Shown here: piece by piece, positions 1 through 64,000 of the stretch
Layout of the letters: every line of letters begins with the position of its first letter
Position numbering within the stretch: the first letter of the stretch is position 1
Assembly: GCA_950295325.1 (NCBI GenBank)
Contig: OX485806.1
Coordinates: 1,862,001-1,926,000, forward strand
Direction: 5' to 3'
DNA: 64,000 nucleotides
Source: Polytrichum commune
Taxonomy: Eukaryota; Streptophyta; Polytrichopsida; Polytrichales; Polytrichaceae
The notes under the pieces: model-generated
What the model saw: only the letters and a program-made list of their open reading frames with translations
Databases searched by the model: none
What the model was told of the DNA's origin: nothing
Position numbers and translations under genes: made by a program

Positions 1-84
1 CCCCAGTGATGTGGCAAAAAGCAGGCCCCACCTCTTCACCAACACCTAACTTAGATATATAGATGTCCCACATATTCTCCATTG

Positions 85-830
85 ACTAGAGTAGAGGCAC
101 CCATAACCGATCACTTACAAGATTATGTGACAAATTTGGAGAAGTATAAAGGTGGTGCAGTTTTTGCCGTGTAGGAAGATAGAAATCGGGAGCATTTCAA
201 AAATTTCGGTAACATCATTCCTTAAACTAAAATTATTGTAGTTTTTTTATGCCAAAAGTTGGCTTGAACAGATTACTGAATGTACAAAGTTTGTCATAAT
301 TGCTCATTCTTCCTTAGTTTAGCACTCAAAACCAAGACACGTGTTTCGGCATGATCGAAATTGAGACCCCGCTTGATCGAAATTGAGTCCCAACGTGATC
401 GAAATTACAGTACCCTGTAGATTGCTAATGGACCCCTGACCGGGGATAGGCGCCTCTAGTATACACTAACTTGTCCTATTAGAGTCGAACCACCTATTCC
501 CGACCAAAACCTCATTGGTAATCTAAAGGATATTGCTTAGACCATAACTAATAATGCAATGGCACATGTCCCTAGTTGTGAATGTTGAACCTCCTCACAA
601 AATGAGCAATTATGGCAAACTCTAGACATTGGTAATATGTTTGGGCCAACTTCTAACTTAAAAAATCCATAATGACTTCAATTTAAAGAACAAAATTACC
701 AAAACAAATTGTAGTCCTCATGATTTTCATTTTCCTACACGGGAAATATTTGCACCACCTTATACCTCTCCAGGTCCGGCGCACAATATCTTAAATGATC
801 AGTTATAAATGCCTCTACTATAGTGTGAGT
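85..830. repeat. Long inverted-repeat element, family A
   Basis: The left arm (about 85-310) is matched in inverted orientation by the right arm (about 590-825). Shared landmarks are the 'tagaggca' edge, 'ggtggtgca', 'gtgtaggaa' and 'cataattgctcatt'. The centre (340-410) carries three spaced copies of 'tgatcgaaatt', and a related single arm recurs at about 59230-59575, so this is a dispersed family. The arms are imperfect, so the insertion is old. No coding sequence is visible inside. Confidence 0.7.
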
Positions 831-1214
831 TACCATTTGGAATTACATAGTGCTATAACTTTTTATCAACATTTTTGTTTACCAATTAAGTTACATCATG
901 TTCTTGGATGTGCATAATGACTATTTATGTTATCCGTGTAAAAAGTGATAATGTCGGTAAAATGCTATAACAATGTGTAACTCGGAATGGTAAGACACAC
1001 AAATAGGGCAATCTAGTGTTTTAAGAGAATCGTTGGATTAAAATACTAAACCCACTCCCCATTTTGCAACCATCCTCCACAGGCATTCGGAAATTGGGCT
1101 ATCTTTGGGCCGACATGGACCTCCCGAGCCCAACATCAACCTATGGTGCGGATCAGTGCCCGGGAAGTTGTTGGGCATATATAGTCGGCCAAGATCCTCG
1201 TGATTCTAAATCCA

Positions 1215-2370
1215 GCCGGTTACATGTTGACGGCAGACATCCCCCCATACGAACTATGGGGGGTGTCAGATCCGGGCGGGGGCAGCCTCCTCGGAAATTT
1301 CTGAACCCGACCGAAAACTGCTGCCCGCCCTGCCCAACTTCGAAAAAAATATTGCTCTTGCATTCTTGAAGGCCGCTTGACTACAAATCCCATATTGAGT
1401 GCACTTCACCTTCAGGGTCTAAAATCCAATATATATGTGCACTTTCCACTAGTAAATAACAATTCATTGGGATATCATTCTGGAAGTGAAACCATCAATG
1501 AAGCATGTAATTAACTTGGAGGTCAAATAAAATTACAAAATCCTCATTAACATTGAGGTTATAATTTTTATGACTTACCATTTGAAATTGTCTTTGTCAT
1601 TCTAAAGTGAAACCTAAATTTAGTGTGTTGATTTAGTATGTATATTTTATAATATTTTAGTAATGCCGTCTACTTTCACAAGTATTCATACACATTCAAA
1701 CCATTTAAGTGTGATTTAATGTAATTAAGTCTAATTTATTCTGATTAATTCTAAGTAAGCCCAAATAAATCAGAAAGTATGCTTACCAAATTAAGTAAGA
1801 CACTTTCAAATAATTACATTAAATCACACGTAATTATGAAATAATTAATTAATTCCAGTAATTACATTAATTGATTTGAGTGTGTTTGAATACTTGTGAA
1901 AGTAGATGGCATTACTAAATTAATTGTAAAATATACATACTAAATCATCACACTAAATTTAGGTTTCACTTGAGAATGACAAAGACAATTTCAAATGGTA
2001 AGTCATAAAAATTATAACCTCAATGTTAATGAGGATTTTGTAATTTTATTTGACCTCCAAGTTAATTACATGCTTCATTGATGGTTTCACTTCTGGAATA
2101 ATATCCCAATGAATTTTTATTTACTAGTGAGAAGTGCACATATATATGGGATTTTAGACCTTGAAGGTGAAGTGCATTCAATATGGGATTTGTAGTCAAG
2201 CGGCCTTCAAGAATGCAAGAGCAATATTTTTTTCGAAGTTGGGCGGGGCGGGCAACAGTTTTCGGTCGGGTTTAGAAATTTCCGAGGAGGCTGCCCCCGC
2301 CCGGATCTGACACCCCCCATAGTTCGTATGGGGGGACTTAATGTCTGCCCATGTTGACATAACCTTCCGG
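1215..2370. repeat. Foldback element with about 480-bp arms
   Basis: The left arm (about 1226-1710) and right arm (about 1876-2352) are near-perfect reverse complements, sharing 'ggcagacat', 'ccccccatacgaac', 'ggcagcctcctcgg', 'gaatgcaagagcaatat' and 'caatgttaatgagg'. The roughly 165-bp loop holds a second, nested inverted repeat ('tgatttaatgtaatta' near 1713 against 'taattacattaaatca' near 1813). The whole could fold into one long stem of about 500 bp. There is no transposase frame; it looks like a MITE or foldback element. The open frame across 1064-1369 is only a translation of the arm. Confidence 0.85.
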
Positions 2371-4213
2371 TTCTGCTTTATTCATTTGAGGTATTTTCTT
2401 TCTATAGATTCCTCTCAAATGATGGGTAATTGTCCGGAAGTCTCCAACTTCAACCGGTTATTTCTCACACTCAACTGGTTCATTTGCAACTAACTGTTGG
2501 TTCTCCCTGAGCAGTGGTGTGGATCAGTGTTCAAGTTCGAAGTGTGCACATGCATTTCAATGTGAAGGGCTTCAAAATAATCACACTTCACTCAAACTTT
2601 CAAACTTTTTTGCAACACTTCACAAAAACAAAAACTTGATATTGGCCGTTTTGTATTGAATATAATTACATTATGTCTCACTATACTGAAGAAGTACATT
2701 GTCGTATGAATTTTTTATTTTTCATACCCTAAATAGATTTCAAGTGCCTTCTTTGAACCAAAAAAAGTTGAAGTTACCTAGTATGAATAGGCAATTGTCT
2801 TCGAATGGCAGAAAGTAGTTATTGCTAGGACTATGGCCTAATTTTTCAAGGGGCAAGAAGGAGATAACTACCCTGAGGAGAAGGAGAGAGGAGGCTAGTC
2901 TTTTGTTGTAGGTGGCCACAGGCCGGAACTAAGTTTTTTGTGATATTATAACTTTTTGCTGAAATTATGGATCCTCGGAGTTGACTTGGTTTTGAGTATC
3001 ATAGTTATCTGAAGGCCCATATGTGTGATTTGCATACCCTAAGTCAATTCGGTGAAAGTGTTTGAGTACAAGTTAATTGACAAATTGATCAAGACCAAGT
3101 CCTGAGTTTTTATTGTATGCATTGACCGGAAGGCACTTCGTATTTTGTCAGTCTTAATATTCGGTGGCGGTATATGGGTAATTTAACCCCTAAGTGCCCA
3201 AGCCTTTCGGAGTGCATTTTTCCTAAGAAATATGTACATGGCTTTAATACAATCCCCAATGGAGGAATTTGTCTTTTATCCAAAATCTAACCGTATAGAT
3301 GTTTAAAGAACTTGTTTATTAGTATGCATACCAATTTTGAGACCGAGATTGCATAAGAGTTGTGAGATTTAAACAAGAGAAATGTATACATTTTTTTTTT
3401 GTATGCCGCCCCTCCCCACAATGTTGGTATGATTTGTTCATAAGTTTTTTTAGGAGTTTGAGGTGACACGAACAACTCCAACATGTGAAAGAATGCGAAA
3501 ATATGATTCCAAAGACCCTATGTATGCATATAGAGCTATCCCAATCATTTTGCAATCCTCCTTGCAATTCTTGAAATGCATTTTCTTCATTGCAACATTT
3601 GACGATTTCATATTGTAAATTACTTCACATTGGTATTTGTGAATACTAATATTCAACGGTAAAAAATACAGAATTTTTTTACTCTTTTCACTACGACATT
3701 TTTCAAAAGAAATGAATAATGGGAACTCTTTGGATGTCAAAAACAAGTACAATAGTCCAATTAGCTAAAACATTGGGGAAATAGTAAAACACCTTCTCCA
3801 CCCATTCCCTACATCACGGGTGCGACCCCACTCCACTTACAAGGTACCTTCTCCAACCTACCACCTAATTGCCACCTAATTGTCCCTATCCACTAATGGA
3901 AGTGCATAGGTATTCTAAAAGTGACCCCGCTGCTCCCGGCCCCGCCATGGAGGATGCTGCCAAAAAAAACCACATAAGTCAAAAGGCATAACTTCTTAAA
4001 AAAAAAACATTTTAGTATGAAACTTTTTTTTGCCAGTAGGTATAATGTTTGTGCACGTTTTCCAATTGGAGAATCCCCAAAAAGGATCGCTATTCCTCTA
4101 AACCCCCCAAAAACCCTATAATCCCTACAATATTACATATAACTACAAATCCTTCTAACTTTTGCATGTGAAAAATATTCCCTTCAATTAAAAATTGGAC
4201 GGTGAACCGCCTT
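2371..4213. other. Gene-free AT-rich stretch
   Basis: No convincing gene is seen. Short open frames on the minus strand at 3287-3752 overlap one another in different frames, are rich in F, L and K as expected of random AT-rich DNA, and show no recognisable motif. Confidence 0.6.
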
Positions 4214-5330
4214 TCAACACTCTCCTATGTGCATGTAGTGCCCAAGGCAACATCGGCAATATGTTTGGCACCGTATATGACACTCACAACATACTTTGCG
4301 AAGGTGGCTCCACATGGGCATGTGTAAAAGTGCTTCGTGGCGATTGAAACGAAAAGTGCACTTGCGAGATCGAAGGTGATGTGATGCTAAAACCTTTGCC
4401 AAATGGAGTTGAAAAGATTTGTGACTCAAGGTTTTGGTTCCTAGAATCAAAGATTGTTTAGAGTGAAGTTTCCACATGTTTACCACCGTGGTGTCCAAGA
4501 GGAAAAAAAGCCTATGCCACCACTTGTGAGTGCGAACTTGACAAGAATATTCCCCCTAAGTTGGTCGGCGACATCCACCCCTCGCATGTACGTGGTATAT
4601 TGGAAGTGCATGGGAGATGTCTCAACCGCCTTTCGTAGATGTCCCACTCGCCGTTGAACAACTGGACACTCTTCACCGACCCCATGGATTGGTGGTGCCA
4701 CCGTAGACATAACAAGAACCGGTTTTTTGTCAACCCATACTATGGCGCTAAGTTGTTTGGATTTATGCGTTCTCCATTCCAAATGCCCTCGAGTGTATTT
4801 TGTATAGAATGATTTTTTGGCCAATGCCGTTGGGAGGCCAATGCGATCGGCCCTAACCGTACCCGTTGCATAAGTGTTTTTATCCAAAAGATCCATAAAT
4901 AAAGGCACAGAGGAGAAAAAATTGTCCATGACCACTATATGACCCCTATTTTCCAACCCACGTAATAATCCATGTACCACATTCGCACCTTACTTAGCCT
5001 CACCCCTTTTGGAACCTTTGATACCGGGAACCCCCTTGTTGGCTCCACAATAAACCTCAAACGTCCACACATACCTCGCTTCTGAATCCGTAAGGCACCA
5101 AACTTTGATGCCCCATTTAGTTGGTTTTTTAGGCATGTATTGACGAATGCCACAATACTTATCCTTGTATTGTATCATCATTTCGTATATGATCACATTG
5201 TCCCCCAAATTCCACATATCCTTGCACCGATCCCTAATTTCATCTAATAGCCACCTCAATTTCACCAACTTGTCAAATTCAACACTTGTTCGGTCCAAGG
5301 TTGCTCCATGGTCATTATGCACATGTAAAC
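4214..5330 (-). pseudogene. piggyBac-like transposase, broken and N-truncated
   Basis: Read on the minus strand, the frame has the hallmarks of piggyBac-derived (PGBD-like) transposases in order: 'RQYMPKKPTKWGIKVW', then 'LENRGHIVVMDNFFSSVPLF', 'GTVRADRIGLP', 'MRGVDVADQLR', 'HKWWHRLFFLLD' and a Cys-rich tail ('CCEC..C..YCRCC'). The family uses a DDD catalytic triad. The second Asp (MDNFF) and third Asp (GVDVADQ) are present, but the first Asp, expected just before 'EMMI', is Tyr. An in-frame TAA at 4990-4992 and a frameshift near 4540-4560 break the gene. The N-terminal half is missing because an LTR begins at 5331, just upstream of the surviving frame. It is almost certainly dead. Confidence 0.85.
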
Positions 5331-5875
5331 TGTAAGGCCAAATCCACCACCCTTAAGCGTCCTAGTCCGGGTGATGACTTTGAGAATCACATTTATCTAT
5401 TACAACTTTGAACCATGTGCAAGGTAATTTTCATGTTCAAATGAACACGTATTGTCTCACTCATTGTGCTTTATTAATGTTGGCCTCTTGGCTTGTGCTA
5501 GAGTTGGCTTTCTCAAGAGTCCAACCCGCGGCTTTAGCCGCACATGCCCTTACGGACATTCCCCTCACTCTTTTGATCTTCACCCCATTTCTCTTGCCAT
5601 TGCAAGAGTCCTCCACATTTTCCATTAATAATGCAAGTGAGTTATTTGGAACGATAAGTCCAAGTGTTGAAAAACACTTTTATCAATGGTCAAACACACT
5701 CATACAAACCCACACGTGGTATCAACTAGCCCAATGAATCTAACTATTTAGCCACCCCTAAAAATGGCCTAATGTGATTTAGTTTTTTATGTGCTAACAC
5801 TCACTAATTGAGCTAGCCTTGCTAACCCCTAGATGGTCTAAAATGATTTGTTGCTAAACCTCGCGGCTGCATATG

Positions 5876-6024
5876 CCCCAGTCTCGGTGTGGTCTAACCT
5901 CCAGCAGCCTAGCTGTGTCCGCCACAGTCTCGGTGTGGTCTCACCTCCAGCAGCCCAGCTGCATATGCCACAGTCTCGGTGTGGTCTAACCTCCAGCAGC
6001 CTAGCTGCATCCGCCACAGTCTAT
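5876..6024. repeat. 46-bp tandem repeat
   Basis: The string 'gtctcggtgtggtct' recurs at 5881, 5927 and 5973, with a degenerate start at 6019, giving a 46-bp period. Units alternate between 'gcatatgcc' and 'tgtccgcc/catccgcc' variants, as if a two-unit block had been duplicated. It lies inside the old LTR. Confidence 0.85.
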
Positions 6025-6330
6025 GGGTTACAATACCCGAATGGGTATCACAACTACTAGTTGCACCTTAATACAAACCCTCTCATTCCCTAATCACATG
6101 TTTTCTAAGTTTGTCTTCTTCTTTCCTTTTCCTTGCTCCTAAGTAATGAACTAATTTAACACACTAATTTCACTAACTACTAACTAATCAACACGTGCAA
6201 TCTTAAACTCTAAGAGCTCCCTCACTTGGGAGGCATTGAGAGGGGGAGCTTAACTAACTACCTTCACTAACAACTAATAACCCACCCACTTGGCTCAAGT
6301 TCTTAAGAGCTTGCTCCCTTGAGAGCACTT

Positions 6331-6460
6331 GATGGAGAGAGAGGAAAATGAGAGAAAAACACCTTAAGTAGCAAAGAGGGAGAGAGGGAGAGATGGAGAG
6401 AGAGGAAAATGAGAGAAAAACACCTTAAGTAGCAAAGAGGGAGAGAGGGAGAGAGGGAGA
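6331..6460. repeat. 61-bp direct repeat and GA-rich tract
   Basis: A block beginning 'gatggagagagaggaaaat' is repeated after 61 bp (6331 and 6392), followed by (GGGAGA)n. This is purine-rich simple sequence inside the old LTR. Confidence 0.8.
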
Positions 6461-6713
6461 GAGAGGTGAGGATAGGGTGAGAGGATTAGCATCCCCCAAT
6501 CACAATCCTTTAACCCTCTCCTCCAAAGTAGGGACTAATCCCCATCCACCAAGCTTCCTTCTTCCTAAACTAACAAAGTGGATCCAAAAGTGGGCATTTA
6601 ACCCGTGGAGCTCACCTTGCCTCACCTTACCCCCTACTCACATAATCAAGGCATCCTCTTATTGAAATCAACCTTGAAATAATTACACAACACCACCTAA
6701 TGCCTAAAGTTAA

Positions 6714-8849
6714 TGTGGGAACCCACAAACACCAAAAGTTCCGGATTGGCGGGTTTTTGTGCAAAATCCGGATATTTCCGGGTGACCTTAGTATCGTCCA
6801 GGGATTCTGTGAAGTGTAGGAGGTAGAGACTTTCCGGAACTGTTTGTTTCCCCTCTTCTTTTATATTTTCCGGAAATCCTAGTTTCCGGCCTTTTTGAAG
6901 TCATCCTGTATCCGGAACTTCCTCTTCCGGATTTGACTCCTAAGTCCCAGACGGATTGTTTCCTCCCTAAAATATCTTTGTACTACGTTCTATCCTCCTT
7001 TAATGATGGGTATTTTCCGGTGAAGACGTCCTTCTCTAGAGGGGGGGTCCGGATCTTCCCTCACAACCAAGCCGAATTGATCAGGTCCGGATTGGCAGGT
7101 CACACAGGGAGTCCGGATTACCTCCTAGGACTACAACGACAGGAGGGTGCCGGATTCCACCAAGGGGGGTAAGCTCAACAGAGTGAAAGAGTGATCCGTA
7201 CCACGTTCCGGAATATCTTGTCTCTACGCTACTCGGATATCCGGATCGATGGTGTCTCCTTCCCCCTTCCTCCGGATCTGTATCCCCTCATCCGGAATCC
7301 TAACTTACTCCTGTACTTCTCCGGATCTCATCCGGCTAGTACTACCTTTGGCTCTACTGAATCCAAGCTAACTAGGCGATCCGTACCATTTTCCGGATTG
7401 GTCCGTCTAAAGGCGGTGGGACCTCTTCAGAAGCTCGGATGGCATGAATCCGGATCCCTCCCGGACTTCACCCAATCCTCCCAGCGGCTATCCCACCTAG
7501 ACGTTTCCCGACCAGTCGGAAAAATGAGGTTTCCCTCCCACTACACCCGGAAAGGTTCCGGAAGGTAATGACTAGTGATCTGATCCGGGTCTCCCCTTCC
7601 GGCGGACGGATCCGGTATACAACTGCCTGGGGCTCTACTAAATCTGAGATAACTGGGCGATCCGTACCACTTTCCGGATTGTTCCGTCCGAGGGCGGTGA
7701 GACCTCTCAGAAGATCGGATGGCGTAAATTCGGATCCCTTCCGGATTTTACCCAGTCCTACCAGCGGCTATCCCACCCGGACGTTACCCAAACATCCGGA
7801 ATAGTGAGGTTTCCTTCCCACTACACTCAAAAAGGATCCCTAGGCTTGCAACCGGATCTAATCCGGGTTTCCTCTCCTTTGTCCTATTCGGACTTCCTAC
7901 TCCTTCCTTACTTCTAGCGTACAACAACCTCCCAATCCGTCCGTGCACAAAACAAATGAGAATAGGTGAAGATCTAGAGTTTTATTGAGTAGGGAGCAAC
8001 ACAATACAACAATGGAGAAGGAACACTCCTCAAGCTCCTTATTCAGCCTTAAGTAGAGGCTGTGATCCCTAACTAAGGGTGGCGGCCCAGGCGGCCGCCC
8101 TGGAAAACCCTAACTGCGAGAAATCCGGAACTTCGGACTTTTCGGATTTCTCGGAAGATCCGGAATTCCCGGATCTTGATCCGCTGACACAAAATTTGAA
8201 TTGCATGCTCGCCTAAGTCTGATCTACCTATTCCTGCTGTCCTAATTCTGATCTACCTACAGCTGCATGCCTAAGTCTAATTCAAGTGGTGTGGTGCTTT
8301 TTCGCCGCCTTTCCATTTTTGGTTTGACTTGGTAATCCGTTGATGGCGGAAGCTCCTCCTCCGGGGGCAAAAGAGTCTCCTTGGTTGCTGAAGGCCCTAG
8401 CCGCTGAAGGCCCGGTTTGCTCCCGGGATCCGGAATTTGACTTAGATCCGGAATTCGACTGGGATCCGGAAACTGACTCCAATCCGGAATCATGGGGTTT
8501 CGGGGTTCTGGCTGGTTGACTGGGCCCGACACCTGCTCAAATTCATCCTCTTCCCGTGCCTCTGGCATTTTGATGCGGGCTCAAACACTCAATCCATCCG
8601 GATTTCTCTCATCCGGATTTCCCTCATCCGGACAGTTTCCCAACGGCATTTCTAGGTTAAATTCCGGTCCGGCCAAAGTATCAGTTTTAACCATTTTATC
8701 GTGTAAGGCGGAGCTCAAAAACCCATTATTCCTAATACGGCTAAAACACTCAAATAAACCTGATTACCCCTAGGTTAGCATGGTAAAATATGGAATTTGG
8801 ATCCGTATTTCCGTATTTCCGTATTCCGGCGAAAAAGTGGGCTCCCACA
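6714..8849. mobile_element. Solo LTR (2136 bp) with 5-bp TSD GTTAA
   Basis: The unit begins TGTGGGAACCCACA and ends GTGGGCTCCCACA, so it has TG...CA termini with an inverted terminal repeat. It is flanked by GTTAA on both sides (6709-6713 and 8850-8854). The sequence outside continues the interrupted older LTR. There is no gag or pol inside, which fits an LTR-LTR recombination remnant. The interior is crowded with the tetramer CCGG and the hexamer TCCGGA or close variants. Short open frames within it (for example 7191-7568 and 8257-8568) have no recognisable domain. Confidence 0.8.
7350..7890. repeat. Diverged 281-bp tandem duplication
   Basis: 'ggctctact' at 7350 recurs at 7631. Both copies then carry 'gcgatccgtaccac/t', 'ttccggattg', 'gcggctatcccacc' and 'gaggtttcc.tcccactaca'. 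This is an internal duplication of the solo LTR. Confidence 0.8.
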
Positions 8850-8902
8850 GTTAAATCCACACCACACTTCACTCTTTTTATGTTTTGTGAATCATCATAA
8901 CA

Positions 8903-9180
8903 CAGGGTTGTCTATCGCGACGTCATGACGGTGTCGTGCCGTCATGTCGTGTCGTGTCGTGACGGACCCCTCCGTCACGACACAATAGGGTCCACGTAGG
9001 GTCAACATAGGGGGAATGGACTAGGGTGGGTAAAATACTTACCTTCTTGCCAAGGTGGCGTCCTATGTGGTAGAAAACGCCGACGTGGATGTGCATATTT
9101 CCCTTGCCAAGTAAACCATTTTGCCATTGTGTTTAGGGTTCTGTTAAAATCAAAGTAGAAAAATATGACTAAGGAGGGTG
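8903..9180. mobile_element. hAT-like terminus
   Basis: The sequence starts CAGGGTTGTCTATCGCGACG, and 8903-9180 is the reverse complement, with divergence, of the right end of the complete hAT-like element at 17667-19598. Subterminal repeats of 'tcgtgacgg/cgtcatgacgg' are shared. It has inserted into the old LTR, which stops at 8902. The 8 bp before it are TCATAACA. I could not find the matching right end with that duplication in this window, so the element's extent is unknown; it may include the kinase gene downstream. Confidence 0.65.
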
Positions 9181-9840
9181 TGGGGCGGACGGGGGAGGGG
9201 GGTGGAGCGGACGGACGGGGGGTGGTGCGGACGGGGGTGGGGCGGACGGAGGGGGGTGGAGCGGACGGACGGGGGGTGGTGCGGACGGGGGAGGGGGGTG
9301 GTGCGGACGGGGGTGGGGCGGACGGAGGGGCGTGGAGCAAACGGGGGTGGGGCGGACGGAGGGGGGTGGAGCGGACGGGGGTGGGGCGTGGGGCAGACGG
9401 GGGTGGGGCGGATGGAGGGGGGTGGAGCGGACGGGGGAGGGGGGGGGGGAGCGGAAGGGGGTTGGGAACGCGGGGGGGGGGGGGGGGGAACGCTGGAGCG
9501 GACGGGGGAACGCGGAGGGCTCCGTCCGCCCCAAGTTCCCTCACGTCCACCCCACGTTCCCCCTCCGTGCGTTCACGTTCCCACCCGTTCCCTTCCGTCC
9601 GCCCGAGTTCCCTACCGCGTTCCCCTCCCGTCCGCCCCACGTTCCCTCCCGTCCGCCCCATGTTCCCGCCCGTTCCCTCCCGTCCGCGCTCCGTTCCCTT
9701 CCGTCCGCCCGAGTTCCCCTACGTCCGCCCCCTCGTTCCCTCCGTCCGCCCGAGTTCCCCTACGTCCGCCCCCTCGTTCCCTCCGTCCGCCCCCGCGTTC
9801 CCACGTTCCCCATACGTCCTTTTCGTGCCCCATGTCAAAT
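9180..9840. repeat. GC-rich GGGCGGACGG minisatellite
   Basis: Irregular tandem units of about 20-25 bp, 'gggg(t)ggggcggacgg', run to about 9500. They are then followed by the complementary pattern (ccgtccgcccca/cgttccc) to about 9810, so the two halves could pair. Similar material lies at 12840-12930, 17890-18070 and 19100-19320. Long open frames here in all phases are compositional and not genes. Confidence 0.85.
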
Positions 9841-9878
9841 CCGACCGGGATCCCATAATGATTGTGCTCCCCTTTGCC

Positions 9879-9886
9879 TATATAAA
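9879..9886 (+). promoter_or_regulatory. Probable TATA box of the kinase gene
   Basis: TATATAAA lies in an otherwise GC-rich setting about 230 bp before the kinase start codon at 10112. It is followed by a pyrimidine-rich leader with 'ctcactttcctctcctcc' and several 'attcactcactc' units. Spacing and context suit a core promoter, but this is inference from sequence only. Confidence 0.45.
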
Positions 9887-10111
9887 GCCGTGGGGCTTTA
9901 GTTCCCCTCACTTTCCTCTCCTCCCACCACAAAGGGACCCGAGACCTTGTTGCCGTCCCAAGGACAGCGGCACCGCGCGGGTCTCAGGGGGTTTGGGAGG
10001 GCAGGGCAAATTGTGGGGGAACCCTCGCAATTTTTTTTCCAGATTCACGCACTCATTTCTACATTCACTCACTCCTTTCTACATTCATTCACTCACGCGG
10101 TTTTTTTCACG

Positions 10112-12057
10112 ATGGAGGGGGAGGACATTGCTCCTTACCAAGACGAGGATACGAGGCTGCACCGTGCTTGGCTCCAAAGCACTGCACCTGCGCATACTGG
10201 AGAGGGTACGGGAAGCGAGGCCGGAAGTGGAAGCACTGCAGCACGTCCCCCACGTCCAGATCCTTTTCAGTTTGACGAAGAGTTCTTTGCAGTTGGCCAT
10301 TCAGGAGGCAACCAAACACGTGGAAGCCGTGGAACACGTGGGAGTCGGGGAAACAGTGGACATAGAGGGAGAACAGGAAGGGGACCAAGCTCAGGCAGTT
10401 CCACCGATATAAATGCAGCCACTCGTGGAGAGTCCGTGCCACCACGATCTCCGACACGGCGGACATCAAGACCGGAGAGCCCTGCACGTGATGTACCTCA
10501 GGGTTCGGACCATGGTGAAAGACGGGGACAGAAACGCCCAGCAGTTTCGGAAGGGACGGAGGAGGGGTCCGGGGTATCAGGTTCGCAATCGAGGAAAAGG
10601 AAAAATAGAGGCAAACGCGACCCGCGGATTGGGGAGGCTCGAAACCATTGTAGGGTCGTGCTGTTGGAGTGGTTTAGAAATAACAGCATGGTTTATTTGG
10701 AAAAAAAATACCTCAATGATGGTACAAAGGGTTTGGAGTTGGTGAGGAACGATTTGATTCTTATTCTCACGGAAGCCACGGCTGGAGCGGAGTTTGAAGA
10801 AGCTAGGGGCATGAGCGATTGGGGCACTTGGATTGAATAACAAGCCGTGGAAGCAATCTACAATCCAACAATGGCATATGATGCTCTGCATCCTAGTGAG
10901 GGAAGTAGTAGTGGCAGGAAGTCCGAGCTGTACATGAAGCTAGAGAATTGGAAAAGAGGCGTAATAGCAACAAAAGGAACATCCGCCCGCAACCTTCCCA
11001 TTTTTATTGACAGGCAGATGGCAGACAACATTGCCACTCAGGGCCGGCAGGGTGTCATATGGTTGCCTAGGAATGCGGAGATCAAAGCCTTGGATAAGGA
11101 AATCTTCCAAGGGACCTTCGGAGTGGTGCGGAGAGTCACAATTCATGGAGCATCATTCATCCCTAGCTGGATAGAGTGGGCTGGGAAGACCATGAAGGCC
11201 ACGAATAGTTTGGAGAATCGAAATGAACGTTCAGTTGAAGCATTGGCGTGTCCAGTAGATCATCCTGGGGTAATCAAGCTACAATACCTCAATATGAAAA
11301 CATACGAATCCTATTCGATGTGGTGGAATGGAGGCTCCTTGAAAAACGTGAGGATCTATGACTTCAACGTTCCGGAAACCCACGAGCGCACAATCCTTCA
11401 CATGCATGGGCCAGACTTTGAAGCACGGAAACGGTTGGTTGTATATCGAAGGCATCGAGCTTATTTGGCATGGGCTCTAGTGTGCATTGTGGATGTAGTG
11501 CACAAGCATGACGTGTTGTACAATGACCTTAATCCCAACAATGTCATGCTGCATTTCCCACAAGACCGTGAGAACACGGTTTACATTGGTGTGTGTGATT
11601 GGGGCATGGCATCCTGGGGAGGTGAAGACGCACCCTCCAACTATGGAAGAGATTCAGTGGATGAGATGAACAAGCACAAAGCAAAATACAACTGTGCTGG
11701 TCCAGAATTATTCCATGTACGAGGGTAGTGTGGAACATCCACCTCTCCGGTGAGGATGGCTCAGAAACATAGGCACACGTTTCTCTCGGAGTCCTTCTCA
11801 GTGGGTGCTTTGGCAAAGAAGATTTATGCCAGGGATGCGACTTTCCCCTTGTTTTAGCTAAACAGTGATCCAAATGGCTTGAATATGCGGTTTGAGTTAG
11901 CATTGGATTCATTGACGAAGACCAATCCAGCGGAAAGGTCAACCATCACACACGTAGTGAACATTTTGAAGTCCCCTCCATACAACATGGTTAACCCGAC
12001 AATGTGCTTCCGTGACACTGCAAAATATATTTTTTTGTTTTTTTTGCAGCAATTTTG
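10112..12057 (+). pseudogene. Protein kinase-like gene, interrupted
   Basis: From ATG at 10112 the frame encodes an N-terminal low-complexity Arg/Ser/Gly-rich segment of about 190 residues with a basic stretch (QSRKRKNRGKRDPR), then a kinase domain. Visible kinase motifs are a glycine loop (FQGTFGVVRRV), a VAIK-like lysine (WAGKTMK), a catalytic loop (LYNDLNPNNVML, with Asp and Asn kept but HRD changed to YND), a DFG equivalent DWG (GVCDWGMA) and an APE-like GPE (CAGPELF). An in-frame TAA at 10838-10840 separates the N-terminal part from the rest. A stop at 11726-11728 and a frame change leave the C-lobe end ('NPAERSTITHVVNIL', about 11915-11965) out of frame. It sits just inside an hAT-like terminus and may be a gene captured by that element. 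It could be a Ser/Thr kinase relic or a poorly active kinase, but the stops favour a pseudogene. Confidence 0.75.
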
Positions 12058-12745
12058 AATCATACCAATTTTGTAACCGTTGGAGATGTAAATAAAGCCA
12101 TCATTTTTTCATACAAAACTTGTATATTGTATGAGGTTTATGGATCTTAGTGCAATGTTCATACTCCATGAGGCTTTTGCTCCATAATCGAGAAGAAGTC
12201 TATGGGAGGCTAACCAAGGTTCTCGCCTCTCGTGAGGCCACATCCTTCTTTCACATCGTTGTTATCACATCCATGTGCTAAGTTCAAGTTAACTATAGTT
12301 GTTTGTGATATGTCTTGAAAAAATGCAGTTACCTATATTTATTCTAATTTTGGTATGCCACAAAATGTAGTCAACTATAGTTATATCTAGTTAACTAAAG
12401 TTGAGCACAATATTGCAATAGTTATATCGGTTGTACACGTGATCCAAAACATCTCTAAATGTTATCTTTCTTCTACTCCCCACATATTGCACACTATAAA
12501 TGTTAAACGTGTTAACAGTTAACAAAATGGTACTCCCTTCTTTGTAAATCTGACTCTATAAACGTTAACGGATGAAATACAACCATAATATGGATGATAA
12601 AAACTACACATCCAGTTACATTGATTCATATTCACTCGTGATTTGTAAACTTGATATTGAATAAAATTTTGATTGGGTGTGCAATTTTATGAATGGTATT
12701 CTCTCACAAGGACTCTTCACAATTGCTTATATTTATATTTATATA
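12058..12745. other. AT-rich spacer
   Basis: No gene is seen. Repeated 'agttaactatagtt'-type words near 12290-12400 are the only local pattern. Confidence 0.5.
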
Positions 12746-12749
12746 ATTC

Positions 12750-13100
12750 ACAATCACTTTTTTTTGGAAGTTTGGACATAGTCTTGGTTTTTTGGCTCTC
12801 AAAAATTCATATGAAGAAAATATATGGCCGCAATTGCACGTTGTTCCCCTCCCCCCCGCTCCCGGGAACGTGGGGCGGACGGGAGGGAACGTGAGGCGGA
12901 TGGTAGGGAACGTGAGGGAAGGGGGGAAGGGGAACAGCGTGGAATTGCGGCCATATGTTTTTTGGCAGTAGAAATATTATTGCATATTCATGTAGAGGAC
13001 TTCATTACCTGTCCATGGATACCAAGAACTCATTTTTTGGACTTCATATGAATTTTTGAGAGCCAAAAAACGGACACTATGTCTAAACTTTAAAAAAAAA
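12750..13100. repeat. Nested MITE-like foldback
   Basis: Outer arms of about 60 bp ('ttttttggctctcaaaaattcatatgaag' at about 12786-12815, inverted at about 13042-13071) flank an inner foldback (about 12823-12958). The inner one is bounded by 'atatggccgcaatt' and its reverse complement, with a short GGGCGGACGG-type GC tract in the middle. Two nested inverted repeats suggest one small element inserted in another. No coding sequence. Confidence 0.75.
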
Positions 13101-13107
13101 GTGTAAA

Positions 13108-13697
13108 TGACCGAGTTCACACTATGGCCGTCCAAGTCGAGAGGCCGTGCGATTGAGTGGCCCAACTTTGTTGATAGTCCAAAGAAATGAACTGAAAATA
13201 GCCAATAAAATATAGTAAGGGTAGCCTTAGTTGGGCATAGTGTGAAGCCTCCAAAGGCCAAGCGCAAAGTCCAAACCTTTGGCCATGAACTCCCACGGCC
13301 TCTCGGCTTGGATGGCCAAAGTGTGAAGCCTCCAAAGGCCAATCCCAAAGTCCAAACTCAAAGGAGCATGCCACTTTATTCCTTGCTCAAAATAACCCCT
13401 CCAATCTAACGGCCAAGATCTTGTCAATGATTGATTATTTTAATGAAAAAAAAGTTCGGCCTCTCGACGGAAGTTTGGGTTGAGCATTTTGCTATACCCA
13501 AACTTTGCTCGAGAGGCCGAACTCTTGGCGCCATAACTTCCTAAAAGTGTTGCCACCTAGGCTCTTTTGGAGGCGACGTCCTTTGGACTTCGGCCTCTAG
13601 TGTGAAGGCCGAGAGGACGGACTTTGGGCATTTCAGCATTTTCATTGGTCCAAATGCTGAACCTCTCGAAGTTTGGCCATATTGTGAACCGGCCCTT
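13108..13697. repeat. Second MITE-like element with internal hairpin
   Basis: The termini pair: 'gagttcacactatggcc' at about 13115 with 'ggccatattgtgaacc' at about 13674. In the middle, 13454-13520 forms a strong hairpin (GTTCGGCCTCTCG against CGAGAGGCCGAAC, plus GTTTGGGT against ACCCAAAC). The words 'gtgtgaagcctccaaaggcc' are repeated directly near 13240 and 13320. No transposase. Confidence 0.7.
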
Positions 13698-13975
13698 ATA
13701 TTTGCAATACATGTCTTATTCTTTTTTTGGCACAAATTCAAAATTCAAATTCAAAATACAACCAACCCAGCCGAAACAGCGCAGCCTAAGTGGAAATCTA
13801 GAAATAATGATCATTTGAGGCCTATCCTTCCAAGTAGGGACTAAGTTGCTACGGGTCACAATAAGACCTTTGACCCCCCAAATCAAATCAAATTTGTTAA
13901 GAATGTCATGGTAGGCCACGTCCGGGGCTTTTTCCAAGTCCCTAAGCATTTGTTTCCATTCCAGGAATGCTATCT

Positions 13976-14055
13976 TGTGAGCGGTGAGCGGTGAGCGGTG
14001 AGCGGTGAGCGGTGAGCGGTGAGCGGTGAGCGGTGAGCAGTGAGCAGTGAGCAGA
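13976..14055. repeat. 7-bp tandem array (GCGGTGA)n
   Basis: About eight perfect units of GCGGTGA are followed by degenerate GCAGTGA units. It is a simple microsatellite and sits next to no gene. Confidence 0.95.
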
Positions 14056-14726
14056 AAATTTGAATTTTTATTCTTCAAATTTTTCAATGAAATGTATGAT
14101 ATAGACCCTATGACCGTGGAGAATTTATGGTTTCATTCTATAAAATCTGCATATTATTTAACAAAAATTAATCAAGGTCCTATTTCCGCGGAGGGGTTTT
14201 TGCAGTTCACACAAATGAATTTTTTTGGAAAGACCTTGTAAACAAAAAAAACACCTTTGGTACATTAGAATCTCCCAAGATGCATATCAACATGGTTGAA
14301 TTTTTTTCAAATGGCCCAATTTAAATAGTCATCATCTAGATATTAAAGTGGTTAATAAAGTACGCATCCATTTAAGTACGCATCATGGTTAAGTGCGCAA
14401 TTTTTTTTAACAAAAATCAGGGTTTGTATTTTATTGTTTGAATATGTCATGCAGAGTCGTTTGTCGCGAATGCATGAATTTTTTATGCTTGACATTAAAT
14501 GTCAGTTTGTTGACGTTTTGCTAAAACATCTCAAACGATCATCACAATTCATCATACATATGTCTAGCTTCCGTTTGAACATCAAACAAAGCAATTGGTC
14601 GTCGATGTCGAGGACAATGCTATGTAGAGCTTCAAAGCCTTGAAAGTTCTTAAAATCCAAGGTTCATAAAAATAGATCACATATTAGAAGGAAATACACG
14701 TATTTTTATGTGAAGTGCTTCAATGA

Positions 14727-15024
14727 TCACGAAGACATTTCAACATCATTAGAAGCCTCAATCCATCCTTCCTCGCTATCACTGTCACTAGATGATCCAT
14801 CAACTTCTGCAGAAATATGGAAATATTTTTCTACATGACGGCAACTACTATGTTTTTCTGGAGAAGGATCTGGTGATAAAGTAGCTGCATACGCTTCTGC
14901 AACAATCTCAGCATGAAAAGGAAGCTGAAGAGGTCTAATAGGGCTTCTAATTTTACTGATATAGTGTGAGAGAATGCTTCCATCATACTTCATCATAGAG
15001 GACTTCAACGCTTCCTTGCGCCAT
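14727..15024 (-). CDS. Methyltransferase-like gene, 3' exon
   Basis: Acceptor TTTATAG/ATGG at 15025 (intron 15025-15116, 92 bp). Joining in phase 2 gives 'AKRACKWRKEALKSS', then about 95 residues ending in an acidic Ser/Asp/Glu tail (SSSDSDSEEGWIEAS) and TGA at 14727-14729. There is no known domain. The exon lengths and phases of all three exons fit exactly, which is the best evidence that this is (or recently was) a real spliced gene. Confidence 0.6.
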
Positions 15025-15116
15025 CTATAAACAAGTAAAAATCAACCATTTAAAAATGTTGGTAAGAAAAATTGAGGAAATGTTTAAAAATTTGAAGATA
15101 GATAGTGTAGACTTAC

Positions 15117-15327
15117 TTACAAGCTCGCTTGGCAACAATCTTCTTCTCTGGCTCATCTGCATTCTCCAAAGGGCGTTTCTTCTTTGGAGAAGACCTTGTA
15201 ACTTTGACTGACTGAACTTCTTCAGCTTGGGGAAGAAGAGGAACCAATACCTCTTTGTATAAGATACTGTCATATTCAAATGCAATAATATGACGATGAA
15301 GACTCTTTGATGCCCGAACAGAAACAC
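15117..15327 (-). CDS. Methyltransferase-like gene, middle exon (motif I)
   Basis: It joins the previous exon at ...CTCCACAG/GTGTTTC (intron 15328-15410, 83 bp, GT-AG). The junction restores 'DIVMDLTTSTGVSVRASK', which is in the position and style of methyltransferase motif I (usually D-P-F-G-S-G). It is followed by 'LHRHIIAFEYD', matching the acidic-end strand (motif II) that contacts the SAM ribose in active enzymes. The exon ends with a basic stretch (SSPKKKRPLENADEPEKK) that looks like a nuclear localisation signal. Donor GTAAGT at 15116; phase 2. The Gly-rich loop is degraded, so SAM binding is doubtful. Confidence 0.6.
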
Positions 15328-15410
15328 CTGAAATAAACAATACCATTTAGTACTTGGTATAAATTAATGACAAAACATATCAAAAGAAAAGTATAGGAAA
15401 AAAATAATAC

Positions 15411-17061
15411 CTGTGGAGGTTGTAAGGTCCATGACAATGTCATCTTCAACCGTGCAGAGATCAATAAGAGCCATGAGTAAATTAGAAGACTTCTCCCGTG
15501 CACCTCTAAATGGCATTCTATTCTCTGACTAAACAGTTAGAGAATCAACATCAATGAGGTTTGTGAGATGTCCATCTGATGACAACTTAATGCCCTGTGC
15601 AAGAAGTTCAGGACGGTCACAAAACACTAAATTAGACATTGGAACCTCTTCATCCGGATTTTCCTTTCTAACAAAGCATTTCACCATGAAACACTTGTGC
15701 GTACGGGATGGATGATCCGGGACAGTCAAAGGAAGGCCGTTAATTGCAAACCACTTGGATTCCTCCTGAAAATTTGCCCAATCCGCCCAAGATAAAAGCT
15801 CATTGGATATAAACTTTGAATCATGATAAAATACAATGAGGGCACCATCATCTTGAAGAAACTGCATGACAAACTCAAAATGCCTCTTGATCCATATGGA
15901 TTCCACTTTTCCATCTATACCCTCTGGTTTAGTCTTTGGATGATGGTTCCAAGGTGGAATTTCACCAGCAATACCAAGTCCAGGAACAGGTAAATCCTCC
16001 GGAACATCAAAGATAACAAGATCAACTACATTGTCAGCTTCACAACCCGCATAGCTTCGAATCTTTTTACCTTGATGATCTTTAATCCATGCCTTCATAC
16101 GCCTCCAAATCTTTGGCTCATCACTCTCAGTAACATCATCAAACAAGTCCAAAATACCTGAAGGACTATCATTGATGATCTCTATCCCACTCTCTACATC
16201 ATCCAACTGCGAGCATGGGATAGTATACACCGTTTGTGAAGGAAAATGGGCAACGGAAAGAGGCACTTGAGAAACCAAAGGAGTAATAGTAGTGGGCATG
16301 CTACTGCCTGAAGGAGAAATACCCACATAAGAAAGAAGTTTCTCTGGCCCTTCCTTTAACACAAGCTTCGCCAACTCTTTGTTCCGTGCCGCAACCTCCT
16401 TCTTCAACTTTATTTCCTCCTCCTTGCCTTTCTTCTTTTCTTCTTTCTCCTTCAAACGAGTTTCAACCTTTGCTTTCTTGTCAGCCAATTTCTTCCTTTG
16501 TTTGTCAGATATAGAGTTGTCATCACCCACCTCCGATGCATCTTCTTCAATATGCACCAAATTCTCAGCCTCTAATTGTTGCATCATATTGTCACAACTA
16601 GCCTTCAAGGCTCTCTCCTCTCCAGGACATCTTTCATTTTCCTTTAATTCAAGATACCAAGGACATTGAAGAAGATGAGATCTTCCAAAATATTTTTTCT
16701 GATATTCTGAAAAAATACATTCACTACTAGAAATATCCACCCACTTGTTAAAACGTTGAGGAATGTTCTTCCTATCAATGGCCCCCTTAATCACCAACTC
16801 CCTCCAGAAATATCTCAAGATAGCTCTTTTCATAGCATTCTCAGTACTAGCTTGGACAAGAAATAACTCCTTCTTCGTATAAGTGCCATCATTTGAAAAA
16901 AATTCTTTGAAAGCCTTCCCCCACAAAGTAATAGAATGAGACTCAATCCAAGTTTCAATATCGTCCACTGGGTTGGGCAAGTCCTCGGTCTTCAATATGA
17001 TAGCATCTTCCTCCATAATTTTTTCAAATCGATTTATGAATTGCACTTTGAATTGCATCAT
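15411..17061 (-). CDS. Methyltransferase-like gene, 5' coding exon (in-frame stop)
   Basis: First of three exons read on the minus strand. Residues 1-150 are of unknown fold. Residues 185-235 are a highly charged Lys/Glu coiled coil. Residues 345-500 resemble the first half of a permuted (beta-class) amino-methyltransferase: a hydrophobic strand ending in FDVPE (351-355) sits where DPPY motif IV is expected, followed by a 'FVMQFLQDDGALIVFYHD' strand-helix region. The catalytic D/N-PP-Y is lost. An in-frame TAG at 15529-15531 is followed, in the same frame, by the next conserved stretch (EKSSNLLMALIDL), so either the gene is broken here or the stop is read through. The donor is GTATTA at 15410 (phase 1). 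The true start may lie upstream (MTHEFAEGES, 17180), which would need a frameshift near 17030-17060. It is related to the methyltransferase-like exon at 24080-25405. Confidence 0.6.
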
Positions 17062-17204
17062 GTGAATTGCCTCTCACGGCTCTCCGTAATTTCTCCTCAA
17101 TCTCTGCTAAACCACCATCTTCAACCTCCATGTTGACCTTTGGGCTCTCGCTTTCACCCTCTGCAAATTCGTGAGTCATCTGCGCATATGGATAAGAGAA
17201 TTGA

Positions 17205-17666
17205 GAAATAAGAGCATTTTCAAAAAAAGAAAATGAAATAGTACCCGTCCACCCTTGTTTCGGATCCGAGACAACAAATTTAACGCACAAAATTGGAGTG
17301 AGTCCCTTAACGAATTGAGAAATAAAACATTTTCGAAAAAAAACTACAACCAAGCAATGAGGGCAAGAGCATTTTCAAAAAAAATAAAATAAAATAGTAG
17401 CCGTCCACCCTTGTCTCGGATCCGAGACAACCCATTTAATGCACAATCCTAGAGGAAAACTGACGGGTTTCTCTGATGTACATGAAGCCCTGCCCGCTTA
17501 GAACCCAAGGCTATGAGAACAAGCGTATTTTCAAAATAAACAAAACAAATAGTACCCGTCCACCCTTGTTTCGGATCCTAGACAACAAATTTAACGCACA
17601 AAATTGGAGTGAGTCCCTTAACGAATTGAGAAATAAAGCATTTTTGAAAAAAAAACTACAACCAAG
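17205..17666. repeat. Tandem dispersed repeat with GGATCC palindromes
   Basis: Three units of roughly 150-180 bp each contain 'acccgtccacccttgt' then the palindrome TGT(C/T)TCGGATCCGAGACA, with 'ttaacgcacaaaattggagtgagtccc' in two of them. The third unit is split by the hAT-like element and resumes at 19599. The same units recur at 45845-46120, including the tail 'gacgggtttctctgatgtac' (17464 and 46087). Confidence 0.9.
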
Positions 17667-19598
17667 CAAGGTTGTCTATTGTGTCGTGACGGAGGGTAAT
17701 CCCGACATAATGTCGTGCCGTCACGACACGTATCCGTCACGACATTATGACGGATGATGTCTTTATCCTGCCGGACTTGAATTTTACCGAATTTTTTGTG
17801 TATTTACATTACCCCATTGCGGACATGTAGGAGTTACGATGTCCACGTGTGATGACATGTCAGCAAAGTAGAGGTAAAGTGGGGAATAAAATTACTAGCG
17901 CCCGTCCGCCCTCCCGTCCGCCCCCGTTCCCCGTACCCTAACCCCGCTCCCTTAGCCCATTAACATGTTCCCTAACCCGTTCCCTACGTTCCCTCCCGTC
18001 CGACCCCCCGTCCTCCCTCCCGTTCCCCTAATCCCGTTCCCATCCATCCCGTCCTATCCAAACCTCCCTCGGGGAGTTCACTGCGATAATATTAGAAAAC
18101 AACGTGCGGGAAAATATAGGGTAATTTATATTCACAAAAGGAAAAACTTAGAATTTTCTTAGAAGTAATATAGGTGAGTATGTATGATAAAATTTGTATT
18201 ATAAATAACATAGGCTTGATACAAATAATGCATATTTTTTAAATATTTGTAAAAATATACCGTAGGATTTAAGGATCCTAGTTTTTTTTTGAAATAGGGT
18301 GTCCTTTGTGTTTAGAGGCGGGAAGATTTTGGATGAAAAAATATGTCGATTCAGTTGAAAAAATGGGATGAAAGATTGATGAGGGCGGCTGACGGATTAG
18401 GGTTTAGGAAAAATTGGGGGAGAACGTTGCTGGAGGATTAGGTTTTGAGAGTTTTCTTTCACCGTTCTAAGAGGTGGGATTTGCAGTTTAGTGTTGGCGA
18501 GAGTTTTTTCTTTGACGTTGTTGATTTTCTAAGAGGTGGGGTTTGCAGGTGGCCTGTGCAGGTCATTCTTCTCTCTCTACTCTAAGTGGATATCGAATCT
18601 TAATAATGACCACACAAGTCTAGCTTTGGAACTCGTGCTTGCATGTAAGTCCCATTTCACTCCCAAATCCTAAGTCCAGACCGTCGGTTGCCATCCGCTT
18701 GTTGTTGGTGTTTTAATTGGTTTTTTTTTACACTTAGTATTGTTTTGTTTAATTGTGCGTGTAACTTGATTGAGGAACATGGGCTGATTTTGTCGTTTGA
18801 AATTGCTTATGAACACTCTTAATGTAAAACCTTGTTGTGCCTTGGATTTTGGTGACTTAGTACTTTGAATGCTCTTAAACCCTTTGGAGCAAAATCAAAT
18901 AATTATAATGAACATACCTAGCTTAAAATTAGAGCTTCATCAAATTTAAAAGTAATTATAGGGTCATTCAAAAAACAAGAAATTAGCAAATTATATAATA
19001 ATACGGTACAAAAAATTAAGGATGGATAATTAAATACCCCTTGAATAAATACCCTTGTCACGCACGTGTATACATATATACATGTCTAGTGAACTCCCCG
19101 AGAAACCTCCTAAACCCGCTCCCATCCCCCGCTCCCCACATTCCCACACGCTCCCCGCGTTCCCTCCCGTCCTCCCTCCCCGTCCTCCCCCCCGTCCGAC
19201 CCATCCCCCCCCCCGTCCGACCCCTCCCCACCCCGTCCGACCCTTCCCCCCGCCCGACCCTCACCCCCATCCGACCCCATGTTCCCCCGCGCTCCCCACC
19301 CGTTCCCCCCGTCCGACCTACACCCTCCTTAGTAATATTTTATTACTTTGATTTTAACAAAATGGTAAACACAATGGCAAAATGGTTTACATGCCAAGGG
19401 AAATATGCACATCCACGTCGGCATTTTTTGCCACATAGGACGCCACCTTGGCAAGAAGGTAAGTATTTTACCCACCCTACTAGGTTGACCCTTGTTTGAC
19501 CCTACGAGGAGCCTATTGTGTCGTGACGGAGGGGTCCGACCCGACACGACGCGTCATGACGGCACGACCCCGTCATGACGTCGCGATAGACAACCCTG
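17667..19598. mobile_element. Complete non-autonomous hAT-like element, TSD CAACCAAG
   Basis: The element runs from CAAGGTTGTCTATTGTG to the complementary end ...GCGATAGACAACCCTG. It is flanked by identical 8-bp duplications CAACCAAG (17659-17666 and 19599-19606). 8-bp duplications and CA(A/G)GGTTG-type ends are typical of the hAT superfamily. Removing it rejoins the surrounding dispersed repeat. Subterminal regions contain multiple TCGTGACGG words on both ends. The interior has two GC-rich 'cccgtccg' minisatellite tracts (about 17890-18070 and 19100-19320) around an AT-rich core and no transposase frame. It must have been moved in trans. Confidence 0.85.
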
Positions 19599-19629
19599 CA
19601 ACCAAGCAATAAGGACAAGAGCATTTAAC

Positions 19630-20040
19630 ACTATATTCGGTATTTGGAGACTTTTTGTTGATTATGAGACTATATAAGGATGCACCTTTCAAAATTGGAC
19701 CAGTAATGACGACTAAAAATTCCATATGTATAATGGTATGCTACTATTATTATACATAAAGGCATGGAAGTGAACAAAAATGTGAGGCATACATGAAAAT
19801 AGTTGCGTATGAAATCACAACTCGTTATGAATGGAAGGGAAGGTGCGAAGAATGAATGGAAGTTGAATGAATTAATTGGGATTGAAATACAATTATAATG
19901 GAAATACCATCAATGTCTTGAGTAACTTGGAATAGCATAGAAAGTAAGCACTTAAATATGTTCTACACCTAAGCCCATTTAGGGAGTCCGTCCCACTAGT
20001 ACGCTTCTAGACGTCACACTAGTCCGACCCATTATTTTTT
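19630..20040. other. AT-rich spacer
   Basis: No gene or clear repeat is seen between the hAT-like element and the proline-rich exon. Confidence 0.5.
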
Positions 20041-20047
20041 TTTGCGG

Positions 20048-21019
20048 CTAAGCCCTTTTTTTTGGCGGCCTCCATGGCTCTAAAAATCTCAGGCCCACGA
20101 CTGTATCCTTGTGTGTTGCCTGGACAGGAATATGTGTCGTTCTTGCATGTTTTAGGACGTGCTCCCGAATTGTAAGAGGTGGTATTATAAGTAGAATGCG
20201 AGGGTGTTTGCGAAAGGGAACGTCTTGCGCTTCTCCGGAGGGCCAGACAACGATCGGACTCGGAAGATGCGGCCTTGAGGGCGTGCCTATCCAAGGAGGA
20301 CGTGGAGGAGGGCCGGGCACCAAGCGAGCGGGTAACCACCTGCGAAACAACGTCATAGGAAGATAAGAATAGGAATGGAGTGGGGAAAATAATGAGGGCG
20401 GTTTGGGATGGGCGCTCGTAAAGAGAACGGCACGCAAACGGAAGACAAGGAAAGCAAAAGCGAGAAAGGGGTTCAGGGTTGAGGAGGGCACCTTGGCTTT
20501 GGGGACGTCCATGCGGGGAACGGTGGGAACGAGGGGGGCGTCGACGGGAGCATCCGGAGCCGATGGAACTATTGCAATTATGTTGGATGGCGGGGGGGAG
20601 TCGAGGCGTGGAGGGCCCACGATCGCGGAGGACGTTGCGGGGGGAGGAACGGAGTCGGCGGGGGAGGTGTGGCAACGGGGGCCTTCCATGCGGAGACGCC
20701 GGCTCGGCCCGCGACGAGCGACGGCGTCGTCCCTCGAGGGCGAGAGGTGTCCCAAACGAACGAGCGTCCGTTTCTCCTTGGAGAGGGGGGAGGGCGACGG
20801 GGCGTAGGCGCGGGCGACAAGTGGTGGGGGCGGGCTGTTGACGACGCCGTCGTCGATGCCGACGTCGCGGGAGTAATCCACGGCCGAGGCCGCGTCGACC
20901 GCCGAGAACTGGTAGAGGGATGGCATTTGGAAGCCCGTGACGTCGCGGGAAGGGGAGGCAGGGGGCGAGAGGAGACGGGAAGGGCCGTCGACCACAGGGG
21001 CGTCGCATATGGGGGCAGA
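20048..21019 (-). CDS. Proline/serine-rich exon, unknown function
   Basis: A 323-residue open frame begins at a credible acceptor (TTGCCCATAG/TCTGCC, 21020) and lacks an ATG near its start, so it looks like an internal or terminal exon. Composition is Pro/Ser/Ala/Arg-rich ('SRLLSPPASPSRDVTG', 'NSPPPPLVARAYAPSPSP') and probably disordered. An overlapping longer frame (20019-21122) in another phase is Arg/Pro-rich and is probably a GC-driven shadow. It may be the 3' exon of the FCP1-like gene next door: a phase-0 donor (GACAAC/GTATTC) near the end of that exon would join it in frame, but this is not proven. Confidence 0.35.
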   Translation of the reverse strand, partial: SAPICDAPVVDGPSRLLSPPASPSRDVTGFQMPSLYQFSAVDAASAVDYSRDVGIDDGVVNSPPPPLVARAYAPSPSPLSKEKRTLVRLGHLSPSRDDAVARRGPSRRLRMEGPRCHTSPADSVPPPATSSAIVGPPRLDSPPPSNIIAIVPSAPDAPVDAPLVPTVPRMDVPKAKVPSSTLNPFLAFAFLVFRLRAVLFTSAHPKPPSLFSPLHSYSYLPMTLFRRWLPARLVPGPPPRPPWIGTPSRPHLPSPIVVWPSGEAQDVPFRKHPRILLIIPPLTIREHVLKHARTTHIPVQATHKDTVVGLRFLEPWRPPKKRA

Positions 21020-21118
21020 CTATGGGCAAGAACAACAACAACAACAAAAGACATCCAAAAACGAAGCAAGCATTAGTAAATGTGAACCACATGATACAAG
21101 CAAAGACATGGAGGCATT

Positions 21119-21886
21119 TCAAATCAATTTATTGAGTTTGGCGAGCCTCATGATGCTCTTGAATACATTATCGCGGGGGCTTAGCGCCGCATTGCCGAAG
21201 GGGTTGGACCTAACAAAAAATGGGATGCTACCGGCGTGGAGCACGAGCCTTCTAAGGTAGGGGGCTAGCCTATCGACCAAAAATGTGTCTTGCCTATCGC
21301 CGGTCCAAGTGTCCGGGAAGATGACGTTGCCCGGGGGGTTCAAGACGCTCTTGGTGGGGCTGTCGTCGATGAGGACGGTGTTCTCTGGAGTCGGCCACCA
21401 CCCGTGCGGCGTCCCTTGCAGACGGGGGACGCCTCGCCAGAGTCTCGAGCGGAGGACCTTGAGGAACTGTTGTCCTCCGCCCCGACCGCCAAACTTGGGC
21501 ACCGGTTGACCTTTCTCGTCGAGCAGCTCGTCGCAGTCCTCTTGGCCGAGGACGAGGCAAGGGCTCGGGAGATCGCGGAACAAGAAGTGCACGATGGGCT
21601 CGGTGTTCTCCATGACCATGGAGCTCCACACAATGACGTGAGCGAACTCGACCACCTCGCGAAGGAAGTCACGCAAGCCGGGACGGGCGCGGACAGCCTT
21701 GCGGTTAATGAGGGTGTCGAGCTCGCCGTCGTAGTCCCTTTCGTCGGGGTGACGGAAGGGACGCGTGGGGACCCTTGGGATGTGTTGGGTGTGACACAAC
21801 ACCCCGTTGAGGTCAAAAACGATGAAAGGTTTGTTCCGGGTGGGAGGTCCACTGGTAGAGGGGTTGCGACCAATCTCCGGGGGGTC
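21119..21886 (-). CDS. FCP1/NIF-type phosphatase-like (HAD superfamily)
   Basis: The exon starts at acceptor ATCACAG/GACCCC (21887) and runs 255 codons to TGA. It contains the HAD motif I variant 'VFDLNGVLCHT' (nucleophile Asp kept; the second Asp of DxDGT is Asn, as in many plant FCP1-like proteins), motif II 'AHVIVWSSM', and motif III/IV 'NTVLIDDSPTKS' near 'GNVIFPDTW'. FCP1-domain enzymes dephosphorylate phospho-Ser/Thr, classically on the RNA polymerase II C-terminal domain. With D-x-N the catalytic acid is missing, so activity is uncertain. The 5' exons are not identified. The exon is GC-rich (unlike its flanks) but has no internal stop. Confidence 0.7.
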   Translation of the reverse strand, partial: DPPEIGRNPSTSGPPTRNKPFIVFDLNGVLCHTQHIPRVPTRPFRHPDERDYDGELDTLINRKAVRARPGLRDFLREVVEFAHVIVWSSMVMENTEPIVHFLFRDLPSPCLVLGQEDCDELLDEKGQPVPKFGGRGGGQQFLKVLRSRLWRGVPRLQGTPHGWWPTPENTVLIDDSPTKSVLNPPGNVIFPDTWTGDRQDTFLVDRLAPYLRRLVLHAGSIPFFVRSNPFGNAALSPRDNVFKSIMRLAKLNKLI

Positions 21887-22019
21887 CTGTGATGAACAAC
21901 GCGACTAGTTTAATTCTATGATCCAATAATGAAATTTTGCGTAGAAAATGAAGACGGTGCATTATGGGGAAAGACGAGGAAGTGAGGAGAGTGCAAGGAA
22001 AATGTGCTCAAGGGCACAC

Positions 22020-22173
22020 TTGCGAACGAGCGTTCGTGAATGAAGGCTGCGGGGGCGGTGCGCATCATTTACGAGCGCTCGTTCGTGAGCGCGGCTACAC
22101 GTACATTTACGAGCGGTCGTTCGCGAATGAGGTGGACAGTGGGTCGCAGCCTTTCACGAACGAGCGTTCGCGA
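22020..22173. repeat. Cluster of four TTTACGAACG-type palindromes
   Basis: Four palindromes with arms close to TTTACGAACG / CGTTCGTAAA start at 22020, 22068, 22106 and 22152. Most have one or two mismatches (cgagcg, cgcgaa). They lie just beyond the 3' end of the ParB/methyltransferase-like gene. The order of surrounding words matches 41636-41720. Confidence 0.85.
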
Positions 22174-22336
22174 ATGAGGTGGGTATGCAAGAATCAACAT
22201 AATCTCATCAACATATACAACATACGAGAAGGGGTCGAGGGCAGAGAATTTGAAGCAACGCGATGCAGATAACATAGGCTCATATATTAATCCGTTGAAT
22301 ATTTACATTTCTCACGTGATAGTCTATCACATTTTC

Positions 22337-22414
22337 CTAAGGCAAAATGATGCCGTGTCCTACAAAACTGTTCGGCCCTAAGGGGGACCGCTGAAGAGGG
22401 CTCTCGCAAGGCCA
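22337..22414 (-). CDS. ParB/methyltransferase-like gene, terminal exon 4
   Basis: Acceptor TCGACATCCAG/TGGCC at 22415. It encodes 25 residues (starting WPCESPLQRSPLG) and ends in TAG at 22337-22339. Intron 3 (22415-22504, 90 bp) is phase 0 and contains one TTACGAACG palindrome. The assignment rests on splice-site fit and on a diverged second copy of this exon-intron-exon stretch at about 41860-42065. Confidence 0.5.
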   Translation of the reverse strand, partial: WPCESPLQRSPLGPNSFVGHGIILP

Positions 22415-22504
22415 CTGGATGTCGATGAAGATAAAAACATCGCGATGTTAGAGAGGTTACGAACGCGCGTTCGTTAAAAAATGGTATTCTCAGAGGAGAG
22501 TTAC

Positions 22505-23938
22505 CTCGTCATCGGGGGGAGGGGTAGCGGCGCTGGACCGAGCAGCAGGTCCCTCCTCAACGATTAACGAACGCGCGTTCGTAACCTCCACAGCTGCAGC
22601 CGCCTCTGTCTCCATGGCCTCTGCCTCACGCTCCGGTTGAGAGGCCTGTGTCGCTTGGATGCGCAGCGCGTCTTCTTCCTCGGCGCCCAGGTCGAGCGCG
22701 TCCATCCTGACATCCTCCATCCACGCCGCATGGGTTTCTTCCACGTCCATCCCATGCACCCCTGGTGCGTCATTGGGGCTCCCCTGCGTGTCCTCCACAA
22801 TGACCATGTCAGTGTGTCGCGCAGAGTCATCGCCATGTCTGTCTACTACCCTGGGGACGACGGTGAAAGACGATGCATCGGTGTATGAGGGCAGTCCTAC
22901 CCTTGAAGGGGGAGGGGTGAGGACTGGAGGACCTGAAGATTCACGAACGCGCGTTCGTAAATCCTCGTCCTCCTGGATGGCCGCCGCCACAGCATCGTGG
23001 GAGGTGGTCGAGGGAACCTCTGGTGGCGGAGGAGTGCCAACAGGCGTGGGGTGGGGCGCCTGCTGGCGGGAAGGCCCTCCGGTGAACATGCCCGGTGGAG
23101 GGGATTGGGAGGGGTATCCTCCAGTGAAGGGGTAGGCCGGCTGGGGGGGCGCCGAGAAGCTCTGCATACGCTGGAGCATGGCGAGGATGGCGTCCGTCTT
23201 CTCGTTGGACTGCCTCAGCTCCTCCTGAATTGCGAACATTTTCTTGGCATTCTCCTCTGCCGCCTTCGCCATGTCCTCCTTCATCTTTTGCTCGAGCTTG
23301 GCGTTAAGCTCGGCGACGGACAACGCCTCCTCCTTGACCCGCTTGTTCTTGTCGAAGTCTACCCCCAGCTCGACCATGATCTCCATGTCGCCCTCGTCCT
23401 CATCGGAGACCTCGATGATTGCCCCCGGAGGCAGCTCCACGTAGGGGGTCTTCTTCATCCTCCGCCTCGTGTTGCGGTACTGGTCCAACGTCGGTCGGGA
23501 CCGTTGGTCCAGAAGGTCGAGGTTCTCCATCTTGGGAACCACGATCGGCCTGGGCGACACGGATGTCGAGCATCCCCCGGGAGTGCCGAATGCCTCCGCT
23601 CCAGACGTTCTCGCGGGGAGGACATCTTGGGTTGTCCCCGCCGACGACCCCGTGTATCCACCCGGAGTCCCTTGCACGTCGGATGGATTTCCCGACGGCG
23701 CCAAAATGCGGAGAGGAGTGACGTCCAAGGATCGGAGGATCGCCTCGACGTTGTAGGAGGGCGCGGGCTCGTCGTCGTCCGTCTCCATGGCGGGCATGCC
23801 TTCGTCGACGGGCATGTTGATGTCCGTCCTCGGGAGGGACATGTCCTCCAGGTCCATCGTGGAGGCCTTCGCCCTGTGCACGTGGAAGTCCTCCTCGTCG
23901 ATGGCTTCAATGAAGCTGTTGACGACCAGCCCCAGCAT
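22505..23938 (-). CDS. ParB/methyltransferase-like gene, exon 3
   Basis: 478 codons, phase 0 at both ends (acceptor TTGAATCTCAG/ATGCTG at 23939; donor GACGAG/GTAACT). The first residues, MLGLVVNSFIEAIDE, continue the motif I-II strand begun in exon 2. The rest is an acidic, Pro-rich, probably disordered tail with an Ala/Lys/Glu coiled coil (about residues 225-275, AELNAKLEQKMKEDMAK...). Two 22-bp palindromes lie inside the coding sequence, at 22564-22585 (read as VTNARSLI) and 22940-22961 (read as DLRTRVRE). They are in different reading phases and neither breaks the frame. Confidence 0.65.
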
Positions 23939-24079
23939 CTGAGATTCAAGCAAATACGTTAGAAAATACGAACGTGCGTTCGTAAACATCAACGACGAGA
24001 AACAATGTCATCAAACCCAAGACAAGTTGAGGTGAACTTTAACGAACGAGCGTTCGTAAATATTAGTTGGAGAGCTTAC
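23939..24079 (-). other. Intron 2 (141 bp) with two palindromes
   Basis: GTAAGC...GAATCTCAG, phase 0. Palindromes at 23965-23986 and 24039-24060, near either end of the intron. Confidence 0.65.
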
Positions 24080-25405
24080 CATCGCAGCGTACATGAACTT
24101 GCTGCCGCCACAAACGTTGTACACGGTCTCTCCGCTTATTGCCACGCTCTGCAAAACGGAGACGTAGAACTCCAACCTGAGTTCCATCGCCGGGAAGACA
24201 GTGTACAAGGTCTCCTGCAGCAGATCCTTGGGAGGGGGATGGGGGATGCTGTAGATCTTCTTGAACGTAGTGTTCGCCTTGACAGGGGCTCGCCCATTCC
24301 GCAGCGCGTTGTACGTCAAGAAGACGAGGCTGACCGCCCCCACCTGTTTGTTCCCCCTGGCCTCGTTGATGGCCACGATCCCTTCCGTCTTGGCGGGCAC
24401 GTAAGTGCTGTGGAAGATGCTGTACTCAAATTTGATCGACTTCTCGTACAGGTCGACTACAGCAGAGAGCTTCTCCTGCTCGACTATCCACAGCCAAACG
24501 TGAGGCTCCCTCATGTCCGGAGACTTGTGCTCCTTGAACTTGGCCATGAAGGGGTCGTAGAAAGGTATGTCCTTCCCCCCCTGCCTCGACGCACCGGGGA
24601 TCCCCCTGAAATCGATCAGGGCAAATGGGCACCCCCGTCGATCCTCCCTCACCTCGGCCCTGCTCATGGTCCGGTCCCACTTGGAAAATGTCACCCTCTC
24701 CACTCCTTTTGTCAACAGACAAAATCTGGCCACTCCTTCGAATGTGGCCAACCTCTTCCGCGTCAAAAAGCTTCTGTATTGCTCCACCTCTTGGGGATCC
24801 GTCTCGGTTTTCTTTGTCCTCTTGTTCCCCTTCTGCTTCAAAATGGAGGCGTGCTCCTTGACAAGACAACGCATTGAGGGTCCGGAGATGTTGTAGTCGA
24901 CCTTGAACATCTTCCAGCTGGCCCAATTAATGTCCCCGTCGGCTAGGATGAGTGCGTACTCTGGTATTAGGGCGCTCAACTCCCTCATTGCAGCAGTCTT
25001 CAGCTTGCGGTGTTCGCACCATTCCTTGATGGAATACGTGCCGGGCTTGTGTCTTGGCCTCTTCAAAAATATCTTCGGGTATGGGATGGTTCTTCCCACA
25101 GTGTTCCCAAGAAGATGCACCGCGCACCTCTGCAACTCGGACTCTGTTAACCCTTGAAGGGACCTGAAGAACTCCCTCAGTAGTGGAGGGGCCTCCCCGG
25201 TCTTCTCCGCGCTGTACTTCTCCTCGGTGTCGGGGTTGACCAGATCGCCCGAGCTGTGCGCATCAAAAAATTGTGTCCACAACTCCCAAGTGTCCCTGTT
25301 GCAACAGATGAGGCGGAGCTCACCCTTGAGCTCCAGGACAGACTTGGTTGTTGTAGACTTCATGTCGATGGAGGAGAACTTGTCCACCATCGCGTCGCAG
25401 AATGC
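24080..25405 (-). CDS. ParB/methyltransferase-like gene, exon 2 (MTase-like core)
   Basis: 442 codons, phase 0 (acceptor TTGCTGCAG/GCATTC at 25406; donor GCGATG/GTAAGC at 24079). Residues 255-270 (CPFALIDFRGIPG) stand where motif IV (D/N-PP-Y) of a beta-class amino-methyltransferase would be. Residues 300-345 (HVWLWIVEQEKLSAVV...) fit the following strand-helix. Residues 405-442 (LRLEFYVSVLQS...GETVYNVCGGSKFMYAAM) match the motif X-I helix-strand-loop, with GGSKF in place of the G-x-G SAM loop. Catalytic residues are absent, so it is probably a non-enzymatic or strongly diverged relative. It shares the same order of elements with the gene at 14727-17061. A basic KQKGNKRTKKTE stretch lies at about 190-201. 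Confidence 0.6.
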
Positions 25406-25526
25406 CTGCAGCAAGAAAAACATCAGTAACGCACAAAATACGAACGCACGTTCGTAAGTTTGAATGTCAAAGAATTTGAAAATTTGAATGTCAAAGATAT
25501 TTACGAACGTTCGTTCGTAAACTCAC
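25406..25526 (-). other. Intron 1 (121 bp) with two palindromes
   Basis: GTGAGT...TTGCTGCAG, phase 0. Palindromes at 25437-25458 and 25500-25521; the latter begins inside the donor hexamer's last base. The direct repeat 'tttgaatgtcaaaga' also lies here. Confidence 0.65.
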
Positions 25527-26765
25527 CTTCCATTGTGGAGACGGCGTCTTCGCGTTCTCCCTTTCTTTAGGGGGGCACCCGTGGGCGACCCAGACGTCCC
25601 TTGCAGCCACTATGTTGGCTGCCCACGACGCCTCGAAGGCCTTGATTTTGTTGCCGGAGTTGAGGAAGGTGGATATCTTCCGCAGCTTGTCCCAATCGTC
25701 CGACCACACCAAGAACGCCTTCCAGTAGCGCAAGTCCTCCTTCAGCTCATGCTGGAAGTTGTCGTCCTTGAGAATTATTTGGGACGCCTCCAAGCTGTGT
25801 TGGCCGTCTATGATCCAGAACTCTCCATTCTGGATCCGTGGCCAGTCCTTCTCCGTCGGACGGGATGTCAGCCCCTTCGGCATGACGCAGACGGTCTGCC
25901 TGTCCCACTTGACGTTGTTCATTAGATTATTTATCTGCCACTTCACACCACCGCTTTCGCGAGAGCGAACCACCCATTTGTTGGGGGACATCTCGCACTT
26001 GAAGCAGTCCACGTTGAATGTGAAGTGGCGTCCCATGGGCCAGCAATCCTTCGAGTAGTTGTTGAAGTCTCGAAGGATCCTCGTGGCCTTCACAGCGTCA
26101 GGGTTCTCACCCTTTTTCAAGGGGGTGGGCATTACGACAGGCGAGGTCACCTCTGCGGTCTCCGTTACTCCCGATTTCTCCATCTCCTCCCTTGTCCTCT
26201 TCGATGGCGTGGAGTGTCTACTGGGGCCCTCCGTCGCCCTGCTAGCGGAAGGCACAGGCCTGGGTGCACTTCTAGATCCTCCTGCCCCTGATGTGGATGG
26301 TTTCCTGGGGCTCTTCTTCTTCTTGTTTGCCTCAGTGACCACACTGTTGTATTTGGAGATGTTCAATGCCAGGGCGTTCAATTTCCTTGCAGTCCAGTAT
26401 GGGCTCAACGCATATTTGGAGAAGAGGCCGTCCAGGTCGAAGTGCTTGGCATCTTCCGCTACGTTATTGGTGGCGTATTGGTAGGAGAAGGTATTTTTCT
26501 GAAAATGTAACAAGAGGTTGATATGATCCTTCTTGTTCTTCATGTCCAGAATTACATACTCCCCCTGGGCCTCTATGGACTCTATCTCCCACGTCTTCAT
26601 TTGAACCCACTGTTCGGGCTGGTCCGGTCTTGTCTCCAGCTCGTAGGTGAAGCGCATGCAGAAGAGGCCGTCCCCGATCTTCTCTGGCAGTGCCGTCCAC
26701 TCCCCCATGAAGTCTTCCTTGGGGACATAGTTGTCGTTGCCGTTATCGTCTAACACCGACTCTGG
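25527..26765 (-). CDS. ParB/methyltransferase-like gene, exon 1, downstream part
   Basis: 413 codons of the first coding exon, downstream of the retrotransposon insertion. About residue 339-343 (counting from the ATG at 36947) is DGQHS in the context 'FWIIDGQHSLEAS', followed by 'WKAFLVWSDDWDKLRKISTFLNSGNKI'. This resembles the DGQHR / ParB-sulfiredoxin-like fold, with an Asn/Lys helix after it. Earlier parts hold a Trp-rich region (MGEWTALPEKIGDG) and a basic, Ser/Pro-rich linker (KKKKSPRKPSTSG). Donor GAAG/GTGAGT at 25526. ParB-like domains bind or cut DNA or hydrolyse nucleotide in bacteria; in this protein the role is unknown. The ParB call rests on one motif plus order of elements. Confidence 0.55.
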
Positions 26766-26770
26766 GAGGC
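26766..26770. repeat. Target-site duplication GAGGC, left copy
   Basis: GAGGC here equals GAGGC at 36891-36895 on the other side of the retrotransposon, marking a clean integrase-type insertion. Confidence 0.95.
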
Positions 26771-28735
26771 TGTGAGGCCAAACCCCCCACCCTTAAGCGT
26801 CCGTAGTCCGAGTAGTGGGTTTGGGCTCACATTCCTCCGCGGTATTGGATTTGGACTTGGATGAGTCCATAGTGCAAGGTTCACCCTTCAAGTGGTCTTG
26901 GATTTAACTAGAATTTCATTGGTGTCTCCATACCGTACATAAGCCTTTAAGTATTAAGAAATACTTATGTGACTTATGTCAATCTCTCCCTCGCACCTTT
27001 GGTCTTTGCTTCCTTTGTCTTGCCATCGCGAGAGTGCTCCACATTCTCCATTAAGTTGTGCACGTGGTTTATTTTTAGAGAGAGGATGCAAGTGTTAAAA
27101 AAAACACTATTCTCTATAGTCAATCTCAAATACATTTACTTGTGAAAGCCACACATAACACTAACTAGCATAATGTAACTAACTACTTGTCTATGAGCTA
27201 ATTAGGTAGGCTATCTACTAAGCTCCTTCATAAACCCAGCTTCTTAGCTTCTAACTAAACAAACCCAGCTCCTTCATAAACCCAGCTCCTTCATGAACCC
27301 AGCTCCTTAGCTTCTAACTAAACAAACCCAGGTCCTTCATAAACCCAGCTCTTTACTTTCTAACTAAACAAACCCAGCTCCTTCATAAACCCAGCTCCTT
27401 CATGAACCCAGCTCCTTAGCTTCTAACTAAACAAACCCAGGTCCTTCATAAACCCAGCTCTTTACTTTCTAACTAAACAAACCCAGCTCCTTCATAAACC
27501 CAGCTCCTTCATGAACCCACAACTTTGTAGTTGTAATCCCCAACTACCTCACTAATTATTCAAGCCCTTAACTAATCTTCCTACCTAATTTCCCTAATTC
27601 TACTAACAACCCCTTTCTAATCACACAATTCTTCTCTAATCCTAAAATCCTAAAATCCTAGAGAGGAGAGGGGGAGAGAGAATTTCCTAACTTCACTAAG
27701 ACTAACTAATCCACACAAGTATATTTTTGCACTCATCACAACATCAAGTGCTCAACTCTTAAACATGGAACTTGCAACCACGTGTATTCAAAACATGAAC
27801 TTAAAGTACCACAAATTGGAATCATGAATTAACTTTAAAATCCTTCACGTCAACACTAATTCTACCAAGAGGTCAAGCCCTCTTCAAGGCTAACAAGCCT
27901 TGGCTCTCAAACTAAAAACTAAGCACACACATGTGCTCCAATATGGCTTCCCACACCCACACTTATAACTCGTGGGGTGCCTTGGAGCACAAAGGAAAGA
28001 GAGGATGAGTGAGGGAAGAATGAGGGATTATATAGTAAGCTTGAGGGGGTGAGCACCCTCAAGGCTCACGATAAGCCCTTGAGATTTCCTCCTACTTAGT
28101 AGGCGCCAATCCTATCTTCTAAGCCTTCCTCCCTCAAATGATCAACAAGGATCCTAATTCGAACATTTAACTAGCCTTGGCTTTCTACCTACCACACTTT
28201 ACCAAACTTGGGATGCTTCAACCCAAACTTAGCCTCCTTCGCTTTCCGCCGCCATAACTTTCTCCCCTTACTTTCCCAAATCGTCGCTCACCACTTAATT
28301 CAAACCACGATGCTTAACTCGTGATTTGATTGGTGCTTTGAGAATTTGCTTATCCTCCACCTTACATTCTTCCTTGGGCCTTCCCCATTAAGTGGCCATG
28401 ATGAGGTGGTCCACTTGTGCGCTCCATGTGATCCTCCATTCATCCCAATTCGAATGCACTTGCCTCTTGAGTCACTTTGGTTGTCTCCATCCATTTGTAC
28501 TAGCCTACTTACTAACTACTCAATCCAAGTTCTCCTTACCTATCCTCATTCACTCAAATCCTTCCGAAGGTAAAAACACAATAACAACTCACATCCTAGC
28601 CTCTTACAACATGGTACTTCTAAGACTAACATTTCACTCTTTTTATATTTTTGTGAAGTAACATGCTACTTCAAAGTGCATCAACTAACGTTTCAAGGGT
28701 CTAAGACTAAATGTGGGCACCCTTTTGGGCTCACA
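26771..28735 (-). repeat. LTR, left copy (3' LTR of the minus-strand element)
   Basis: Edges TGTGAGGCC...GGGCTCACA. It contains an internal tandem array (about 27235-27520) of 'aacccagctccttcat(a/g)aacccagctcc' units with a roughly 112-bp higher-order period. Wherever compared, it is the same as the right copy. Confidence 0.95.
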
Positions 28736-28793
28736 TAATTGGCGACCATCGGGGGATGAATCCAAACATCTCTTGCTCCAAGGGTAAGTTGCC

Positions 28794-31700
28794 TTATCCA
28801 TTGAAGTGACCGCCGCAAGCGCTATCGTGGCAAGCGATTAAAATCGCTTCAACCTCCGTTTTTGACACGCATCGTCGTAAAATACCATCGGACCCCCTTC
28901 TAAACAACCTATGGCCCACTACAACAAATTGCCTACTATTTACCCTCACCTTCCTTCTCTCTTCTTTTGTCCACTCTTTGGGCAACTTGTGGGTTGTTAG
29001 AAATTCCACTATGCCCGCATACCACTCCGGTGTAGAAGTGACCACAAAGAGGCTATCATCTACTAACATATCATTTACCGGATTTTTTCCTATCTCCTCC
29101 GACAACCTAGACAAGTGGTCCGCTTGTAAATGCATACGACCCGGTTTATATTCCACCGTGTAGTCGAATTCTTCTAATAACAAAACCCACCTAGCTAACC
29201 TACCACTTAACTCCGCCTTGTTAATTAGATACTTGATAGCCATGTGGTCAACAAAAAATACAACCGGGTTGCACATGAGGTAATGTCTAAACTTTTTAAC
29301 GGAAAACACCATGGCTAGGCACTCCCTCTCCGTTGTAGAGTAGTTTCTTTCGGCGGGGGTCAATTGCTTACTCGCATAAGCTATAGGTTGATCCTTCTCT
29401 TTTTCTCCCGTTGCTTGACAAAGCGCACTCCCTATTGCCACATTACTAGCATCACAATAGACGTGAAAAGGTTTACCCCAATTGGGTGGTATCAACACCG
29501 GATAGGTGCTCAACCTATCCCGCAATTCCTCAAAGGCTTTTTGACAAGCATCCGTCCACTCGAATTTGACATCCTTTTTGAGCAAATGGGTAATGGGCAC
29601 CGCTATCTTTGAAAAATTAGGAATAAGTTCCCGGTACCATCCCACATGTCCTAACAACTTAGAGATCCCCTTGGAATTGGTTGGAGTTGCCAAGTCGCTT
29701 ATGGCCGCAATCTTATCCGGATCGGGTTCTCTACCTTTCTCACTAACAACATAACCCAACAACACTCCCTTATTCACTCCCAAAAATGTCTTATCCGGGT
29801 TCAATGCTAACCTCATCTTCCTACACCTAACCAATGCCTCCCTAACACAATGTAGGTGATCATCCACATTACTTTGTGTGCTAAAATCGTCCACAAAGAC
29901 GGTCATGGATTTGAACAACAAGTCGGTGAAGATATACATTACTAATCGTTGGAAAGTAGCCGGGGCATTACATAACCCAAATGGCATCACTACCCACACA
30001 AAAGTACCCCAAGGTGTAGTAAAAGCCGTTTTATGGATATCTTGGAGGGCTATGGAAATTTGATTATAACCCGCATACCCATCCATAAAGGTATATCGCG
30101 AATGACCTCCAACCTCCTCAAGCAACAAGGTGATAAAAGGTAAGGGGAAGTGATCCTTTTGTGTGCACGAATTCAATTTCCTATAGTCGACACAAACCCT
30201 TAATTTCCCTTTTTTTTTCTTTACTAAGACCATAGGAGAAACCCAATCCGTGATTTCCACCGGCTTGATAAACCCGGCCTTCAATAACCTTTCCAATTCC
30301 GCTTTCACCAACAATTGCAATTGAGGATTCATCCTCCTCTCCTTTTGTCTAATTGGCCTCGCCCCCGGAATTAAAGGAATCCGGTGCTCTACCATTTCCC
30401 TAGGAATTCCCTTAAGCTCATCGTAGGACCATGCAAAAGTATCACTAAACTCATCCACCAAATTGCTATACTCCCTAACCTCTTTCTCCCCCAATTTGGA
30501 GCCCATCTTCATTTGTCGGGTTTTTCCATTCTTTAATTTCACATCCACGTACCGCCAATCCGCTTCCGACACATGTGCTTGTTCCTCTTTGTTCCGATAC
30601 CAATCGGAAGGCACATTGGGGTAATCTTTCACATCTTGACCTACAACTATCCCCGTAGACGTGGTCTTGAAATGTAAAGGCTCCTCCAATTTCGATGACT
30701 CAATAATCACATCCTCCTCTTGAGTCCCATCTACATGAATTAAACTAACCTCACCCTCTTCCACGTCATCTACCCAAGGTGTTAACCCACCGCTAATCCA
30801 CTCTTCCTCGGTGAGCACCTCACATGGCTCCAACAATGAGCCCTCTCCTAAACTAACACTAGGAAATTCACTCCCTAAGCCTACTTGGTGAAATGTAACC
30901 ATTACATCAACCTCGGACTCGGGGTACTCCCTTAGCCATTGGGCATAATCCCCATTATCCCCATAATTGTAAAAATTAGGACCTAGACTTCCCGAGCCCG
31001 AATCTATAACAACCCTTTGACCTTCGGGATGGACGACTCCCACCAATGCCTTGCCAATCTCATTCTCGTTTAAGTCATCAATTTCCTTCTCCAATGGCAA
31101 ATACATCTCCTTCTCCATCCATCCTTCTAATGAACCAATGGACACTATGACCCTATTACCCTCCGGACCATAAGTGATGGATGGTTTAGGTCCACCCCAA
31201 TTGACCATAGCATTCGCCATCCGCAACCAAGGCCTACCTAGCAAAATGGGGAAGGTGTCCTTGTTGGAGTGCATTTTAATGACATGGAAGGTGACCAAGT
31301 ACTCCTCACCTCCCGTAGTCATTCTACAATCCTTGATCATCCCCAAAGGCGTAGTCGAACTTTGATTTGCCATATTTATGACCAAAGGTGAAGGCCCCGT
31401 GAGTCCAAGTCCCAATTTTTTCATAGTATCCTCCGGTAGTATATTTAGACTACTCCCTCCGTCGACTAGCACATTAGGAACCACCTTATCTACTATAACA
31501 ACTTCTATTTCTATAGCTTTCACGTGTCTTCCACCTTGTGATTGGATCCTAGCGGCTATTTTAGCTTTCACCTTCCTCATCCTCTTGTGTACCGGCATTC
31601 CCTCCTTTAATGTTTTCCTTGCCGTGGGTGAAATTTCCAATAGTTGGCCGAAAGTAATATCCGCCTTGAGTGTACTAAGGTCCGCCCACAAGTCGTACCC

Positions 31701-34016
31701 GGTAGATCTTTCCACCTTAGAATTACCCACTACTTCGAATTCGTCTACGGGAACCCCCGGTCCTTCCCATTCACCCACATCGCTATTATCCAAGTCATGT
31801 ACCGCATTAGTCCTCTCCCTATCTTGTAAAATTATATTTTCCCTCTCCACATCCTTAGTAGCTCTTCTAGCTACCCTATCCAACTCGGAGAGATTAATCT
31901 CTTCATCCGAAGAGTAATTTCCTTGCTCTCCTATTCCTACCTCCAACGGGGCATCCCCTCTCCTAGCCCTAGTAGTTACCGCTAGTGCAGGTGCTTCTTC
32001 AACCACACCCTTACCCTTCACTAACTCATATGTAATAGCATTGGTGTGAGGAGGCCATTGACTTTGCTCCTCTCCAATTCTCGTTGGGAGAGGAAGCATG
32101 TCATCACATGTGGCCTCCAACACTCCATCCATGAACCTAACATCTTGGGAGTTAGATGGTCCCGGATCCGTTGGAGGCGCTTGTCTCCCGTTACTACCAT
32201 TAGGTGGAACTCCTTGTCTATTTTGTATTGGAATGTAACCGGTTGTAGTTTGCAAGCCCGCCGGTGGATGAAAAGTTTGCCTAGCATTACTATGGTCATA
32301 GTATAAGTTAGGTGGCCTAAGTTCATTGGCCGGTACTCCTTGTGGCCTAGCACCTCGCATATTATCCCTTGCTTGTTGTTGTGGATTAGCCACCGGGTAA
32401 GGGACATTAATTATTTTGTCCGGTTGGCGACACGTATCCGAGGGATGACTTCCTCCACAATTGCTACAATTAAACTCTTGACCTTCGGACCAACATTGTC
32501 CTTGAGCGTGCCACCTTCCACAAAAGGGATGAAATTCCTTCTTCTCTAAATTTTGGCCACCTTGCCCTCTAGGTTGTGGTCCTCTATTGCTTCCATTTCC
32601 ATAGTGAGGTGGCGCTTGACCTCGTTGATTTTGTTGAGGTGGGTTACCGTTTCCTCTTTGGTCACGGTTTTGTCCACTTCTACAAAATTGACGCGTGTGG
32701 CCCGGTTGGCCACATTGGACACACCATAATCCGGAAGAATGCCTACCCGACTCAACCGGGGGTGGAGGCCCCGGTTGTTGACTCCGGATCATTAATGACA
32801 TTTGATCCGTGAGGCTTTGCATTTGTTTTATCATAGCCTCTTGGAATCCTAGTTGGCTAGCACCTAGTCTTCTCTCAACCTCCTCCAAGTGTGGATCCGT
32901 TCTAGGGGCCGGTAGTGCCAAAAGAGGTGCCGGTTCCCTAACCGCTAAAGGTCGGGGACCGGTGTCCACAATGGCATATGGAATTTGGTTCTCATACTTA
33001 GCGGGTTCTACCGCTACCACCCTAGGGCGTATGGGGATGAATTGTGGGATCAATTCATCCTCCCTTCTCCATAGCCTTTCGTGATCTTTATCCAAGTTTT
33101 CAATATCTCTAGCCGCACGCTTGGCATCCGCCAAGGTCAAGGGATTCCTTTCTAGAACACCCCTAATAGTTCCGGACTTAAAAAACCCTTGAATGAAAAA
33201 TTGCTTTAGCGTGTCGTCGTTGAGCATGGTACCCACAAATCTAGTGCACACTAAATCAAACCTCCTAATGTAAGCCGAAATTTCTTCCTCCCTTCCTTGC
33301 TTCAATGACGACAATGCCCTTAATGCGGTACTTTGACCCACTTCCGGCCTAAATTCGTTAAGAAACTCCCTTTGTAATTGTTCCCATCCCCTAAAATGTC
33401 CCTCGGCATGATCCCGATACCATTCATAGGCTTCCCCCTCTAGAGTGGTAGGAAACCACACTAACCAATAACCCGGGTCGGTTATGAGGAAGCTAGCCAA
33501 CCGTTCGATATACCGTTCCATGTGCCGAGAGGGGTCCTCATCCTTGGTCCCATAAAATTTAGGGAGATGAGATGGCATATCCATCGCCGCTAAATTTTGT
33601 GGAACCACAATTGGTAGGCCTCTTGGCCTAACCAATGGGTCTATTGGAGGTATAGGAGGTATGGGCGGAATTGGGGGTATGGGTGGTGGATCCATCCCCC
33701 GTTCCTCGGCCATGGTGACCGGTGAACTATTCAACAATCCCCTATCAACTTCTACCGGGAATTCTTCTCTAAGTGTGTAATTTTCCGAAGAAGTTTCACC
33801 ACTCAATTTGGAGGGAGTGATCTCCTCTTCAAGTTGAGCTCCAAGTTCTAAGGTGTCTAGAATTGACCTAGTCCTAGGTTCGACGTTCAAACAACTCTCT
33901 ATTCTAACATTATCTTGTTCTAATCTATTACTGATTTTAGAGGACCGCCTCTTTCGAGTAGATTTCTCTAGTCCTACTATCAAACTTGGTTTTTGTGAGC
34001 GAGTCCTACCTTGCAT
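28794..34016 (-). CDS. Gag-protease-RT-RNaseH polyprotein (1740 aa), no integrase
   Basis: One uninterrupted frame. Approximate order: N-terminal basic/Pro-rich segment (1-140, with a PPIPPI repeat), capsid-like gag (150-310, 'EGEAYEWYRDHAEGHFRGW'), CCHC knuckle CVQCGQPGHTRQFC (431-444) and a second Cys/His cluster (497-528), retropepsin-like protease (VLVDGGSSLNIL, about 848-859, with D-G-G where D-S/T-G is usual), reverse transcriptase (about 1210-1400; catalytic VFVDDFS at 1372-1378), RNase H (about 1530-1670; 'VYCDASNVAIGSAL'), and the start of the H2C2 pre-integrase knuckle (CHDSACGGHFNG), at which the frame stops. Full Ty3-type elements continue with integrase of 300-400 residues. The VDDF RT box recalls the Athila/Tat group. 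Coding capacity is intact, so it may supply RT but cannot integrate unaided. Confidence 0.92.
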   Translation of the reverse strand: MQGRTRSQKPSLIVGLEKSTRKRRSSKISNRLEQDNVRIESCLNVEPRTRSILDTLELGAQLEEEITPSKLSGETSSENYTLREEFPVEVDRGLLNSSPVTMAEERGMDPPPIPPIPPIPPIPPIDPLVRPRGLPIVVPQNLAAMDMPSHLPKFYGTKDEDPSRHMERYIERLASFLITDPGYWLVWFPTTLEGEAYEWYRDHAEGHFRGWEQLQREFLNEFRPEVGQSTALRALSSLKQGREEEISAYIRRFDLVCTRFVGTMLNDDTLKQFFIQGFFKSGTIRGVLERNPLTLADAKRAARDIENLDKDHERLWRREDELIPQFIPIRPRVVAVEPAKYENQIPYAIVDTGPRPLAVREPAPLLALPAPRTDPHLEEVERRLGASQLGFQEAMIKQMQSLTDQMSLMIRSQQPGPPPPVESGRHSSGLWCVQCGQPGHTRQFCRSGQNRDQRGNGNPPQQNQRGQAPPHYGNGSNRGPQPRGQGGQNLEKKEFHPFCGRWHAQGQCWSEGQEFNCSNCGGSHPSDTCRQPDKIINVPYPVANPQQQARDNMRGARPQGVPANELRPPNLYYDHSNARQTFHPPAGLQTTTGYIPIQNRQGVPPNGSNGRQAPPTDPGPSNSQDVRFMDGVLEATCDDMLPLPTRIGEEQSQWPPHTNAITYELVKGKGVVEEAPALAVTTRARRGDAPLEVGIGEQGNYSSDEEINLSELDRVARRATKDVERENIILQDRERTNAVHDLDNSDVGEWEGPGVPVDEFEVVGNSKVERSTGYDLWADLSTLKADITFGQLLEISPTARKTLKEGMPVHKRMRKVKAKIAARIQSQGGRHVKAIEIEVVIVDKVVPNVLVDGGSSLNILPEDTMKKLGLGLTGPSPLVINMANQSSTTPLGMIKDCRMTTGGEEYLVTFHVIKMHSNKDTFPILLGRPWLRMANAMVNWGGPKPSITYGPEGNRVIVSIGSLEGWMEKEMYLPLEKEIDDLNENEIGKALVGVVHPEGQRVVIDSGSGSLGPNFYNYGDNGDYAQWLREYPESEVDVMVTFHQVGLGSEFPSVSLGEGSLLEPCEVLTEEEWISGGLTPWVDDVEEGEVSLIHVDGTQEEDVIIESSKLEEPLHFKTTSTGIVVGQDVKDYPNVPSDWYRNKEEQAHVSEADWRYVDVKLKNGKTRQMKMGSKLGEKEVREYSNLVDEFSDTFAWSYDELKGIPREMVEHRIPLIPGARPIRQKERRMNPQLQLLVKAELERLLKAGFIKPVEITDWVSPMVLVKKKKGKLRVCVDYRKLNSCTQKDHFPLPFITLLLEEVGGHSRYTFMDGYAGYNQISIALQDIHKTAFTTPWGTFVWVVMPFGLCNAPATFQRLVMYIFTDLLFKSMTVFVDDFSTQSNVDDHLHCVREALVRCRKMRLALNPDKTFLGVNKGVLLGYVVSEKGREPDPDKIAAISDLATPTNSKGISKLLGHVGWYRELIPNFSKIAVPITHLLKKDVKFEWTDACQKAFEELRDRLSTYPVLIPPNWGKPFHVYCDASNVAIGSALCQATGEKEKDQPIAYASKQLTPAERNYSTTERECLAMVFSVKKFRHYLMCNPVVFFVDHMAIKYLINKAELSGRLARWVLLLEEFDYTVEYKPGRMHLQADHLSRLSEEIGKNPVNDMLVDDSLFVVTSTPEWYAGIVEFLTTHKLPKEWTKEERRKVRVNSRQFVVVGHRLFRRGSDGILRRCVSKTEVEAILIACHDSACGGHFNG

Positions 34017-34925
34017 TCCATAAGAATCGATCGACCCTCACTTGACCACACATAATCCTAGCAATTCCCCTCTTAATATTTTCACTTGTCTTGGTGTGGT
34101 TATAATTTTTTTAGGAGGTGAGGAAAAGAACCTGCAAGCCCACTTAGGTGAAAGAATCCCAATAGGGGATAGGCATGTTCATGTTAATTTTTTGGTTAAG
34201 TCGGAGCATCACCTCCGCACCTTCCCGCAAATTAACACTCACCACAATACCGATTGTGAGGGGGTGACCTTCCGAGTAGATTATGTTAAAAGTCGAGGCT
34301 TCACCCTTCAACTTCTCACACCATCCACAATTCGGGAATTACCCTCTACAACGGATAACAACAATCACGAGTACAAAAGGCATTCCTTAATTAGTTAATG
34401 AGTTCACTTTGAAGAAATAAACATACCTTGAGCAATCGCATCCCCCTGTGAGTTAGCACTCCCCTCAATCGTGACTCAATGTAACAACACCATAAACTTT
34501 GTGAAATATTAATTTAATCTAGAGCATGAAATGACAACTCCCAAAACTTTGAGACTCACCCCGAGGTGAGTGTCAAAGTTCAATGTCCTAAGGTGAATTT
34601 ACCCTCTAATGTTTTAATGAGCTACTCGGTTATAGGTTCCTTTTAAGTTCTTAGCAAATCCCCAAAAAGGTTGAGGACGTACCTTCGCCGCGCTCCTTCC
34701 TCAAAAATGAATTTGCGTAATTGACAATGCAATTCATTCCAAGGAATAGTTGAAATACAATGAATTCAAATGTAACCCAAAGAGAGAATACTTACCGAGT
34801 TTCGGGTGCTCCTTCCCTTCTCTCAAGTTTGTGTCTCCAATTTTTCCTAGTTGCCTCCAAGTCTCCTAGTCGCCTCCAAGTCTTGTAACTACCTTCCGCT
34901 TCGCTCCCGGCGGACGCACCAATTA
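34017..34925 (-). other. Retrotransposon leader between 5' LTR and gag
   Basis: About 900 bp between the 5' LTR and the polyprotein start (minus strand), typical of long plant Ty3 leaders. The open frame 34042-34398 on the plus strand shows no known motif. Confidence 0.6.
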
Positions 34926-36890
34926 TGTGAGGCCAAACCCCCCACCCTTAAGCGTCCGTAGTCCGAGTAGTGGGTTTGGGCTCACATTCCTCCGCGGTAT
35001 TGGATTTGGACTTGGATGAGTCCATAGTGCAAGGTTCACCCTTCAAGTGGTCTTGGATTTAACTAGAATTTCATTGGTGTCTCCATACCGTACATAAGCC
35101 TTTAAGTATTAAGAAATACTTATGTGACTTATGTCAATCTCTCCCTCGCACCTTTGGTCTTTGCTTCCTTTGTCTTGCCATCGCGAGAGTGCTCCACATT
35201 CTCCATTAAGTTGTGCACGTGGTTTATTTTTAGAGAGAGGATGCAAGTGTTAAAAAAAACACTATTCTCTATAGTCAATCTCAAATACATTTACTTGTGA
35301 AAGCCACACATAACACTAACTAGCATAATGTAACTAACTACTTGTCTATGAGCTAATTAGGTAGGCTATCTACTAAGCTCCTTCATAAACCCAGCTTCTT
35401 AGCTTCTAACTAAACAAACCCAGCTCCTTCATAAACCCAGCTCCTTCATGAACCCAGCTCCTTAGCTTCTAACTAAACAAACCCAGGTCCTTCATAAACC
35501 CAGCTCTTTACTTTCTAACTAAACAAACCCAGCTCCTTCATAAACCCAGCTCCTTCATGAACCCAGCTCCTTAGCTTCTAACTAAACAAACCCAGGTCCT
35601 TCATAAACCCAGCTCTTTACTTTCTAACTAAACAAACCCAGCTCCTTCATAAACCCAGCTCCTTCATGAACCCACAACTTTGTAGTTGTAATCCCCAACT
35701 ACCTCACTAATTATTCAAGCCCTTAACTAATCTTCCTACCTAATTTCCCTAATTCTACTAACAACCCCTTTCTAATCACACAATTCTTCTCTAATCCTAA
35801 AATCCTAAAATCCTAGAGAGGAGAGGGGGAGAGAGAATTTCCTAACTTCACTAAGACTAACTAATCCACACAAGTATATTTTTGCACTCATCACAACATC
35901 AAGTGCTCAACTCTTAAACATGGAACTTGCAACCACGTGTATTCAAAACATGAACTTAAAGTACCACAAATTGGAATCATGAATTAACTTTAAAATCCTT
36001 CACGTCAACACTAATTCTACCAAGAGGTCAAGCCCTCTTCAAGGCTAACAAGCCTTGGCTCTCAAACTAAAAACTAAGCACACACATGTGCTCCAATATG
36101 GCTTCCCACACCCACACTTATAACTCGTGGGGTGCCTTGGAGCACAAAGGAAAGAGAGGATGAGTGAGGGAAGAATGAGGGATTATATAGTAAGCTTGAG
36201 GGGGTGAGCACCCTCAAGGCTCACGATAAGCCCTTGAGATTTCCTCCTACTTAGTAGGCGCCAATCCTATCTTCTAAGCCTTCCTCCCTCAAATGATCAA
36301 CAAGGATCCTAATTCGAACATTTAACTAGCCTTGGCTTTCTACCTACCACACTTTACCAAACTTGGGATGCTTCAACCCAAACTTAGCCTCCTTCGCTTT
36401 CCGCCGCCATAACTTTCTCCCCTTACTTTCCCAAATCGTCGCTCACCACTTAATTCAAACCACGATGCTTAACTCGTGATTTGATTGGTGCTTTGAGAAT
36501 TTGCTTATCCTCCACCTTACATTCTTCCTTGGGCCTTCCCCATTAAGTGGCCATGATGAGGTGGTCCACTTGTGCGCTCCATGTGATCCTCCATTCATCC
36601 CAATTCGAATGCACTTGCCTCTTGAGTCACTTTGGTTGTCTCCATCCATTTGTACTAGCCTACTTACTAACTACTCAATCCAAGTTCTCCTTACCTATCC
36701 TCATTCACTCAAATCCTTCCGAAGGTAAAAACACAATAACAACTCACATCCTAGCCTCTTACAACATGGTACTTCTAAGACTAACATTTCACTCTTTTTA
36801 TATTTTTGTGAAGTAACATGCTACTTCAAAGTGCATCAACTAACGTTTCAAGGGTCTAAGACTAAATGTGGGCACCCTTTTGGGCTCACA
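34926..36890 (-). repeat. LTR, right copy (5' LTR of the minus-strand element)
   Basis: Same length and edges as the left LTR, with the same internal tandem array at about 35390-35675. On the minus strand it begins TGTGAGCCCAAAAGGGTGCC. Confidence 0.95.
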
Positions 36891-36947
36891 GAGGCCATCG
36901 ACCTTCACCGCGAACATCTCAATGGCGCTTCTGCTTGATCTTGCCAT
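36891..36947 (-). CDS. ParB/methyltransferase-like gene, exon 1, 5' part split by retroelement
   Basis: Acceptor TTCTGTTGCAG/ATGG at 36948 is followed immediately by ATG and 19 codons (MARSSRSAIEMFAVKVDGL) that run into the LTR. If the element and one copy of its GAGGC duplication are set aside, the frame continues without interruption at 26765 (PESVLDDNG...). The ATG at the exon edge may be the true start, with the preceding intron in the 5' UTR, or an internal Met. Confidence 0.6.
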
Positions 36948-36975
36948 CTGCAACAGAATATAAACAATTAGTGAC

Positions 36976-37607
36976 TTTACGAACGAACGTTCGTAAGTGA
37001 CATGCATATCCCACAGACTACGCAGTGTTAATGCGTCTTTGCAATTGATGTAATTATATTTACGAACGTTCGCTCGTAAATGAGGGGTTGCAAGATCATA
37101 TAAATTTTTAGTATTGAGTTTACGAACGAGCGTTCGTAAAAGATATGAAGATCAAAGAGACTACTCGTCATGAATGTGTTTGTAATATATTTGGTTATTT
37201 TTACGAACGATCGTTCGTAAAAGATATAGGTTTTATAGGTTTGGATTCATTTACGAACGTGCGTTCGTAAGTATGTCCATTTGGTCTATCTTTTCGGATA
37301 TTTGGTTGATTTATCTTTCGTAAGTACATGTGATTTGTCTTATTGGTGTTCGCAAAATTGTATTTGTTCTTTAGATATTCATAGAGGTTCATATTTAAGT
37401 TAAGGTTCTTTCTGAGTGATATTTTGAGTATATTTACGAACGTGCGTTCGTAAATATAGATCATCTCAAAGAACGTGGAGTGCGTATTTACGAACGCACG
37501 TTCGTAAATGGAGGTTCGGTATGCAGTGTATGTCCATTTACGAACGAGCGTTCGTAAATGGAGGTGGGTATGCAGTGTATGTCCATTTACGAACGAGCGT
37601 TCGTATA
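36976..37607. repeat. Array of nine TTTACGAACG palindromes
   Basis: Near-perfect 22-bp palindromes start at 36976, 37059, 37119, 37200, 37250, 37433, 37487, 37537 and 37586. The central dinucleotide varies (AA, TT, AG, AT, TG, CA). The last two belong to a 49-bp tandem unit ('gtatgcagtgtatgtcc' plus palindrome). The array sits immediately 5' of the ParB/methyltransferase-like exon 1, so probably in its 5' intron or promoter region. Open frames reading 'IYERxFVN' are translations of the palindromes. Confidence 0.95.
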
Positions 37608-37619
37608 TGTGATGGTTTT

Positions 37620-38098
37620 GGGATCCCCTGTCCGTACATATATGTATTCGTGTATATACGAATACGTATATATATGTATATGTATATAACTCACTTATTA
37701 GCTACTCTGCTTGCAGCCGTGCCTGCAAAATTTTGGTCAGAATGATGCAATTCTTCAATCATAAAGCAATTGAGATGCAGAATGAGATGCAGAATGAAAC
37801 ATGAAGAAAAGAGTGATAGTTCACATTGCATGTAACAAAAGAAATTGAATTCAAGAAGCAACATTTTCAGAATGTGAGAGGAGTTGGAAAGGATAACAAA
37901 TTACATTGAAATGCTGCACACTGCAATCCCTGCTTCTTCTCTTTCTGAAAATCCCAGAAATCCTCACAACTGCACACTCAATTGCCTTTCAAATGCACAC
38001 TCAGATAACTCTCTAATGCAGACCTCAAGCCTTCACAGCTTATATACAAACCCTAGTATACTCCTATGTACACAAAACTCACAACCTTGTAGCTCTCA
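37620..38098. other. AT microsatellite and spacer
   Basis: Alternating 'gtatatacgaatacgtatatatatg' lies near 37650-37690. No gene is seen to 38098. Confidence 0.6.
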
Positions 38099-38420
38099 AG
38101 CTTCTGAACTCTTAAGCAAACCCTAAACTCTCAAGCTTCCCTAAACTCTCAAGCTTCACTTCTGAAGCTTCCCTAAACTCTCAAGCTTCACTTCTGAAGC
38201 TTCCTTAAACTCTCAAGCTTCAACTCTGAAGCTTCCTTAAACTCTCAAGCTTCTATAGATCACCCTCAAGCTCTCAATCCGAAACTCTGAAGCTTTCCTA
38301 CTCAAGCTCTCAAGCTTTTGAAACTCACAAACTCTCACACTGAAAGCTTTCACAAACTCACAAGCTTTCACAATGAAAGCTTTCACAAACTCAAAAGCTT
38401 TCACACAAGCTCTCAATCTG
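38099..38420. repeat. AAGCTT-rich tandem repeat
   Basis: Repeats of 'ctaaactctcaagcttc' and 'acttctgaagcttcc' (roughly 34-bp composite units, three to four copies) are followed by 'gaaagctttcacaaactcacaagc' units. The palindrome GAAGCTTC recurs throughout. Confidence 0.85.
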
Positions 38421-38624
38421 AAATCTCTCAAAACTTGCAACAAAACTAATTTAAAACTTCAAGACTAAAAAAAGCAAGAGCTTCGCTCTCTAAACGCTCC
38501 GCTCCTCCTCTCCTCGAAATGACAAATGAGGAGAAGAGGAAGGGGCGCGGGGAGGTAGGTGCGCCGCTAGGGTTTCCCAGCACCTGCCACGTGGCACAAC
38601 TCCACTGGCTAGGGTTGGGAGAGA

Positions 38625-38695
38625 GATGGGATGGGATGGTATGGGAGGTGATGGGAAGGGATGGGATGGGATGGGATGCGATGGGAGATGGGAGA
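38625..38695. repeat. (GGGAT)n simple repeat
   Basis: Degenerate GATGG/GGGAT pentamers. Confidence 0.9.
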
Positions 38696-38739
38696 TGGTT
38701 GTATATTGGAACCCTTCATGTTATTCTCATGCTTTGACA

Positions 38740-40335
38740 TATTTATATGTAATGGACGCGTTTAAGGCATTAACTTGACAAGCTTAGTTCAAATACATGA
38801 ATTTTACTCGTTTTATTTCCTTAGTACCTCTACATTTGGATTCCTTGTAAACATATTTTAGGAAAATATGCTCAGTTAATTCGTAATAAACAATGCATGT
38901 CACTCCCTAGGTTGTCAATGTAGAATCCACCCCCAAAGATATATATATGGTGTTTTAAAATATAGTTTATGTAAGAGCTAGATATCTTTCAATTAATTCG
39001 ATGGTTCCTCAAATAAATATTACATGCAAAAAAGAATTCATAATAATATGAGATTGCGCAGAGTTGCTATACGATAGGATGTCAATTCAAGTTCTAATAT
39101 TAGGTGTTAGCTTGAACTAATGCATTTCTGGAGTGGTCAACTATTTTGCTAGCATCAACTACGAGCTTGCGATGAATGAAGTTAATGCAATTACAAGGGT
39201 TTTTGAGGAGTCAATATTGTTTGTGTGTGTAATGTATCCTAGTAACAATCTAAAACCTAAACCCAAATACCACATACACAACTTTCACAAACCCTAAACC
39301 CCTAAACCCTACCCCCAAACCCTTACCCTAAACCCTAACCGCAAACCCTAAACCCTACATCCCTGCATCTTTTTATCTTACCAACCTTTCTTATATGTGG
39401 CCATGTTGTTTTCTGAGGGCAGGTCAAATTGGTCTACCAATGTTGGTTGGATGGAGAATGCTTAATTCCGTTCATAACAACTATAATAATTGATAATGAT
39501 GGCAATTGTCAATTTCACATTCCAAATTAATAGATTTGAGATAAAACTTTGGTTTAAGTGATAAGCGAAATTTCAAATATTCCCACTTTCACCTTAATAG
39601 TTCTGAGTGAAATTTCATCACACAATCCACGATCTTATTATAATAACATGCATGTCTTAAGACTTCAATTTATATCAACACTTTAAGCTATGATGATGCA
39701 CATCCTTCTCATAGGATGCAAAACATATATTAATTGTAAGTACATACTATTGTATGCACCATTCCAAATTAATAGTGCATTTCCCCAAACCCTAAAAGTC
39801 TATTTCCAATAGGACCTCAACTCATTTAATCATGTGTCAACTTAAACTAACAATCGAACAATGCATTCAACTATAAATATCACCAATGATCTAATAAACA
39901 TTTAACCAATGTGTATCCGTACCCTTACAACAAGTGGACGAAAATTCAATTTCCAATAGGACGTCAAACACATAATAATTGTAAATATGATTCAACGTTA
40001 CGGTAGCTAGTATGGTTTCAAGTCTCAATGATCATTACGCTATCATACTATGCAGCATTACAAATTGATTAATCCTTCCTACTCATGCCATTTTAATTCC
40101 TTATTTTCACACCTAGATACCATTTGAAAGAAGACCTAACTTACATATATTATTAGGTATAATTAGTTCATAGTGTCCTCAATCTACCCTAGTGCAAGCC
40201 ATTATGGATTAACCCGATTTTTTAGTTGTATTCATGCACTTGGTGACCATATTACGGTCATTTTTTGATGTGAAACATATGATACCTATAATTTTAGGGG
40301 CGTCCGCAACATGTTTCTTAGCCACTCTGACCTCA
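38740..40335. other. Gene-free AT-rich region with degenerate telomere-like tract
   Basis: No gene is seen. 39289-39358 holds imperfect CCCTAAA repeats (CCCTAAACC, CCCTTACC, CCCTAACC variants), like an old interstitial telomere sequence on the complementary strand. Confidence 0.65.
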
Positions 40336-40338
40336 CTG

Positions 40339-40383
<45 letters not shown>

Positions 40384-40384
40384 G
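40336..40384. repeat. (GT)n(AT)n microsatellite
   Basis: GTGTGTGTGTGTG passing into a TATATATA tract; a similar TA tract lies at 40498-40530. Confidence 0.95.
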
Positions 40385-40906
40385 ACTTCGACATTCATAA
40401 CTTTATTAGGCATCAATTGTCAATTAACTTGGACTTCATACCTTAGTCGCAAATCATTAAATATTCAATGTTAACCATCTCCATATTTAGACATTATGTG
40501 TATATATATATATATACGTATATACATATATTTCGATGAGACCTTGGTCACAACTAAGGTGTGCAACCGATTTATATATTTTCAATATGTTGGCGTGCAT
40601 GCAAGGCATGTTCCATACATGACAATGCTATTTATATAATTCCGCATGGATGGAATGGGAGATTGTTAGGTCAAAGAAGGCGGCGGGAATCTGCTTTTTA
40701 AAAAGCATCCAAGGGATTTTGAACCAGCGGGGTGAAGTACTTAAAGCTCTTCCCCCCACAACAAAGCTCTTTTCAGCGGCACATGCAAGTGTGCGCTCTA
40801 CAGACCTCACCGAACGCGCTCAAGCCATTTCGTGTGCGCCAACCCTACACCACCCAGGTACAGTACAGGCTGTACCTACCGCATATACCGCCGTAAATAC
40901 CGGAAC

Positions 40907-41704
40907 TTTACGAACGCACGTTCGTAAAGATGAAGAGCTTCAGGTTTAGACAAACGATTCGGACCTGGACATGGCAAGGATTTACGAACGCGCGTTCGTA
41001 AATTCCACATGAGAGCATGTTCTGGATTGGGCTACTCATATGGATAGTCACATGCACGTAATCCATCTCAGTTATTTACGAACGTGCGTTCGTAAATATG
41101 CCTTCGAGGACCATGCAGACATATTTGACCCTTATCTATTGGTACCTGATGGTCGGTAATTTACGAACGTGCGTTCGTAAATCCCACAGGAGATCATGTT
41201 TTGGATTGAGCTACTCATGGATAGTCACATGCACATCATCCATGGCATTTATTTACGAACGTGCGTTCGTAAATATGCCTTCGAGTTTCATACATACATA
41301 TTTGACCCTTGTCTATTGGTACCTGTTGGTCGGTAATTTACGAACGTGCGTTCGTAAATCCCACATGAGAGCATGTTCTGGATTGAGGTACTCATATGGT
41401 TAGTCACATGCACTTAATCCATGACAGTCATTTACGAACGTGCGTTCGTAAATATGCCTTCGAGGATCATACATACTTATTTGACCCGTATCTATTGTTA
41501 CCTGATGGTCGGGAATTTACGAACGTTCGTTCGTAAATACATGTCATTATTGTCTACGCATCCAGCAACACATCTTCATTCATGCACATCAGTATGGCAG
41601 TAATTTACGAACACAGAATAGCAAGAAAAATATGCTCATCGCTCGTCCGTGAAGGATGTGAACACGGGGTCGCACCCATTTACGAACGTCCGTTCGTAAA
41701 TGGG
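40907..41704. repeat. Array of nine TTTACGAACG palindromes, 178-bp tandem unit
   Basis: Palindromes start at 40907, 40981, 41075, 41160, 41252, 41337, 41431, 41516 and 41679. Between 40981 and 41537 they alternate with two unique spacers ('cccacatgagagcatgttctgg' and 'atgccttcgaggaccatgca' types), giving a unit of 177-179 bp with two palindromes, repeated about three times. The copy at 41679 extends to a 30-bp palindrome (CCCATTTACGAACG arm, 41675-41704). A half site lies at about 41603. Confidence 0.95.
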
Positions 41705-42075
41705 TAGGTACGCAAAAGTCAACATAATCAAATTCACAATATGGAGGTGCTCAGTGTTCAAAATATTGTTGGAGTTGATTCAGGCATCATCTGCAGATTT
41801 GCTAATTTTGTGCGTATGGACAAGTGTTCTCTTGTGATAGTATATCGCGCAGGTTCCTAAGTCAACATGGTACTTTGACCTACAAAACCGATATTCCTCA
41901 GGGTGCTCTCATTTGAGGGATCTCGAAGGCCGCCGGATGTACATGGAGAAGTTACTGAGGTCACGAACGCGCGTTCGTAAATGCATGTGGCGTTCTCGGA
42001 TTTCTGATTTCGTCGTCGGTTGTATGTGGACAGGCGCTGGTCCGAACAGCAGGGCCCTCCTGGACGACTAACGAG
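41636..42075 (-). pseudogene. Truncated copy of the 3' end of the ParB/methyltransferase-like gene
   Basis: The order of words here parallels 22110-22580: 'ggggtcgcac..ttt.acgaacg', 'gcaaaagtcaacataatc', 'cctacaaaac', 'ccggatgtacatgg', a palindrome at 41961-41982 (cf. 22456), 'gttctcggatttctgatttcgtcgtcgg' and 'ggcgctggtccgaacagcaggg.cctcct'. It therefore spans the equivalents of the downstream region, terminal exon 4, intron 3 and the end of exon 3. It stops near 42075, where the next gene's 5' region begins. It shows that this gene or element exists in more than one copy, and that the palindromes are copied with it. Confidence 0.7.
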
Positions 42076-42303
42076 TGTTCTCCTCTTTGTCCATGTATTG
42101 TTTACATTAGTGAACAACCTAGACGTATGCTTAAAACGTTTTTTTGGGACGCGCGTTCGTCTTTGTGCGTGAGGTTCTCCAATGGTGCACCAAAATTTGT
42201 TTGTCAATTTTGGGCCATTTATCTCCACATATATTCTATCCTCTCTTGTATGCATTGCGGTGGTGGTTGGGTTGATCATGTCCTGGTGGTTGGTCTAGGC
42301 TGT

Positions 42304-43780
42304 ATGGCGTTGCATGTGGGTGATAGTTCATTGGAGTTGTCGACGTATGCATCGTCATCCGATGCTGAATGTGAACTGTCTTCCCCGTCGGCAGATAGTA
42401 ATGGTGTGCCAAACGTGAGGGGGGTGTTTGTGGATACATCCTCCCATGAATCTTTGGAAGTCCACGAACAATCTCTGCATTCCGGAGATGACCACGATGA
42501 CATTCCGTTGTGTGCCGGTTTCGGGAGGGAGCAATGGGTTGGCCTTGATGTCGTTCTACTCAACGAGGTTGGTGTCCCGGTGGCAGATGGTATATGTAGA
42601 AACTCCAATCCCCGTGATTGTGTCGATGCCAACGCCCTAGGTCTCGATGATGTTGGCGTGTGCATCTTGAACTCTTTGCTTCCGGTAGAGTTCCCGGTGA
42701 CATGGAGATTTTCCTTGCGTCGATGGCCGCTTCGTCGAGTTCTACATGAGGAAGTGAGTTTGTGGGATCATGAGCGGCGGCATAAGCAAACACAATTAGC
42801 TTTGTTGGCCACAACACGTCCTCGCAAAGGCCTCCGTAGATATGATTCAAACCGTGTGCCTCGCGGAGATAAGGAACGTCGACGGGATCGGCTTTTGGGG
42901 GACGAATCTATCCGTCTAGTGTCCGGCAAGGATTGTTGCGCGAGGAAATGTTGCCAATTTTTCCCGCGGGAGAAAATTAGATCTCTGCGTCAAGAGATGT
43001 GGCTTGCGGATTTTCGTATGAGGTCGGCTAAGAAACTCGAGGTCCACAGAAATTTGCACCTTGATACCCATGGGCATAAGGTGGTGACACTTGAGAATGT
43101 TGATGTGTGTTGTACAGCGTGGTATACCATCCACGCCGTCTCCAAGGCTGACTTTTATAGGTTTCGAAAATATTCATCGTTGGGTCGCCGCTCTCGATTT
43201 CATGGCAACTCGGGCACAAAGAAACCTAGGGAGGCTACACTGCAAGCGTCCGCGACACTATCCACCATCATAGTGCCATTGGCCGATGCAATGCCCCACA
43301 AGACGAGGACATTGTCGTCAGGGGAGAAGGTTGTTCAAATGGTGTTGCCCACGGGCACAAAATGGAAGAACATCTTAACGGACATCAATGAAGTGGGTCG
43401 CATAGCGGGATGTGGGCCCATTTCTTTGTCCAAGTTGAGTGTGATTAAAAACCAGCAGTTTGCGGAATACATTCTGAAAAGACCCGGGGACAAGTTCGCT
43501 AGATGTACGACGTGTGAAAAATACAAAGGTCTTCGAGACGCCCACCCCATAGGCACTGAATCTCATTCCAGACACCGGAAAAAATATATTGAACATGTCA
43601 ACAATCAAGAGGCACACCGTCAAGATTACTATAAGAATCGTGCTCTATCCATAATGAGGCCCACAGAGGTTCTAACAGTCATCCATGATAAAATGGACCA
43701 CGCCAAGACCGCATGCCCTTGTTATGCACGCAAAATAAAGGCCACGGATGGTCTCTTCAAGTTGCCCGTAGCTGTCACAG
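42304..43780 (+). CDS. DUF7869-like family protein, exon 1
   Basis: The frame is open from 42127; the ATG at 42304 (MALHVGDSSLELS) is chosen because the preceding 59 codons read like leader sequence. The exon encodes an acidic N-terminus, a basic Arg-rich middle, and a Cys motif 'DCCARKCCQFFPREKIRSLR', which resembles the CxxxCxxxF segment commonly found N-terminal to the DUF7869 domain. A second Cys pair (CTTCEKYKGLRDA) may bind metal. Donor CACAG/GTTTGT at 43781, phase 1. Members are expanded in several plant, protist and invertebrate genomes and may derive from transposons; function is not established. No stops or frameshifts. Confidence 0.65.
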
Positions 43781-43913
43781 GTTTGTATGAAATCACAACT
43801 ACGTGTTTAAAGTCTATCCAATTTTCTTGGGTGTGTTTGGCAAATGTCCAACTCCATACATCCGTTTAGTGGTTATTTGATTATTTTGGTCACGCATCGT
43901 TTGTTTTTTCCAG

Positions 43914-45433
43914 GTATGATTGCCCACGGCCATGGGGACGTAAAGTATGCCCATTATGGTTTGGATTTTTACCCTGGGGATGCTAACCACACGGTGGGTT
44001 CATTTGCAAAACTGTTGCGCGATCTTGAGAAGCCACCGGTACATTCTTCCCGTGCACTTTTTGATGGTTGTGGAACCACATCCCTTTATGAGGCAGTGCT
44101 TTTGGGGAAGGAGGTTTGTATGTCGTCATTGCCAGAACCACCCGGAGAGCCCATTTGTGCAAAACCATTGCCTCCAACTCTCCACGTTCAACTTGATAAT
44201 TGTGCGAAGGACAACAAATGTCGATACGTATTTTGTTTTTGGTCATTGCTCGTGGCGAAAGGAATCTTCAAGGAGGTGTTTGTGTCTTTCTTGATGGTGG
44301 GACATACACACGACGACATTGATGCATCATTCGGACGGTGGAGCATGAAGTTGCATGAAGAAGATTTTCCAACCATACCTCTTCTTATGAAATCGTATAT
44401 GGATTTGGACCATATGCCAGTAATTCCGCACTTGATTGAGGAAGTACCAAATTTCAAGGCCTTCATCAAGCCATACATGTTGAAGGGAGGGGACCGTTTG
44501 GTGGGGCATACCAAAGCACAACAATTCCGATTTTATATGAGGGACGATGGTCTCCCGGCCATGCAATTCAAGCTTTTGTGCACATCTCCTAATTGGGGCC
44601 CGGATGATGGTATACTCGTATGGCGTCAAGACAATGATGGGAAATGTTTGGTCCCGGATGGGGAACCAAAGCCTTGCAAACCCGAACCCATGAGGAATGG
44701 GCCGGAAATCATCAAAGGCATATCCGGATTCATTGAATATTGGAAAGAGTTGTGCGAGGAGGACATCACAAGACGTGTTAGAGATACCCATGAACCGTTG
44801 ATCGCGTATTGGGATCGCATTCGCTCAGCCTTGATGACACTTGGTGGCGACACCCGTACGACTTTGACACAAGGATTTTGGCCACAAAGTCGTTTGACGG
44901 TTGTCGAGTCCGATACTATGTTTTTCAGCAATGGAGACGTTCGTGAAGAGTTCGCAATGGACGAGCATTACGTTGGCCCTGCCCGCAATCGACCGGCACC
45001 GTCGTTTCGTGTAGGTGTTGATTGCCATGAAGGGTATTTGGTCCTCGTACGAGCTGGGGATGAGGAGCATCCCAAGCCAATTTGGTTGGTAAAAGCATTG
45101 TCTTCACCCAATTTTGTTCGAACTAGCCCCAACTTTCGTCAAATTGAGGTGGAATATTGTCGTCCAAGCACTAAAGACCACAACGTGCTCCGCACTTATT
45201 TAGGTTGGGACACCAAAAAGAATTTTAAGTGGACAGTGGACTCAACGTACACACCGGTTTGGATAAACACGGATACTATACTTTGTGCTTGGAAGCCGCG
45301 CAAAGGTTCCAACACAGAAGCAATGACCATCCCCCAAAAACATATAGATTTTGCCAAAGACAACTTGGCACGTATTGCAGCTGCGGAAAATGACGCCGAG
45401 AATGGATATGAAGCGGAAGATGGAGATGGGTAA
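43914..45433 (+). CDS. DUF7869-like family protein, exon 2
   Basis: Acceptor TTTTTTCCAG/GTATGA at 43914; the 133-bp intron (43781-43913) is phase 1 and joins as VAVT-G-MIAHGHG. The exon carries the family's two strongest motifs: 'LHVQLDNCAKDNKCRYVFCF' and 'VSFLMVGHTHDDIDASFGRW'. The conserved Asp/Asn and His/Asp residues look like a metal-dependent nuclease or transposase-type core, an inference only. The C-terminus ends in an acidic tail (AAAENDAENGYEAEDGDG) and TAA at 45431. The full-length, uninterrupted frame suggests a functional gene or a recently active element protein. Confidence 0.7.
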
Positions 45434-45844
45434 ACATAACATAGGTGAAAGTTAACGGCGGGAAAAAACATTAGTACTTAGTAGTCTTGGTTTTTAATAG
45501 ACTTAGTAAACTTGTCACACTCCATTGTGGTATACGTTTGGGATGTGCCATCCAAAACCATAAGAACCTTACTTATGGGATGCGCACCCCAAACTCTATA
45601 ATGACATAAACCATTTGTTTTTTATATTCGCTTGTTATTTTCCACATGGAGTTCACGTTTTCATTATAATTGCAATTTTCTATTTTTAGTATTAGGAATA
45701 TTCTTTACGTGCGAATTTTTAAATTGTCATGTTCTTGATGTTCCCAACATTCCATATGCCCACAATATTGGCATCCCAAACTATGGGCATATTTTATTTT
45801 GAGACTTTCAAAAGTCTCCGATTAACGAATATAGTGTTATTTTC

Positions 45845-46120
45845 AAAAAAAATAAAATGATATAGTACCCGTCCACCCTTGTTTCGGATCCGAGACAACA
45901 AATTTAACGCACAAAATTGGAGTGAGTCCCTTAACGAATTGAGAAATAAAGCATTTTCGAAAAAAAACTACAACCAAACAATGAGGACAAGAGCATTTTC
46001 AAAAAACAAAAAAATGAAATAGTACCCGTCCACCCTTGTCTCGGATCCGAGACAACCCATTTAATGCACAATCCTAGAGGAAAACTGACGGGTTTCTCTG
46101 ATGTACATGAAGCCCTGCTA
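45845..46120. repeat. Two units of the GGATCC-palindrome repeat
   Basis: Units start at about 45845 and 45985 and match 17205-17495 closely, including 'gtacccgtccacccttgt', the palindrome and the tail 'gggtttctctgatgtacatg'. One palindrome is TGTTTCGGATCCGAGACA, the other a perfect TTGTCTCGGATCCGAGACAA. Confidence 0.9.
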
Positions 46121-46814
46121 CTTGACAATTATCTTTCAACACTCTGGTATCATTTTCTGCTGAAGCTGGAGAGCGATCTTTGACATGTCAAATGACCTAA
46201 GCCAAAAGAATCAACTCTTCAGGAAATGATTTTTCATAATCTGATTTAGAATTGACCTATATCTAATTTAGAATAACCTCATTTTTTGCTTGATTTGGTA
46301 CCTTGAATGTTTGGGGGTAAAACATTTACCAGAATCTAATCTCAAGCAAGCCATGCGTTTAAGCACCAGGATGACAATTATATCTCTCTCTAAGTTTGAG
46401 ATTAATCTCCAACAATTTCATTTGACCACCAAACTTCATTTTAATGGTGAATTTAAGAAACTGATTCAAGGCATTTGAGTTGAGTATACAAGTGGAGAGG
46501 AAGACAATACCCCGACAATGCAGTGAACTTATCAACAACTTGTGCACGCTAATTGCAAGTTTTCACAAAACATGCAATGTTTTTTTCCAATTCAAAACAC
46601 AATGTGAAGTTGCAATTTGACCCCACATAGAGACACCAAACCCTAAGCTCCATCCCCTTCAACTCTGCAGTGCAGATTACGTTTCTCTTGTGCTGACAGA
46701 TAAAAAACACACACATATTATTATTTCTTTTTAAGCAGCTCCGGGAGCACTCTGGACTTCAAGCTCCAAGTCAGGGCTTGGGATGAAATATGGCCATGGA
46801 TGAACCCCGATTTA
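46121..46814. other. Spacer without recognised gene
   Basis: AT-rich sequence. Short frames such as 46290-46478 show no known motif. Confidence 0.5.
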
Positions 46815-46836
46815 GTTGTCTCGGATCCGAGACAAC
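46815..46836. repeat. Perfect 22-bp GGATCC-centred palindrome
   Basis: Each arm is GTTGTCTCGGA and its complement. It lies 11 bp before the 26S rRNA fragment; a half arm 'ccgagacaa' at 46841 abuts the rRNA sequence directly. Confidence 0.95.
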
Positions 46837-46847
46837 CATTCCGAGAC

Positions 46848-46914
46848 AAGCATATCACTAAGTGGAGGAGAAGAAACTAACCAGGATTTCCCTAGTAACG
46901 GCGAGCGAACCGGA
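46848..46914 (+). rRNA. 26S rRNA 5' fragment (pseudogene)
   Basis: About 65 bp correspond to the start of eukaryotic 26S/28S rRNA: AAGCATATCA-TAAG, GAAACTAACCAGGATT and CCCTAGTAACGGCGAGCG. Small differences (cactaagtgg for caataagcgg) show divergence. No 5.8S or ITS precedes it and the sequence turns non-ribosomal within about 40 bp, so it is a displaced fragment. Confidence 0.9.
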
Positions 46915-47044
46915 AAGTGCCCATGCAATGGGAGAACTCTAGTTTAGATTGAGTTATCTATGCATTACTAAAATCAAAAGCCCACACCCTAGACATAACG
47001 TTACCTTGTTTTAGGTATTTTATTAGTTGCGAAACCTGTCGAAG

Positions 47045-47077
47045 AGGGTTTAGGGTTTAGGGTTTAGGGTTTAGGGT
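47045..47077 (+). repeat. Interstitial TTTAGGG telomere-type repeat
   Basis: Four and a half perfect units of GGGTTTA (plant type) are embedded in unrelated sequence between the two rRNA fragments. Confidence 0.95.
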
Positions 47078-48237
47078 TGATTTAATAGCAAGACATACGG
47101 CCTGCCATGTGGAAACTATCTGTAGCACATTTCAAATGCATAAGCACTCTTTCTGGAGCTGCCACTCAGGCTTTCATAATGATTATTAGCATTTTTGAGA
47201 CTGCAGTAAGCTCTAAGAACTCGCATAAATTTCGTTAGTGTCACCAATGGCGCAATCTCCGCCTTCAAGTTTTGCAGTGGCTAGACTAGAGGAATTTCTT
47301 GCGGTTTCAAGATTCACATAGTTTGGAGTGACACATTAAGTTCTTTTTGACCGCATGTACTTAATCCATATACAACTAAATTCCTCTCTTGAAAGATTGC
47401 CAGGGAATTGATTCACATAAATAGAAATGGACATTACAAGTAAATTATGAGACTCTGGAGATGTTCTTGTACTTGGATGAGGCAGCTTGTCACTACATTG
47501 AGCTATAACTATGTAAAGTTGTATATATCAAAGAGCTAACCGTGAAGCTCAGAACAGATTGAAGAAAATTTGGGTATTTTATCCGATTCTAACCTATACG
47601 AGTTCATCAAGGCAATAGATATTGAAGTTACCACCAAAATTCAAGGCAACTGGTACACCTTCAAAAACACAGTACACTATTTATGGTTTTTAGTGTCACT
47701 TACTATTTAGAGTTACACAGTGCTGTAAAAAAATTACTGTTAGCGTAAGTTTTTACCAAGTTAAAAATGTTTTTTGAAAAAAAAAAAAAACCATTTTCTA
47801 AAATGTCCAACCAACCAATTCGACCTTTGTCAGTGAAAGAATGAAGATGTGAAAGAATGTTTGTAGCCTTGCGTAACTCCAAATAGTAACTGATAGCAAA
47901 TACCACAAATGGTGCAGCTGGGTAACATCTATTCCAACGAACACAGGGAACTTCTGGAAATTTATCGCCACATGTAGAAACATGTCGTAATAAATTGCCA
48001 AAGCTTCAGCACAATGACGGAGGGATTCTAAACATATAAGTAGTGAACTAAGAATTTAGCTCTGTGATAGTTGGAACATTAAATTGTCGATCAGCGGAGT
48101 ACTGCTCAGTGCAATAGAATTTCAAGATGCAATTTCCTCTTACCTGGATAATTAAGAGCTGTCAATGCCTCATGACACTCAGCTTCACCCTCAGCATCTA
48201 ATACATCCTCAGCCTCTTCTTCACCGGAACAATGAGA
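47078..48237. other. Spacer without recognised gene
   Basis: AT-rich sequence. Short frames on either strand lack motifs. Confidence 0.5.
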
Positions 48238-48514
48238 ATACCTGTTGGGACCCGAAAGCCTTGTCTCGGATCCGAGACAAGGCTTCATTGAGGCGCAAGG
48301 AACCTGACAGGTGGGATCCCCCGGTAACAAAGGGGAGCACCATCGACCGACCCTGATCTTCTGTGAAAGGTTTGAGTGTGAGCATACCTGTTGGGACCCG
48401 ACAGATGGTGAACTATGCCTGAGCAGGGCGAAGCCAGAGGAAACTCTGGTGGAGGCTCGTAGCGATACTGACGTGCAAATTGTTCGTCAGACTTGGGTAT
48501 AGGGGCGAAAGACT

Positions 48515-48545
<31 letters not shown>
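48238..48545 (+). rRNA. 26S rRNA internal fragment (pseudogene) split by a palindrome
   Basis: 48320-48545 matches the conserved internal 26S segment, including 'gaccctgatcttctgtgaa', 'agatggtgaactatgcctga', 'gccagaggaaactctggtgg', 'gatactgacgtgcaaat' and 'taatcgaaccatctagtagc'. The words 'cctgttgggacccga' occur twice (48241 and 48387), once before a perfect 30-bp palindrome (48256-48285) and once in the normal position, so the region was rearranged. Sequence before 48320 ('gatcccccggtaacaaagg') may also be rRNA-derived. Confidence 0.85.
48256..48285. repeat. Perfect 30-bp palindrome in rRNA-derived sequence
   Basis: Each half is AAGCCTTGTCTCGGA and its complement. The core matches the GGATCC palindrome family, but the arms extend five further bases into flanking sequence (AAGCC / GGCTT). 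Confidence 0.95.
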
Positions 48546-48962
48546 GCGGGTCTTCACAGCAAAGGCAGTGCGGCCGTGATGTGCTCGTTGCCGTCTGAAG
48601 CATGAGAAGGATACGCATAAGGAGGTCTGTCAGAGTGTATATTATGGTGGCTGCAGGGAGCCGAACCATCTCCTTAGGAGCCATTCCTCACCCAAAAGAT
48701 ACAATGATATTTTGTGGCGAGGCCGTATTGTGTACTTTGTTGTATTGGATAGGATATTGTTGTATTTTGAGTAATAGATTTGTTTTTGTGAGGTGTTGGG
48801 GGGGTTTTTTTTGTGAATTTTTAATGTTATAGTATTCATGAATACTATAGGTAGGGTTTTATTTTTAGTATATATTAATAATTTAATTATGTTTTTTGTT
48901 TTTAGTATATAAATATACTATAAGTAATTTATAATTGTACGCCACCGGGATGTTTGTCGAAA
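48546..48962. other. AT-rich spacer
   Basis: No gene is seen. A short inverted repeat 'gtatatt..ta/tagtatata' lies near 48865-48910. Confidence 0.5.
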
Positions 48963-50581
48963 TTAGTTTGTCAAGTCCATATTGTTCTCAATTTCCGATA
49001 TGTCCGGATGAGCCGCTTCGATAGCATCCAAGGTAATCTTCATTTGCCTTTGAAGGAGTTGTATTTGGAGCTTGGAATTCTTGTTTGACTCCGCTTGCAC
49101 ATGGTCGGCATAAACCTTTGCCTCTTGCACAATCTCACCTTTAAGGTCCACCATTTCCTTTCGTATTTCATCCGTCCCCTTTTTTACCGCTGCTTCTACC
49201 ATCTTGTTGAGATCTTTGTTGGTGATGTTTTGGTGCGGTCCATTCTCCAGAGCTTGGATGGTGTTTGCAAGTGCGGTGTTCACGTCTGAAAATCCAAGTC
49301 TAACTAGCTCTTCTTTACTAGGTGCATTTATCCCGTCTAAACTTTTTGGATGGGGGGTAAATTCAACATATTTACCAAATATTTTTTCATTTTTGTAACA
49401 AATTTCTTGTAGACAAACGAGTTGAGGCATTGGACATTGCATGAGCCCGTATGCTTTCCGTTCTCAAGTCTAAAGTAAAAACCGAGAACATTTAGTTCTC
49501 CCATGCATTTTCGGATTCTTTCTTCGATTTGCATGGTTGTTTTTACCTTATTGAGGTTACGGACAATTAGAATGAGTGCATTCTTTCGGGCTTTATCATC
49601 TTCTGAGAGTTTTTCGTTACTTACAAAGTTTACATCTACTATTTCATTGAAAAACGAAAGTTTGAGTGTTTTAATTCTTTTGGCTTCCTCTGGAGAGGGT
49701 GCTTTAATCCAAGCAAACTCTGCATCCGCCGATTTTTGCACATTCGTTATTTCAAAGTCAAGGCCTCGTCGAAATCCATCCCCAACTATTTCTACAAATA
49801 AATCATACCATTCTTTACCCTTGATTGACGGGGTTGTGACTTTGACGGAGAGCATGGATGCAATTGCAATGGTATCAAAGGATTTACACACTTTGCCTAT
49901 AGCATGTGTAAATTGGCCAAGCTTGAGGATGAAAGGTCTCAATCCACAAAGAAGGCCATATCCATCCATTTCAGGGTTTTTAAGGTGGAGTTTAATAATT
50001 CCACTCCATCTTTTGGTCCCATGAAAACAAAGGACAGCTATGGGCTCTCCTAGGACTTCCCCGACCTCTATCCTCATTGTTTTTAGTCTATCCTTTGTTA
50101 AGTTGAGTATCACATCTCTATCCAATTCTATTCTTTCAATTTCAAAATGGATAGATATGTGATAGTCCAAAGCAAATCCATGGTCACCCACTTCCACATC
50201 TGAAAGAATCTGGGTGAGATTGTAGTGCATTCCCTCCTTACCATCCGTTCGTATAGAAGGCCACTCTTCTTGGGCAACGAACGGAAAGGAGGGAGATGAC
50301 TCCACCATTTCATGTGCTTCAGACTCACACATACCTTTTTTGACTAACTCAGTGAAAGAAGGTGTTTGAATGAGAGGCATGTTGGCAAATCTTGCAATTG
50401 TGTTCATAGCTTGAAAACCAAGCCAATAGGGGGGGCGTGTTCTCTCAGTGGGTGCTATTCCTTTAACCTTTTTTTGACTTGACAATACCACAGCAAGCAC
50501 TGGACGTTTTCCACTTGTAGAATCTATATTTTCATTTTCAAACAACTTACGGGATGATGAGGTTGGAGTGATGGTTGCCAT
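48963..50581 (-). pseudogene. ORF1-like protein of a LINE-like family, copy 1
   Basis: The frame from ATG at 50581 (MATITPTSSSRKLF) runs about 415 residues. A frameshift in the T-rich stretch at about 49375-49395 then moves the C-terminal part (IFGKYVEFTPHP..., ending at 48963) into another frame. Several stretches match copy 2 at 55152-57544: TKRWSGIIKLHL, NVQCLN and IFGxxxxFxPH. The C-terminal region is a coiled coil (VEAAVKKGTDEIRKEMVDLKG). This domain is not one I can name; association with the 2A-bearing ORF2 start in copy 2 suggests a retrotransposon ORF1. An upstream extension of the frame to 51163 begins with a hydrophobic, signal-like segment but has no counterpart in copy 2. Confidence 0.55.
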
Positions 50582-51829
50582 TCTGATATAAGCAAAGCAA
50601 ACAAACGTTTTGTACTTTAGTTTTGAATGAGGTATACTTCTTATTTTCTTTCCTCTAATTCCTTTCCACAAATTAAGTTGTGGGCCTCCTAGGAATTGAG
50701 AGTGAAAGAAGAAGTGATTTGCATGTTCTAACATCATATGTGTACTAATATGAGTACAACTTGCATTCATCCTATGATAACACCTTTTCCTATTCATATG
50801 AATCTTCATATTAGTATTTGCAAATTGGTTGTAAGTGCTCTTATGTAGATTATGATTTGTCACAACTCTAACATTCCATACATCTTCTAAGCATTTGAGG
50901 CAAGTATAACTAAAAGCACAAGCATCTACCATTACTACCACGGATCCATTATTTCTAATGGACCATTCATTTATGATATGAACATTAAGGTTGTTATACC
51001 ATACCTTTGGATTTATGACATTCTTATATGTGTTTTTAAAGCAAGAGTTTGTAAGGCATTCCCATGTGGTGTGAGAGTTGACACTATGAGAGTATATCCA
51101 GTATGGTGTGGCTAGTACTAGCCACATAATGATAACAAGGTAGGTTGCATATGCAACCTTCATTTTGCTTACTATCCTAACAAACCTATCAATGCTATGA
51201 TGTGTCTAAGACTATGTGTGTGCCTATGTGCAAATAATGAGAAAACAAATTCACGTGTAAACTTACCAAGCGGATGAAGGGCAGCAAAACGACAGTCAGC
51301 AACAGCTCCAGCAGCAACACTTCGCCTTCAATCTCCTTCAACAGAGTCAGTCGGTGTGATGGGCTCTCAGAAATGCTCCTCGGCTCTGCTACTCCTAGTT
51401 TTGGTAGTGCCTCAGGGTTGACTCCAGCAGCTTCTAGTTTCGGTGTTGCTTCCTCTCGCCCTGCTTGGTAGCTTGTTTAGTGTGGCTGCTCCACTCGGTT
51501 GTCTTCCAGCTGCTTAGCTTCGTTGCTCCGTAGCCTCAGCTTCACTTCTTCACGGCCTTAGCTTCACTGCTCTGCAGCCTCAGCTTTAAAAATTTCCACC
51601 TTTCGCAGCAGAGTTCGCAGCCTCAGCTTTAAAACTCTTCACCTTTCGCAGGAGAGTTCCGCAAATATACTGAGTCTGCAGCCTCCTGAGTTCTCGATTT
51701 TGTCGAGACAGCAACAGATCTTCAGATCTATAGTCCTCTTGCCTTCTCAGTGGTCAACTACGCAGTGTGTCTAAGCCTCTCTATCATTTTTGAGTTATCA
51801 ATAGTCTTTCTGATCTCCTACACATCTTC

Positions 51830-53310
51830 TGCCTTGACCGAGGTGAGAAGTATAAGGCTGGGAATGGACACTGGTTGTCGCAACCCTTGCTAGTCCCCCT
51901 TGACCATCTTGCCAATTTTCATTTCCTAGCAAAGGTTACGAGCGCTAACCCTTCGCATACCGCCATGCTAATGGTTAGCTCCTCTCACCCCGGACCTTAT
52001 AGTTCATAGGAGGGGAACCAACCCTCCTACTTTGCTTTCGGGACTCACCCCTTTAATCGGTAACCAATCCTTAGATGTGGACTTCCATCCATGGAAGTCC
52101 AATCTTATGTTGATCATCGCGTTGCCGGAGCAACACTACAACAACCCGAACCATACTAGGCAACTATGGCCTCACATTAGGCCAATGCCAATGGATGCCG
52201 TACCGTTCGGCCTCGGGTGGGTGAGGCCACACCACCTCACCCATATAAGCCTCTAGGACTCTACGCGGGGCCCCTACCCCACCGTCAACCAACCTCTTGT
52301 CTCTCTACCAAGAGTTGGGGCCAAGTGGACATTTTCCCTTAGCCGCTGGGCCTAGAAGCCCCCACAGCTTCAGACCATCATAACCTCCTTGTATGATGTC
52401 TGATCATAACAACCAACCACTGCATCTTCATCTACGCTTCACGTAGATGCCGATGGACTCCTCACTTGCCCCATTCGGGCAAGTGGTGAGGAAGTTATGC
52501 CTGTTTGAACCTTGGCAGTCCCGGGAATCACTCCCAGGGACTGCTGTACCAGGGCGCTGTCCCGGGACAGCGCCCCACTCAAATGGCCATAACTCCTAGC
52601 TCACACCTCCGATTGAGGTGTTCTTGAGCATTCTAGAATCACCACGCCATGAGCTACGCATAGCTCATGGCCGGGTGAGGCCACACCACCTCACCCATAT
52701 AAGCCTCTAGGACTCTACGCGGGGCCCCTACCCCACCGTCAACCAACCTCTTGTCTCTCTACCAAGAGTTGGGGCCAAGTGGACATTTTCCCTTAGCCGC
52801 TGGGCCTAGAAGCCCCCACAGCTTCAGACCATCATAACCTCCTTGTATGATGTCTGATCATAACAACCAACCACTGCATCTTCATCTACGCTTCACGTAG
52901 ATGCCGATGGACTCCTCACTTGCCCCATTCGGGCAAGTGGTGAGGAAGTTATGCCTGTTTGAACCTTGGCAGTCCCGGGAATCACTCCCAGGGACTGCTG
53001 TACCAGGGCGCTGTCCCGGGACAGCGCCCCACTCAAATGGCCATAACTCCTAGCTCACACCTCCGATTGAGGTGTTCTTGAGCATTCTAGAATCACCACG
53101 CCATGAGCTACGCATAGCTCATGGCCTTACCCTTGTGCCTCCTAGTCTCCGTGGGTGGGAGGCGTTCCCAACGCCCGGGGCCCTCACCCACACTAGGATC
53201 ACTTGGGCCCTCTCACCAACGGCGCCACAAGTCCCGGGTGTCACTCCGGGGTCCCCCTTGTGCCCATGGTGTTTCGGGCACTCCTCATGGAGAGGTGCGC
53301 AACACTGGTT
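51830..53310. repeat. Hairpin-dense segment
   Basis: Short inverted repeats follow each other almost without gaps. Examples are 52079-52100 (GGACTTCCAT / ATGGAAGTCC, 2-nt loop), GGGTGAGG / CCTCACCC (52219), CATCTACG / CGTAGATG (about 52430), CCTCACTTGCCC / GGGCAAGT..TGAGG (about 52464), GCAGTCCC / GGGACTGC (52515), the perfect 24-bp palindrome 52552-52575 (half GGGCGCTGTCCC), CACCTC / GAGGTG and CATGAGCTA / TAGCTCATG (52649). There is no convincing coding frame; 52032-52256 has a faint resemblance to a copia-type gag start. Confidence 0.75.
52219..53126. repeat. Exact-looking 454-bp tandem duplication
   Basis: 52219-52672 is repeated at 52673-53126, beginning GGGTGAGGCCACACC and ending TAGCTCATGGCC. 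I saw no differences between the copies. It contains about ten hairpins per unit. Confidence 0.95.
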
Positions 53311-53399
53311 CCGTTTTACAGGAAATTTTGATCTATGAATTTGCTTGGTCAATGTGATCTAAGTTCACTCAATCCAAAAATTTGCACTTTCTTTGTACT

Positions 53400-54260
53400 C
53401 TAAGTGCCTAATTTCAAGGGATCCGAGAGAGGTGACGATATCTCTGTAGCAATTGGTCACAATAATTTCAGCAACGTCTAATCTCAGTAGTACCTTCTAC
53501 TATCGGTAGCAATCTAATAGCAATGTCACTCAGTCGGATCTTTGAGAAGGGACGTTCCTAGGTCTATTGGCAGCTTATCTATTCACCACTTCGGGGATTT
53601 GTGGCGTTGGTAGGCAGCAGTATCTTCGAGGTTGGTATGTTTCACGGTGGGAACAGCAGTATCTTCACCGGCTTCGGTATCAGCGGCACTTCAGTGTTCT
53701 GTGGCGCCGGCAGGATTCAGTATCAGCAAGTCGACTGCAGATGGACTTCGAAGAAAGAGGTAGCCTTCGGAGAAGGATATCGGCATGCAATCTTCAGATA
53801 GATTTCGGGGAGGAGCGCAGAGACAGATCTCTCCTGTGATAGCAGTAGGGTTTCGGTGGCGCAAACAGCACGAGTCTGGTGGTGCTAGCAGTAGGATTTT
53901 GGTGGCAAAAGCAGCACTAGTCCGGTGGAGATGGCAGGTCTGGTGTAGATCTGGTGTCGATGACTTCTCCAGCTCGTCAAGATATCTTTGTTGGCTCTCG
54001 AAGTGTGTATTCCCGAAGTGATGTTGTGTTGCTGTCTCTTCTACTTAAGTATCTTTCCCGAGGTTGTTGCTATGGCCGTTTGAGCGGCCTTTCAGGGCTT
54101 GGCGAGGTGGGTGGAGAGGGGGGAGTTTCGAGGAGCATCACTTAGCGACGCTTCAACCCTACTTCTCCCCCCTGACCTCCTGCAGCCTCCCGGCCTCTGA
54201 AGGGGCACACTACTCTGCGCTTCTCTTGCTATACATTCTACTTTGCTCCCGCCCCATGAT
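53400..54260. other. Unassigned G/T-rich sequence
   Basis: Repeated words 'gcagtatcttc', 'ggtggcg' and 'gcagtagg' give it a repetitive look. Overlapping short frames at 53567-54264 in several phases carry no known motif. Confidence 0.5.
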
Positions 54261-54267
54261 GTGATAC

Positions 54268-54711
54268 TCAAAGTTGCAAAAGTGGGATGATAGCAATTAT
54301 GAAGGCATATATTTGGTAGTGTGGAGGGTATCTTGATAGAAGAAGACTATGTCTTTGAAGATGTGGTAGGGTTGGGTATCGGTTGGTTGGGGTGGGTTGA
54401 GCGAGGTATGGGGCAAAGAGTTCTTTGAGGTGTTGGTATTGGGGTTTTAGGTTTAGGGTGTGAGGTATGAGATATTGTTTTTGTCTCTTTGAGTAATTTT
54501 TTGGGAGGTTGGTGAGGATGTGTGTGCTTGGTCCGGGGTTGGGTTGTATATCTCCGTCAAGTAATATGAGTGTTTGGAGGTCAATGATGTGTGAGGTGAC
54601 TTTGTGGTATGTTGGGTGTTTGAGGTGGGTGCATTTTATAATGTAAAAAGTGATTGAGGTGGTGTTGGTGCGATGTATGTGGTCATTGCGTGGGTATTGT
54701 ATTCGTGTCAA
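54268..54711 (-). pseudogene. LINE-like ORF2 start with 2A-like motif (truncated)
   Basis: 147 codons on the minus strand. Residues 50-61 read LLDGDIQPNPGP (54529-54564), matching the 2A-like core D(V/I)xxNPGP that some non-LTR retrotransposons carry at the N-terminus of their RT protein. The usual Glu after DV/DI is Gln. The frame ends at a stop without reaching endonuclease or RT, and hairpin-dense DNA follows, so the element is cut at its 3' side. It is downstream of, and on the same strand as, ORF1-like copy 2. Confidence 0.55.
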
Positions 54712-54746
54712 AAGTGGGAAGTAAGGTGTTGGGGGTGTTTGTGAGT

Positions 54747-55127
54747 TTAGGGGGGGGGGGGAGATATTAATGTACCCGAGTTGTGGGAGTTTAGCATTTC
54801 TTTTTGTGTGGGGGTTGATGCCATTCTTTGTGGGGTTGTGGTGTTGGTTCCGTTGGGGGGTGAGGTTAAGTTATTACATATATGGTTTGTGTGGTTGTTA
54901 CCAATGGGGTAGTTTGGTGTTAGGTATGTGATGCCAAGTATTAGGAGGGTGTATTTTGGGAGTAGGTTCATGAAGGAGTTTGGTGGGGGTTTTGTATTGT
55001 AAGTCTTTGTGGTGTGAGTATATGTTTGGTGGTGGGATGGTTGGTGGTAGGTTGTGTTGGTGTAGGCGGGGACCTTATAAACAAATGAGGACAATAGTTT
55101 GAACTCTTTATTATGAAGTAAAAACAA
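54747..55127 (-). other. ORF1-ORF2 intergenic, Thr/Pro/His-rich frame
   Basis: An open frame of 126 codons between ORF1-like copy 2 and the 2A-bearing frame. Its composition (TTPP, THT, NTN) follows from the CA-rich strand; no domain is recognised. Confidence 0.35.
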
Positions 55128-55151
55128 AATACAATATATAAAATGGAGGGG

Positions 55152-57544
55152 TCATTTGTGATATGCTATATGGGTGCTATTCATTAATGTGGTAGGTCCT
55201 TGATGGTGCATTTGTGGGTTGCCGTGGAAGCCCGAGGGTGCTTGAAGTGTGAAAGGGGGGGGGGGGGGGGGTGTCGTATTAAAATCTTGTGGCATTGGCG
55301 GCGGTGCGGTTCTTTGGAGGATCTCCGGGGCGGCGGTGGATAGGCCATTGACTATCCCTTGCATGTGGAGGTTGGATTGTTGGAATTCATGGGCGATCAT
55401 CCCGTGGAGGGCTTGGAGGTGAGTGGTGTGGTGGGTGATTGTTGCCGTGGTCGCTTCGAGTTATCGGTTCGTGTGGGCGTTGATTGTTGTGGTGAGGGTG
55501 CCAAATTTCTCGATAAGCTTGTCTTTGAGATCCTTCATGGTCTTGTTGAGGTGTTTTTCGGTGACGAGGGGGTTCAGGTTGGTGACGTTATTCATGGTTT
55601 GGACTTTGTTTGCTATTGCTTCACATACGGGTACATGGGCTAAGCGGATCGCTGCCTTATTGGGGTCCGTGCCGTTTATGCTTCCTCGGTGTGGTATGAA
55701 GTCGATGCCCCTACCGAAGATGTATGTGAACTTGTGTAGCTATTCCGTATATACCGCGGCATTGAGGCATTGGATGTGACACCATCCCACTTGCTTGTCG
55801 GTGTGTGGGTGGTTGTTGTTGCCAAAGCGTACTCCAACTATGTTGTCTACACTGAATGTTTGTTTTATGACTCGTATGATGTATGTTTGAGATTCGTGTT
55901 GCGGGAGGTTGTTAGCGACGAGGGTTGTGTTAATCCGGAGTTCTGATAGGTTGCCAACGCCCCGATCGTGGATGATGCTAACTTGTAGTTTCTCTTGGTT
56001 GAATGTGAGTCCCTCCTTGAGCACAATGTCTCGAGCTTCTTCCGTGGTGAGGGTAAGAAATGCAAAGTTTTTATCTAGCTCCGGCTTGGTGAGGCCTATG
56101 AACTCATGTTGTCTCCCGGTGTAGTAGCTTTCTCGTACAAGCGCCTCAAAAATATGAGAAGCAAACTAATGGCGAAGTGTCTCACCTTTGATGTGTAGGC
56201 GGAGATTACGGGCTTTTGTCACTAGTTCATATCATTTTTCTATCTTTTCTATCACCTTTTCACCGTCCTCCATCTCTATGGTGAATGCTCGGTGATCTTT
56301 GAGGAGTGCGGTTCCGTTGCGTCCGGGATGTTGAAGGTGTACCTTGATGAAGCCCGCCCAACTCTTGGTGACGGCGTTGAGACCGACGTCAAGGGAATTT
56401 GAATATGTTGTGCGGAGGGGGATGTCCATTTATCAATGTTATTCTAGACAAGCTCATTTTGCCTCTTGTCGACTCATGCTCTTGAAACTGTAGTCGTATC
56501 GGATGGTAATGTGGAAGCCTTCCGATAGGCTGGTTGTGGTGTCGGTCTTCTCTTGTCTCGGGATTTGGGTAAAGTGGAGATGGTTGTTGTGTACCGCATC
56601 TGGTCTCTTGTTTGGATAGTATGTTTGTGGTATTCACGGGAATGTTCTCTGGAGTGTCTTGAAATCGATGATTTCTCTCGTGGGGATCCTCAATCTTGCA
56701 AACTCTTCATTGGTGTGATGCTCTTGTATTATCTCCTTGCCCCTTTATGTTGCGACGGCTTCGTGGATAGAAAAGCCTAGTCACATGTGTGAGACTATGT
56801 CTATGCTTGGGATTGCTTCTTTGGTCCTTATTTTTTGAGGTTTGCTTGTGTCGAAGTTGGTTGTATGGCATCCCCGCTTCACTCCTTCTCTGTTTGGCCC
56901 TTTGGGTGTCGATTGTGGTCTCCTTCCTAGGGTTTTTTGTGTGAGCCCGGTGGGGGTGTTGATTGGGCTAGGTCGATGGCGTCTAATCGAGATAGCAACG
57001 TGACGGCTTGATTCGGGGCGGTGGTGTATTCGTCATGTGATGTTTAGAGTTGAAGGGAATTCCCCCCATGCTTAGGGGAAACATCTCCTAGTTGTATGTC
57101 TATATCGAAATCATGGGATGGAGTGGCTTGTCTCTTTAAAGTTGATGGTGGTCTAGATGGTAGGTCAATTGTTCTTGCCTCATCCTCGTCGTTGTAGCTC
57201 TGTATTAAGGTCCTCCACCTGCTCTTGCTCTTGGCTCTGGTCTCGGCCTCGTCTCTATTGCTGGTTTCTTTGTTTCTGGTGTTGGCCCCAGGCCCTTGCC
57301 TAGGCCTCGCCATTCCCTTGCTCTCCCCAATGCCCCGTGTCGCTCCTCTAGCCTCATTGTTTTTCCTCATCGCCCCCTTAATTTCTCCGCTGCTAGGTAT
57401 TGCTTTGGTGCCGGTCTACTTGGTAGAGCTGCTATTCCTCCTAGCTCTTAGTTTTGATGTTCGGGTTCTTAGCTCTGATTCTGCTTGTCCTTGTGTTTGG
57501 CGAGGCTGCTTTACGGTAGTGTGATCTGCATTGCTAGAGGCCAT
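55152..57544 (-). pseudogene. ORF1-like protein of the LINE-like family, copy 2 (multiple breaks)
   Basis: From ATG at 57544 (MASSNADHTTVKQ) the frame is broken by at least four stops or shifts. It contains a basic N-terminal region (RTRTSKLRARR), then in order GFHITIRYDYSF (about 56510), TKSWAGFIKVHL (about 56345), HIQCLNAAVY (about 55765), IFGRGIDFIPH (about 55710) and a Pro/Gln-rich C-terminus (PPPPPPFTLQAPSGFHG). The middle motifs match copy 1. The N-terminal region is absent from copy 1, so copy 2 preserves more of the 5' end. Several stops make it non-functional. Confidence 0.6.
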
Positions 57545-57559
57545 GTTGGGATGTAGGGG

Positions 57560-59200
57560 GAGGGAGGGGGATTGAGTGAGGAAGGATGTTGGGTGTGAGG
57601 GTATTTGAAGGTGGAGTTGATGTGTGATTTTGGGGTGGGGATCCTGGTTTGGGGCGTTCTCGATGTTCGAGGGTGTGTGTGGGTGGTGGTGTCTGCTAGT
57701 TTGGGCAATTTGGTGGCGGAATTTGTTTTTTTTCCTTCTCCGATTTGTGCGGTTTAGGCATGTGTGCTGGTTGGTCCATTGGGGTGTGTAATGTTGGGTT
57801 TGGCATTCGATGTTCATGTGGTGGGCGGGTGGATCACAATGTCATACAATATGAAGTTAAAGAAAAAATTGTCCCATGATAGTGTCTTCACCAAATCACA
57901 CACTATGAAAGTAAGAATCTATTTGTTGATGTTGGAGATTGATATCCTATTCGCTTTATGAAAAATTATTGCATGTTCATCACATCTATAAGCAAAGACT
58001 CTAAAGAATGCTCCACTAAATGTTTTTTTAGTAATTGGGCATACTCATAAGCTTGAGGAAGCTTGACTATTGGTGTTGATTGGTCATCCACTTCATTCCT
58101 CTCCATTCTAATCTAAATGGACTTCTCCACCCCATGCCAAATCACTAACTTAGCCATATTGTACTCTACATCAACAATTTTCTCCCTTGCCAACTGCACA
58201 AAATCCTTCATTGGACATTTCTTCACTTTTGAGATCCAAAGATGACATGAGACTTGCTAGTGTATTTTTTGCTTCTTTCATTATGGATTTCTCACGTTCA
58301 TCATCCATGGCAAAATAGGCACTCCAATATGCATGTCAGATCTTGGATATTCTCCAATTGTTTCGTATAATTTGGGGATTCATCTCTCTCCATGATTGAG
58401 AACTCCACATAATAGCATGCCTTAGATTAGGCACTATTTTCCTCAATCTTGTGAAGTTGCAGAAGAACCAAATTGAAAGAAAACCCACTCCAAAAGCTTT
58501 TTAACATCACCCAATTTGCTTCCACCTCCCTTCTTCACGTGGAGGCAAGGGTGGCAACAATACTCATGAGCATCTTGCATCTCTCTCACCTCATATTGAT
58601 TCACTCAATTACAATTCTCACTGCATCTTAGATCCAAAGATCGATTTCAAGAGTTGCAATCCCTAAACCTTTAACCTCCACCCAAACCCAAAGATTCAAA
58701 AGTGCAACCTTTGATTTGGAACCAAGGTTTAAGACAATCAATTTAAGTTAAGGTAAGTTAAGTTAACCCATCAATGTATTCATTTTGTATTTGGAACATC
58801 TCCTTGATCTCAAGGCACATCATTAGTGTGGGTCCCACCTCTTATGCTTATTAATTAATTATCTATACTATATAACAAATTGGGCCCAAGAAATGTTGTA
58901 TTACGAGCATCATTGTCGTAATATGGGGGTAATTTAAAGTCTAAGAAAGTTTGGTCAACTGGAAAAAATGCGTCAGATAATTGAGGTGTCATTTTATCGA
59001 AGTGAGACTATTATCAACCCACAACAATATATAAAATATTAGACTCAAGGTCATTGATGCCAAATCTGAAGTCAAATCATTGAAAACATAGACAATTGTT
59101 GTTAGTTTAGGTAAAATATTGCATTTTCAAATTCCCAATTGATGTTCATAAAGACACCTAAAGCATGTCGTGCAAGGTCAATGTATAAAGTCAAATCACT
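57560..59200. other. AT-rich region without recognised gene
   Basis: 57545-57800 is G/T-rich and may be the 5' UTR of the LINE-like copy 2. No gene or clear repeat is seen from 57820 to 59200. Confidence 0.5.
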
Positions 59201-59229
59201 TATTCGTGATAAGGACCCCATTTGGAATC

Positions 59230-59575
59230 TACAAGGTACTGGAATTTCGATTAGGTTGAGACTAAATTTCGATCAGGCTGGAATCCATAGTGTTATGACA
59301 TATGTCCCTGGTTTGAAATGCTAAAGTGAGGAAGAATTCATCTCAAAATGAGCAATTATGATACACTCTAGACATTGGTAACATGTTCGACCCAACTTTT
59401 GACTTCAAATATTCACAGTAATTTCAATTTATGGAATAAAATTACAATTTTTTAAAATTTGCAATCCTCTTGATTTCTATCTTCCTACATGAGAAAATGT
59501 GCACCGCTTTATACTTCTCCACACCAGGCTCAGAATCTCTTAAGTGATTGGGCACCTCTACTATAATGGCCTGTA
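59230..59575. repeat. Copy of inverted-repeat family A (single arm)
   Basis: It shares with 410-830 the words 'atgagcaattatg', 'ctctagacattggtaa', 'ttcctacat/cggga', 'gcacc.c.ttatac.tctcca' and 'gcctctactata/cacctctactataatgg'. It also includes 'aatttcgat.aggttgag' repeats like those in the family A centre. Confidence 0.75.
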
Positions 59576-59579
59576 TATG

Positions 59580-62500
59580 AGGGTCAAGGTAGGTATTTGT
59601 TAGTTGTAACAAGTCTTTGTAGATTCATGGCAAAAACACAAGTCACGCAGTTGCAATGCCAACACATGACCTTCAATATAAAACCCATTATAACTTACAT
59701 GCCATGCCTGATCGGCAGTGCAAGTCAATGAGGAGAGTGACTGTTTCTACAGTGTCACAGGCCAACGTCATGGTTCAAAATCATTATTGTAAGCACAATA
59801 TTTATTATATTGAAGCCCACAAATGGAAACCTGAAGAGATTCCACTTGAGGAAGGCGTAGACTATGTAGGTATACAGACATCATCACGTATGCAGACATC
59901 ATGGGCTACGGTCTCATTCCATACACATTTTTGAGTATCAATATCAGTCGACCCTCTCTAATTGTTCCCTCTCTAAGTGTTAGTTTGTCATAAGTGTTTC
60001 ATTTTTCATACTCCCTTGAAAAATGAACTAGTACTGTAGTGTTATTTCTGCACTGTTATTGAAATTTTGCATTCCTCTTTGTTAATTCACATTGTATAGT
60101 TGTTATTTACACCAAAATTCATGAAACATATATTCTACTGATGTGAATTTAGGATCACTATTTTGTGACAATATTGGAGGATGGAGAGTGAGCCAATGCA
60201 GAGAGTAAGGGAGAGTGAGCCTCACCAATCCAAATTGGTTCACATGTAAGCCTTTCATTAGGGTGGTGAGGAGTTCTATTGTTGAGTCTCAAAAAAGAAA
60301 TTGGTTACTTAACAATCTATTTGTGGAGTCATTGGTATGTTTATCAATATCTATTTCTTACTCTAGTTTCTCTTCTTACGACTTCCATTTTTTTGGTTGC
60401 ATTGTGTTCATTGCTATTTGCTTCATTTGTTGTATACTCCAATCAAGTATTGCAAACGCAAGTTTCCACTAGAATCTTTTGCAGGCTTGGATTTTGATGT
60501 GAGATTGAGAAGGGTTGAGTGCCAATGTTTGCATAGACACTAAAAAGTCCCTATTTCTTTTTGTGAATGGATATAGACTCTCAAAATTGTTAATAAGAGT
60601 AGGGGATAGTGAGTCTCTAGTGACAATGAGTGCACAAGAATATGTATTTTAAAGTTAAGTTTGATGTGAATCATCCTTGTGTTCCAAATGAGGAAGATAT
60701 CTTGAATATTTTCGTTGCATCATAGGTATCTAAAATCATTGAGGATGATTTGGAAATTAGTGAAGTCACTATGTAGTTCCTTGTGTTTCATTTTTTCAAG
60801 CACAAGAAGCAATGGCAACCCTATCTACACTTCTAGAACAACAATAGAGCAATGTAAATGAACTTAGGACGAAGCTTTTGTCTTGAGATAAATCCATCAT
60901 TATTTCCCGTATTCAAGAGTCTCATCAAACAACAATTGACAATTTCGCAAATAGATCTTATTTTGGTCACTATGTAAGTGTAAGTTTATTTTTTAAATTA
61001 ATACATGTGACAAATATCTTATAAGTGTTACTAATGACTCTATTTCTACCACGTAATTGCTACAAAACTCTTATAAGTGGTATTGCCCACCCTTTCTAAC
61101 TCATATTGTGTTGAAATTCCATAAGTATTACAAATTTTATACTCCCAAGAGGTAACACTTAGAGAGAGAAGACTGAAATCAAATGTCAAAGACCGAGTCA
61201 GGAACAACAATGTTGCTGTAATCAAAGACAACTCGATTTGAATTGTTCTTAGTAAGTTCACTTCTTAGACCTTATAAGGGATACAACTAGAGCAGATTCC
61301 ATAGTAGAGTTCAATATTGTATCTGGGCTCCTCTAGCTCAATATGAACTGTGTGCTGCCTCATCACGTGCTCTTGAGTCAGCTTGGGAACATCAAAATGA
61401 AAATTAAAATCAAAGAGAGTCTAGTCTCACAAAGGTGGCATTCACAATAAATAAATAAATAAAATAAAAAATCAGAGAACTGAGACAGTAGTGTGATTTG
61501 AATAATTTGTTCTTCATTGTTGAGCCTAGCTGCCAGACTCCATGGTGTAGGTTTTAACAGGCTCCTCTACCAAGTTAAGATTTCTCAAAATTACGACTGC
61601 TGACCCATCACACACTCCTCAAGCTCCCAATCTTGGAGGCTTGGAATTCATATGTAATATCAAAACCAAAGAAAGTTGATACACAGGTCACAAACAGTGT
61701 CCAGGGAGATTTTGGGCAAAATCAGCTGAGATCCAAGTGTTTTGAAGTGCAACTTGTTAGACATTGAAATCTTTTGGTCTTTCTTAAGTACTTCAAGTTA
61801 TATTCTATAGATTTTTCTAAAACAATCGGCAATTTGCCTAACGTCTTGAACTTCAACCAGTTACTTCTGAAACTCAACCAGCTCATCTGTAACTAGCGGT
61901 CGGATATCCCCATTTGTAAGTCACAAACATTTGTTTGCAAGGCATTTTCAAAACAGAAGTTAACAACACAGTCCTTCCAGCGATTTACTCAAGTTTTCGA
62001 GAGAGAGAGAAGATTCCATGGTGTGCAGTGTGGTTTGTAACTGGCTCCTTGGTTTCAGAATGTGACCTTTGAGCTTCAATTAAGGAGACTCACTGTCATG
62101 GAGTCATTAATGCCAGGTGCAAGAGCAGCGGCAAGACGAGAATTTCAGGTAGATGAGCCGGCCGAATGACCCCCCAGCTTCTTGATGGCTCAGTCCGGCA
62201 TGGCCATGTGGGCGTGAGCTAGCTGATGGAGTTTAACCTAGAAATTATCATCAGAATGGTATGAGGATCCAATGGGTTCCAACTAAGAGCATGACCCACA
62301 GGTCATCAATAAACCTGGCCGCAACGGAATAATCCCGGATTGGGTTCAGAAACAGAACCTGCCAGTGACCTGAACTGGGAGAATTCCGTTGGCAGAGCTC
62401 GGCAAGCACTCTCTGTGGCCATAATAGCTTGGGATTGTGCAACCCAACTTTCAACTCCTCTATAAGGGAATTAACTACACTAAGTATGATATTTAGTGTC

Positions 62501-62812
62501 ACCGATTCTAATTGTCTTCCTCAATACTAATTGTAAACCACGGTCTAGTGTCACCAACATTAAATGTTAACCCAACGTTATTTGTCATACTTTGTAAATT
62601 TTTTGAGGGATTATAGATTTTTAGTGTTGCACTTATTGTCAGTTACCAAGTGATTTTTCATCCAAATTTGAATCATCCATGACAATATTCCATCACAAGT
62701 TGTTCACAAGAAAAGGTAAGGTTTTGGCCAATGGATGAACTCATCCATCATCCGTGACAATATTTGTTCACTTATTCATAAGAAGTGACATCCGAATAGT
62801 TACCATAGTGAC
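59580..62812. other. AT-rich region without recognised gene
   Basis: Open frames such as 59656-59934 and 60215-60472 lack recognisable domains. An (AAAT)n tract lies at 61449-61470. Confidence 0.5.
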
Positions 62813-62853
62813 ACTTAATGTCATATGATATTTAATATCATATGACATTAAGT
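62813..62853. repeat. Perfect 41-bp palindrome
   Basis: Arms ACTTAATGTCATATGATATT and its exact complement surround a single T. Its unit 'gtgtcac/cttaatgtcat' echoes nearby words 'tatttagtgtcacc' and 'tagtgtcacc', but it is not related to the other two palindrome families. Confidence 0.95.
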
Positions 62854-64000
62854 ATCATGTTTAGTGTACCAACACCTCATAATCTGTGACCTGTAAATTG
62901 AATCTTAGCTTCAACTATTTCTATCTAAAACCTTATATATTGTAAAATATCATTTTTGATCATGGGGCCCACAGTTAATGGAGCTTGTATAGAGTGAACG
63001 TGCGGAACATATAACGAGGCTACTCCCCCTAAAATATTATTACTCGGTTAAGCACCCCTTTGTGTTAGCCTTTGGTGTATAACGTGTGATCATACTCTAA
63101 GGTGTGTGGTTTAGAGGACTTTAATCTGCACGGTACCGGTAAGGCAAGCTGGCTGACTGATTTGGCGCTTTTGATCCCCCTTCTGGTGCTACAATTTCTT
63201 GCTTTGCCGCGTTGCAACCTCGCAGGCATTGCCGGTACAGACAGAAACCAGTTTACCGACAGATTATAGGGGTAAGACTTACTGGGTGGCTGCCAACCAG
63301 CTGAATCATCTCTTAATTCTTCCTAGACTTCCTTCTAATTCTACCACACAATGAATAATTGCAAATAGTTTCCTTGAAGAGGTTTGAGGATCTCATGTAT
63401 GTGGGAAGCTGGATGGAGGATGGAGTGCTTGAGGGGTGTAATTATTCATGCATCTGCAAGCGGATGGTGGGAACTAGGGCAGATGAGAAGGTCGATGTGG
63501 AGAAATGAGATGGACCTGAATGATCATGAGGGCGCCGACTATTGAGTGATGAATTTTCTGTCGCTGAAATTGCAGCCTTAGAGCTGCCTAGTGTTGATGC
63601 ATACCGTATTAGTCACGGAGATTTACCCACAGGAGTAGTCAGGGGCTGCACACCTCCAACTTTCTTCTTCTTCTCTTCTTTCTACATGCAACCTAACCTT
63701 TGCAAAAGAGAGGATTATAACTGAATGTATACCCATTCTTCTGCTTAAGAAGGCCTGGCAGGCTCCTGGTTACATCTGGTGTGGGAAGGATGGAGGATGC
63801 TGGAGTGCAAGAGGTGAGGGAAGCAGGTAGAGTACTGTACATGGAGGTTTCGCAGGGTTTTGCATTTTTCAGTATTATACGAGTCAAATTACCCACAGGA
63901 TTGAGTGGCACATTTGGAGATTGCTGATCTTCTTCTTCTTCTTCTTCTGCTGCTGCTGCTCCTGCTCCTCCTTCTCTCCCCCTCCTCTTTGATCTTCTCC
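62854..64000. other. Spacer with trinucleotide repeats at the edge
   Basis: No gene is seen. 63931-63970 is (CTT)n(GCT)n. The frame at 63542-63724 has no known motif. Confidence 0.5.

Follow-up and report, generated by a model that had tools for sequence, protein, structure and literature searches.

Palindrome arrays of a large moss DNA transposon as candidate family-specific tags for an element-encoded ParB-like protein

All 30 copies of a 22-bp palindrome found in the 64,000-nucleotide stretch of Polytrichum commune DNA analysed here (hereafter the window) are housed by a single 16.1-kb DNA transposon (window 19627-45838), itself interrupted by a 10.1-kb LTR element (Table 1). That the palindromes belong to one transposon with defined ends is shown, and the placement and conservation of the sites are established. 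The initial annotation had set them in and around one gene; the clustering holds, the correct setting being the interior of one transposon. We lean towards the view that the palindromes are family-specific tags, most likely bound by the element's own ParB-like protein and serving anti-silencing in the manner of VANC in VANDAL elements.

Table 1. Features of the palindrome-bearing transposon (window coordinates).
Feature	Position	Strand	Remarks
Target-site duplication (TSD) ATTT, left, 4 bp	19623..19626	.	right copy 45839-45842
Left terminal inverted repeat (TIR), 13 bp, AACACTATATTCG	19627..19639	+	similarity runs on for ~30 bp
NIF-type (NLI-interacting-factor-like) phosphatase ORF	21119..21904	-	Pfam PF03031, E 2.9e-16
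Four palindromes, phosphatase/ParB-like intergenic	22019, 22068, 22106, 22153 (22019..22174)	.	
Palindrome immediately 3' of final ParB-like ORF	22456..22477	.	
ParB-like gene, exon 4 ORF	22490..23940	-	boundaries approximate; similar ORFs in families G and K
Palindrome, exon 4 coding sequence	22564..22585	.	
Palindrome, exon 4 coding sequence	22940..22961	.	reads LRTRVRE
Palindrome, intron 3	23965..23986	.	
Palindrome, intron 3	24039..24060	.	
ParB-like gene, exon 3	24081..25406	-	boundaries approximate
Palindrome, intron 2	25437..25458	.	
Palindrome, intron 2	25500..25521	.	few bases past 5' splice site GTGAGT
ParB-like gene, exon 2, main piece	25527..26770	-	ParB/Srx-fold domain (DGQHSLEAS)
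Nested LTR retrotransposon, 10,120 bp, without palindromes	26771..36890	-	5-bp TSD GAGGC at 26766-26770 and 36891-36895
ParB-like gene, exon 2, 5' piece severed by LTR element	36891..36948	-	
Nine palindromes, inferred intron 1	36976, 37059, 37119, 37200, 37250, 37433, 37487, 37537, 37586 (36976..37607)	.	
Nine palindromes upstream of transposase-like gene	40907, 40981, 41075, 41160, 41252, 41337, 41431, 41516, 41679 (40907..41700)	.	
Final palindrome, upstream of transposase-like ORF	41960..41981	.	
Transposase-like gene with DUF7869 domain	42127..45433	+	Pfam PF25273, E 3.8e-40
Right TIR, CGAATATAGTGTT	45826..45838	-	
TSD ATTT, right, 4 bp	45839..45842	.	

Each palindrome consists of two 10-bp arms around a 2-bp centre (TTTACGAACG-NN-CGTTCGTAAA). 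Allowing up to three mismatches, the 30 matches (0 expected from 100 shuffles) fall within 1 bp of the places claimed in the initial annotation, 15 being exact and 15 of the 30 perfect dyads. Eleven sites lie between 22019 and 25521, nine in each of the arrays at 36976-37607 and 40907-41700, the latter partly within a tandem repeat with a unit of 177-179 bp, and one at 41960. None lies inside the LTR element, which bears out the earlier view that they predate its insertion. The sites adjoin the ParB-like gene, whose introns 1-3 (1,002 bp) hold 13 of the 30 (binomial 9e-9 under an assumption of site independence that is untrue because sites duplicate; the intron boundaries behind these counts, drawn from splice-like sequence and homology as for all exons, are off by at least one base), and ten stand upstream of the transposase gene. 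At the same threshold, the window has no site in exons 2-3, the transposase or the phosphatase, nor at the element ends (0 in the 2.4 kb of 19627-22018 and 0 in the 3.9 kb of 41982-45838). Of 38 exact 10-bp half-sites in the window, 0 are unpaired, compared with 5 of 62 occurrences of the 7-bp core ACGAACG.

A genome scan for the arm pair returned 2,909 exact sites against 0 for a control with the reversed pattern, and the C1 palindromes among the matches listed form tight groups. Listed C1 sites occur at 2.236-2.240, 2.286 and 2.486 Mb, and also in the four groups that were examined: three (near 2.27, 2.46 and 2.53-2.54 Mb) are further copies of the window element, and the fourth (0.64 Mb) derives from it. 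Since every site examined belongs to a large element or to a derivative, the micro-element offered initially, taken as a free, MITE-like unit, is rejected. The exact 13-bp TIR and a matching 4-bp TSD occur in seven of the nine copies of the window family (W) with both ends read; L015/L016 and L021/L022 have both ends without matching TSDs, and L019/L020 presents a single end. The derivative L029/L045 (~9.5 kb; 4-bp TSD CATA) is mobile, gene-poor and palindrome-rich: it retains almost none of the transposase and no ParB-like exon, but has 43 palindromes, with tandem units of 93 bp and 160 bp.

The element encodes three proteins: one that is transposase-like and has a DUF7869 domain, one with a ParB/sulfiredoxin fold, and a phosphatase of the NIF type. 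Two transposase-like ORFs (42127-43869 and 43844-45433) are probably joined by a short intron. Their motifs HDKMDHAKT, LDNCAKDNK and GHTHDDID belong to three D-containing conserved motifs present in W, K, M, G, H and J, two of which were found in I, and suggest a putative DDD-type transposase. Families G and K contain similar ORFs with DLNGVL at the place corresponding to the phosphatase, as judged by eye.

The ParB-like gene model, with its exons and introns, is a prediction from sequence. In structure comparison, model residues 238-377 matched 13 ParB, Noc, KorB and ParB-N chains with Z 11.2-8.7 (rmsd 2.0-3.2, 91-98 residues aligned; KorB, Z 9.3), followed by seven sulfiredoxins (Z 7.6-6.6) and then by unrelated rows (Z <=4.0), the usual best Z of the tool for a query without a true match being 7-8. 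Taken as a whole, the model of exon 2 is poor (mean pLDDT 47.8), and Foldseek matches to ParB (E 0.035-0.074) are alone not significant; a ParB/Srx N-terminal domain fold is supported, with moderate model confidence. We name the protein ParB-like, not ParB, because curated ParB sequence models do not match it: no ParB model was among its Pfam or NCBIfam matches. The ParB-like exon had no match when its sequence was searched against the PDB, and neither it nor the DUF7869 exon had a relative among IMG/VR viral contigs at a search depth limited to close relatives. No DNA-binding domain was recognised in the ParB-like protein, the exon 3 model (mean pLDDT 34.5) being too poor for use. By analogy, the protein may use CTP and may influence methylation.

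Four further DUF7869 families (K, G, I and H/J) exist in the genome, with different palindromes of the common 10+2+10 design, and exact palindromes of the five kinds exceed 13,900. Each of 11 element copies tested carries its own motif many times over (7 to 43 sites); foreign-motif matches amount to the W/K cross-match and to five G sites in copy B, beyond the TIR. The W and K motifs differ by one symmetric base pair, and two K sites come within a single mismatch of the W sequence. In W, K and G alike, sites lie in introns 2 and 3, which are homologous, and another G copy has the same five site blocks, by coordinates alone. In family I, one array stands upstream of each gene, the sites upstream of the transposase being imperfect dyads; in H/J an array was observed on the transposase side only. 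All 13 TIR positions agree among W, K, M and G, with a single end observed for each of the last three. Since W and G have wholly different palindromes despite this identical terminus, the reader of the palindromes is unlikely to be the reader of the TIR.

The link to a ParB-like gene, suspected from the outset, is seen again in K, G and I, three of the four sister families (in I, hhalign E 3e-5 and probability 73%, tblastn with the G query 2e-4); it does not extend to H/J, where neither tblastn (queries from W, G, K and I) nor a broadened motif pattern revealed such a gene in the DNA examined (best E 0.62 and 0.66). A second H-locus array, GGGGTTTCGG-TA-CCGAAACCCC (nine sites, beside a GNHRVTAW ORF), was weighed as a possible ParB pair of H itself and rejected: two other H-type copies are dissimilar at the matching offset, and the ORF scored an hhalign probability of 0.8% against the ParB-like profile, so that the array is not counted among the families. 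Four of the eight best DUF7869 places among the matches listed have I-type sites at a distance of 10 kb or less (the window's own copy is not among these matches, and one of the four is the place of motif discovery). None of 20,000 random placements reached four such neighbours, and 9 of 13 I-type site groups lie more than 10 kb from those eight places. Together, the families suggest a separate protein-and-tag system for each, whose purpose is probably to resist shut-down by the host.

Across 11 W copies, arms diverge by 2.9%, flanks by 7.8% and centres by 6%. This set includes the copy at C1:59.35 Mb, whose W2-like intron has 29/180 arm and 250/663 outside differences and without which the differences are 27/1,780 in arms and 352/7,035 outside. 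In four W2 copies the values are 15%, 41% and 38%, an arm-to-flank ratio that is rough because the outside alignment is near random at 41% divergence. The conserved arms and variable centre described initially are confirmed, but the claim that the arms stay complementary must be qualified: changes inside a family are mostly one-sided, and it is between families that they are symmetric. Among 81 distinct W sites, no position fell below p 0.08 against shuffling in the compensatory-change test, and testing of 40 positions in W, K, G and I together (lowest p 0.0145, K position 1) gave no excess of symmetric changes. Homogenisation through repeat copying could account for part of the arm conservation. 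CpG decay is lower in sites than outside, in W2 copies (7/142 against 31/88) as in W (8/392 against 12/245); this does not single out demethylation, since selection would give the same result, and CpG protection cannot be general because I-family sites are without CpG.

We infer from these observations a mechanism in which the palindromes would act in cis as the recognition sites of a large DNA transposon of the cut-and-paste type. A homodimer encoded by the element, most likely of the ParB-like protein, would bind each palindrome, with a 10-bp half-site per monomer and the 2-bp spacer free. Arrays within the ParB-like introns, and those ahead of the transposase gene, would keep the genes of the element open, the bound protein perhaps spreading like ParB or KorB, and the effect would be anti-silencing against the host, as with VANC for VANDAL. 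Every family would own one protein-palindrome pair, with element-wide replacement of the palindrome at a family split. A more sweeping extension, which we put forward as doubtful, is a eukaryotic ParB-parS-type system across a superfamily of land-plant DNA transposons, where family-specific sliding ParB-fold clamps at their own 22-bp palindromes would block silencing, splits would swap pairs, and gene-less derivatives would compete by multiplying palindromes.

Other readings of the sites are less probable. A KorB-like, ParB-like repressor could lower expression of its own and the transposase gene as copy-number control, which would agree with the clustering of sites in the 5' part of both genes and with KorB among the structural matches; we judge this unlikely, as introns 2-3 and exon 4 also hold sites and a gene-poor derivative that multiplies them to 43 would have no evident gain from pure repression. 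CACTA and Ac/Ds elements have subterminal repeats bound by the transposase, and comparable accessory sites needed for transposition by the DUF7869 protein are conceivable given the array upstream of its gene and the palindromes retained by a mobile derivative with a TSD. This seems less likely still, considering that the palindromes are internal, leaving the last 2.4 and 3.9 kb free, and differ wholly between W and G while the TIR is identical in W, K, M and G.

Repeats are often targeted by host silencing, so that a host DNA-binding protein, such as a silencing factor, might read the arrays as targets rather than tools; replacement of the motif at homologous positions and expansion of the sites would better fit a co-evolving partner within the element, and a host reader appears very improbable. 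Least probable of all is a hairpin in RNA or single-stranded DNA for processing, small-RNA production or recombination. Half of the window's sites are perfect dyads and several are intronic, where RNA would fold, but arm changes within families are mostly one-sided, with symmetric changes at the shuffled frequency. Conserved arms, drifting centres and one-sided changes are more readily explained by a protein that binds DNA as a dimer than by a hairpin, and among the three options proposed initially (micro-element, dimer site, hairpin) the dimer site is the best. Overall, the initial interpretation is partly supported; it overlooked the transposon with its ends and its transposase-like gene, as well as the sister families, whose different palindromes occupy the same places.

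A literature search found DUF7869 named in no paper. Judged by titles and abstract openings, none of the papers listed describes a ParB-fold protein in a eukaryotic transposon, and those listed on anti-silencing with palindromic sites, NIF with transposase, Sola in bryophytes and VANC describe no such transposon. If our preferred reading as tags of an element-encoded protein is true, plant transposons would have a second route, apparently independent of VANDAL/VANC, to a private protein-tag pair, here linked to a ParB-fold protein. The more than 13,900 palindromes and their natural protein/site pairings would open specificity, spreading and anti-silencing to direct tests, and might be a source of ready-made orthogonal DNA-binding pairs.

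The element resembles bacterial ParB-parS, Noc and KorB systems in encoding a ParB/Srx-fold protein beside many palindromic sites, and differs from ParB-parS in its eukaryotic transposon setting, larger palindromes and free 2-bp centre. Bacterial ParB usually has a GERR/GEHR box, in whose place the present protein has DGQH. MULEs have TSDs longer than 4 bp; because of its DUF7869 protein and its 4-bp TSD with the TIR, the element is not a VANDAL (MULE). Sola transposons, as described in PMC10741241, have a 4-bp TSD, a DDD-type transposase, variable TIRs and sizes that can exceed 15 kb, and are reported in a moss. The present element can be set beside them by description, through its 4-bp TSD (in seven of nine W copies and in derivative L029/L045) and its putative DDD motifs; the section cited names neither cargo genes nor arrays of palindromes (PMC10741241).

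In the accounts of VANC and VANDAL in Arabidopsis (PMC5735166, PMC10398659), the parallels are element-encoded recognition of family-specific short motifs multiplied by tandem repeats, motifs in the element's own introns and upstream of the transposase gene, and motif shifts between families. The same layout of intronic and transposase-upstream arrays with a family-specific motif is seen in W, K and G. The VANC21 motif is the 9-base YAGTATTAY in arrays of the same orientation, whereas ours is a 22-bp dyad, and the termini differ from those of VANDAL, being a 13-bp TIR with a 4-bp TSD (PMC5735166, PMC10398659). The likeness is one of layout, and the present protein has a ParB/Srx fold; by this analogy, the element may work like VANC.

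The palindromes of the window are part of one transposon. The motif TTTACGAACG-NN-CGTTCGTAAA has 30 matches in the window at up to three mismatches, against 0 expected, and 15 of these 30 sites are exact; the initial annotation had counted at least 30, and its coordinates agree with ours within 1 bp. The genome-wide search for the arm pair that it proposed, carried out over 408 Mb in 64 contigs (C1-C7 each 42-78 Mb), returned 2,909 exact copies, against zero for the reversed control pattern. Contig C8 has an rbcL gene whose product matches RbcL chains over its whole length, and whose sequence suggests a land plant as host. Alignments to other copies stop beside a 13-bp inverted repeat, and matching 4-bp duplications, all different (ATTT, ACCT, AGTG, ATGT, ATAA, TTCT, CAAG), flank seven of the nine copies with both ends read; the other two lack them. 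After removal of a nested LTR element, the transposon is 16,092 bp long. We infer that its DUF7869 protein, which bears the conserved motifs HDKMD, LDNCAKDNK and GHTHDDID, is a DDD-type transposase. The second exon of its ParB-like gene has at least 102 copies in the genome (102 of 1,083 rough candidates scored).

Features of the window transposon, and dyads and sites of its family (W) and sister DUF7869 families (K/M, G, H/J, I)
Feature	Location or motif	Detail
Ends of alignments to other copies	19622-19624; 45841-45851
13-bp inverted repeat	19627; 45838	AACACTATATTCG/CGAATATAGTGTT
Nested LTR element	26771-36890	10,120 bp; own 5-bp duplication GAGGC
Two-ORF gene with DUF7869	plus strand	PF25273, E 3.8e-40
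ParB-like gene	minus strand	three introns, inferred
NIF-type phosphatase	minus strand	PF03031, E 2.9e-16
Window sites	between phosphatase and ParB-like genes	5
Window sites	ParB-like exon 4	2
Window sites	ParB-like intron 3 (140 bp)	2
Window sites	ParB-like intron 2 (120 bp)	2
Window sites	ParB-like intron 1 (742 bp)	9
Window sites	upstream of transposase gene	10
K and M dyad	TTTACGGACG-NN-CGTCCGTAAA	1,147 exact in genome, control 0
G dyad	GTTTGGGTCG-NN-CGACCCAAAC	9,231 exact in genome, control 0
H and J dyad	CCCACGGGTG-NN-CACCCGTGGG	644 exact in genome, control 0
I dyad	GGGTGAGGCA-NN-TGCCTCACCC	23 exact in genome, control 0
Own-motif sites, up to 3 mismatches	W-type	window 30, F 30, B 30, copy D of diverged subfamily W2 26, W derivative 43
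Own-motif sites, up to 3 mismatches	others	K 23, M 7, G 41, H 8, J 8, I 23
G sites	by position	exon 4 and its 3' side 3; intron 3 4; intron 2 6; upstream of exon 2 10; middle stretch 1; upstream of transposase gene 17
K sites	by position	intron 1 9; intron 2 1; intron 3 3; 3' of exon 4 1; upstream of transposase gene 8; inside transposase gene 1 (at 2795)

Placed on approximate exon/intron boundaries, many sites lie in the introns and exon 4 of the ParB-like gene, as the description "in and around one gene" had it; all are nevertheless contained in the transposon, including those upstream of the transposase gene. Exons 2-3, the transposase, the phosphatase, the 3.2-kb middle stretch and the termini hold no site, nor does the LTR element, whose lack of palindromes had been noted correctly. 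A direct duplication (~65%) relates window 22114-22570, in the 3' region of the ParB-like gene, to 41640-42074, upstream of the transposase gene, so that part of the upstream array derives from the duplicated 3' region. At window 25500-25526, the palindrome of intron 2 starts a few bases past the 5' splice site, so that a bound protein, or the RNA of the site, might influence splicing.

The ParB-like exon at G000:C4:1781751-1782980 is 100% identical to the one at window 25542-26771, shares its short frame (433 aa) and lies in opposite orientation ~106 kb away; the interrupted copy thus seems to have been duplicated along with the LTR insertion. A ~1.4-kb repeat at window 51870-53309 has blast matches at many places within or adjoining fetched copies of the transposon (cA, cB, cD, cE), in both orientations, and therefore looks like a high-copy inserting element. 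At window 54001-56000 the two strands differ strongly in composition (GC skew 0.44, AT skew -0.31), which sets this part off from most of the window.

The arms are constrained, and the 2-nt centre and flanks far less so. In intron 1, measured against copy F, differences among 11 copies from the same subfamily as the window element affect 56 of 1,960 arm positions, 12 of 196 centre positions and 602 of 7,698 positions outside; in four W2 copies the values are 108/710, 27/72 and 999/2,422. C-to-T type CpG loss amounts to 8/392 inside sites versus 12/245 outside in W, and to 7/142 versus 31/88 in W2. None of the 38 exact 10-bp half-sites in the window stands alone, and the 7-bp core ACGAACG does so in five of 62 cases. 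The conserved arms and variable centre reported initially are therefore upheld, but the stated complementarity of both arms only in part: in a set of 81 different W sites, most changes affect a single arm, and symmetric, compensatory substitutions are not in excess. Of the three readings then put forward, a dispersed palindromic micro-element, a site for a dimeric protein and an RNA hairpin, this pattern speaks for a protein dimer that reads half-sites rather than for a base-paired hairpin. One copy, G000:C1:59349951-59355301 (L051, L052), combines a W-type exon 2 (95%) with a W2-like intron 1 and seems to have arisen by recombination of the two subfamilies; no site occurs in its fragment from upstream of the transposase gene position.

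A whole-genome DUF7869 search, in which 150 of 1,491 candidates were scored (the window's own copy not among them), provided six loci of other families, and every fetched family has its own 22-bp dyad. The W and K motifs, which differ by one symmetric base pair, cross-match, and the K element has two sites within one mismatch of the W motif; the copy B locus has five G sites, outside B's TIR. The three-gene order recurs in G and K, their phosphatase being identified by eye, and, by coordinates, another G copy (C1:612-626 kb) shows 36 listed sites in five blocks. In I, nine imperfect sites precede the transposase gene, and a further 14 precede the ParB-like ORFs. I-type sites occur within 10 kb of four of the eight best DUF7869 places, one being the discovery locus of the motif, a number reached in 0 of 20,000 random placements; for nine of the 13 groups of I sites, none of the eight lies nearby. 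At the H locus (L033, 13272-15100), nine sites of a sixth motif, GGGGTTTCGG-TA-CCGAAACCCC, spaced 136-142 bp, adjoin an ORF with a GNHRVTAWRR box, and may belong to another, more distantly related family.

W, K, M and G have an identical 13-bp terminal repeat, seen at one end each for K, M and G; at up to two mismatches, it was not found in the DNA fetched for H, J and I. A ~9.5-kb W derivative (L029/L045; TSD CATA) retains the termini, a large part of the non-coding middle stretch and enlarged arrays of 93-bp and 160-bp tandem units, but only fragments of the transposase (49 aa) and phosphatase (81 aa); the ParB-like exons have no match in it. What survives in this derivative is its cis-acting sites. 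Four features together point to the palindrome and a co-evolving protein as a pair separate from transposase and terminus: dyads conserved around a free centre, their replacement family by family at homologous places, termini that stay identical while the dyads change, and retention of the sites in this gene-poor derivative.

The likely partner is the ParB-like protein. Sequence-model and PDB sequence searches gave no ParB match. The AlphaFold model of exon 2, built from eight sequences, is poor overall (pLDDT 47.8) and moderate at residues 231-372; its top three of 846 Foldseek matches are ParB (E 0.035-0.074), and its best viral match is named ParB/Sulfiredoxin (E 0.0059). After structural realignment of the Foldseek top 1,000, the leading rows are 13 chains of ParB, Noc, KorB and ParB-N (Z 11.2-8.7), followed by seven sulfiredoxins (Z 7.6-6.6) and unrelated rows at 4.0 or below. 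G and K also contain the domain, as does I, though less clearly, but searches of the DNA fetched for H and J did not find it; the suggested association of palindrome and ParB-like gene is seen again in G, K and I.

Such a protein would bind the palindromes of its own element and thereby counter silencing. The main rival is autoregulation in the manner of KorB, a ParB-fold plasmid repressor and itself among the leading structural matches. Anti-silencing by the predicted ParB-like protein through the palindromes is favoured by analogy with the closest described case, the Arabidopsis anti-silencing protein VANC and its transposon VANDAL. According to the published account, VANC/VANDAL motifs are found within introns of the element's genes as well as upstream of its transposase gene, and increase through tandem repeats (PMC5735166); this placement and tandem multiplication are common to both systems.
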